Shown piece after piece: positions 1-36,825 of a stretch of DNA of 36,825 bases. Each line of letters starts with the position of its first letter. The first letter of the stretch is position 1. Position numbers and translations under genes: made by a program. The notes beneath the pieces were generated by a model. It worked only from the letters and a program-made list of their open reading frames with translations, did no database searches and had not been told where the DNA came from. The stretch covers positions 1 through 36,825 of the IMG/VR virus record IMGVR_UViG_3300004461_000463; one strand, written 5' to 3'. Source of the DNA: a virus.

Positions 1-140
1 AACCATATAGTAAAGGCACTAACAAGTGATACAAATGTTAGTACATATACTGATGGCTCAAGTAATGTGACACAGAAATACAACAGTGCAAAGCTGTCAA
101 GCATAGCAATGATGATGATAAACAATAAGAAGTATTTCAT
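1..140 (-). CDS. Partial small membrane protein, leftward
   Basis: An open reading frame starts with ATG at 140 and runs off the left edge of the window without a stop (46 complete codons). The product is almost entirely hydrophobic: MKYFLLFIIIIAM opens a first membrane segment (about residues 3-24), and a second follows a short loop containing EPS (about residues 28-46). This composition is much more protein-like than the frame on the opposite strand. It points the same way as the 381-701 gene and lies beyond that gene's terminator, so it would need read-through or its own promoter; I see no clear TAnnTTTG box upstream. Function is unknown. Because the end is missing, length and further membrane segments cannot be judged. 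Confidence 0.5.
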   Translation of the reverse strand, partial: MKYFLLFIIIIAMLDSFALLYFCVTLLEPSVYVLTFVSLVSAFTIW

Positions 141-327
141 ACTATTGTGTTATATAATATTGATAGATTGATTTGAAGGTATCATTCTATTTACCTGTAT
201 TGTAGTGTGTATGCCCTGGTAATCAATCACTTAGCCTCAATGGTATCAAGGATAACATTAAGAATAGAGAGATCGTCCACTCCGTGGCCGGTATAATATT
301 TACAACTGTAATCTGTATCTTTCACAA

Positions 328-370
328 TTTCTAAAGAAAAAAAGGGGACAAAGTCCCCTCTCTTTAGAAA
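328..370 (-). terminator. Strong intrinsic terminator after the leftward 106-residue gene
   Basis: An outer 10-bp stem (TTTCTAAAGA at 328-337 with TCTTTAGAAA at 361-370) encloses an inner perfect 7-bp stem (AGGGGAC at 343-349, GTCCCCT at 353-359, three-base loop). Read leftward, the inner hairpin is followed by a run of eight T, the classic intrinsic terminator layout. It sits about 10 bases past the stop of the 381-701 gene. The long outer stem may also let it stop transcription in the other direction. Confidence 0.85.
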
Positions 371-380
371 GCCCAAGAAG

Positions 381-701
381 TTAATCTTCTTCCTCGTCCT
401 CAAGGGCAGGGAGTAGATCAACTTCAGCTTGTGTTAACAACCTCTTCTGCAAACAGAATTTTATGATGGTTGGAAGAGCTGGATCCTCTAGACCAACAAA
501 TTGGTTTAAGGATGTACTCTCTGTAGATTTGGCTCTAGCCTTAATCTTAAGAGTAGTAACTTTACCATCTTTAACTTTCGATTGTATCTCGACTGCTGTA
601 CGAGTTGCATTAGAAAGATAAAGGCTAATAACGTCTCCCGACTTATTAGAACATACCTTGGCATAGGTAGGTGTGAAGAAAACATCGACTTTTTCACTCA
701 T
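381..701 (-). CDS. Unknown 106-residue protein with acidic C-terminal tail
   Basis: A complete leftward gene: ATG at 701, TAA at 381-383. The product has a beta-rich-looking N-terminal half with alternating hydrophobic residues (VDVFF, AKVCS, VISLYLSN), a basic middle (KVTTLKIKARAK) and a C-terminus ending in LEDEEED. A short acidic tail is a feature of phage single-stranded-DNA-binding proteins such as T7 gp2.5 and T4 gp32, where it contacts replication partners. That comparison is only an analogy, because no OB-fold motif can be confirmed by eye. It is the first gene left of the non-coding control region and is followed by a strong terminator, so it forms a single-gene leftward unit. Probably an early or middle gene. 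Confidence 0.8.
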   Translation of the reverse strand: MSEKVDVFFTPTYAKVCSNKSGDVISLYLSNATRTAVEIQSKVKDGKVTTLKIKARAKSTESTSLNQFVGLEDPALPTIIKFCLQKRLLTQAEVDLLPALEDEEED

Positions 702-735
702 AGCTTAAAAGATTTAGTTAATAAATATTAGTACC

Positions 736-752
736 GTGGATGTCGAATCCAC
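736..752 (-). other. Hairpin resembling a tRNA T-arm
   Basis: On the minus strand this reads GTGGA-TTCGACA-TCCAC: a perfect 5-bp stem with a 7-base loop that fits the TTCRANN T-loop rule. It is followed by GGTACTA, which could be the 3' side of an acceptor stem. No matching 5' acceptor strand, D-arm or anticodon arm is found upstream, so this is not a complete tRNA. It lies 35 bases upstream of the 381-701 gene and could be a leader hairpin, an operator or a tRNA remnant. Confidence 0.4.
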
Positions 753-883
753 AAAACTTAGAGGGGGTCTTTTATTATGTAGGGACTCACTCTCACAAAA
801 TTTCCCCATTAAAAATTTTCCACCATAAAAAATTTTTTAACCTGTGATAAACTGTCACAAGTTGGTTACAATCACTAACCATC

Positions 884-946
884 TTTAAGTACACCACCTC
901 TAAATTTAAGTACATGACCTCTGGGTTTAAGTACACCAGCTATATG
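884..946 (+). repeat. Three 21-bp iterons
   Basis: The word TTTAAGTACA occurs at 884, 905 and 926, exactly 21 bp apart. The repeats stay similar beyond it: CCACCTCT, TGACCTCT and CCAGCTAT follow in the three copies. A 21-bp period is two helical turns, so a protein binding each copy would sit on the same DNA face. This is the usual design of initiator-binding iterons and of tandem repressor operators. Confidence 0.75.
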
Positions 947-1004
947 CTTTTGCATGCTGTATCAGTCATTATCCCAAAATTATATGTTAATGCATGTTAA
1001 ATCA
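941..1004 (+). repeat. Imperfect 24-bp direct repeat pair, 40 bp apart
   Basis: TATATGCTTTTGCATG at 941-956 and TATATGTTAATGCATG at 981-996 begin two 24-bp units (941-964 and 981-1004) that match at 18 of 24 positions and both end in ATCA. The first copy overlaps the end of the third 21-bp iteron. Each contains a TGCATG core. Confidence 0.6.
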
Positions 1005-1028
1005 TACACAGCAATTCGGTAAACTTCC

Positions 1029-1061
1029 GAGTTTGGCACCTTTTTGTTACGGAGTTTGGCA
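1029..1061 (+). repeat. Direct repeat GAGTTTGGCA, two copies 23 bp apart
   Basis: GAGTTTGGCA occurs at 1029-1038 and at 1052-1061. The second copy runs directly into the TTTTCCACT word at 1066-1074. It is part of the repeat-dense control region and probably a protein-binding site pair. Confidence 0.5.
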
Positions 1062-1110
1062 AAAATTTTCCACTAAAGGCTCGATTTTGTAGATTATTTT
1101 CCACTATAGC

Positions 1111-1139
1111 TGTCACAAAAGTTTGCTAAATTTGTGACA
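1111..1139. repeat. Perfect 9-bp inverted repeat (TGTCACAAA / TTTGTGACA)
   Basis: TGTCACAAA at 1111-1119 and TTTGTGACA at 1131-1139 are perfect reverse complements with an 11-base spacer. Centre-to-centre the arms are 20 bp apart, as for a dimeric regulator on one DNA face. The arm word TGTCACAA also occurs at 853-860, 250 bases to the left, where a partial dyad (TGTGA ... TCACA) is present. Confidence 0.7.
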
Positions 1140-1143
1140 AGAG

Positions 1144-1164
1144 TTGTCCGTTTATATCGGACAA
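1144..1164. repeat. Perfect 7-bp hairpin (TTGTCCG / CGGACAA)
   Basis: TTGTCCG at 1144-1150 pairs with CGGACAA at 1158-1164 around a 7-base AT loop. It abuts the 9-bp inverted repeat on its left with only four bases between them. No T-tract follows on either strand, so it does not look like an intrinsic terminator. A binding site or single-strand structure is more likely. Confidence 0.65.
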
Positions 1165-1246
1165 GTGTTATTACCCACATCTAATTCATATCAATGGGGT
1201 CAGGTTAATCCTGATATCTGTACTATAAAACATACCCGTCAAGGTA

Positions 1247-1259
1247 TTGCATTATGCAA
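1247..1259. promoter_or_regulatory. Palindrome TTGCA-TTA-TGCAA, likely operator
   Basis: A 13-bp perfect palindrome with a 3-base centre. Closely similar dyads (TTGCA-TC-TGCAA at 1849-1860, TTTGC-ATCAA-GCAAA at 5873-5887) lie on the two TATATTTG promoters of this window, which suggests a shared regulator. No -7 box is seen beside this copy. Confidence 0.4.
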
Positions 1260-1354
1260 AAACCACATTAAAGTATCATACAGGGTATAAAACCAAACAG
1301 TCTTGGGAGTTATAACGGACATTACTTACTATAGTGTGGTAACAATTTTCTATG

Positions 1355-1362
1355 TATATTTG
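1355..1362 (+). promoter_or_regulatory. Bacteroidota-type -7 box TATATTTG, 5 nt before ATG
   Basis: TATATTTG matches the Bacteroidota -7 consensus TAnnTTTG and is separated from the ATG at 1368 by exactly five bases (TCACC). With the usual start-point distance, the transcript would begin at or within a few bases of the start codon. A -33 TTTG is not clear. The same geometry recurs at 9882, 15298 and 27289. Confidence 0.7.
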
Positions 1363-1367
1363 TCACC

Positions 1368-1520
1368 ATGCACAGTCTAGAACAATACCAATTTTTAAGA
1401 GTCCAAGTTAAGATGAAGAACCCTGACTGGGATGACCAACAGATTAACGAGGAGTGTCAAAGAATCGTAAATGGATTTTATGATGACGATGGTGAGGATT
1501 GTCTATACTGTGGCAGCTAA
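1368..1520 (+). CDS. Small acidic protein (50 residues), probably leaderless
   Basis: ATG at 1368 to TAA at 1520. The product starts MHSLEQYQFLRVQVKMKNPDW and ends with a DDDGEDCLYCGS tail, so it carries an acidic stretch and a terminal CxxC pair that could bind metal or form a disulphide. It is the first rightward gene after the control region. The start is supported by the TATATTTG box five bases upstream, a spacing shared by three other starts in the window. Function is unknown. Small genes in this position often encode early host-takeover or regulatory factors, but nothing in the sequence proves that here. Confidence 0.65.
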   Translation: MHSLEQYQFLRVQVKMKNPDWDDQQINEECQRIVNGFYDDDGEDCLYCGS

Positions 1521-1538
1521 ACGAAATAAACGAAACCT

Positions 1539-1694
1539 ATGAAATTTAGAGCAACCAAAAGAAAGATGAAGCTTACCCAGAGAATTGGGGTGGACTTCAA
1601 GTTCGTAAGACCAGAAAGTAAATTGTGGTGGGAATTGTACTTAAGCATATATTTGTACAACACATCATTTAGAGTAACATTAGAAAAGCATTAA
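1539..1694 (+). CDS. Small basic protein (51 residues)
   Basis: ATG at 1539 to TAA at 1694, 18 bases after the preceding gene. The N-terminal third is strongly basic (MKFRATKRKMKLTQR), followed by an aromatic stretch (KLWWELYLSIYLYN). It might bind nucleic acid or associate with membranes; neither can be shown. It lies between two other small genes in one direction, so it is probably cotranscribed. A TATATTTG word at 1648-1655, inside its coding region, could serve as a weak internal promoter for the next gene. Confidence 0.55.
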   Translation: MKFRATKRKMKLTQRIGVDFKFVRPESKLWWELYLSIYLYNTSFRVTLEKH

Positions 1695-1699
1695 GATCA

Positions 1700-1834
1700 A
1701 TGGCTAAGCAAACGAATACTACTAGCTTCAATCCAAAACCAAAGAAACAACGTCCTGGAATTCACAGTAAGAAAAAAACGTCTAAGTTGAAAACTTCTAA
1801 GTTATACAAGAAGAATTCTGTAGGACAAGGGTAA
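1700..1834 (+). CDS. Small lysine-rich conserved phage protein (44 residues)
   Basis: ATG at 1700, TAA at 1832-1834, five bases after the previous stop. The product is extremely basic and proline-rich near its start (FNPKPKKQRPGIHSKKKTSK) and ends KLYKKNSVGQG. I recognise this pattern (PKKxRPGxHxKxKxSKLKxSKxYKKxxxGQG) as a short protein found in many Bacteroidota and marine tailed phages, with no function known to me. The charge suggests DNA or RNA binding or a virion-packaged peptide, which is inference. It directly precedes the dyad-flanked promoter at 1844. Confidence 0.7.
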   Translation: MAKQTNTTSFNPKPKKQRPGIHSKKKTSKLKTSKLYKKNSVGQG

Positions 1835-1843
1835 CAAAATTAT

Positions 1844-1875
1844 TATATTTGCATCTGCAACCGTATTCCAATACG
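1844..1875 (+). promoter_or_regulatory. Promoter TATATTTG with two adjacent operator-like dyads
   Basis: The -7 box TATATTTG lies at 1844-1851. Overlapping its end is the dyad TTGCA-TC-TGCAA (1849-1860), followed at once by a second dyad CGTATT-CC-AATACG (1862-1875), so both would cover the expected transcription start. The 13-mer TTATATTTGCATC is identical at the promoter before the GroES-like gene (5868-5880). A -33 box is weak (TTCTG at 1816-1820). It would drive the fibre/lysis unit through a long leader. Confidence 0.65.
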
Positions 1876-2110
1876 ATCACCCCTGAGGTAACCAAAGTAG
1901 GGGGTCAGAAGTTGGGTTCTATTCTTATCACAATAGTTAAGAAAAGTTGTCCCCAATAGTTGCAAAAATTGAATTGATATAGGATACTGGGGAGGGTTAA
2001 AACTATAGGCTGACAGAAATGTTCCTCCGAAGGCTAAAGACGGCAGTAATCTGAAAGTCAATTTTAAACACAAAAATCACCAAGGGGATAACTATGTCTA
2101 AGAATTTGAC
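1876..2110 (+). other. Untranslated, possibly structured leader upstream of the fibre/lysis unit
   Basis: No convincing gene fills 1835-2136. After the promoter at 1844 about 240 transcribed bases precede the next gene. They hold short stems, including ACCCC (1879-1883) with GGGGT (1901-1905) and a CCTCCGAAGG hairpin near 2022-2031. A 19-codon frame (ATG at 2094, TAA at 2151-2153) overlaps the next start and could be a leader peptide, but is more likely chance. This may be a regulatory 5' untranslated region or a separate small RNA. I do not recognise a known RNA family. Confidence 0.4.
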
Positions 2111-2118
2111 TATCTTTG
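2111..2118 (+). promoter_or_regulatory. Possible -7 box TATCTTTG before the 2137 gene
   Basis: TATCTTTG fits TAnnTTTG exactly and lies 18 bases before the ATG at 2137. No TTTG -33 element is seen at the normal distance. It could add a second, short-leader start for the fibre/lysis unit. Confidence 0.4.
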
Positions 2119-2136
2119 AATCTAAATTCAATACAA

Positions 2137-2367
2137 ATGCCAACTTATCTTAAGACTGGAATTTATCAACCTCCTTTTACTAAGTTAGAAGAGGAGGCCG
2201 AGCAAGCTGTAGTTTATATTGATGAGAATGTTATCCAAGTTTTAAATGCTGACGATGACTTAATCATTCAGTTTACCTATGAAGAGTTACGAGGGATAAT
2301 GGCTGTAATGGCTGCAGAGCAAGAGAAGTCACATTTGTATATACAGGCTAGAACTAAACTTAATTAA
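2137..2367 (+). CDS. Unknown 76-residue protein upstream of the tail fibre
   Basis: The frame is open from a TTG at 2116, but the ATG at 2137 (MPTYLKTGIYQPPF) is preferred because TATCTTTG occupies 2111-2118 and would place transcription initiation downstream of the TTG. The product is acidic, with a predicted beta then helix pattern (AEQAVVYIDENVIQVLNADD, then EELRGIMAVMAAEQEK). Its TAA overlaps the ATG of the tail-fibre gene (TAATG), so translation is probably coupled. The position suggests a tail-fibre accessory or baseplate protein. I do not recognise the family. Confidence 0.75.
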   Translation: MPTYLKTGIYQPPFTKLEEEAEQAVVYIDENVIQVLNADDDLIIQFTYEELRGIMAVMAAEQEKSHLYIQARTKLN

Positions 2368-4223
2368 TGGATACTTATAACCCTAGTAAACTTACTGCTA
2401 AACCCATCAAGTCAGATCTAACTCTTAGACAGTTAGCTGACTTTGATGAGTCTGGTGGTAGTAGAGATAGGGTTGATAATGTTAGAAGTAACCAAGTTTT
2501 AGTATCTCTCTCGAACATAAATCGTCCACAAACTTTTAGCTTTAGATACATCTCAGATCTTATCAAAGGTGGTACGGGGATAGAATCGTCTACTAAAGAT
2601 GGGGTTACAACTATCTCAAACTCAGGGGTTACTAAAATTATAGCTGGAACTAACATAACTATTTCCCCAGTTACTGGAGTTGGGAACGTTACAGTTAATG
2701 CTGCTAGTGGGGGAATAACTTCTTTAAACCTTTTAACTGCAGCAGCTCAAACATTTGTTAACGATACAAACGTATCAATAGTTTCTTCAGGGACAACTCA
2801 CACGTTAACTTGGCTTGGTACTTTAGCTGATTCAAGAATTGCATCGGCTGCTACTTGGAATGCAAAGTTTACATTGCCAGCTTTAACAAGCGGAAGCGTT
2901 CTATTTAGTGATGGAACAACCATAGCGCAGAACAACACTAACTTCTTTTGGGATAATACAAATAGTAGATTGGGGGTTGGAACGAATACGCTTAATGCAA
3001 AAACTTCAATTGTTTCAACTACAGCATTAACTGGTTTATACGTTGAAAATTTAGGTTCAGCTACTTCACCATCTGCGGTATTTAAGAATAATCAAAATAC
3101 CTCTTATGCTTCTGTTGATATTATAGGTGGTAGTTTTATTACCAATTCAAATAAATTTCAATTTGGGCAATACTCAACAGGCGATGCGTTTTTCTTTTTA
3201 GTTGGAAATAATCTCTTAGATTTCTTTACTAATTCAGTTAATAGAATGCGCATATTCGGTAATGGTAACATAACCATCGGCACAATAACAGACTCAGGAT
3301 ACAAGCTCGATGTGAATGGAACGGCGAGGGTTGCTTTAAAACTTTCAGTTGGAACTCCAAGTGCTGCATCTGCTTTAATGGAAGTTACTTCAACTACATT
3401 AGGTTTCCTTCCTCCTCGCATGACCACAACGCAAAAGAACGCTATTGCTTCTCCAGCAAGTGGGCTTGTAGTTTATGACAACACTCTTAATGCAACAAAC
3501 TATTACAACGGTACATCTTGGGTAGATAGGGGATCAGACATTGAAGCAGGGAAAAAAGTGCTTTCATTCTTTACTGACTTTTTAGCAAATAATGCCTTAG
3601 ATGGATTGCAAACATTTACTTCTGGTGGAAGTGCTGGTACTGTGGGAGGTACGTTAATTCCGGGAAGAACAAATCAACAAGGAGTTATTTTTATGCAAAC
3701 AGGAGTAGTTGCAACTAACTATATATTTTATTCAAGCGGAACAGTTCAGTTATGGTTAGGAGGTGGCGCATGGAACTATGAGACATTTATTTATATTAAT
3801 AACTTAAGCACATTAACAGATAGATATAGATTGATATTTGGATTTGGTTCGGGTACTACAAACTCCACAGAAACCGATGGAGTATTTCTTACTTATGATG
3901 AAGGAGGAACTGCTAACGGAACAGCGTCTTCTGCAAATTGGCAATGTGTAACAGTTCAAAATAGCACACGAACTTTAACTACTACAACAACTGCTGTAGT
4001 TGCTGCGGCATGGCTTAAATTAAGAATTGAAATTAATGCAGCAGGAACATCAGTAGCATTTTATTTAAATGGAACTTTACTTGCTACACATACAACAAAT
4101 ATACCTGTACCAAATAGATATATACTTATTAAACAAGGTATAGCTAAAACTATAGGAACAACATCTTTAGGATTTTATTGTGACTATATAGGATATGAAA
4201 ACATCTTAACAACACCACGATGA
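2367..4223 (+). CDS. Tail fibre / receptor-binding protein (618 residues)
   Basis: The N-terminal third is a Gly/Thr/Ser/Asn-rich fibre shaft with the repeat style of phage fibres (IIAGTNITISP, SDGTTIAQNN, NSRLGVGTNT). Around residues 348-385 comes FLPPRMTTTQKNAIASP, followed by GLVVYD and YYNGTSWVDRG. This motif is very common in fibres and prophage adhesins of Bacteroidota. Residues from about 395 to the end form a new domain, probably a beta-sandwich (YETFIYINNLS, LKLRIEINAAG, VAFYLNGTLLATH), resembling concanavalin/LamG-type carbohydrate-binding folds. It probably binds a surface glycan of the host; that is inference. Its stop overlaps the start of the 41-residue gene that follows, and the lysis genes come next, a common arrangement in tailed phages. 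Confidence 0.85.
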   Translation: MDTYNPSKLTAKPIKSDLTLRQLADFDESGGSRDRVDNVRSNQVLVSLSNINRPQTFSFRYISDLIKGGTGIESSTKDGVTTISNSGVTKIIAGTNITISPVTGVGNVTVNAASGGITSLNLLTAAAQTFVNDTNVSIVSSGTTHTLTWLGTLADSRIASAATWNAKFTLPALTSGSVLFSDGTTIAQNNTNFFWDNTNSRLGVGTNTLNAKTSIVSTTALTGLYVENLGSATSPSAVFKNNQNTSYASVDIIGGSFITNSNKFQFGQYSTGDAFFFLVGNNLLDFFTNSVNRMRIFGNGNITIGTITDSGYKLDVNGTARVALKLSVGTPSAASALMEVTSTTLGFLPPRMTTTQKNAIASPASGLVVYDNTLNATNYYNGTSWVDRGSDIEAGKKVLSFFTDFLANNALDGLQTFTSGGSAGTVGGTLIPGRTNQQGVIFMQTGVVATNYIFYSSGTVQLWLGGGAWNYETFIYINNLSTLTDRYRLIFGFGSGTTNSTETDGVFLTYDEGGTANGTASSANWQCVTVQNSTRTLTTTTTAVVAAAWLKLRIEINAAGTSVAFYLNGTLLATHTTNIPVPNRYILIKQGIAKTIGTTSLGFYCDYIGYENILTTPR

Positions 4224-4345
4224 TACTAACTAAATACAGAATGATAACCGAAAATGGTTACATAGAAACACTAGATGAGCAAGAAGCTATTATCTTTGGA
4301 GATTATATAGTGGTTCAAGAAGAAATACCAGACGAAAATTTATAA
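4220..4345 (+). CDS. Small protein after the tail fibre (41 residues)
   Basis: ATG at 4220 overlaps the fibre stop (ATGA); TAA at 4343-4345. The product is MILTKYRMITENGYIETLDE then a short acidic helix and IFGDYIVVQEEIPDENL. Small acidic proteins directly downstream of fibres are frequently fibre-assembly chaperones or spike-tip proteins. That role is suggested by position only. The stop-start overlap and the next start two bases downstream support real translation as part of the operon. Confidence 0.65.
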   Translation: MILTKYRMITENGYIETLDEQEAIIFGDYIVVQEEIPDENL

Positions 4346-4346
4346 T

Positions 4347-4892
4347 ATGAAAAAATACAGTTACGTAGAATTAGAAAACAAGTTCAAAGAACTTGGATAC
4401 CAATGGCCAACCTTACACCTTGTTGGAGTAAGATCTAAGGCTAATGAAAAGGACAAGTTTGATGATCAGATGTATTTGATCAACGGTCCTATGCAACAGA
4501 TATTTACCTGTACTACAAATCCAGGTACACACTGGCTAAAGAATTTGCTAAATCCTAAAGGAACTGCAGTTCTTAAACCAGGACAATATGTCGACAGTTG
4601 GAAACTTGGAATGCATCAAGGTAAATACAAAGCTTTAGTACAAGCTAAACCTATTACTGTTTATCGTGACAACAACAAAAACGACTTAGCTGAAGAAAAT
4701 GGTAAAGAGGATACTGGAATGTTTGGTATCAACATACACCATGCTAATGCATCAGCCATTAGTTCAATAATCGATAAATGGAGTGCAGGTTGTCAAGTGT
4801 TAAATAATCCCGAACAGTTCAAAACATTGCTTAGCTCTTGTGAGACATCAGGCAGAAATGCATTTACTTACACTTTACTTAGAGAATTCTAA
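4347..4892 (+). CDS. L,D-transpeptidase-like lysis enzyme (181 residues)
   Basis: The core resembles the YkuD/L,D-transpeptidase-like fold found in some phage lysis genes: FGINIHHAN with His131/His132, then IIDKWSAGCQVL with the Ser-Ala-Gly-Cys motif and candidate nucleophile Cys149. In classical L,D-transpeptidases the pattern is His ... SHGCxR; here Ala replaces the second His and Gln follows the Cys, so the match is to a divergent branch and catalysis is uncertain. No signal peptide is seen; a holin is therefore needed, and a holin-like gene starts at its stop codon (TAATG). Role: probable endolysin acting on peptidoglycan at the end of infection. An alternative is a virion-borne wall-modifying enzyme. 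Confidence 0.65.
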   Translation: MKKYSYVELENKFKELGYQWPTLHLVGVRSKANEKDKFDDQMYLINGPMQQIFTCTTNPGTHWLKNLLNPKGTAVLKPGQYVDSWKLGMHQGKYKALVQAKPITVYRDNNKNDLAEENGKEDTGMFGINIHHANASAISSIIDKWSAGCQVLNNPEQFKTLLSSCETSGRNAFTYTLLREF

Positions 4893-5131
4893 TGAAAAAG
4901 TGGGTACAATCAATGTTCTCTGCTAAAGGAGATGTAAGTTTTAAAAGAGTTGGGTCAGCCCTAGCTCTTTTAACTTGCATAATTATTGCATACATAGGAA
5001 CATTTACAATTTATGCCTGCCCTGAGTTTATTTACAATGGCCTATTGCTATTGGCCGGAGCAGGAATGGGATTTACAACTGTAGAAAATATTTTATCTAA
5101 AGTAAAACCAAATGAACAGACAGAACAATAA
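4892..5131 (+). CDS. Holin-like membrane protein (79 residues)
   Basis: Two membrane segments are visible: about residues 21-41 (SALALLTCIIIAYIGTFTIY) and 46-65 (FIYNGLLLLAGAGMGFTTV). The N-terminus is basic and amphipathic (MKKWVQSMFSAKGDVSFKR) and the C-terminus short and charged. This is the size and layout of small two-segment holins. Its start overlaps the stop of the wall enzyme, and the spanin-like genes follow, so it sits in the expected slot of a lysis cassette. It would let the endolysin reach the periplasm. The family is not recognised by sequence; the call depends on topology and context. Confidence 0.7.
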   Translation: MKKWVQSMFSAKGDVSFKRVGSALALLTCIIIAYIGTFTIYACPEFIYNGLLLLAGAGMGFTTVENILSKVKPNEQTEQ

Positions 5132-5474
5132 AGTTACTTGGCAAGGAGTAGCATTTTTAGCATGTGCAGTACTAACCACACTTTTAATTGGAGTGGTTTC
5201 CCAGTTACATGCAAGTAAAGAAGCTAAAGCAAAAGCAGATGCTAGATTAAAAGTAATATCAGATTTGTACGAGCTCAAGATTGACTCAATACAAACAATG
5301 CACATTGTAGATAGTCTAGCTTATCACGATAGTATCAACAAATACAAGATATTAGCAAATGCAAACATAATCATTAACATAAAAAAAGAAAAAGATGAAG
5401 TCATTGGTCGTATTTCTAGTGCTGATAACACTCAACGTGATCAGCTATGGGCAACTTACTCCCCAAAGAATTAA
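5112..5474 (+). CDS. Putative inner-membrane spanin (Rz-like, 120 residues)
   Basis: A single N-terminal membrane anchor (about residues 11-32, VAFLACAVLTTLLIGVVSQL) is followed by a long charged helix (KEAKAKADARLKVISDLYEL) and a C-terminal helical region ending QLWATYSPKN. Type II topology with a periplasmic coiled coil is the hallmark of i-spanins, which help fuse inner and outer membranes in the last step of Gram-negative lysis. It overlaps the holin-like gene by 20 bases and contains the start of the next membrane gene inside its own 3' end, as Rz and Rz1 genes often do. Spanins diverge too much for recognition by sequence alone, so the call is contextual. Confidence 0.6.
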   Translation: MNRQNNKVTWQGVAFLACAVLTTLLIGVVSQLHASKEAKAKADARLKVISDLYELKIDSIQTMHIVDSLAYHDSINKYKILANANIIINIKKEKDEVIGRISSADNTQRDQLWATYSPKN

Positions 5475-5841
5475 CTACAACGGCCAGGCCGGAGTATTCT
5501 TTACAACTAAGCAAGAAGAGATTTTACTAAAGACATTAGTAGAGTTTGATGCTTGTAAAAAGAGTGAATTCCTCTTAACCCAAAATGTTAAATCCTATGA
5601 AATAAGATTAACTGATAAAGACTTAGTAATCAAAGCATTAAATGAGTCATATGTTAAATGTCAGGATTCAAATAAAATAAACCTTGAAAAAATTGGGACC
5701 TTACAGCTAGATGTAGACAACTTAAACTCTGAGCTTACTACAACCCACAAGAATCTAACTACATATAAGATTGCAACAGGAGCATTTGTACTCACAACTA
5801 CTCTATTCCTTACTACTACTGTAATTGCAATTCTAAAATAA
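5395..5841 (+). CDS. Secreted, C-terminally anchored coiled-coil protein; possible spanin partner (148 residues)
   Basis: ATG at 5395 lies inside the 3' end of the previous gene in another frame, an 80-base overlap. The product begins with a signal peptide (MKSLVVFLVLITLNVISYGQ) without a lipobox Cys, has a helical middle (EKIGTLQLDVDNLNSELTTT), and ends in a membrane segment (TGAFVLTTTLFLTTTVIAIL) with a single final Lys. Classical o-spanins are lipoproteins and u-spanins have a lipobox plus a C-terminal anchor. This has the anchor but a signal-peptidase-I-like leader, so it is an atypical spanin candidate or another envelope protein. It is the last gene of the lysis cassette. Confidence 0.7.
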   Translation: MKSLVVFLVLITLNVISYGQLTPQRINYNGQAGVFFTTKQEEILLKTLVEFDACKKSEFLLTQNVKSYEIRLTDKDLVIKALNESYVKCQDSNKINLEKIGTLQLDVDNLNSELTTTHKNLTTYKIATGAFVLTTTLFLTTTVIAILK

Positions 5842-5845
5842 AAGA

Positions 5846-5887
5846 TTTGCTTATATAAGATTCCTTGTTATATTTGCATCAAGCAAA
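5846..5887 (+). promoter_or_regulatory. Full Bacteroidota promoter (TTTG-N19-TATATTTG) with dyad, before the GroES-like gene
   Basis: TTTG at 5846-5849 and TATATTTG at 5869-5876 are separated by 19 bases, fitting the Bacteroidota -33/-7 arrangement. A dyad TTTGC-ATCAA-GCAAA spans 5873-5887, over the expected start point, and the 13-mer at 5868-5880 is identical to one at 1843-1855. It gives the GroES-like gene a leader of about 15-20 bases. Confidence 0.85.
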
Positions 5888-5898
5888 CTAAATAACAA

Positions 5899-6174
5899 AT
5901 GGAAAATTTAAATTTTGAACCAACCCGTGACTGGTTGGTAGTCCCAAAACCGGACAAAAAAGTAACAGATGCAGGTATCATCTTATCAGATCGATCAGCA
6001 TCAGCACTTCGTTCTAACGTACTTCCAGTACTAGCTGCAGGCCCAGATTGCAAATGCAAAGTTGGGGATGTAGTTTACATTCACCCATCTAGTGATGGAG
6101 TAATCGTTGAGTTAAATGACTCAGAGTACGTTATGATTAATGAATCAATGGCAGTTCTTGGGATAGTAAAATGA
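5899..6174 (+). CDS. GroES-like co-chaperonin (91 residues)
   Basis: The length and pattern are those of Cpn10/GroES: FEPTRDWLVVPKPDKKVTDA matches the first strand and the start of the mobile loop, GIILSDRSAS the loop end and following strand, then VLPVLAAGPD, VGDVVYI (the conserved GD-V turn, residues 56-60) and a final YVMINESMAVLGIV strand. Phage GroES homologues such as T4 gp31 cap the host GroEL and help fold the major capsid protein. The same role is likely here because the gene stands just before the packaging and capsid genes. It has its own strong promoter and its stop overlaps the next start (ATGA). Confidence 0.85.
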   Translation: MENLNFEPTRDWLVVPKPDKKVTDAGIILSDRSASALRSNVLPVLAAGPDCKCKVGDVVYIHPSSDGVIVELNDSEYVMINESMAVLGIVK

Positions 6175-6437
6175 CAGGAACAGTTACAATGACCATAGAA
6201 GACTATGAGACATTGAAACTAGAAGCTCAGTCTGCAAGATTAGAAAGAACAGGATTACTAAAAGCTGCAAAAGAGCTTGAAGTATTCCTGACTTTCTTGA
6301 TCACAAGAGAAAACATTGATGAGCATCTAACTGAATTCAACTCATACTCCACAACATGCAAAGTTCGTATTGTCGATGGTCGAGCTAAAATAGAGCTTTT
6401 AGATAACGGTAAAATTATTGAAGATGAGGAAGATTAA
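6171..6437 (+). CDS. Unknown 88-residue helical, acidic protein
   Basis: Starts at the ATGA overlap with the GroES-like gene. The N-terminal half is helical and possibly coiled (IEDYETLKLEAQSARLERTG, then LLKAAKELEVFLTFL). The C-terminal part forms a likely beta-hairpin (CKVRIVDGRAKIELLDNG) and an acidic end (KIIEDEED). Its last codons overlap the start of the next gene in another frame. No family is recognised. The tight overlaps on both sides support it as a real member of the unit running from 5899 to the terminase. Confidence 0.7.
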   Translation: MTGTVTMTIEDYETLKLEAQSARLERTGLLKAAKELEVFLTFLITRENIDEHLTEFNSYSTTCKVRIVDGRAKIELLDNGKIIEDEED

Positions 6438-6735
6438 CATCAAAACAAATAATACCCTTAAATTCCTTCAAGTATTTAACGGTATCCTAGAATTAACAGA
6501 CACAGAGTTAAGAGTTCTAGCTAACTTAATTGACTTAAGTGAAACTGTAAACCTATGCTCCCCTGTTAACAAAAGAAAAGTAGCAGAAATCATGGAGATC
6601 AAGGACCACAACACTTTAAACAATTACGTTAAAAGATTGAAAGATAAAAAAGCTATTGTACAAACAGCTAATGGTTATGCCTTGGCCCCACTTCTTAAAA
6701 AAGAAGCAGTACAAATCAACATTACCCCACAATGA
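6424..6735 (+). CDS. Small winged-helix-like DNA-binding protein (103 residues)
   Basis: The frame is open from a TTG at 6418, but ATG at 6424 (MRKINIKTNNTLKF) is the simpler start. The sequence resembles a winged helix: a helical opening (LELTDTELRVLANLIDLS), then a helix-turn-helix-like stretch (NKRKVAEIMEIKDHNTLNNY), a recognition-type helix (VKRLKDKKAIVQ) and a short wing (ANGYALAPLL). The pattern RKVAEIM ... NNYVKRLKDK is what one sees in small phage transcription or packaging factors. It could be a regulator or a terminase-like DNA-recognition protein two genes upstream of the packaging genes. I am sure it is a gene and moderately sure of the fold. Confidence 0.65.
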   Translation: MRKINIKTNNTLKFLQVFNGILELTDTELRVLANLIDLSETVNLCSPVNKRKVAEIMEIKDHNTLNNYVKRLKDKKAIVQTANGYALAPLLKKEAVQINITPQ

Positions 6736-6857
6736 TTACAATAAATTCAAATAAAGTAATCACATACTTTTATATGGATGCAATGTGCTTATCAGTTGTG
6801 CAAGATGGGAAAGGAAACGTATTATTATTACAATTAACAGAAGTTCCAAATGAGTAA
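6732..6857 (+). CDS. Unknown 41-residue protein
   Basis: ATG at 6732 overlaps the preceding stop (ATGA), and its TAA at 6855-6857 overlaps the start of the next gene, so it is tightly embedded in the operon. The product (MITINSNKVITYFYMDAMCL and QDGKGNVLLLQLTEVPNE) looks like a small beta-hairpin domain. Function is unknown. The case for it being real is the double stop-start overlap and the lack of any other explanation for the 114-base gap. Confidence 0.55.
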   Translation: MITINSNKVITYFYMDAMCLSVVQDGKGNVLLLQLTEVPNE

Positions 6858-7179
6858 ATTACCATCAAAGCTTAAAATGCTTGGAAACTTTGCAGCAGCA
6901 GTAGCAAAGCATGTTGCTTCAGGATTAAAACCTGTAACTGAAGAACAATTTTTAGAAAGAATGGATGCATGTAATGCATGTCCAAACTTAATAACAGATG
7001 ATAAAGGTGACGGAAGATGCAGCTTGTGTGGGTGCTGGGTAGAATCTAAAGGTTCATGGCAATCTCAAAACTGTCCAGACAAACCATCAAGATGGCCAAG
7101 AATTAAAGTTGGGGAGAACGGAAAACCTTTAAAATTGAAAGATGAAAGAAAAGACGATAATCCAGAAGCTGGCAACTAA
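6850..7179 (+). CDS. Zinc-ribbon protein (109 residues)
   Basis: Six cysteines define the core: Cys41 and Cys44 (CNAC), then Cys57, Cys60 and Cys62 (CSLCGC), then Cys75 (NCP). CxxC-x12-CxxCxC followed by K/S-rich residues and NCP...RWP is a zinc-ribbon arrangement I know from small proteins in many tailed phages, including marine myophages and podophages. The N-terminal 35 residues are basic and helical, and the C-terminus is charged. Zinc ribbons of this size usually bind DNA, RNA or RNA polymerase; which partner is used here is unknown. The gene overlaps its downstream neighbour by 38 bases. Confidence 0.75.
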   Translation: MSKLPSKLKMLGNFAAAVAKHVASGLKPVTEEQFLERMDACNACPNLITDDKGDGRCSLCGCWVESKGSWQSQNCPDKPSRWPRIKVGENGKPLKLKDERKDDNPEAGN

Positions 7180-7375
7180 ATACAATCTTCCTCTTACAAA
7201 AATAGAAGATATGGTGTACCACCAATTCAAGTATGCAGCTAAGATTATGAAGCTTGGTGATTTTGAAACAATTAGGCTACCATATTTTGGAAAATTTCAT
7301 GCAAAAAAGTCTAGGATTGCTCACATAAACGAACTAAAAAGAAGGAAGAATGAAAGACTTGCTAACGGTAAATAA
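7142..7375 (+). CDS. HU/IHF-like DNA-binding protein, short form (77 residues)
   Basis: The N-terminal half is a helical pair (KTIIQKLATKYNLPLTKIED, then MVYHQFKYAAKIM). Then comes FETIRLPYFGKFHAKKSR (residues 41-58), which matches the HU/IHF signature in which a strand leads into GFGxF and basic residues. The C-terminal tail is strongly basic (ELKRRKNERLANGK). The beta-arm of normal HU is shortened, so it may bind without intercalating. crAss-like phages are known to carry IHF-subunit-like genes. Next to the terminase it may help bend DNA for packaging, which is inference. It overlaps the genes on both sides. Confidence 0.65.
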   Translation: MKEKTIIQKLATKYNLPLTKIEDMVYHQFKYAAKIMKLGDFETIRLPYFGKFHAKKSRIAHINELKRRKNERLANGK

Positions 7376-7847
7376 TAATGTAGTCATACCATCAGTGTAT
7401 GCTATGACTATTCCAGAGTTTGAGAAACTTACTATCAAAGAATTAAGTTTTGTATTCTTTTATGCTGACCACAGATCAAACTATGCAGCATATGACGATG
7501 AAGAACGTCAAGCAAAGTTAGTGGAAGACTTAAAAGTAGTAATTACCCCAAAATTAGCAGGGGCTGTAAAGAAATATCAAGAGCTAGGAGAAACCCATGG
7601 GATAAAACTGTTACGAGCAGGCAGGTCTTCAGTAAACAAGCTTGAGAAATACTTCAAAGACATAGACTTAACTGCTATGGATGACAATGGTAAGTTGCTA
7701 TATCAAGCAAAAGACTTACTATCAAACCTATCTAAAATTGGAGAAGTGATTGAAGGGCTAGACAGGCTAGAAGAACTAGTTCAAAAACAACAAGCTAAAG
7801 ATAACCCTAACAGAGCAGGTGTAAAAACTAACAAATACAGTGAGTAA
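7350..7847 (+). CDS. Unknown 165-residue protein upstream of TerL; small-terminase candidate by position
   Basis: ATG at 7350 overlaps the HU-like gene, and the last codons overlap the GTG start of the large terminase. The product is mostly helical: FEKLTIKELSFVFFYADHRS, YDDEERQAKLVEDLKVV, a basic patch (GIKLLRAGRSSVNKLEKYF) and a C-terminal coiled-coil-like run (GEVIEGLDRLEELVQKQQAK). A gene of this size translationally coupled to TerL is where a small terminase subunit normally sits, and an oligomerising helical domain would fit. No helix-turn-helix is obvious and the family is not one I can name with certainty. Confidence 0.75.
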   Translation: MKDLLTVNNNVVIPSVYAMTIPEFEKLTIKELSFVFFYADHRSNYAAYDDEERQAKLVEDLKVVITPKLAGAVKKYQELGETHGIKLLRAGRSSVNKLEKYFKDIDLTAMDDNGKLLYQAKDLLSNLSKIGEVIEGLDRLEELVQKQQAKDNPNRAGVKTNKYSE

Positions 7848-9813
7848 ACTTAAAGACACACATTTATTTGCTGCAGCTGCAAGTCATTATATTGAGTATG
7901 GCTACTACACTGCTGCACTTCCTGGTACAAAACAATACTACGAGTACTGGGACCAAGAACAGCATAGATGCATGCAAGGACTTGAAATTAACGGGATAAA
8001 AATATCTGGGTTTCATTATTTTTACTTAAATTATTGTCCAATAGATAGGATTATAGATGAAGAACAACCTGATGGTGAAATCATGTCACGTCGTGACCGA
8101 AGCTTTCCAGCATTTTACGATGGTGACTACGAGTACTTTAACTCAATTGACAAAGCCCGTAAAGAAAACAAACATCTCGTTGTACTTAAGGCCCGTCGAA
8201 AGGGATTCTCCTACAAAGCTGCAGCTATGCTTTGCCGTAACTATTTCCATATTCGTAATTCTAAGAATTTTGTATTTGCTTCTGATAAGCAATACTTAAT
8301 TGGGGATGGAATGCTTTCAAAAGCTTGGGACATTGTATCATTTGTAGATGACAACACAGCTTGGAGCCAACCTAGGCTTATCGACCGAGAAATGCACAAG
8401 CAATCTGGGTACAAAAAGAATGTAAATGGAGCCGACGTTACCTTAGGCTTTAAATCACAAATAATTGGAGTATCCTTAAAGGATGACCCAGATAAAATCC
8501 GTGGTAAAGCAGGTGAACTAATCTTTTTTGAAGAGGCAGGATCTTTTGCAGGCTTATTAAAAGCTTGGGAGGTAGCAATGCCTACAATGAGACAAGGTTC
8601 TAAAACACTCGGAACAATGGTTGCTTTTGGAACAGGTGGAGAAGAGGGACCAGGCTTTGAAGGTATGGAAGAATTGTTCTATCACCCCGAAGCTTATGAC
8701 TGTTTACCGTTTGAGAACGATTGGGATGCTGGTGCCATGGGAACACACTGTGGTTATTTCGTTCCTATCTACAAAAACTTAGATGGGTTCATTGACAAAG
8801 ACGGAAACAGCTTAATTGACGAAGCAATAGAGTACGAAGAAAGTCAAAGAGAAAAGAAAAAGAAAGGTAACGACCCAAAGGCATTTGACCAGTACATAGC
8901 AGAGATGCCGTTTACTCCACAAGAGGCTACACTTCAAGTTACAGCAAATACATTTGACGTATCATCTTTAAAAGAACAGTACAACAGAGTAATTGCTAAC
9001 GATCTTCAAAAGATTGGGGTAGCAGGTGAAATGTACTACGATAGTAAAGGTAAAGTTAGTTTTAGGCCTGACTTTAATCTTAAACCCATTGTTAAGTTCC
9101 CACATAGAAAGGATGATAACTTAACCGGGGCCATTGTTGTATACGAGCCTCCATATAAAACAGAGATTGAAGATATCATCCCAAAAAATTTATACATAGT
9201 ATGCCATGACCCGTATGCCCAAGGAAAATCTGCATCAGCTACATCTCTTGGTGCAGCATATGTTATTAAAGTCCCGAACAACATTTCTAAGCCTGATGAT
9301 ATCATTGTGGCTTCGTATGTCGGAAGGCCTCAGACCCAAGATGACTACAATAGAAATCTATTTATGCTGGCTGAATACTACAATGCAAAGATCGGGTTTG
9401 AGAATGACCGAGGTGAGGTTATTGCCTATGCCAAACGATTTAGAAAAATGCATGTACTTCAAGAGGAGTTCGAAATGCTGGATAAAAAAGATCTTAGAAG
9501 TAAAACAGTAAAACGACAATACGGTATGCACATGACCGAACAGAGAAAAGCCCAAGGGGAATTGTATATCAGAGACTGGTTAGTTAGTGGGAGAGGGGCC
9601 AACGAGGATGGTGACATAACTCTCAATATGCACAAGATTTATGACCCAGCTTTACTTTTGGAATTAATCAAATTTAACAGAAATGGTAACTTTGACCGAG
9701 CTATGGCATTCATGATTGGAATGTATCACACACGAGAGTTATACAATAAGGAACTTAAGTTTGATGACCATGACAACTCCAAGAATGATTGGTTTGAGAA
9801 AAATTACAGTTAA
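7840..9813 (+). CDS. terL: Terminase large subunit (657 residues, GTG start)
   Basis: The packaging motor ATPase/nuclease. The ATPase half shows a Walker A-like LKARRKGFSYK (near residues 116-126) and a Walker B GELIFFEEAG (residues 225-234). The nuclease half shows the first metal-binding Asp in YIVCHDPYAQGKS (Asp457), the second acidic site in GFENDRGEV (Glu521/Asp523) and a third in FDRAMAFMIG (near residue 618). The length is normal for the crAss-like branch. The start is a GTG that overlaps the upstream stop, with no in-frame ATG near it. It docks on the portal encoded by the next gene. Confidence 0.95.
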   Translation: MSKLKDTHLFAAAASHYIEYGYYTAALPGTKQYYEYWDQEQHRCMQGLEINGIKISGFHYFYLNYCPIDRIIDEEQPDGEIMSRRDRSFPAFYDGDYEYFNSIDKARKENKHLVVLKARRKGFSYKAAAMLCRNYFHIRNSKNFVFASDKQYLIGDGMLSKAWDIVSFVDDNTAWSQPRLIDREMHKQSGYKKNVNGADVTLGFKSQIIGVSLKDDPDKIRGKAGELIFFEEAGSFAGLLKAWEVAMPTMRQGSKTLGTMVAFGTGGEEGPGFEGMEELFYHPEAYDCLPFENDWDAGAMGTHCGYFVPIYKNLDGFIDKDGNSLIDEAIEYEESQREKKKKGNDPKAFDQYIAEMPFTPQEATLQVTANTFDVSSLKEQYNRVIANDLQKIGVAGEMYYDSKGKVSFRPDFNLKPIVKFPHRKDDNLTGAIVVYEPPYKTEIEDIIPKNLYIVCHDPYAQGKSASATSLGAAYVIKVPNNISKPDDIIVASYVGRPQTQDDYNRNLFMLAEYYNAKIGFENDRGEVIAYAKRFRKMHVLQEEFEMLDKKDLRSKTVKRQYGMHMTEQRKAQGELYIRDWLVSGRGANEDGDITLNMHKIYDPALLLELIKFNRNGNFDRAMAFMIGMYHTRELYNKELKFDDHDNSKNDWFEKNYS

Positions 9814-9852
9814 TACCAAGTGAGATATAATAAATAATCGGTGAAAAATCAT

Positions 9853-9889
9853 TATCTTTATAGCCGTAAGTAAAACGACACTAATTTTG
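9853..9889 (+). promoter_or_regulatory. Promoter region of the portal gene: TATCTTTA and TAATTTTG, the latter 5 nt before ATG
   Basis: TAATTTTG at 9882-9889 fits TAnnTTTG and is exactly five bases (TATTA) before the portal ATG. TATCTTTA at 9853-9860 lies upstream and is part of an 11-mer TATCTTTATAG also found just after the capsid-gene terminator (17949-17959). It may serve as a -33-like element or as a second, weaker -7 box. The 81-base gap between terminase and portal holds no gene. Confidence 0.6.
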
Positions 9890-9894
9890 TATTA

Positions 9895-12108
9895 ATGTAC
9901 GGACAAGCCCATATCCCAAAACAACGAATCCCATTATCTCAAAAAGATGAGAAGTGGCAGAAGAACTGTGTAGATGCATTTATCAATCTTTCTAAGTTTG
10001 GTATTAGTGAACGTCGTACATATCTTAAGTCTCTTTACGATTATTACAATGGTGTAATTGACGAAGAGGATTACAACTACGTATTGAAACCTTATGGAAA
10101 GACTAGAAAAAACTTTCCATCTAAGATGAGGAACTATCCTATCATTAAGCCTATCATTGACTTGTTGCTTGGGGAAAAATCTAAACGAGCTTTTGAATTT
10201 ACTGTTACAGTTCAGAATTCTGATTCAATCAGCATTAAAGAAGAAAAACTTAGAAATCTTTTACTTACAAATGTTAAATCAAAATTCTTAAGTGAATTAG
10301 CTAAGCAAGGGCAACTACCTCAGGGAATGGAAGCTGAAGAGCCGCCACTCCCAAAGCAAATTCAAGAAGAATTCAATAGAAGTTATACAGATAGTAGAGC
10401 AATTAAAGGGCAAGCAGCTCTTAATTACATAATGTATTTTACAGAATTTTACGATAAACTTCAAAAACAATTTTTCCATTTTTTAGTAACTGGAGAATGT
10501 TATTCACACAAAGGAGTACGTCGTAATGAACCCTTCTACGAAGTTATTAATCCATTAGACATTGACTTTGATAAAGATCCAGACATCGACTTTGTAGAAG
10601 ATGGAGACTGGGCTATACTTAGAAAGTATGCACATGCCTCTACAATCATAGACAACCTTGGAGACTATTTAACTGATGATCAAATTCTTCAGTTAGAGAC
10701 TCCTACACATACAGCAGCACAAGCATATTTGCTTTATCGTGCAGAAGCAGCTGGGGCAGATGATAATATTTATCGTAACCGTCTCGTAGAAGTTGTAACA
10801 GTATATTGGAAATCAAGAAAAAGAATTGGATTTGTTACATACATGGATCCAAATACAGGAACTGAAGAGACATTTGAAGTAGAAGAAACTTACAAACTCC
10901 CAAAAGAATTAAAAGAAATTGGGGCTAAGATGGAATGGGAATGGGTTAATGAAGTTTGGGAGGGCACACGTATTGATGGACTTTATTACATCAAAATGAG
11001 ACCGTATCAAAACCAAAGAAACAGTTTAGATAATCCATCGATTTGTAAACTTCCAATTAATGGAAGAAAATACTCAGACATCAACTCACAAAACGTGTCG
11101 TTGATTAGCCTTGGTATCCCATATCAGCTTAATTACAATATCTATAAATACCGTCTTGAATTAGCAATTGCTAGAAGTAAAGATATCATAGCTCAGTTTG
11201 ATATTAACATGATCCCTAAGAACTGGGACATGGATAAGTTTATGCACTATGTAGAGGGTACAGGTATTGCTTGGGTTGACTACAACAAAGAAGGGATTCA
11301 ATTGTCCCCTCAACACCAGTCAGTATTAGATATGTCAATTAAGACCATATCACAATATTTAACTCTCCTTGAATCTATCATGTTAGAATGGGAAAAACTT
11401 TCCGGGGTAACTAGACAGAGACAAGGGCAAATGGGAACATATGAGGGAAAGGCCACATCACAGCAATCCATTGTTCAATCTTCTCACATTACTGAAGACA
11501 TCTTCCGTAAGTTTTCTAACTTTGAGCAGAGAGAATTACAGGGTCTACTTGACTATTCGAAAGAAGCTTGGCTTAACGGTAAAAAAAGCACGTACGTAAT
11601 GCCTGATGGTACTATTGATGAATTAGATATAGATTCAATGACTCACATGGAAAGTGAGTACGGAATTTTTGTATCAGATGCAGGTAAAGATCTTGATAAA
11701 AAACAAAAAATCGAAGGGTTGGCTCAAGCAGCTGTTCAAAACGGTCTCCCACTTTCTGCAGCAATTGCTATTTACGAATCAGATAGTTTAAGTCAAATTA
11801 AAGATAAAATTATTCAAGCTGAAAAAGCTCAAGAGGAACTTAAACAAGCACAAGATCAAGCACTGCAGCAACAAGAACAAGCTAAAGTTCAAATGCAGCA
11901 GCAAATTGCACAACAAGCTTCTCTTGACAAAGAAAAAGACCGTCAACTTCAAATTGAAGTGGCATTAATTGGAGCAGAAGCTGCCGATAAATCATCCAGT
12001 GCATCGTTAGAAAAAATGATGCAAGATTTTCAAATTAAACAACAAGAAATAGCTTTAAAAGAAAGGGACTTAGATATTAAAGCTGGTTCACAAATTACAA
12101 AAGAATGA
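9895..12108 (+). CDS. Portal protein, crAss-like (737 residues)
   Basis: The N-terminal part carries the pattern I associate with crAss-like portals: YDYYNGVIDEEDYNYVLKPY, then NYPIIKPIIDLLLGEKSKR. The middle holds the clip/wing region (EVINPLDIDFDKDPD) and the stem/crown region around GVTRQRQGQMGTYEGKATSQ. The last 100 residues are a Gln-rich coiled coil (QALQQQEQAKVQMQQQIAQQ) typical of the barrel/crown extension. It forms the dodecameric ring at the packaging vertex, bound by terminase during filling and later by the connector rings encoded downstream. It has its own promoter box, and its stop overlaps the next start (ATGA). Confidence 0.92.
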   Translation: MYGQAHIPKQRIPLSQKDEKWQKNCVDAFINLSKFGISERRTYLKSLYDYYNGVIDEEDYNYVLKPYGKTRKNFPSKMRNYPIIKPIIDLLLGEKSKRAFEFTVTVQNSDSISIKEEKLRNLLLTNVKSKFLSELAKQGQLPQGMEAEEPPLPKQIQEEFNRSYTDSRAIKGQAALNYIMYFTEFYDKLQKQFFHFLVTGECYSHKGVRRNEPFYEVINPLDIDFDKDPDIDFVEDGDWAILRKYAHASTIIDNLGDYLTDDQILQLETPTHTAAQAYLLYRAEAAGADDNIYRNRLVEVVTVYWKSRKRIGFVTYMDPNTGTEETFEVEETYKLPKELKEIGAKMEWEWVNEVWEGTRIDGLYYIKMRPYQNQRNSLDNPSICKLPINGRKYSDINSQNVSLISLGIPYQLNYNIYKYRLELAIARSKDIIAQFDINMIPKNWDMDKFMHYVEGTGIAWVDYNKEGIQLSPQHQSVLDMSIKTISQYLTLLESIMLEWEKLSGVTRQRQGQMGTYEGKATSQQSIVQSSHITEDIFRKFSNFEQRELQGLLDYSKEAWLNGKKSTYVMPDGTIDELDIDSMTHMESEYGIFVSDAGKDLDKKQKIEGLAQAAVQNGLPLSAAIAIYESDSLSQIKDKIIQAEKAQEELKQAQDQALQQQEQAKVQMQQQIAQQASLDKEKDRQLQIEVALIGAEAADKSSSASLEKMMQDFQIKQQEIALKERDLDIKAGSQITKE

Positions 12109-12530
12109 AGTACATGGATAAAGTAAGTTCAGCTAAAAGTAAAGTAACCGTACCTGGACTAGTAGTAGAATTAATGGATGCAGCACTTAAATTCCACATT
12201 CTACATTTAACAATCACAGGGCCTGGTTCTTTTGCTGCTCATAAAGCACTTAACGAATTGTATGATGAACTTCCTGATTTAGCTGATACAGTTGCAGAAA
12301 GCTATCAAGGTGCAACTGGAGAGATCCCAAACTATCCTGCAGATATGCCATCAAATGTATGTGCTCCTGTAATGACTTCTGTTAAAGAAGCACTTAGCTA
12401 TATTGAAGAACTTCATAATAAAGTTTCTAAACTACAAGATACTGTAACTTACTCAGAAATTAACAATGAGTTAGACAACGTTAAAACGACTTTAAACTCG
12501 GCTAAGTATAAGCTTAAATTCTTGTCATAA
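12105..12530 (+). CDS. Dps/ferritin-like protein with complete ferroxidase ligands (141 residues)
   Basis: The segment from residue 30 to 68 (LHLTITGPGSFAAH, then ELYDELPDLADTVAES) reads like the first two helices of Dps. The spacing of the four ligands is exactly that of the Dps intersubunit iron site: His34, His46 (+12), Asp61 (+15) and Glu65 (+4), as in E. coli Dps His51, His63, Asp78 and Glu82. The C-terminal half forms further helices (ALSYIEELHNKVSKLQD). It resembles small ferritin-like phage families of unknown role. Placed between portal and virion peptidase genes, it may be a packaged or DNA-associated protein. Possible roles include protection of DNA from iron and peroxide or a purely structural one. 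The start is the ATG overlapping the portal stop. Confidence 0.65.
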   Translation: MKYMDKVSSAKSKVTVPGLVVELMDAALKFHILHLTITGPGSFAAHKALNELYDELPDLADTVAESYQGATGEIPNYPADMPSNVCAPVMTSVKEALSYIEELHNKVSKLQDTVTYSEINNELDNVKTTLNSAKYKLKFLS

Positions 12531-12535
12531 ATCTT

Positions 12536-15241
12536 ATGGATAACGCTACTAGGAAGGAGCTACTGTATAGAGCAAGAGCTGCTGGATATCCTGGCAGTAT
12601 CTTAGATGTTTATGCAAATTACGATCAAGGGAAAGATTTAATTGCTGAATTCCAAGATCAACAAAGGCATCAACAAATGTCAGGTATGGCTGCCCAACAA
12701 TCTGGGTTACAGCAATCTGCACAACAAGGAGGCCAACACCCACAAATGGATATGCAACCACAAGCTGTTGAAATGCCAGCTATTCCTAGTCTTCCAACTC
12801 CTGCCCCTAAGTTTACTCCTCCACAGCCCCCACAACCAATAGGAGTCCAATCACAAGATACCCCAATGGGAATTGTATCGGGGCAATCAGGCCCCAATCA
12901 GGGTAGAGCTATATTTGCAACTGGTGGATTTAAATACGATGAAGGAGGACCTATAGATTGGGAAAGTATTAAAAACCCAGAATTAGGGGCAAAAGCTAAA
13001 GCAGCAGGATGGGATACAGTAGAGCAATATAGAAATGCTAAGTGGGGATATAATACAACTGCACCAGGTACCCCAAAAGCTGACTTACCAGTATTTCCGA
13101 CAAGAATAGGACCTACAAAAGAAGCTGCTGTATTAGATGCAAATCAAAAAGAGCAAATGAAAAAATTTGCAGAAGAGCATCCTTACAGAGGAAATGTTCC
13201 TAATGATCCCGCAGGTCTTCCAAGTGTTCCTATTTTTGAAACAGCCCTTATGGCTGGTGCAAGTATACCAGCATTAGTTAGCAGTGGAGAAGCTCTAGGA
13301 GGAAGTGCTTTTGGGCAGGCTGCTAAAGCAGCTTGGAATTATTCTTCTAAAAGTATTCCTGGATTAAGTTTAGGTAATTTAGTAGAAGCATATGGAGCAG
13401 GACAAGCTACATCTCAAATACCTGAAAACTTAAAAAAATGGCAAAAAGGAGATTATAAAAATGCCGCAATGGAGGCAGCTCTTTTAGGAACAGATTTTAT
13501 AGGAATAGGTGTCTTGAATAGTTTTAGACCAAAGTATACTGCTTTTAAAAACTCTCCTATAAAATATGTAGATCCAGAATTAACAGGTACTAAACTAGGG
13601 CAATCTCCAGATTTAAATTTACAGTTATTAAAAGAAAAAGGTCCTAAATTTGAACAAAGAGTTTTAGAACTTTCTAAACTTCCTCCATACAACTCTGTAA
13701 TGGACGAGGGATTTGATCCAAATACTGTAATACATAGACTTAATACAGAAATAGTAAATGGAAAACCATTACCAAGTTTAGATGCTCAATTAGATGCTGC
13801 AGAGCAACATAAATTAAAATACTGTCCTCCAGGAGCAGCTTGTGCAGAAAGTTCAAATCACATTGCACAATCTATTTGGAATAAACTAAATCCATCGGAG
13901 CCGTATGCATACAATGAAAATGCTGCTGATGCTTGGTATACTAGAGATCAAATGGTTAGACATGGGGGAGAAGTTGTATATGATAGTGGAAAACAACCAT
14001 TCCATAAATTTGATATAGGTAATTTACAAATAGGTGATCAAGTTATGATGGGCCCTGGATCTGTTACAACGTTTCCAGATAAAGATCCTGTTACAGGTCT
14101 TTTAAAAGAAGACGGAGTTCAACACAGGGCTACAATAGTAGGAAGAAATGAGCAAGGGCAGCCGTTAATACTTGAATCAGGTTTAGGAAACACTTTAATA
14201 CCTGTTCCTTTGCAGAGTAATCTTTTTTACTCAAACAGTGGTAATTATGGTATTAGAAGTATAGTAAGACCTAAACAATTTATAGGTGCTGAAGAAAAAA
14301 TTGCAGAAAGATTATTTAAAAATGGACAAATTAACACACCAGGGTCTATAGAATTTGACTCAAAATTTCCATCATTTAAAAATTTCTACGAAACCAACAA
14401 AACACAAATTAAACATACATTAAATTTAAATCCAGACGAATCTGACCAAGTTTTCAGAGCTGTAATGGGAATTGGGGCACAAGAAACTAAATTAAATAAT
14501 AGACTACCTGGATCAAAATTAGCTAAAGCAAAAGTCAACTTTGAGAAAAAATTAGAGGAAAAAAACTTAACTCCTATAGTAAAATCAGGAGTTAATGCAG
14601 TTAAAAAAGTAGGAAATGCTTTAACATACTTTCCTAACAAAAATTTAGCACCATTCCCTGGAAATGCTAGATTAGAAATGGAAGCTCATAAATTAGTAGG
14701 TTCAGGGGAGTTTAAAGATGTAAAAGAAGCTATTGGGCACCTGTATGCAACTAAATATAATAAGCCCCCTAAATTTTCAACCAATAGTACAATTCCATCT
14801 AAAGGAATGTTCAAGCAAAAGGAAATTTCAAGCACAGGAAAATCTTTTGGATTAGATCAAAGTAATTTTGCAAATAATGAAGCTGTGCAATTAGAATCTG
14901 CAATGGCTAATTTAACAGACATTGCAAAAAGACTCCAAAAAGATAACCCTGATTATAGTTTTGAAAAGGCTCTTGACTTAGCTATTCTTTCATGGAATTC
15001 TCCATCAAAAGCTAAGAGTAAAGATCTTGTAGACTTTTATTATCATGGAATAGGAAATCCTGATCCAGATAAAATAAAGTTTGATTACTTAGAAAAAGTA
15101 AAAGCAAACATGGCAAAAATTACTCCTATTACAGGTATAAAACCTAAGTCTAAGGAAAGTATAGGAACTTTTGTACATAAAACAGGAGGTTTTGCAGAAA
15201 AGAAATGCTACACTTGTGTAGGTAGAAAACGACGAGTGTGA
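12536..15241 (+). CDS. Large virion protein with NlpC/P60-like and transglycosylase-like domains (901 residues)
   Basis: Residues 1-45 are helical, 45-110 a Gln/Pro-rich linker (MPAIPSLPTPAPKFTPPQPP). Near residue 430 comes a cysteine-peptidase-like module: GAACAESSNHIA (candidate nucleophile Cys436), IGDQVMMGPG, GVQHRATIVG (candidate His530) and PLILESG. This is the order and spacing of NlpC/P60- or CHAP-type wall peptidases. From about 640, GIGAQETKL (Glu650), then SFGLDQSNFAN (about 769-779) and LAILSWNSPSKA resemble a lytic transglycosylase-type lysozyme. The C-terminus ends GGFAEKKCYTCVGRKRRV. It is probably carried in the virion to open the wall during DNA entry. Both enzymatic calls are by motif only. 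A weak terminator follows. Confidence 0.7.
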   Translation: MDNATRKELLYRARAAGYPGSILDVYANYDQGKDLIAEFQDQQRHQQMSGMAAQQSGLQQSAQQGGQHPQMDMQPQAVEMPAIPSLPTPAPKFTPPQPPQPIGVQSQDTPMGIVSGQSGPNQGRAIFATGGFKYDEGGPIDWESIKNPELGAKAKAAGWDTVEQYRNAKWGYNTTAPGTPKADLPVFPTRIGPTKEAAVLDANQKEQMKKFAEEHPYRGNVPNDPAGLPSVPIFETALMAGASIPALVSSGEALGGSAFGQAAKAAWNYSSKSIPGLSLGNLVEAYGAGQATSQIPENLKKWQKGDYKNAAMEAALLGTDFIGIGVLNSFRPKYTAFKNSPIKYVDPELTGTKLGQSPDLNLQLLKEKGPKFEQRVLELSKLPPYNSVMDEGFDPNTVIHRLNTEIVNGKPLPSLDAQLDAAEQHKLKYCPPGAACAESSNHIAQSIWNKLNPSEPYAYNENAADAWYTRDQMVRHGGEVVYDSGKQPFHKFDIGNLQIGDQVMMGPGSVTTFPDKDPVTGLLKEDGVQHRATIVGRNEQGQPLILESGLGNTLIPVPLQSNLFYSNSGNYGIRSIVRPKQFIGAEEKIAERLFKNGQINTPGSIEFDSKFPSFKNFYETNKTQIKHTLNLNPDESDQVFRAVMGIGAQETKLNNRLPGSKLAKAKVNFEKKLEEKNLTPIVKSGVNAVKKVGNALTYFPNKNLAPFPGNARLEMEAHKLVGSGEFKDVKEAIGHLYATKYNKPPKFSTNSTIPSKGMFKQKEISSTGKSFGLDQSNFANNEAVQLESAMANLTDIAKRLQKDNPDYSFEKALDLAILSWNSPSKAKSKDLVDFYYHGIGNPDPDKIKFDYLEKVKANMAKITPITGIKPKSKESIGTFVHKTGGFAEKKCYTCVGRKRRV

Positions 15242-15252
15242 TATAATAAAGC

Positions 15253-15282
15253 AAAGTATAAAAATAAAATTTATGCTTTTTG
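15253..15282 (+). terminator. Hairpin terminator between the 901-residue gene and the scaffold
   Basis: AAAGTATAAA (15253-15262) pairs with TTTATGCTTT (15270-15279), with one G-T pair and a 7-base loop, followed by a short T run. The stem is AT-rich, so termination is probably partial. It separates two transcription units, since a promoter box follows at 15298. Confidence 0.55.
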
Positions 15283-15297
15283 ATTAAAAACTAGTAA

Positions 15298-15305
15298 TAC
15301 CTTTG
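15298..15305 (+). promoter_or_regulatory. -7 box TACCTTTG, 5 nt before the scaffold ATG
   Basis: TACCTTTG fits TAnnTTTG and is separated from the ATG at 15311 by TATCT, exactly five bases. TTTG at 15279-15282 is upstream with a 15-base spacer, shorter than usual. It would give a leaderless or nearly leaderless mRNA for scaffold and capsid protein. Confidence 0.65.
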
Positions 15306-15310
15306 TATCT

Positions 15311-16447
15311 ATGAGTAAACCAAACGACAAATTAGATTTCTCAGACATCTCTTTCGACGATTTTATAGGAGATGGACTTGAGGCAGCTAATCCAAAAGAG
15401 GATAAAGCTGAAAATATTGACAATGATGACGATCTTGAAGATCAAGATGAAGACATCGATGATAATAACGAAGATGATGCTGATGACGATGAGGACAACA
15501 ATCCTGCACCTCGTAAGTCATCTACTAAAAAAGGAGTCTTTGATGATTCTGATGATGATGTAGATGATGAAGAAGACGAGGATGATGGTGAAGGTTCTAT
15601 CACAGATTCAATTGCAAAAGCTTTAGGCTACGAATTAGAAAAAGATTATGCTGATACCGAGGAAGGATTAGCAGAGTTTACTAAAGACGTTGCTAAAGAG
15701 ATTGCAGAAGATCAACTTCAAGCATTGTTTGAGCAGTTCCCTACAGTGCAAAAACATCTTGACTTTGTACTAGCTGGTGGAGATCCTGATAAGTTCTTTC
15801 AAACCTACAACCCATCAATGGATTATGGGCAAATTGAAATGGACAAAGATGACGCTAGAACTCAAAAAGGATTTTTAACTGAATACTTAAGAGAAAAGGG
15901 GCATGATGATGATTTCATCAAAGATATGATTGAGGATTATGAAGACTCTGGCAAATTATATGACAGAGCTTTAAATGCACAAAAACATCTTGCTGCTGGT
16001 CAAGCTAAAGAAAGAGAAGAAATTGTAGCTCGTCAAAGAGAGGCACAAAAACAACAACAACAACAAACTGAAGAGTTTTGGGAGAGTGTTGCAACTACAA
16101 TCGAGCAAGGAAAAGAATTTGCTGGGATTAAAATTCCAGACCGTGAGAAAGCAAAGTTCTTTGACTACATCTCTAAACCTGTAGATAAGCAAGGACGTAC
16201 TAAAAGAGACGTTGACTATGCTTCTGCAGAAATGGATGCTAAGTTAGCATTGGACTACTTGATGTATAAGAAGCTTGAGTTGAGTGATATTATCTCAACT
16301 AAAGTTAAATCAGCAAGTGCACAAAACTTAAGACAAAAAATTCAAAGCAATCAAGAAAGAGTAAAGAATTTCGGAAAGGCTGAGAAAGGGAAAATAAAAA
16401 CATTTGATCCAGACCAACTGGATGTAAAGAGGCTGTTTGAAAAATAA
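15311..16447 (+). CDS. Capsid scaffolding protein (378 residues)
   Basis: The N-terminal 95 residues are extraordinarily acidic (runs such as DDDLEDQDEDIDDNNEDD). Then comes a helical body (SITDSIAKALGYELEKDYAD), a Gln-rich charged helix (REAQKQQQQQTEEFWESVAT), and a basic C-terminal segment (LRQKIQSNQERVKNFGKAEK) ending FDPDQLDVKRLFEK. Extreme acidity, high helix content, a basic C-terminus that can touch the capsid protein, and position immediately upstream of the capsid gene are the standard marks of a scaffold. It acts inside the procapsid and is removed before or during packaging. A leaderless-type promoter box precedes it. Confidence 0.85.
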   Translation: MSKPNDKLDFSDISFDDFIGDGLEAANPKEDKAENIDNDDDLEDQDEDIDDNNEDDADDDEDNNPAPRKSSTKKGVFDDSDDDVDDEEDEDDGEGSITDSIAKALGYELEKDYADTEEGLAEFTKDVAKEIAEDQLQALFEQFPTVQKHLDFVLAGGDPDKFFQTYNPSMDYGQIEMDKDDARTQKGFLTEYLREKGHDDDFIKDMIEDYEDSGKLYDRALNAQKHLAAGQAKEREEIVARQREAQKQQQQQTEEFWESVATTIEQGKEFAGIKIPDREKAKFFDYISKPVDKQGRTKRDVDYASAEMDAKLALDYLMYKKLELSDIISTKVKSASAQNLRQKIQSNQERVKNFGKAEKGKIKTFDPDQLDVKRLFEK

Positions 16448-16454
16448 CGCAAAT

Positions 16455-16462
16455 TAACTTTA
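16455..16462 (+). promoter_or_regulatory. Promoter-like box TAACTTTA before the capsid gene
   Basis: TAACTTTA differs from TAnnTTTG only in the last base and lies 13 bases before the capsid ATG. Boxes of the same TAnnTTTA form precede the portal (9853), the 18022 gene (17949) and the 21144 gene (21119). An extra promoter here would help explain high capsid expression, but the evidence is only the motif. Confidence 0.3.
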
Positions 16463-16475
16463 AAAACTAAGAATC

Positions 16476-17897
16476 ATGTCAGTAATGCAAGTTTTAAAGA
16501 CGTACTATAACGATAGTCAGATGACCGATACTAACTCATTGGTTAATGCACTTATGGAACGTCCAGAGGAGTTATCTCCTATTATCACTCACCTAGCCGG
16601 TCGTGAAGAGAAAAAGTTCCCATTATCTTTCTTAACAGAAGGTGTTGGAAACACTAAATCTATCGATCGTTTCGAGTATGAGTACCGTGTTAAAACACAC
16701 GAAATTAATGTTCGTCCTGTTGTTGTAGGATTGGCCGCAGCTGCTGGTGCAGGTGGAGCTCCTTTCTACTTAACTTTCCCAGACAAATGGTTCGTATTCC
16801 CTTACACTCTTGTTTCTCAATCAGGTGTATTGGCACGTATCATGGCTGAGCCAGTTGCAGACGGTGCAGGTTGGAAATACACTCTAAGAATTGTATCTCC
16901 TGACACTGCTAACGTTCCTGCTAACGATGTAGCTGCTGGTGCTCTTTGGGGTCAATTGTATGCTAACGTTGGAGTGGATTTCTCTCGTGGAAATGCTTCT
17001 AACTGGACTGCTCCAGGTTTAGTTCGTTCTAAAATTGGAACTATCCGTAAATCTTATCACTTCTCTGGAAATGCTAAAGATTACGTTGCACAATTCGAAC
17101 TTCCTTTGAAAGAAGGTAGCAAGACTAAATTGTGGATGGATTACGAAGAGTACCGTCACATGTTGAAGTTCAAAGAAGAGTGTGAAATGTACTACTGGTA
17201 CGGTCAGAAAACTCACGATGCATCTGGTGTTTCTACCATGTTGGATGAGAATGGTCAGCCAGTTATTTCAGGTCCTGGTCTTCTTGAGCAAATCATCAAC
17301 AAAGACACTTACTCTACGTTGACTCAAACTAAACTTGAAGAAACAATTGGAGATTTGTTCTATGGTATGACTGATGCTACAGACAAGCAAGTTACCCTTT
17401 ACACTGGTATTGGTGGAGCTCGTGAGTTTGACAAAGCTCTTAAGTCTTACTATGGTAGCAATATTTTCTTACAAACTACTCAACCATACTTCATCACTGG
17501 ATCTGGTCGTAACTTGGGAATTACCGGTTACTTCACTAGCTACCAACACGTTGATGGTTACCAAGTAAATGTAGTGAAGTCTCACTTGTTTGACCACGGT
17601 CCTGTTGCTCAAGCTTCTCAAAAGCACCCAGTATCAGGTCTTCCACTTGAATCTTACCGTATGGTATTCGTTGACCAGTCAACTTATGACGGAGAAAACA
17701 ACTTACAAATGATCAATAAAAAAGGTCGTGAGTTACTTCGTTGGTGTGTTGCTGGTTCAGTAGTTCCTAAAGGATTTACTTCCAACGATAGCCGTGCTAG
17801 TGATATAGACGGTGCTTCTGTTCATATGCTTAAGACTGCTGGTATCTTACTTCGTCGTTTCGATACAAGCTTGGATCTTAAGTGTATTGCATCGTAA
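16476..17897 (+). CDS. Major capsid protein, crAss-like HK97-fold type (473 residues)
   Basis: The length, position after the scaffold and composition fit the crAss-like major capsid protein. Recognisable stretches are the N-terminal helix (MSVMQVLKTYYNDSQMTDTN), HLAGREEKKFPLSFLTEG, KIGTIRKSYHFSGNAKDY, MDYEEYRHMLKFKEECEMYY and HPVSGLPLESYRMVFVDQ. No maturation-protease gene or prohead-cleavage site is evident. Codon use is markedly different from most neighbours: arginine is nearly always CGT where other genes use AGA, a sign of very high expression. A perfect-looking terminator follows 20 bases after the stop, so capsid mRNA probably ends there. Confidence 0.9.
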   Translation: MSVMQVLKTYYNDSQMTDTNSLVNALMERPEELSPIITHLAGREEKKFPLSFLTEGVGNTKSIDRFEYEYRVKTHEINVRPVVVGLAAAAGAGGAPFYLTFPDKWFVFPYTLVSQSGVLARIMAEPVADGAGWKYTLRIVSPDTANVPANDVAAGALWGQLYANVGVDFSRGNASNWTAPGLVRSKIGTIRKSYHFSGNAKDYVAQFELPLKEGSKTKLWMDYEEYRHMLKFKEECEMYYWYGQKTHDASGVSTMLDENGQPVISGPGLLEQIINKDTYSTLTQTKLEETIGDLFYGMTDATDKQVTLYTGIGGAREFDKALKSYYGSNIFLQTTQPYFITGSGRNLGITGYFTSYQHVDGYQVNVVKSHLFDHGPVAQASQKHPVSGLPLESYRMVFVDQSTYDGENNLQMINKKGRELLRWCVAGSVVPKGFTSNDSRASDIDGASVHMLKTAGILLRRFDTSLDLKCIAS

Positions 17898-17917
17898 ATT
17901 GTGTTTGGTTTGCACTA

Positions 17918-17949
17918 AAAAAGGGGCAGGTAAATGCCTGCTCCTTTTT
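17918..17949 (+). terminator. Intrinsic terminator after the capsid gene
   Basis: Thirteen paired bases (AAAAAGGGGCAGG at 17918-17930 with CCTGCTCCTTTTT at 17937-17949, one G-T pair) enclose a six-base loop and end in five T. TATCTTTATAG follows directly (17949-17959) and may act as a promoter box for the next unit. Confidence 0.9.
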
Positions 17950-18021
17950 ATCTTTATAGTTTTAAAATATTAGGTTATTCTTTCCCCTAATACTTACTAA
18001 TACAAAAAGAACAAAAACAAA

Positions 18022-18828
18022 ATGAAGACAGTTATAATCAGAAGGTTAGAGGTTTTAAACCACTTACCAAAAGAGATCCGAGCAGGAGCAAAGATCAAAA
18101 TCGGTTCAATTTATGTGAACCGTCAGCCACTCAAAGGATTGGATGGAGAAGAAGAAAACAAAATTCTCTCAAAAGTAATTGATGTACCACCTGGACATGA
18201 GAAATGGCCAGAGAAGACCAAAGACTTCTGGGCAAGTTTAGCATTAAAAGTTCCTTTCGAGGGAGTTGAACTAAACATTGACACAGATGAAACTGGTATG
18301 CCTGAGAATGTAATGGATTTTATTCATTATCAATGGTGTAAAAAGCATAGACAAGTGGCAGCAAACGAGGAAGAGATGAGAAACAACTCTGAAAAGAGAT
18401 TTTACATCTACGATCCAGCTAAAGACTTGTTAAAGAAACATGCTAGAGTTCAAGTTAAAAAGGATGCTGATAAAGAATTTATCAAGCTTACTGGAAACTT
18501 TGATAAGATGAGAGCAATTACAAGAGTATTAACTTCAGGGGATCCTTCAAGATTATCTGAAATTGAACTCGAAAACAATTTGTACGAGCTTAAAGAAGCT
18601 GGTCCAGACAAATTCTTACGATATGCTTTAGATGCAGATCTAGAACTACGTGCAGAAATTGAAGAAATGGTTGAGCAGTCAGTACTTAGAAGAATCGGAA
18701 ATCAAGTTATCTTTGAGGACGAAACTTTAGGGGAAGACATTAAAGACACAATCATTTACTTCAAAAACAAGAAAAACTCTGGAGCAGTAAATACTATGAG
18801 AGCTCGTTTAAAAGAAGTAAAACACTAA
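18022..18828 (+). CDS. Conserved structural/assembly protein after the capsid gene (268 residues)
   Basis: ATG at 18022 is preceded by an A-rich leader (AAAGAACAAAAACAAA), the usual start context here. The N-terminal third looks beta-rich (IRAGAKIKIGSIYVNRQPL). The middle has DFIHYQWCKKHRQVAANEEE and FYIYDPAKDLLKKHARVQ, and the C-terminal half is helical and charged (LSEIELENNLYELKEAGPDK). I recall this style of protein between capsid and connector genes in crAss-like phages, without an assigned function. It could be a head-completion protein or a tail-assembly factor. It follows a terminator, so it depends on read-through or on the TATCTTTA box at 17949. Confidence 0.8.
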   Translation: MKTVIIRRLEVLNHLPKEIRAGAKIKIGSIYVNRQPLKGLDGEEENKILSKVIDVPPGHEKWPEKTKDFWASLALKVPFEGVELNIDTDETGMPENVMDFIHYQWCKKHRQVAANEEEMRNNSEKRFYIYDPAKDLLKKHARVQVKKDADKEFIKLTGNFDKMRAITRVLTSGDPSRLSEIELENNLYELKEAGPDKFLRYALDADLELRAEIEEMVEQSVLRRIGNQVIFEDETLGEDIKDTIIYFKNKKNSGAVNTMRARLKEVKH

Positions 18829-18841
18829 AACTAACTAGTCA

Positions 18842-19978
18842 ATGACTGTTAACGAAATGCATATAGCTGTCAACCAAGGGGTGCAAAAAATTGCATCCTT
18901 CCAGGTTGACAACTTATTACCTCAGGAGATCGACCATGAGTTGAACCTTGCTATGATGAGATTCATTAAGCAAAGATTTAACTACACGTCTAATCGTTTG
19001 GGGAAAGGTTTCGAACAGTCACAGAAAAGAATAGATGACCTTCGTAACTTATTAGTAGAAAACTCAGGTGCTACTACTGCCGAAGGACTTGTCTATACTT
19101 CAAACTATTCAAATGTCTATGTGGATCGGTATACCTTTCCACTAGACTATTTGTTTTTAATATCAGTAAGAGCCGAAGTTTACTTTACTTGTAACGTAAA
19201 TATTCAAAACTTAATAACACCAGTGCAAAAAGTTGCAAGTGGTGTAAGAATTGACTTAACTCCTCCTGCACCTGGGTACGTATTAACTACCTTTGACAGA
19301 TGGAGTACTGCAATGTCAGAATGGGAGGGAATAATGAATCTTCCTATCGGGGAAACGATTACAACAGACCAACTCTATGACAGCAACAACTATAACTTTG
19401 GTATAAGACCTGCAACTTCTTTCCCAGAAGGAACAGCTGGAGCAACTTCTCAACAAAATCCATACTTAGATAGTAATCAAGTTTATTTAGTTAATAATTC
19501 TTGGGACGGTACAATTTGGGGAGGAGGAAATCCTGTTTCAGTGCAATCAACCTGGATATTGCCAGGCAATATGGCAAGTGCAATTTATGTGCAGCATGCT
19601 GTAACTGAAACAACTACTAAAACGACTAGAACATATCCAACAGGTAGCTATAGAATAAGCTTAGCTTCATTTGGACAACATGACGATATTTTGTATATGA
19701 TGGACGATCCATTCAACATGAGCTGGTACAAAGAGCCAACATATACAATCGAAGAAAATTACATCGATGTTTACACCGATAATCAATTTGTAGTACCGAG
19801 TGTTAAAATAAAATACATTCGGAAACCTGTAGAAATCTCATATACTAATGGAGTAGGATGTGAATTAGCCGTTCACACTCACCATGAAATAGTTGAGATG
19901 ACTGTAAAAAGTATACTGGAAGGTATTCAAGACCCAAGGTATCAAACTCAAACAATGGAAACATTCGAGAGTGAATAA
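18842..19978 (+). CDS. Putative head-tail connector (ring) protein (378 residues)
   Basis: The N-terminus (MTVNEMHIAVNQGVQKIASF, LLPQEIDHELNLAMMRFIKQ, RLGKGFEQSQKRIDDLRNLL) is a pattern I associate with a conserved virion protein of crAss-like and related Bacteroidota podophages. The middle is beta-rich and Thr/Asn/Ser-rich, and the end returns to SVKIKYIRKPVEISYTNG and HTHHEIVEMTVKSILEGIQD. The latter is like the helical layer of connector/adaptor proteins. It likely forms one of the rings stacked under the portal. Its codon use is AGA-rich, in contrast with the next gene. Confidence 0.75.
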   Translation: MTVNEMHIAVNQGVQKIASFQVDNLLPQEIDHELNLAMMRFIKQRFNYTSNRLGKGFEQSQKRIDDLRNLLVENSGATTAEGLVYTSNYSNVYVDRYTFPLDYLFLISVRAEVYFTCNVNIQNLITPVQKVASGVRIDLTPPAPGYVLTTFDRWSTAMSEWEGIMNLPIGETITTDQLYDSNNYNFGIRPATSFPEGTAGATSQQNPYLDSNQVYLVNNSWDGTIWGGGNPVSVQSTWILPGNMASAIYVQHAVTETTTKTTRTYPTGSYRISLASFGQHDDILYMMDDPFNMSWYKEPTYTIEENYIDVYTDNQFVVPSVKIKYIRKPVEISYTNGVGCELAVHTHHEIVEMTVKSILEGIQDPRYQTQTMETFESE

Positions 19979-20014
19979 TTAAATAATGTGTTAAACGCCT
20001 AAACTTTAAACAAA

Positions 20015-21070
20015 ATGGCACCTTCAAATCTAAGTCAGGTATTTGTTATCAATAACCCTGATATGTATTCTACAACCACTTTCAGCAATAATAATGCTGT
20101 TACTGGTTCTCGTTTGGCTGCTTGGGATATGGATGGTATTACAAATTCAGGAGCTGCTATTAACGTAGTAACTGCTTTATTTGATGCAACTACCAAACTT
20201 CCAAACTTCAAACGTATTCAGTTGACTCAAACAATGCCTTCTGGTAATGTTATTTCTACTCCTATCATTGACTTGAAGGATATCAAACGTATCAACTATC
20301 GTAAGTATGCTACTGTAGCACCAACTGTACAGGCACAAACAGTAACTTGGTCAGCATTGCCTACTGCTTCTAAAGCTGTAATGATCCGTATTGCACTTCG
20401 TACTGCACCTACTGATTACAACAGTTTTGCTAATCCAAGCAATGCTTACAATGACCTTTCTGGTGGTGGTTACACTTTCCCATTGGTTGGTAACTTTGCT
20501 GCAGGTCGTATGATCTTCAACATCGAAGTACCTGCTGGAACTTATGCTGACACTACTGCTTTTGGTACGTATGTTAGAAATGCAATTGCTGCTAACCCAA
20601 CTTTGAATGCAATCTTTGTTACAAGTGGTACTAGTACTTTAGTACTTACTGCTCGTCACTACGGAGTGCAATTTGATTTGATTGCTCAATATTCTGATGG
20701 ATCTACTAATAACTTCATTACTAGTATTGTATCTACTATGCCTACTGCAGCAGCTGCATCTAACTTCATCGTAGCTTTAGGAGACGAGAAGAAGCAACGT
20801 GCTCGTTATGGTAACTTCAACCGTATGTACTTCCCATTTGCATTCCCTGAGTTTGCTCAGCCTACTTTCAAGTATGATGTAATTGAAATTCAATACAATC
20901 ATAGCTGGCCTCAAAGTACTGGTATTGCTCGTGCAGGTGAGTTGAACACTTTACGTATCTATGCTGGTGCTAGTTCTACTGCATTATCTTATGCAGGTGC
21001 TTCTACTGGTTCAGAACTTGCTACAGTATTTGGTTACACTGGTGGTACTGATTCTGAGCAATTGCTTTAA
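20015..21070 (+). CDS. Abundant virion structural protein (351 residues)
   Basis: Composition is Ala/Thr/Ser/Asn-rich with little charge, typical of a beta-rich virion protein: AWDMDGITNSGAAINVVTAL, LVGNFAAGRMIFNIEVPAGT, RARYGNFNRMYFPFAFPEFA and YDVIEIQYNHSWPQSTG. Arginine codons are almost all CGT, as in the capsid gene, while adjacent genes prefer AGA, so it is probably one of the two most abundant virion proteins. It might be a tail-tube, decoration or auxiliary capsid protein; sequence alone does not decide. A perfect 12-bp hairpin terminator follows. The leader is A-rich (TTTAAACAAA). Confidence 0.8.
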   Translation: MAPSNLSQVFVINNPDMYSTTTFSNNNAVTGSRLAAWDMDGITNSGAAINVVTALFDATTKLPNFKRIQLTQTMPSGNVISTPIIDLKDIKRINYRKYATVAPTVQAQTVTWSALPTASKAVMIRIALRTAPTDYNSFANPSNAYNDLSGGGYTFPLVGNFAAGRMIFNIEVPAGTYADTTAFGTYVRNAIAANPTLNAIFVTSGTSTLVLTARHYGVQFDLIAQYSDGSTNNFITSIVSTMPTAAAASNFIVALGDEKKQRARYGNFNRMYFPFAFPEFAQPTFKYDVIEIQYNHSWPQSTGIARAGELNTLRIYAGASSTALSYAGASTGSELATVFGYTGGTDSEQLL

Positions 21071-21085
21071 TCTGTAATCTATTTT

Positions 21086-21117
21086 AAAAGTAGGGGAGTC
21101 AAATCCCCTACTTTTTA
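21086..21117 (+). terminator. Perfect intrinsic terminator after the 20015 gene
   Basis: AAAAGTAGGGGA (21086-21097) and TCCCCTACTTTT (21104-21115) form a perfect 12-bp stem with a six-base loop and a T tract. The A-rich foot makes it usable in both directions. A TATCTTTA box lies just downstream (21119-21126). Confidence 0.92.
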
Positions 21118-21143
21118 TTATCTTTACATTCAAATTAACTTCA

Positions 21144-21638
21144 ATGGCTATTACCTCTATAACCAGTGTTACAATCTCTGCTGACTGCAAAACAATTACT
21201 ACATTGTTTCAAGGGCAACCTGCTCCAGCAAATTTTACTAACGAAATTACTACCACTACTTTTAATTCAACTACTGTTGGTACGTTGACTAATACAAGTG
21301 GTACAATCTGGCAATGGGTAGTTACATCTGTACAAGCTAATGAAGTATTTAATGGGGTAATTACCATTGATGCTTTAAATGGATCAGCTGTTAGCATTGA
21401 AAAATATTCGGTAGGAACCTGTGAACTAGATTGCTGTATAGCTACTCTAGTAAATGATGCAATTAATTGCACATGTGATTGTGATCGTTGTGATGAGGAT
21501 CTGCATAGAGCAGAAAAAGTTCACTTGCTAGCAGAATCTGCTAAGTATAGTGCAATTAACAACAATGTAACTGACGCAATTAATAAATACACCAAAGCCA
21601 AAGAATTCTGTACAGAAGTTTGTGCTTGTGGATGTTAA
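21144..21638 (+). CDS. Virion-type protein with a cysteine-rich C-terminus (164 residues)
   Basis: The first ~90 residues look like an immunoglobulin-like beta domain (SITSVTISADCKTITTLFQG, IWQWVVTSVQANEVFNGVIT). The C-terminal 70 residues are packed with cysteines: TCELDCC, INCTCDCDRCDEDL, then a helical hairpin (EKVHLLAESAKYSAINNNVT, AINKYTKAKEFC) and a final CTEVCACGC. Eleven of the twelve cysteines lie in this region, which suggests a metal cluster or a disulphide-stapled helical pair. It starts 17 bases after the TATCTTTA box and opens the fibre-gene block. Role unknown; probably a surface or fibre-anchoring protein. Confidence 0.75.
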   Translation: MAITSITSVTISADCKTITTLFQGQPAPANFTNEITTTTFNSTTVGTLTNTSGTIWQWVVTSVQANEVFNGVITIDALNGSAVSIEKYSVGTCELDCCIATLVNDAINCTCDCDRCDEDLHRAEKVHLLAESAKYSAINNNVTDAINKYTKAKEFCTEVCACGC

Positions 21639-21647
21639 ACAGGAAAT

Positions 21648-22082
21648 ATGGGGTACGTTCCAGATAGAATAAATAATGTAACGTTCGACCAAATGTTGAG
21701 CACTCTAGGTCTATGTCTTGATGCTAGAGGTACAGGATTCTACAACAAGATTGTAGGGGCTGTAAAATGCTCAACCTTAGAACTTAAAAAACTAGAACTA
21801 GTTCTTTATCTTCTAAATAGAAAAGATGCTACTTCATCTTTAGATTGTATTTTCAATGGAGCAGCAATGCCAGGAGTATCTTACACAGGAACAGTTACTC
21901 CATCAAGCAATGTTCCATACATTCAAACATTTGTAAATTACTTTACTTTATCATATTGTAAAGACTGTATTATATCAGATTCTACAGCTGGGGTAGTTAT
22001 AGTGGATACCATTCCTTACCTTTTGTTAGAAGATCTGTCGTTTATTTACTTAGAAGACTCATCCAAAATAAAATTAGAATAA
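21648..22082 (+). CDS. Unknown 144-residue protein between Cys-rich and fibre genes
   Basis: The N-terminal half is helical (NVTFDQMLSTLGLCLDARGT, TLELKKLELVLYLLNRKD). The C-terminal half is beta-prone with YCKDCIIS and PYLLLEDLSFIYLEDSSKIK. Four of its cysteines form pairs that could bind metal or link to the preceding Cys-rich protein, which is speculation. It lies 9 bases after that gene and one base before the fibre gene, so all three are surely cotranscribed. It may be an assembly partner of the fibre. Confidence 0.7.
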   Translation: MGYVPDRINNVTFDQMLSTLGLCLDARGTGFYNKIVGAVKCSTLELKKLELVLYLLNRKDATSSLDCIFNGAAMPGVSYTGTVTPSSNVPYIQTFVNYFTLSYCKDCIISDSTAGVVIVDTIPYLLLEDLSFIYLEDSSKIKLE

Positions 22083-22083
22083 C

Positions 22084-23541
22084 ATGTCATTACCTATAAG
22101 TTCTCTTACACTAATTGCTAAAACAAGCATAGGGGCTACTCACTACCTTCCTTTAGCAGATGGAACTGCAGCTAACTACAAGTTGTTGATTCAAGATTTA
22201 TTCCCTGCTTTAAATACATTAGGAGCATCAAGTGAGGCATTATTTGTAAGTGTGACAAATAAAAACACTTTGAATTTTAAAGGAATTAAGTCTTTAGATA
22301 GTTTATTGACTGTAGCAACTGCAAGTAATAACATTACTTTGCAAGTTAACCCTGCTAATATTAACTTAGCTCTCTGTAATAATGCTACATCTTTATTCAT
22401 AACAGGTCCTGTAAGCTTAACTAGTGGAATCTCAGGAACATTACCTGTTGCTAACGGTGGAACAGGTTTAGCTACTTTAACTGCTAATAGTTTATTTGTA
22501 GGAAACGGAACATCAGCTTTAACAGCTTTAGGAGTTGCAACTAACGGTCAAATTCCAATAGGTCGTACAGGTCTTAGTCCAGTTCTTGCTAACTTAACTG
22601 CAGGAACCAATGTAACAGTCACAAACGGTGCAGGATCTATCACAATTGCAGCAAGTTTAACTACATTAACTGCTAACCTAAACGGAGCTGGATATAACAT
22701 CTATGGCCTAGGATGGTTAAGTGGTGATGGGCAAAACGAAGGGCTTACAGTTAATGCTTCAGGGCAAGTATTTGTAGGGAGTTCTTTACCGACTGCATTC
22801 TTTAATTATGACTTTAACATAAACAATAGTCTTGGATTTAATGGATCTGTTGCTAATCAATACATTGCAATGTCATCAAGTGGAAGCCCAGGATGGTTAC
22901 ATTTAGTTGGAGCAAATGCTAATGCAGCAAATATAAATGGAGGTATTGTTAGTATTGATGGGGGATCAGCTTCTGGTACTGGTGTTGGAGGACCTTTATT
23001 ATTCCAAGCTGGAAGTGTTACAGCAGGTTCTGGAAATGGAGGTATTGCTTACCTTAAAGGTGGTAATGCTGACTCAGGAAACGGTGGTCTTGTTTCCATA
23101 AGTGGAGGAATCTCTACTTCAGGAACAGGAGGAGCTGTTACTATTGCAAGTGGGACTGGAAGTGTTTCTGGAGGTACAATAAATGTAATTGGAAATTCTG
23201 GATTAGCTGGAGGACCAATTAATGTACAAGGAGGTACTGGATCAAGTACTACAGGAGGTACTATTGCAATAGCTGCAGGCCCTTCTCTTGGTGCAGGTAC
23301 TGCAGGTAGTGTTAACATTACTCCAGGAAAAAGTACATCAGGAACTGATGGTAAAGTATCTATTAATGTACCTAGTGGATCTACTACTGCTCCATTAGTT
23401 AACTTTACAGGAATAGAAGGAGCAGCATCATCTAACTCATTTTCTACTTCTACTGCTTCAGCTGGAAATAAAGTTGGGGCAATTAAAGTACAAATTAACG
23501 GAGTGGATAAATGGATCAGAGTATACGACTCTGCTATCTAA
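22084..23541 (+). CDS. Glycine-rich repetitive fibre protein (485 residues)
   Basis: The N-terminal part (SLPISSLTLIAKTSIGATHY) probably anchors to the particle. Around residue 118 comes GTLPVANGGTGLATLTANSL followed by LTAGTNVTVTNGAGSITIAA, a fibre shaft motif common in tailed phages. Residues about 280-430 are a run of Gly-rich repeats (GGIVSIDGGSASGTGVGGPL, GGLVSISGGISTSGTGGAV, GGTINVIGNSGLAGGPINV) with alternating small and beta-branched residues, suggesting a beta-helix or triple-stranded shaft. The end (GAIKVQINGVDKWIRVYDSA) is a short tip or trimerisation segment. A second fibre type beside the one at 2367, possibly a head fibre. Confidence 0.8.
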   Translation: MSLPISSLTLIAKTSIGATHYLPLADGTAANYKLLIQDLFPALNTLGASSEALFVSVTNKNTLNFKGIKSLDSLLTVATASNNITLQVNPANINLALCNNATSLFITGPVSLTSGISGTLPVANGGTGLATLTANSLFVGNGTSALTALGVATNGQIPIGRTGLSPVLANLTAGTNVTVTNGAGSITIAASLTTLTANLNGAGYNIYGLGWLSGDGQNEGLTVNASGQVFVGSSLPTAFFNYDFNINNSLGFNGSVANQYIAMSSSGSPGWLHLVGANANAANINGGIVSIDGGSASGTGVGGPLLFQAGSVTAGSGNGGIAYLKGGNADSGNGGLVSISGGISTSGTGGAVTIASGTGSVSGGTINVIGNSGLAGGPINVQGGTGSSTTGGTIAIAAGPSLGAGTAGSVNITPGKSTSGTDGKVSINVPSGSTTAPLVNFTGIEGAASSNSFSTSTASAGNKVGAIKVQINGVDKWIRVYDSAI

Positions 23542-23571
23542 TAAATAAGTAAAAACCAAAAACAAATAGTT

Positions 23572-24006
23572 ATGAACGTAGTTGAACAAGAAAAGAGATA
23601 CGGTGTGAACATCACCGCTACTCGTAGAGAGTTTCTAGAAATGTATAAAGTATTACATGAAACTCGTGGAGAAAAAGGAGTTAAGTATGCAATGATTGTC
23701 CTAAAAGATTGTGACGTAATCAAAAAAGAACTTGACTTTTTAGAAGTTATGGCTGCTCCTACAGAAGCATTTATTGAGTTGTCAAGAAAAGCTCAAGAAC
23801 TAATGCAAGCTGAAAACGAAGAAGGTTTAAAAGAAATGGAAGCAGAGCATATGGATGAAATTAATGCTCGTAAGCAACAGATAGCAGAAGTAAATTTAGA
23901 ACTTGATAAAGAGGTAACTCTAGAACTCAAGATGATTAATGAAAAACTTCTCCCTGAAAGCTTATCTGCAGATCAGATAGAAACTTTAATCAAAATAATT
24001 AACTAA
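23572..24006 (+). CDS. Unknown helical coiled-coil protein (144 residues)
   Basis: The leader is A-rich (AACCAAAAACAAATAGTT). The product begins MNVVEQEKRYGVNITATRRE and is then almost wholly helical and charged: DFLEVMAAPTEAFIELSRKA, EAEHMDEINARKQQIAEVNL and ELDKEVTLELKMINEKLLPE. The heptad-like spacing suggests a coiled-coil dimer or trimer. It could be an assembly chaperone for the neighbouring fibres or a structural linker. No catalytic residues are apparent. It is followed after one base by a small beta-rich gene. Confidence 0.7.
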   Translation: MNVVEQEKRYGVNITATRREFLEMYKVLHETRGEKGVKYAMIVLKDCDVIKKELDFLEVMAAPTEAFIELSRKAQELMQAENEEGLKEMEAEHMDEINARKQQIAEVNLELDKEVTLELKMINEKLLPESLSADQIETLIKIIN

Positions 24007-24007
24007 C

Positions 24008-24304
24008 ATGAGTTACAATAGTGGTGTCGAAACATTGTTAGACGGTGGTCTAAACAATCAAAAGAAAAAAGCAGGATTAATTACAGCAACAGCTTCAGGT
24101 GCAATTGCAATTCCTGTTAGTAGCATATCATTCTGCAATTCTGGAGCAGCTGCTATAAACCTTACTGTAAGTGGGTCAACAAGTAGCATACCTGCTGCAA
24201 CAACTATCAGTTTTGATGGAGGAGGGGCTGAAAACAGATTCCCTGGAAATACTTTTAGTTACGATGCTACAGGAAGTACACTATTAATTGCTTATACCTA
24301 TTAA
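24008..24304 (+). CDS. Small beta-rich surface protein (98 residues)
   Basis: Begins MSYNSGVETLLDGGLNNQKK and continues with a low-charge Ser/Ala/Gly-rich beta pattern (AIAIPVSSISFCNSGAAAIN, TISFDGGGAENRFPGNTFSY). It resembles small decoration or fibre-collar proteins by composition. Its TAA overlaps the first ATG of the following gene. Together with the next two genes it makes a cluster of three short beta-rich proteins, likely exposed on the virion. No family is recognised. Confidence 0.7.
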   Translation: MSYNSGVETLLDGGLNNQKKKAGLITATASGAIAIPVSSISFCNSGAAAINLTVSGSTSSIPAATTISFDGGGAENRFPGNTFSYDATGSTLLIAYTY

Positions 24305-24306
24305 TG

Positions 24307-24873
24307 ATGGGGACAATAATTACTAAACCTGGAGGAAGTTCTGGTCCTACTACTTTAACATTTGGAGGAAATCTTAGCTTTCAAGTAGGTAGTGAATCAT
24401 ATGCTTATAATACAGCAACAGCTCTTACTAGAGTTTATGTTACACCAACCCCTGTTTTTGCTACAGTTGGTAGAAATTTTTGGATTGATATTTCAATCCA
24501 AACTGGTAACTATGCAGGTCCTCCATATAGTACAAGTAATTTTTCAGTTAAGCTATATGCTTCTGCTAATGGAGTTACTCTTAATACACTTTTAGGCACA
24601 TATACAGTTCCGGTTACCGCAGCTAATACTGTCTATAAAATGCAAAGAACATTTTTTACAGGAAGTATACTAGATTCTGAGGGTGGTGATGAGTACTTTG
24701 TATTTGGAGTAGATGCTGCAACTAGTTTAAATTCTGATAGTCTGATTTCAAGTTTTACTTATGTTAATTCTATAGGAGCCTTTGGTGTTTCGTATCCCTA
24801 TCTTGTGGTAGCAGTTCAAGCAGGTGCAGCAAATGTTTATAGATTAGGTCCATCAAGAATTACATACGGATAA
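24307..24873 (+). CDS. Beta-sandwich virion protein, first of a paralogous pair (188 residues)
   Basis: Two ATGs occur in tandem (24304, 24307). The second is preferred because it gives MGTIIT, the same opening as the next gene. The body is a low-charge beta pattern (FWIDISIQTGNYAGPPYSTS, FSVKLYASANGVTLNTLLGT, PYLVVAVQAGAANVYRLGPS) consistent with a jelly-roll or carbohydrate-binding fold. The C-terminal strand VVAVQAGAAN corresponds to VIAIQNGNAAD in the neighbour. Probably a receptor-binding or decoration protein attached by its conserved N-terminus. Function is inferred from context and composition only. Confidence 0.7.
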   Translation: MGTIITKPGGSSGPTTLTFGGNLSFQVGSESYAYNTATALTRVYVTPTPVFATVGRNFWIDISIQTGNYAGPPYSTSNFSVKLYASANGVTLNTLLGTYTVPVTAANTVYKMQRTFFTGSILDSEGGDEYFVFGVDAATSLNSDSLISSFTYVNSIGAFGVSYPYLVVAVQAGAANVYRLGPSRITYG

Positions 24874-24876
24874 AAA

Positions 24877-25407
24877 ATGGGGACAATAATAACTATAATA
24901 AGTCCTCCTACACCATCAACAGGTGGAATCGTAGGAGCCGTTGTACTAGGAAATTCTGTAACAGGTAGCACTACAAACACAGCTGCTGGGAATTTGTTAA
25001 TTCCAGCTGATACTATAACTCCTACTATAACTTCTACTTTAGAAATTAGAGGTAGGATGTTTAAAACTGGTGTTGCAGGAAACTGTACTATGAGAATGTA
25101 TTTTAATATAACTCCTGATTTAACAGGGACTCCTGTACTATTAGGAACTCACACATCTTCTGCTGCTAATATCCATGCTCAGTTGGTTAGACAAGTATAT
25201 ATTGATAAAACTAACACTATAGTTCTTGCTGCATCTCAAAATGCAAACACAGATGACATTGAAAATGCAGCTGGTAGAACTGTAATTGTCAATGCAGGAA
25301 ATATTGATTATGCAGCTGATTTGTATTTAGTTATAGCTATTCAAAATGGAAATGCAGCTGATAGCTCTCTTCCAACACTTTGGTATACAAAAACACACGG
25401 ATATTAA
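24877..25407 (+). CDS. Beta-sandwich virion protein, second of a paralogous pair (176 residues)
   Basis: Starts three bases after the previous stop with MGTIITIISPPTPSTGG. Its first 19 coding bases differ from the first paralogue at one position, yet the bodies have diverged strongly: here TSTLEIRGRMFKTGVAGNCT, MRMYFNITPDLTGTPVLLGT, and YLVIAIQNGNAADSSLPTLW. The shared order of strands (a MRM or KLY strand, LLGT turn, then VAVQ or VIAIQ near the end) supports common descent. A conserved attachment end plus a variable body is typical of exchangeable receptor-binding modules. Its stop overlaps the phosphoesterase start (TAATG). Confidence 0.7.
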   Translation: MGTIITIISPPTPSTGGIVGAVVLGNSVTGSTTNTAAGNLLIPADTITPTITSTLEIRGRMFKTGVAGNCTMRMYFNITPDLTGTPVLLGTHTSSAANIHAQLVRQVYIDKTNTIVLAASQNANTDDIENAAGRTVIVNAGNIDYAADLYLVIAIQNGNAADSSLPTLWYTKTHGY

Positions 25408-26567
25408 TGACACTACTAGAACTAACCCAAACATTAACGGCTAGACCATGGTTCTTAAAGAAAGGACCTGCACTAGTAGCTAGAAAATTTAAAGTTAGTT
25501 TGCACGATGCTACTGCAGCATTAAAAATTGCAAGAGCAAAAAGTAGAGAAGTTAACAGAAAAGTTGTAAAAGTAGAAACACTTGAAAACGATTCTGACAA
25601 TGTTATTACAGAGTTTGAACAGTATTTAGATAAAAACGGGATTGATCACTCAATGGTCAATTCCGTTAAATACTGGCAAAACATGAGAGGAGAGCAACGG
25701 TTCTCTGTAGTTACCAAAAATGATAGGTCGGCAGAAGAGATTCAAAAAGACATTGAAGAATTTGCAGCAAGTTATAGCCCTAGAACTAGAGTTATAACTA
25801 AAGGCAGAGGAGTTGACTATAAAGTGAAGTCAACTTTAGAAATCTCTTTACCTGACATTCACTATGGAAAGTTAACAGATATTACCTTAGAAGAAATGGA
25901 GAAACAATTCCTTGATACAATCGAGGATTTGGTTAACAAAGGTCGAGGAATAAATATCGAAAAGATTCTTCTCCCAATCGGAAACGATGGTATGAATACA
26001 GACGGCATGAGAATGGCTACAACAAAAGGCACACCTCAACACGATACTGTAGGATGGAAAGAATCATTCAAAGGATACTGGACTCTAATAGTTAGAGCAG
26101 TAGATTTCTTAAAAGATGTGGCTCCCGTTGATATAATTGTTGTATCGGGAAACCACGACTACGAGAGAATGTTTTATGCTGGGGATGTCCTGGCCGGGTG
26201 GTACCGAAATGACCCAAACGTCACTGTAGATAATTCTACAATGCCAAGAAAATATTACAAGTACGGGAAAAACATGATAATGTTTACCCACGGAGATAAC
26301 GAAAAACCTTCAGATATGCCACTAATAATGGCCACTGAACAACCGGAAATGTTTGCAGCAACTGAGTTTAGAGAAGCTCATTGTGGACATTACCATAAAG
26401 AACAGGTAAACGAATACCGAGGTGTTAAGGTGAGATTTCTTCCTTCAATATGTGCATTAGATGAATGGCATAAAAAGATGGGATATCAATCACTCAGGGC
26501 AGCTCAGGCATTTATTTGGAATCACGACGAAGGACTTGAAGGATATTTACAAAGCAATGTTAGATAA
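25407..26567 (+). CDS. Calcineurin-like metallophosphoesterase with N-terminal helical domain (386 residues)
   Basis: The ATG at 25407 overlaps the previous stop; a longer frame from 25380 would overlap that gene needlessly. All metal-binding blocks of the family are present in order: LPDIHYGKL (Asp150, His152), GNDGMNT (Asn193, Asp194), SGNHDYER (Asn249-Asp251), FTHGDNE, and CGHYHKE (His328, His330). Two metal ions would activate water to cleave a phosphodiester or phosphomonoester. Substrate is unknown; family members include nucleases (Mre11/SbcD-like), 2',3'-cyclic phosphodiesterases and phosphatases. The first ~55 residues (PALVARKFKVSLHDATAALK) look like a small helix-turn-helix, favouring a nucleic-acid substrate. 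It sits oddly among virion genes. Confidence 0.9.
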   Translation: MTLLELTQTLTARPWFLKKGPALVARKFKVSLHDATAALKIARAKSREVNRKVVKVETLENDSDNVITEFEQYLDKNGIDHSMVNSVKYWQNMRGEQRFSVVTKNDRSAEEIQKDIEEFAASYSPRTRVITKGRGVDYKVKSTLEISLPDIHYGKLTDITLEEMEKQFLDTIEDLVNKGRGINIEKILLPIGNDGMNTDGMRMATTKGTPQHDTVGWKESFKGYWTLIVRAVDFLKDVAPVDIIVVSGNHDYERMFYAGDVLAGWYRNDPNVTVDNSTMPRKYYKYGKNMIMFTHGDNEKPSDMPLIMATEQPEMFAATEFREAHCGHYHKEQVNEYRGVKVRFLPSICALDEWHKKMGYQSLRAAQAFIWNHDEGLEGYLQSNVR

Positions 26568-26578
26568 AATACAGAAAG

Positions 26579-27277
26579 ATGACTTTAGATGAAATTTCAT
26601 TTAACCTTTTAAATCTATTTAGAGGTGGACGTAGCTCTCAGGATGAAGTAATCCCGTTAGCTCAAATTAAATTTAACGTTAAGCACTATCGTGCTGTATT
26701 TATACGTAGAGACTATGCAAGAAATGGTCTAGTAACTCGTCATTTAGAACAAGATTTAAAATGTGTACAATTAGAGAAAGTAGATCTTTCTAAATGCTGT
26801 AATATCAATTTAGATTGCCCTGCTTACCGTAGCAAAAAGAAAATCCCAAGAACAGTAAGATTTAACTTTGAAGAAGCTATCACCTATGTAGGGGATGTAT
26901 CAGGATTAGGAAGAATTCAGATGATTAAAGCATTTGAAGCTAATTACATCTCAGCTGAAAAATTTACCAAAAACAATACTAAGGCCTTTATGATTGAAGA
27001 CTATTTATACGTCCTCAACCCAAAAGGTGCTGATTACGTTAACGTACGTGGAATATTCGAAGACCCAGAAGAGGTTGCAGAATTCATCGACTGTGCAGGG
27101 CAACCTTGTTATTCAGGTTCTGATATCTTCCCAATGCCTATGGATATGGTTCAAGGCATTACTCAAGGAATGATGCAAGGAGAATTAAGATTATTAGCTG
27201 GAACATTCACAGATACTACTCTTGATCGTGGGCAAGATTTATCTCCAAGTGCTCCACAACAATCTTCAAAAGAATAA
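26579..27277 (+). CDS. Putative tail/connector structural protein (232 residues)
   Basis: The start MTLDEISFNLLNLFRGGRSS, then QIKFNVKHYRAVFIRRDYAR, is a pattern I recall for a conserved virion protein of crAss-like phages. The central part includes TYVGDVSGLGRIQMIKAFEA, a strand-rich segment (KAFMIEDYLYVLNPKGADYV), and the C-terminus FPMPMDMVQGITQGMMQGEL, a helix found at the end of several phage ring or tail adaptors. It likely forms part of the connector between portal and tail. It ends 25 bases before the next start, which has its own promoter box. Confidence 0.75.
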   Translation: MTLDEISFNLLNLFRGGRSSQDEVIPLAQIKFNVKHYRAVFIRRDYARNGLVTRHLEQDLKCVQLEKVDLSKCCNINLDCPAYRSKKKIPRTVRFNFEEAITYVGDVSGLGRIQMIKAFEANYISAEKFTKNNTKAFMIEDYLYVLNPKGADYVNVRGIFEDPEEVAEFIDCAGQPCYSGSDIFPMPMDMVQGITQGMMQGELRLLAGTFTDTTLDRGQDLSPSAPQQSSKE

Positions 27278-27288
27278 CAATTTTTAAC

Positions 27289-27296
27289 TAACTTTG
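27289..27296 (+). promoter_or_regulatory. -7 box TAACTTTG, 5 nt before ATG
   Basis: TAACTTTG fits TAnnTTTG; TGACT (five bases) separates it from the ATG at 27302. A GTG at 27296 could extend the reading frame by two codons but would overlap the box, so ATG is preferred. No clear -33 box. Confidence 0.65.
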
Positions 27297-27301
27297 TGAC
27301 T

Positions 27302-27562
27302 ATGGCAGCTTGGGAAAACAAATCAGGTAAAAATCCAAAAGGAGGATTGAACGAAAAAGGCAGAAAGTCTTACGAAAGTCAACACCCTGGCTCTAACTTA
27401 AAAGCTCCTCAACCTAAAGGTGGTAGCAGGAGAAACTCATTCTGCTCTAGAATGTGTGGAATGAAAGCCAAACTTACTAGCTCTAAAACAGCAAACGATC
27501 CTCAATCAAGAATTAACAAATCACTTAGAATCTGGAACTGTGGAAGTTGCAGTAACTGGTAA
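27302..27562 (+). CDS. Small basic conserved phage protein, DUF6321-like (86 residues)
   Basis: The opening AAWENKSGKNPKGGLNEKGR, SYESQHPGSNLKAPQPKGGS and RRNSFCSRMCGMKAKLTSSK follow a pattern known from many tailed phages (W..K.GKNP.GGLN.KGR.SY...PGS.LKAP ... R..SF..RM.GM). I believe this is the family catalogued as DUF6321, a name given from memory. Function is unknown. It is rich in Gly, Lys and Asn, probably flexible, and may be a virion-packaged peptide. The unusual C-terminus (WNCGSCSNW) adds a CxxC pair. The start is set by the promoter box five bases upstream. Confidence 0.75.
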   Translation: MAAWENKSGKNPKGGLNEKGRKSYESQHPGSNLKAPQPKGGSRRNSFCSRMCGMKAKLTSSKTANDPQSRINKSLRIWNCGSCSNW

Positions 27563-27573
27563 TACTTAATAAA

Positions 27574-27801
27574 ATGGCATTCAACATTGACACAAACAAG
27601 ATAACCACATACGGAGAGTGGGCAGGATTAAATGTAGCATGGGCTACAATATCATATGCCATGTTTACAAACAGTATCACTTGGATTATAGGAATTATAG
27701 GGGGTATAACCCTGATTTGGTTCAACGTTGAACGAGCATTAAAAGCACGTCAAGAAAGACAAATGTTAAATAAACCAGAAGAAGATGAGCAAGCTGATTA
27801 A
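27574..27801 (+). CDS. Small membrane protein, holin-like topology (75 residues)
   Basis: Two hydrophobic segments (about residues 16-31, WAGLNVAWATISYAMF, and 34-50, SITWIIGIIGGITLIWF) are followed by a highly charged cytoplasmic-type tail (VERALKARQERQMLNKPEED). This looks like a small class II holin or an envelope protein used during DNA entry. A holin-like gene is already present at 4892, so this could be an antiholin, a second holin, or an inner-membrane anchor for ejected proteins. Its 3' end overlaps the next gene by 17 bases. Confidence 0.7.
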   Translation: MAFNIDTNKITTYGEWAGLNVAWATISYAMFTNSITWIIGIIGGITLIWFNVERALKARQERQMLNKPEEDEQAD

Positions 27802-28450
27802 AAGAAAAGACGGGTCATACTCTAAAAGAGGACTTTGGGATAATATAAGAGCTAACAAAGGTTCTGGCAAAGAGCCTACTAAAGAAATGCTTAAGCAAGA
27901 ATCTAAAATTAAAAAAGAAGAAAACATGAACTCAATGTATAAGAAAGGAGGCAAGACCTCTAAAAAGAAAGTAATGAAAGAAGCCCGTAAAGAGGGAGAA
28001 TCTTTTATGGAGGAAAACAAAGAAATTAACTTTGATGCTCCTGGAGTAAAACCTCCTATGAAAAAAATGATGGGTGGTGGCACTGAAACCGGAATGGAGG
28101 TAAATGCTCGTATGAACCAAGCTGAAGGTAAAGCTACTATGGCAGGTAAGAAAATGATGGGTGGTAAATATGCTAAAGGTGGTTTTCCAGATCTTAACAA
28201 AGATGGTGAAGTAACCCAGGCTGACATACTTAAAGGTAGAGGTGTTTACAAAAAAGGTGGGGCTAAATCAATGGAACCAGGTGGTGGTGGAAGATTTGCT
28301 GCTATGGTAAAAGGATTAAAAAGCAAAGGTAAATCTGAAGAGTCTGCTGAAGCTATTGCAGCATCTGCCGGTCGTAAGAAGTACGGTAAGTCTAAGTTTC
28401 AAGCTATGGCTGCTGCAGGTAAAAAGAAGATGGGTGGAAAAATGTGTTGA
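27785..28450 (+). CDS. Lys/Gly-rich protein with an EF-hand/dockerin-like loop (221 residues)
   Basis: The sequence is flexible and basic, dominated by K, G, M and A, with recurring KKGG/AKGG units (MYKKGGKTSKKK, KYAKGGFPD, VYKKGGAKSMEPGGGG). Residues 136-147 form a perfect calcium-loop pattern (DLNKDGEVTQAD), as in EF-hands and single dockerin repeats. The C-terminal part (MVKGLKSKGKSEESAEAIAA, KKYGKSKFQAMAAAGKKKMG) repeats a helical SAGRKKYG-type motif common in phage virion proteins. It is probably a virion or ejected protein; the calcium loop may stabilise it or mediate docking. It shares the YAKGG(F/I)P motif with the protein at 34780. Confidence 0.7.
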   Translation: MSKLIKRKDGSYSKRGLWDNIRANKGSGKEPTKEMLKQESKIKKEENMNSMYKKGGKTSKKKVMKEARKEGESFMEENKEINFDAPGVKPPMKKMMGGGTETGMEVNARMNQAEGKATMAGKKMMGGKYAKGGFPDLNKDGEVTQADILKGRGVYKKGGAKSMEPGGGGRFAAMVKGLKSKGKSEESAEAIAASAGRKKYGKSKFQAMAAAGKKKMGGKMC

Positions 28451-28454
28451 TTGA

Positions 28455-28940
28455 ATGCAAACCAAATCACACACATTAAAAGCCGTTTACAAAGACTACA
28501 CAACTGAAACTGAAGACGAAATAAGTTTTAATATATTTTCTGATATATGTTCCGAGTTTAACCTAGCCATAGTTGAAACTCTCCTTGACGGATATGAGTT
28601 TAACATGCAAAGTAATCTCGGAACATTATCGATTAAAAGAGTAGAACGGGACCCAAGAAACTTAACGGTTGATTGGTTAGAAACCAATAAGTACAAAAAA
28701 GAACTTATTGAGAAGGGAGTAAAGTTGTTCGATAGTGCAACTGGAGAAGGGGAAAAATGGCAAGTATATTACACTGATAAATACTACTGTAAATATCATT
28801 GGAGTAAGTACAAAGCTAAAGTAAAGAACAAGTCTGCTTACAGATTTGACGCCACTAGAGGTAAGAAAGGAAACAAAGAGAAGTTGATAGCACTGCTAAA
28901 AACAAACGATATAGCATATTTGAAATTTAAGAAACGATGA
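28455..28940 (+). CDS. Conserved phage protein with HU-like core (161 residues)
   Basis: The segment FSDICSEFNLAIVETLLDGY, FNMQSNLGTLSIKRVERDPR and VDWLETNKYKKELIEKG is a pattern I recall from many Bacteroidota phages: helix, then LGxLxIxR as in the HU/IHF body, then VDW. The second half (YYTDKYYCKYHWSKYKAKVK, YRFDATRGKKGNKEKLIALL) is aromatic and basic. crAss-like genomes carry such genes next to tail genes. DNA binding is plausible but unproven; another possibility is a structural role. Its stop overlaps the next start (ATGA). Confidence 0.7.
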   Translation: MQTKSHTLKAVYKDYTTETEDEISFNIFSDICSEFNLAIVETLLDGYEFNMQSNLGTLSIKRVERDPRNLTVDWLETNKYKKELIEKGVKLFDSATGEGEKWQVYYTDKYYCKYHWSKYKAKVKNKSAYRFDATRGKKGNKEKLIALLKTNDIAYLKFKKR

Positions 28941-29830
28941 TCTACAAACTTGTATCTAGTAAAGCAATAATCCGAAAGGTTATGAGGGACTTAAAACCTC
29001 CTGGAGATAACTGGATCGATGATGCAGTTGAATGGACTGGAGAAGCACTTGAGCATATTGGGGCTACACCTCAACTTAGCACCAAAGGCTGTGTTCTTCA
29101 AATTAAAGATTGGAAGGCAATAATGCCTAACGATCTTTACTTTATTAATCAAGTTGCTGTAAACAATGCAGCTAACCCATCAGTTTCTACTGAACTTACT
29201 GACTTACTAGCAGAAGTTAAAACATTAAACGAAGCTATCTTAGCAAATCCTAATGATAAAATTGGGTACAACTATCAACTTCGTGAAATCAATGCAAGAC
29301 TTTCAGTTGTAGAAAACATCTACATGAATGCTGCACAACCACTATCCCCACTTCAATACGGTACAAGCACATTCCCTGGACATATCCACTGTGATAAATG
29401 TTCAAACCAATTTGCTAAATCAAAAGAAACTTATGTTGTAGATGGTGATTATATTAAGACATCTTTTCAAGACGGCTTCATTTGTTTAAGCTATACAGCT
29501 TTTCCAACAGATGAAGATTGTTACCCAATGGTTCCAGACAACATTAGCTATAAAGAAGCTATGTTCTGGTACATCTATAAACAAATGTTGTTAGGTGGTT
29601 ACATTCCTTCTATGAATGGTATTGGGTATGATTTTGCTGATAACAAGTGGAAATTTTATTGCACACAGGCAAGAAATGCAGCTAACTACCCAAGTATCGA
29701 CAAGTACGAATCATTCATGAATCAGTGGGTTAGACTTATACCTAACTTAAACAGACATGCTAACTTCTTTGAGAACTTAGGAACAAGAGAAGAATTAAAC
29801 CGTGGATCATACGGAAGAGGATACTATTAA
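28937..29830 (+). CDS. Putative tail connector / tubular protein (297 residues)
   Basis: SSKAIIRKVMRDLKPPGDNW, DDAVEWTGEALEHIGATPQL and LQIKDWKAIMPNDLYFIN, followed later by GFICLSYTAFPTDEDCYPMV and PDNISYKEAMFWYIYKQMLL, is the layout of a conserved crAss-like protein I associate with the T7 gp11-type tail-tube adaptor. The N-terminal helices, central beta-domain and C-terminal helix pattern agree with that fold. It likely links the portal/ring complex to the large tail protein encoded next. Codon use is ordinary for this region. Confidence 0.8.
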   Translation: MIYKLVSSKAIIRKVMRDLKPPGDNWIDDAVEWTGEALEHIGATPQLSTKGCVLQIKDWKAIMPNDLYFINQVAVNNAANPSVSTELTDLLAEVKTLNEAILANPNDKIGYNYQLREINARLSVVENIYMNAAQPLSPLQYGTSTFPGHIHCDKCSNQFAKSKETYVVDGDYIKTSFQDGFICLSYTAFPTDEDCYPMVPDNISYKEAMFWYIYKQMLLGGYIPSMNGIGYDFADNKWKFYCTQARNAANYPSIDKYESFMNQWVRLIPNLNRHANFFENLGTREELNRGSYGRGYY

Positions 29831-29842
29831 TAATTAAGAGTA

Positions 29843-32800
29843 ATGGCTGGACAAGCAGAGAAGTTTTTAAAAGGAATGAACAAAGATACTGCTCGAATCG
29901 ATCAGATTGACGGTACCTATAGAGATGCTTTGAATGCAATAATTGATTCTGATAAAGGAGCAATTACTAGTGAACAAGGTAACTCTATTGTAGCTCCTTT
30001 AAAAGATCCAAACATAGCAAGATACTTTAATGTAGTAGGACAGATATCTCTTCCTAATGATGATTTTTTAATGTTTGGAGCTGTTACTGATTCCGGTGTA
30101 AGTTATTCAGGAATTTTCTACATCGACGTATCAGCTCAATCAAGTCGTATGCTTTATAACACAAATCAAAATAGTGTTAATGGAGATTTAGCATTTGATG
30201 TAGAACATCCAATTACAGGTGAATTTAGAATATCACCAACAGGAGAATTTATAACTTATTTTACAGATAATAAATTTACTGAAACTACCGAACCAAATAC
30301 TAACATTAAATACATTAGTCAATACAATCCTCCACGAGTATTTAATGTTACTCGTCAAATAGAATATTTAGATAATGGAGGTGTCGAAACTAATCTTTAC
30401 TCAAACACTTCAGCAGACGTATCTATTCTTAACTTATTTATGGATTCTGGAAGAATACCTGAATTCAAATCAGTTGAAATTCTTCAAGGTGGGGGAGTAG
30501 AAAGTGGTACTTATTATTTAGGGGTAGCTTATGCAGATAAAGATTTTACAGAAACTAACGTTCTTACTTTATCAAACCCTGTTTACGTTGTCCCATCTCC
30601 TGAGGATACAATCCCTAGAGAAATTATTAGTGGATCTCCTAACGAGTTTCAAACTAATAAATCTGTTAAATGGACAGTTTATCGTGTAAATCCAGATTAT
30701 AAATATGTAGTTCCATACATTATCCAATTAATTGGAAAAGCAGAATTTGCATATAAACTAGAACCTGTAGAAATTAACAAAACAGCTGTTGGTAATCTTA
30801 ATCCAAATGAAGTTGAAATTGTTTACAGTGGTTTAGAGAACTCTGCTCAATCATCTGTAGATAAATTAGTGATTGATAAAGTAAAATTTTTAACTGCTAA
30901 ATCACTTACACAATTAGATAATAAACTTTATGCAGCTAACTTAACTGCACGTAAAGATATTGGGTTTCAAAGGTTTGCTAATGGCATTCAACTTAAAGCT
31001 GTTGTAGAATCAATAACTAAATTTGATCCTAGGTACTATGATATATTCAATTTAAATGATGGGTATACAAAACTGTTCAATCCAGATTCAGATCAAGTTG
31101 GATCTATATTTCCCTACATCAACAGTGTAATCAAACCTGTCCAACAAAACACAAGTAAAGGTTACAGAGATGTAGAGGAACTATTATTCAAAAAGAAAAC
31201 TTATCGAAGAGGGGAAGTATATTCTTTCTACATATCATTTATATTAAAAGATGGGGGTGAAACATTTGCTTACCATATTCCTGGACGTAATTTCAAAGCT
31301 ATTGGAGGATCAATAACAGAAACTAGTTTAATGAGTGATGTTGGGGCAGGCTCAGTAGGAACTATCCCAATAAATACTGGAGAAATTGTTAATAGTAATC
31401 CAGCTTCTAAAGTCTACCAATATCTAGATACAAGCTATATTGGTACCACTACAAACACTACTGGATACTGGCAAAATGAAAATGAGTATTATCCAAATAC
31501 AGCTGACTTTGATATATGGGCTACAAACAACAACGGTATTCCAATTCAAACAGGATCATTAAAAGGATTGAATGTTAGGCACCATAAAATGCCATCTAAC
31601 CACAATACTACTTTTTCATACATTAAACAAGACACAGATTTTTCTACACCAAATATTGACACTAGTACAGATTCAACTGGAGGAGTTAAATTTGAAGAAG
31701 AAGTTAGAATTCTTGGGATACAGTTAGAAAATATTACTATCCCTAGATTTATATTAGAGCAGGTACAAGGCTATAAAGTTTACTATGCAAAAAGGACTCA
31801 AGGAAATAAAACTATTATAGGTCAAAGTGGGTTACATTCATCTGAAGCATACTTAGCTGGAAATCTATCTTTAACTAAAACTGATGGTAAAGCTGGCCCA
31901 TTCTTTAATTTATGGTATTTATCAGGAACTACAATTTCAACAGGCCTTTTTCAAAAAGAAGCAGATTGGACATCTAAAGTATATCTTTCACAAAGTGTAC
32001 TTAAATTTCACGATTTCAATCTGTTACGTAAAAAACACACACTAGCAACAGCTACTCACATCGATGTGCAGTACATTGTAACAATGCAAAACTGGGAGGG
32101 TAGATATAAAGGAGCCCAGTTACAAACTCCTGTTTTGTCTAGCCAAAATGTATTTACATCTTTTAGAGCAGGTCACGGAGATGATGAGCATGCATGGGTG
32201 CATCCAGATTTAGCAAATACAATTGATTTTAGTAAAAATCCTGATGAGACTGATTATGACATTCTTGGTCCAACTGCAATGAGGGGTTACGTTCTTATAG
32301 GAGCTAAATATTGGGCCCCTGGTAACTCTAACACAGATGTTGGCTCAGATTCTATTCAACTTGATTCAGGGGCAAGAAGGCAAGATCAATTAATATCTCC
32401 TTTCCAATCTATATTTACTATTGCTCCTGAAAGTGCTACTTATGTGGCAGGACTAACATTCCTTAAAAACATATCGGCTACAGCATTTAAAGGTGCAAGC
32501 TATCTTGTAAACAATAGTGGAGAAAGTAATATCACTATTGGGTTAAGTTCTGGACTACCTGCTTTACAGGGTTACACAGCAAGAGATTGGGATACACTTG
32601 ATAATGCATATTTAATTAAGTGTAATGCAGATAAAGGAAGACAAAATATTTATTTAGCAAATCTCTGTTCTGCAAAGACAGATGTATTTGAACCATTCGA
32701 TCAACAGCAACTAGTATGGACAGGGTTTTACCAAAGTCTATTAGGGTTAAACATTGAAAATCCTCAAATGGAATTCAATGGAAAACTTTACAGTTACTAT

Positions 32801-34774
32801 AATGGTGCTGTAAGTGCTAATATTTTTGGGGGAGATACATACATTTGCAGATACGGTTACAGAACTACCTCTCAAAGTTATGCATTAACATTCTTTAAAA
32901 GAGGAGTTAATGAAGACCCATTTAGTGCTGGAGTTATTCCAAATATGTACAGTGATATTCCTTTTAATATTAGTACAGGTCAGACTGGTAATTATGATGT
33001 TTTAGCTGGAGGTCCTACTAGTAATTCTTACAGAGAACTTGCAATAGCAAATTCAAATAACTGGAGAAGAGGTAATGTAAATCCATTTACAACACTCTAT
33101 CAGTTTATTGTAGAATCTGATGACAATATTAATTTCCGTCACTGTGGTGATGTAGAGGCCGGAGTAAGTCCAGCATCTTCAGTTTATTTTGACAAGTTTA
33201 CAGCAGCTGATGTACTTTACAAATCTCCTCTTTACGATTTAACTAAGATGGACAACCTTCTTTATGAAGATCAGTACTCAGCTCAACAAGATATAAGAGT
33301 AACATTTCCATTCCCTAAAAAAGAAAGATCAACTAATCTTTATCCAAATCGTATAATCAGGTCCAACACTCAAGATGGGAATTTTAACGATGCTTACAGA
33401 TCATTCTTAGGAATACAGTATAAAGACTTTGGACAAAATAAAGGAGCTATTACAAACATCTTTAACCTAGATGCTCTTATCTACATTCATACTGAAAAGA
33501 GTTTATTTAGAACTAAAGGTAAACAGACCATGGAACTTGGAGACACTAGCCAAGCATACATTGGATCTGGAGATTTGTTTGCTCAAGAGCCTGATGAATT
33601 TGTACAATCTTCTGAAGGACATCTAGGAAGTTATAATAAACTAGGTTCATTAGTTACTAAAGACGGATATATTTTTGTATCTAGAAAAACAAGAAAGATT
33701 TTCTTAATCGGTGCAAAAGTATTAGATTTAAGTGATATTGGACTTGGTACCTGGAGTCGTGACTTTATCCCATTTGCAGTAGAAAACTACGGTCTTAATT
33801 TAGATGCTATGAATATTAACCAAGATGCCCCAACAGGACGTTTTGGATTTTTAGTTACCTATGACCCATTATTTAAAAGAACATTAATTACAAAAAGAGA
33901 GTTAGTACCAACTCAACTCTTTCAAAATGAATTTGCAAGTGGGAATATATATTACGATGCATCACATAATTATTTTGTTGAAACAACAAGTAAAATTATC
34001 ATCCCATTGGTTGAAGGACTATACTTCGAAAAAGGTGGATGGACTATATCATTTTCTAACGATTTTACAGTATGGGCCAGCCGTCACTCCTATATCCCAC
34101 CAATGTATGCATATAATTCAAGATACTTATACAGCTTTAACCCGTCGAATCCTGCATATCTTTTTGAACATCATGATTACGATAACCCTGGCAATTTTTA
34201 TAACAGGCTTCATAATTTTGAATTTGAGTTTATATATACTGGAGAGACTACTACAACTACTACAGGTGCTGTTTCTTCGACCAAAGCTGTAAATAAAATT
34301 TTCACATCTGTTTCTTATGTAGCAGATGTATTTAGAAAAGAAGCAACAAGTCTTAGACAGTATGATAATAAATTTGATACTGGATTTACAAGTTTTTACG
34401 TCTACAATACAACTCAAAACTCTGGGGAAACAGATTTATCTTACTTATCAAACATTCGTAAAACAGACAATACTTGGGTTACTAATGCTTTCCGTGACCT
34501 TTCTGCAATTAGTTTCAATACTAATCTTGTACAAGGGCAAATCAATGTCCATGGAGATTTGTACACTGGAACGTACACAACATCAGATACCAATACTATG
34601 TTTTTAGTTGAAGGAGTTATTAATCCTAATTATCTAGACTTTAACAAAGCTTGGTATAATCAACGAAAGTTTGTAGACAAATTTTTAGGTATACGTTTAA
34701 TTTCTAACAATCAAGCTAAAAATTTGGTAAATTTGTATACAGCTAAAGCTGCTTATAGAACTTCTAATAGATAA
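29843..34774 (+). CDS. Giant tail stabilisation / muzzle-type protein (1643 residues)
   Basis: The N-terminus (KFLKGMNKDTARIDQIDGTY, RDALNAIIDSDKGAITSEQG) is a signature of the crAss-like tail stabilisation protein: a propeller-like chain beginning DxxDGTYRDAxN...GAI..E.G. The rest is a long, beta-rich, Asn/Thr/Ser/Tyr-rich chain without membrane segments, consistent with propellers and large insertions that form the tail nozzle. Recognisable late segments are FGQNKGAITNIFNLDALIYI, TRKIFLIGAKVLDLSDIGLG and SRDFIPFAVENYGLNL. It is the largest gene in the window and is expected to form the tail end through which DNA and ejected proteins pass. Confidence 0.88.
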   Translation: MAGQAEKFLKGMNKDTARIDQIDGTYRDALNAIIDSDKGAITSEQGNSIVAPLKDPNIARYFNVVGQISLPNDDFLMFGAVTDSGVSYSGIFYIDVSAQSSRMLYNTNQNSVNGDLAFDVEHPITGEFRISPTGEFITYFTDNKFTETTEPNTNIKYISQYNPPRVFNVTRQIEYLDNGGVETNLYSNTSADVSILNLFMDSGRIPEFKSVEILQGGGVESGTYYLGVAYADKDFTETNVLTLSNPVYVVPSPEDTIPREIISGSPNEFQTNKSVKWTVYRVNPDYKYVVPYIIQLIGKAEFAYKLEPVEINKTAVGNLNPNEVEIVYSGLENSAQSSVDKLVIDKVKFLTAKSLTQLDNKLYAANLTARKDIGFQRFANGIQLKAVVESITKFDPRYYDIFNLNDGYTKLFNPDSDQVGSIFPYINSVIKPVQQNTSKGYRDVEELLFKKKTYRRGEVYSFYISFILKDGGETFAYHIPGRNFKAIGGSITETSLMSDVGAGSVGTIPINTGEIVNSNPASKVYQYLDTSYIGTTTNTTGYWQNENEYYPNTADFDIWATNNNGIPIQTGSLKGLNVRHHKMPSNHNTTFSYIKQDTDFSTPNIDTSTDSTGGVKFEEEVRILGIQLENITIPRFILEQVQGYKVYYAKRTQGNKTIIGQSGLHSSEAYLAGNLSLTKTDGKAGPFFNLWYLSGTTISTGLFQKEADWTSKVYLSQSVLKFHDFNLLRKKHTLATATHIDVQYIVTMQNWEGRYKGAQLQTPVLSSQNVFTSFRAGHGDDEHAWVHPDLANTIDFSKNPDETDYDILGPTAMRGYVLIGAKYWAPGNSNTDVGSDSIQLDSGARRQDQLISPFQSIFTIAPESATYVAGLTFLKNISATAFKGASYLVNNSGESNITIGLSSGLPALQGYTARDWDTLDNAYLIKCNADKGRQNIYLANLCSAKTDVFEPFDQQQLVWTGFYQSLLGLNIENPQMEFNGKLYSYYNGAVSANIFGGDTYICRYGYRTTSQSYALTFFKRGVNEDPFSAGVIPNMYSDIPFNISTGQTGNYDVLAGGPTSNSYRELAIANSNNWRRGNVNPFTTLYQFIVESDDNINFRHCGDVEAGVSPASSVYFDKFTAADVLYKSPLYDLTKMDNLLYEDQYSAQQDIRVTFPFPKKERSTNLYPNRIIRSNTQDGNFNDAYRSFLGIQYKDFGQNKGAITNIFNLDALIYIHTEKSLFRTKGKQTMELGDTSQAYIGSGDLFAQEPDEFVQSSEGHLGSYNKLGSLVTKDGYIFVSRKTRKIFLIGAKVLDLSDIGLGTWSRDFIPFAVENYGLNLDAMNINQDAPTGRFGFLVTYDPLFKRTLITKRELVPTQLFQNEFASGNIYYDASHNYFVETTSKIIIPLVEGLYFEKGGWTISFSNDFTVWASRHSYIPPMYAYNSRYLYSFNPSNPAYLFEHHDYDNPGNFYNRLHNFEFEFIYTGETTTTTTGAVSSTKAVNKIFTSVSYVADVFRKEATSLRQYDNKFDTGFTSFYVYNTTQNSGETDLSYLSNIRKTDNTWVTNAFRDLSAISFNTNLVQGQINVHGDLYTGTYTTSDTNTMFLVEGVINPNYLDFNKAWYNQRKFVDKFLGIRLISNNQAKNLVNLYTAKAAYRTSNR

Positions 34775-34779
34775 CCACT

Positions 34780-36825
34780 ATGGCAAAGACACAACTTAAG
34801 AAACTAAATCAACCTAAGAAGTATCTTCAAGGTGGCTCTAATATGGGTTCATTATCTATGATGAGGCAGAATCCTTACTACTTAGGACAAGTTGATAAAG
34901 AAGCAGCTAATGAAAATCTTGTTACTATGCAAGATCAAGTAAATTTAACACGTCAACAAGCTATTGCAAAGAAGCAGGCACTTAAAGATGCTCAAAATCA
35001 ACAACTTGACTCAGCTGTTCAGAATAGCTCAACTCAATTAATACAGGCTGCAGCTGCTGATCAGAAAGCAGGGAACTTAGGAAAGTTTAGTATACCAGGG
35101 TTACCTGTATCTACAGGAATTGTAGCCCCTACATTACAATCATCCATTGCTGCTAATACAGTAAAAACTGGAGTATCAGCAGGAACAGGGATAGGGGGAG
35201 CTCCTATTGTTACTAATTTAGCAAAAACCCCAGGAGCTTTAAACATTGGAGCTACAGGAATTGGTGGTGCACCTATTGTAACAAACACTGCTACAGATGC
35301 TACTACATTAGCTAATACAGCAGGAGCAACTGCAGGTGGAATGTCTGCATTAACAAGTGGTCTTATTGGAGTTGCTGGAAATGTTGCAGGAACTATAATT
35401 AAAAATAAAACTAACGATAACAGTGCTTATACTTCTACAAATGCAGAGAACACGGGTAATATAGTTGGATCAGGATTAAAAAGTGCAAGTACAGGATTTG
35501 TTCTTGGAAACATGCTTCTTCCAGGTGCAGGGGGATTAATAGGTGCAGGACTTGGTGCAGGTGTTGGAATTATTAAAGCTAATAGTGAAAACAAACAAGC
35601 TAAGAAAGAAGCAGATAGATTGCAAAGAGATCAAAGTCAGCTTAGAGGGGCATATCAATCAGCCTATATTAACTCTAGACTCACTAGTGCTGATACAGGA
35701 TTTGGATTGAATTCCTCTACTAACATGAACAATAAGTTTACTAATGAATACCAAGTTGCAAAAACTGGTGGAGTAACAGGCATTCAAGAAGATAGAAGAA
35801 CTAAAAGAGTTCCAGGAGGACAAATTGTACCTATAGAAGGTACTGATGCTGTAGAATTTAAAGGCCTTTCTCACAAAGAAGGTGGAATTATTATAGAAAA
35901 AGATAAGAATGGAAAACCTTTAGTTGAGGTAGAAAATGCCGAAGTAATGTTACCTTTAAAAATGAAAGACGGTAAAAAACAAGATTATATATTTTCTGAA
36001 TATTTAAAATTAGGAGGAAAATCATTTGCTCAAAGAAGTAAAGAAATATTAAAAGGTTCGGGATCACAAGCTGATATTCAACAACTTGCAGCTATGCAAG
36101 AAAAAATGGCTGGCCGTAATTCAGAAACAGTAGCTGTTGCTAAATACGGAGGAATTCCTCAGTATGCTAAAGGTGGAATTCCTGAAAAAAATTGCCCTGA
36201 TGGAACATTTTTTAATGCCTACACAGGAACCTGTGAGCCATTTTCTTTTACTTCTATGACAAATATGGTAACAAACAAGGAAACACCTGCTCCACCTGCT
36301 AATAATACTACTGCTGACAATTGGAAAAAAATTGCTGCAGAGTATATTTCTAAAAAAGAAGGATTTTCAAATAAAGCAAAATGGGATGAAAATGCTTATA
36401 GAGCTGGATATGGTAGCGACAAAGTGCTTAGAGATGGAAAATTAATTCCTGTTACAAAAGGAATGACTGTTACAAGAGAAGAAGCATTAGCTACTTTAGA
36501 GGCTTACTCTATTGATAAATATTCAAATCAAATAGCCAAAGATTTAGGAGAAGAAAACTGGAACAAACTTAATGATAACCAAAGAGCTGCTTTAACTTCT
36601 TTAGGATATAATGCTGGAGCTGCTTTTATTAGTAAACGAGGGTACGGTAGAAAAATTAAATACTATATTGAAGCTGGCAACCTAGATGCAGCAGGAGATG
36701 TAATATATTCACAAGGACCTAAATCAGGAGCTAGAAGTGGTTATTTACCTGGACTTGAAAAAAGAAGAAGAGAAGAATCAAATTTATTTAACAGTACACA
36801 AACACAACCTACTAACCAAACTTCT
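34780..36825 (+). CDS. Large virion/ejection protein with GH24 lysozyme domain, truncated by the window end (682+ residues)
   Basis: ATG at 34780, five bases after the previous stop; open to the right edge. After a helical Gln-rich start come two Gly/Ala-rich stretches (MSALTSGLIGVAGNVAGTII, GFVLGNMLLPGAGGLIGAGL) that resemble glycine zippers able to cross membranes. Next is a domain common in crAss-like virion proteins (VPGGQIVPIEGTDAVEFKGL, SHKEGGIIIEKD, FSEYLKLGGKSFAQRS), then YAKGGIPEKNCPDGTF. From about residue 515 a phage lysozyme appears: KKEGFSNKAKWDENAYRAGY with Glu527 and Asp536 in the T4-lysozyme spacing (nine apart), VTREEALATLEAYS and LNDNQRAALTSLGYNAGAAF. The third catalytic-site Thr of T4 lysozyme is not evident. 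Probably ejected to open the wall and pass DNA. Confidence 0.85.
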   Translation, partial: MAKTQLKKLNQPKKYLQGGSNMGSLSMMRQNPYYLGQVDKEAANENLVTMQDQVNLTRQQAIAKKQALKDAQNQQLDSAVQNSSTQLIQAAAADQKAGNLGKFSIPGLPVSTGIVAPTLQSSIAANTVKTGVSAGTGIGGAPIVTNLAKTPGALNIGATGIGGAPIVTNTATDATTLANTAGATAGGMSALTSGLIGVAGNVAGTIIKNKTNDNSAYTSTNAENTGNIVGSGLKSASTGFVLGNMLLPGAGGLIGAGLGAGVGIIKANSENKQAKKEADRLQRDQSQLRGAYQSAYINSRLTSADTGFGLNSSTNMNNKFTNEYQVAKTGGVTGIQEDRRTKRVPGGQIVPIEGTDAVEFKGLSHKEGGIIIEKDKNGKPLVEVENAEVMLPLKMKDGKKQDYIFSEYLKLGGKSFAQRSKEILKGSGSQADIQQLAAMQEKMAGRNSETVAVAKYGGIPQYAKGGIPEKNCPDGTFFNAYTGTCEPFSFTSMTNMVTNKETPAPPANNTTADNWKKIAAEYISKKEGFSNKAKWDENAYRAGYGSDKVLRDGKLIPVTKGMTVTREEALATLEAYSIDKYSNQIAKDLGEENWNKLNDNQRAALTSLGYNAGAAFISKRGYGRKIKYYIEAGNLDAAGDVIYSQGPKSGARSGYLPGLEKRRREESNLFNSTQTQPTNQTS

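Follow-up and report, generated by a model that had tools for sequence, protein, structure and literature searches.

Bacteroidota use no Shine-Dalgarno sites and, mostly, no leaderless mRNAs. Leaders of Bacteroidota hosts are mostly 20–35 nt long (PMC6847099, PMC7366714, PMC9723704), and mRNAs with a very short leader or none are rare: their share is 5.5% in F. psychrophilum and 3.7% (<10 nt) in B. thetaiotaomicron (PMC7366714, PMC9723704). Transcripts of F. johnsoniae begin 4–5 nt past the -7 box, whose two N positions avoid G, and the -33 element is barely discernible there (PMC6847099). According to the account of Sevostyanova (2007) given in a review (PMC3594737), the middle and late transcripts of the lytic Thermus phage phiYS40 are leaderless as a class; the same review reports that, in infected cells, IF2 is up and IF3 is down. 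Promoter boxes that adjoin open reading frames are common in Deinococcus-Thermus, where a box located a few nucleotides before the reading frame, at a specific spacing, acts as a promoter and not as a ribosome-binding site (PMC12340547). In phage crAss001, virion genes are late, and middle and late transcription is thought to use the host polymerase (PMC8375218). Literature searches found no report of leaderless transcripts in crAss-like phages and no map of transcription starts of a Flavobacterium phage.

The window analyzed here, the whole stretch of 36,825 nt, is a fragment of a crAss-like (Crassvirales) phage, as its capsid, ring, portal, and terminase proteins were all matched (Crassvirales matches PF23898, PF24228, PF25702, phrog_6547, and phrog_6681). 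Its genes include those for the terminase large subunit (terL, 7840-9813, phrog_6681), the portal protein (9895..12108, plus strand; phrog_6547, E=3e-123), and a 378-aa protein in the scaffold position (15311..16447, plus strand), the first gene of the capsid operon. The major capsid protein gene (16476..17897, plus strand; PF23898 Crass_capsid, E=7.9e-83) starts 28 nt behind the scaffold-position gene, with which it presumably shares a common mRNA. Ring protein genes were found at 26579 (PF25702) and 28937 (PF24228), along with further structural genes, and a gene for an 86-aa DUF6321 protein at 27302..27562 (plus strand; PF19846, E=6.2e-21). A Pfam search with a conserved 50-aa gene of the control region (1368..1520, plus strand) gave no match, and a Cpn10 (GroES)-like gene (5899..6174, plus strand) matched PF00166 with 22.9 bits (cut-off, 21.1). 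A Dps/ferritin-like gene (PF19174; PF00210 weak) was observed at 12105-12530, between the portal gene and a 901-aa gene. A DNA-level search of phage records with the window did not find near relatives, and a search of bacterial genomes with the portal protein, for a host, found no relatives.

Four gene starts in the window share the pattern TAHHTTTG-N5-ATG (TANNTTTG-N5-ATG), and the four genes concerned are predicted to be leaderless. On the plus strand, five bases separate TATATTTG (1355..1362) from the ATG of the 50-aa gene at 1368, TAATTTTG (9882..9889) from the portal ATG at 9895, TACCTTTG (15298..15305) from the ATG of the scaffold-position gene at 15311, and TAACTTTG (27289..27296) from the ATG of the DUF6321 gene at 27302. 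Boxes, positions, and N5 spacing agreed exactly with the original prediction. Its suggestion that each box opens a new unit fared less well at the last site, where the gene at 27302 encodes the DUF6321 protein and no sign was seen of the membrane block that had been expected. A fifth N5 match, on the minus strand (982-967), was rejected, with only a 9-codon reading frame behind it. The box corresponds to the Bacteroidota sigma-A -7 consensus TAnnTTTG, also in that it avoids G at the N positions. What this phage has in common with Bacteroidota sigma-A promoters is thus the -7 element, and the spacing rule for the transcription start is assumed to carry over; it differs in that its genes place the AUG at the predicted start. 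A precedent for leaderless transcripts as a class in a phage is phiYS40, to which the window phage is unrelated by the genes compared; phiYS40, as described in the review (PMC3594737), differs in having a Thermus host, from a phylum in which leaderless genes are numerous, and another -10 box. The Deinococcus-Thermus promoters have a TANNNT box on host genes throughout the phylum (PMC12340547), in contrast to a Bacteroidota box on a set of phage genes, among hosts that rarely have leaderless genes.

Shuffling was used to estimate how often such sites arise by chance. On both strands, shuffles of the whole window gave a mean of 0.94 N5 matches, and the observed 5 were reached in 0 of 100. When the 60 nt upstream of the 35 gene starts in the window were shuffled, the mean number of genes with a box at a spacing (k) of 4–5 was 0.019, and none of 5000 shuffles reached the observed four, as anticipated by the earlier claim that a fixed spacing is hard to obtain by chance. 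The N5 pattern had a density of 14–18 per Mb in each of four Bacteroidota genomes, only 1.2–2 times its control, as compared with 5 occurrences in the 36.8 kb of the window. A scan of the genome and its relatives for an excess of N5 over N3–N12 had been set beforehand as a refuting test, which the prediction passed. In the window and 15 relative records, with an open reading frame of at least 50 codons after the ATG, TAHHTTTG-Nk-ATG peaked at k=4 (17) and k=5 (41); counts at the other spacings were 1 (k=3), 4 (k=6), 1 (k=7), 4 (k=8), 0 (k=9), 1 (k=10), 7 (k=11), and 0 (k=12), and none up to k=13 exceeded 7. Control boxes, scanned over the same records, gave no spike at k=4–5. A spike at k=50 was rejected, as it came from a single conserved site upstream of genes and from boxes located within coding sequence, and conserved TACTTTTGGATNAATG matches in relatives were discarded on the basis of their coordinates, which place them inside a primase-like coding frame.

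Conservation was examined in relatives collected with the capsid protein (eighty) and by a portal alignment (eighty), and locus counts from these sets are not dereplicated. Counted in this way, portal boxes occurred at spacings of 4 (2 loci), 5 (57), 6 (21), and 7 (6), or 86 loci at k=4–7, with none at k=8–24 and four loci, all of named phages, at 25–33. Scaffold boxes occurred at spacings of 2 (2 loci), 3 (1), 4 (48), 5 (40), and 7 (1), or 92 loci, with none at k=8–14, seven loci at 15–31, and one at 50. The exact box was missing at 30 portal and 5 scaffold loci. A spacing of exactly five, as first proposed, therefore held for all four window sites; in relatives the spacing was mostly 4–5, with a range of 2–7. 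Dereplication by flank left 30 portal and 19 scaffold sites, at which flank conservation was low (0.41 and 0.90 bits per column, respectively). Information content inside the box comes from sites selected for having it, and the locus counts constitute the unconditioned evidence. Spacer letters and flanks varied while the box stayed 2–7 nt from the portal or scaffold ATG, and this conservation extended to scaffold proteins that were about 50% identical, with unrelated flanks. The possibility that the sites are chance matches in an AT-rich genome, combined with shared ancestry of near-identical phages, draws some force from the abundance of TANNTTTG in the window (67 matches vs 51 expected); it was refuted by the gene-start shuffles and by this deep conservation, and its likelihood is negligible.

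A quick portal tree, which has several long branches and of which only the large clade was relied on, showed the short-spacing trait filling one clade of 56 dereplicated phages. In a basal group (L223-L231), portal spacing was short and scaffold spacing, where readable (L225, L226, and L228), was 15–21 nt; the scaffold state required about three changes on this tree. The 50-aa gene had the box at the same spacing in three relatives (G002, G004, and G005). The DUF6321 box was kept in most close relatives and lost in six (L028, L030, L032, L050, L051, and L066). In one subclade (L155-L165), the 5-nt portal spacing was kept with TTTA in place of TTTG, as in TACTTTTA-CACGA-ATG, and this sequence may be a -7 box variant. 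Genomes from the more distant half of the clade retained only about two sites each, chiefly those of portal and scaffold. Of 44 cases from distant (ring-2) relatives, 20 (L166, L168, L169, L175, L181, L184, and others) had the upstream terL frame ending on the same TAA that begins the portal box.

The same box was also found in a leadered arrangement. In the window, TATATTTG at 5869..5876 (plus strand) lies 22 nt before the ATG of the Cpn10-like gene, which serves as a leadered internal control, and the box of this gene was located 15–22 nt upstream in 13 of 13 genomes. In crAss001 and other gut Steigviridae, the orthologous portal and scaffold genes carry the same box, but the boxes of late genes lie 19–35 nt upstream; in crAss001 itself, the distance is 25 nt for the portal gene, 30 nt for gp31, and 19–35 nt for other boxed late genes. 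Leaderless candidates made up 0 of 11 boxed genes in crAss001, 2 of 14 in FpV4, 3 of 7 in phi14:2, and 8 of 15 in relative G004, one of these eight having a doubtful start. The cultured phage phi14:2, which infects Cellulophaga baltica, has its portal box at k=6 and its scaffold box at k=29, while all boxed genes of crAss001, a phage of B. intestinalis, are of the leadered type. Since the N-terminus of the window portal aligns from Met1 with the crAss001 and FpV4 portals, this contrast is not due to misannotated starts. It bears directly on the proposal that TAHHTTTG near the ATG serves translation initiation or binds a regulator, for which a tight distance to the ATG, as would suit ribosome contact, could be cited. 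An identical box 15–35 nt from the ATG in orthologous and neighboring genes, and its match to the published sigma-A -7 consensus down to the avoidance of G, make that proposal very improbable. The leadered copies on the Cpn10-like gene, on the crAss001 portal and scaffold genes, and on the scaffold genes of the basal group indicated that the box is a promoter that can move, and not a translation signal. A -33 TTTG element was not apparent at the dereplicated portal and scaffold sites, which had no fixed TTG upstream of the boxes; this is compatible with a sigma-A promoter, in which the element is not required and which has it only weakly in F. johnsoniae too.

If the start rule of F. johnsoniae is applied, leaders are predicted to be 0–3 nt long. 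At a spacing of 4, transcription would start on the A of the AUG; at a spacing of 5, it would start either there or one base earlier. RNA polymerase usually prefers a purine at the start, and at scaffold sites with a spacing of 5 the base preceding the ATG was always T or C, so that a start on the A of the AUG would be favored. The original prediction that these mRNAs begin at or next to the AUG was thus supported by the spacing statistics, the conservation within the clade, and the published start rule, and was further backed by the leadered copies of the box and by the upstream context of the genes, considered below.

Spacings of ortholog groups, pooled from the gene starts of 23 crAss-like genomes, were bimodal, with 26 at k=3–7, 5 at k=8–13, and 47 at k=14–30. 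Compared with an even spread, the trough at 8–13 had a P of about 1e-5 with respect to the short class and of 0.003 with respect to the long class, which suggests that leaders of about 3–9 nt are selected against. Upstream of ordinary genes the sequence was A-rich, a context of the kind described for F. johnsoniae: the mean A content at -14 to -4 was 0.52 for unboxed genes and 0.57 for leadered boxed genes, as against 0.25 for short-spacing genes, in which T reached 0.53. This A-poor, T-rich stretch results from the promoter box filling it. Start codons at k=4–5 were ATG in 52 cases, TTG in 3, and GTG in none. Such a preference for AUG over GUG and UUG, together with the lack of an upstream ribosome-recruiting context, is the expected look of leaderless genes, in which the upstream stretch would lie outside the mRNA.

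The boxes could also be promoters whose products matter little, the main mRNAs arising by read-through from upstream; short spacing would then reflect genome compaction, and leaderless translation would be minor. Short intergenic gaps and the overlap of the portal box with the terL stop codon in distant relatives speak for this explanation. Within the window, however, the portal box lies in an 81-nt gap after terL and the scaffold box in a 69-nt gap, which left room for a leader; spacings of 8–13 are depleted although they are nearly as space-saving, and the box stands in place of the A-rich context that internal initiation would need. Read-through as the main source of these mRNAs was therefore considered unlikely, although promoters farther upstream could contribute leadered transcripts of these genes as well.

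Box, spacing, conservation, the contrast with leadered promoters, and the altered context together favor, with a probability of about 0.85, the reading that the boxes are sigma-A -7 elements giving leaderless or near-leaderless mRNAs, as a derived clade trait kept by selection. The four TAHHTTTG boxes would be -7 elements recognized by the housekeeping sigma factor of Bacteroidota (sigma-A-Bfr type), at which RNA polymerase, presumably that of the host, would initiate on the first base of the AUG or no more than about 1–3 nt from it. The mRNAs of the portal gene, the 50-aa gene, the scaffold-capsid operon, and the DUF6321-tail segment would thus have no leader or almost none, and ribosomes would start on a 5'-terminal AUG and not via the A-rich upstream context of other genes. 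The architecture would be a derived trait of one large environmental crAss-like clade, with selection acting on the distance between box and AUG and with a possible regulatory benefit. Different from the precedents are the Bacteroidota setting, the gene-by-gene contrast of leadered and leaderless orthologues, and the spacing gap.

Several virion operon starts qualified as leaderless candidates. In relative G004, short spacing was found for the portal, scaffold, DUF6321, and 50-aa genes, for a 162-aa gene, for a 2366-aa gene that is related to gp47, an RNA polymerase subunit of crAss001, and whose operon continues to the catalytic subunit, and for a 1578-aa gene related to phi14:2 g065. In relatives, virion RNA polymerase subunit genes would likewise be leaderless. 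Three other relatives had a primase-like gene in the class, with a CHC2 zinc-finger match below the curated cut-off. The class is therefore mainly, and not purely, one of virion genes: the late class proposed earlier has to be widened to the primase-like gene and the 50-aa control-region gene, which is not a virion gene, while the Cpn10-like gene, another operon start, is leadered. Tentatively, and with slightly less than even odds, a shift of one promoter box in this clade may have turned leadered virion genes, among them those for packaged RNA polymerase subunits, into leaderless ones. Each genome would then have two translation modes, with leader lengths between them depleted, and late virion synthesis would depend on ribosomes and initiation factors that favor 5'-terminal AUGs, in a phylum in which leaderless translation is almost unstudied. 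These genes bear on how Bacteroidota ribosomes choose starts; leadered and leaderless orthologues within one phage group offer a natural, directly testable comparison, and their occurrence suggests that translation from 5'-terminal AUGs works well enough in the hosts to produce capsids. The box rule should also help to correct annotated start codons and to locate promoters in crAss-like phages that have not been cultured.

A few other features of the window were observed. Inverted repeats TGTCACAAA..TTTGTGACA and GGTAACAA..TTTGTCACC at 1100-1140 and 1335-1368 straddle the TAAATTTG and TATATTTG boxes of the control region and, judged by sequence, resemble operators that overlap -7 elements; in relative G005, GTAACAA..TTTGTTAC stands in the corresponding place. 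At 1835-1851, in a stretch with no obvious gene start, two -7 boxes, TAATTTTG (minus strand) and TATATTTG (plus strand), are divergent and almost touch. At 885-945, in the control region, an imperfect direct repeat of the type TTTAAGTACA occurs three times at intervals of about 25 bases.
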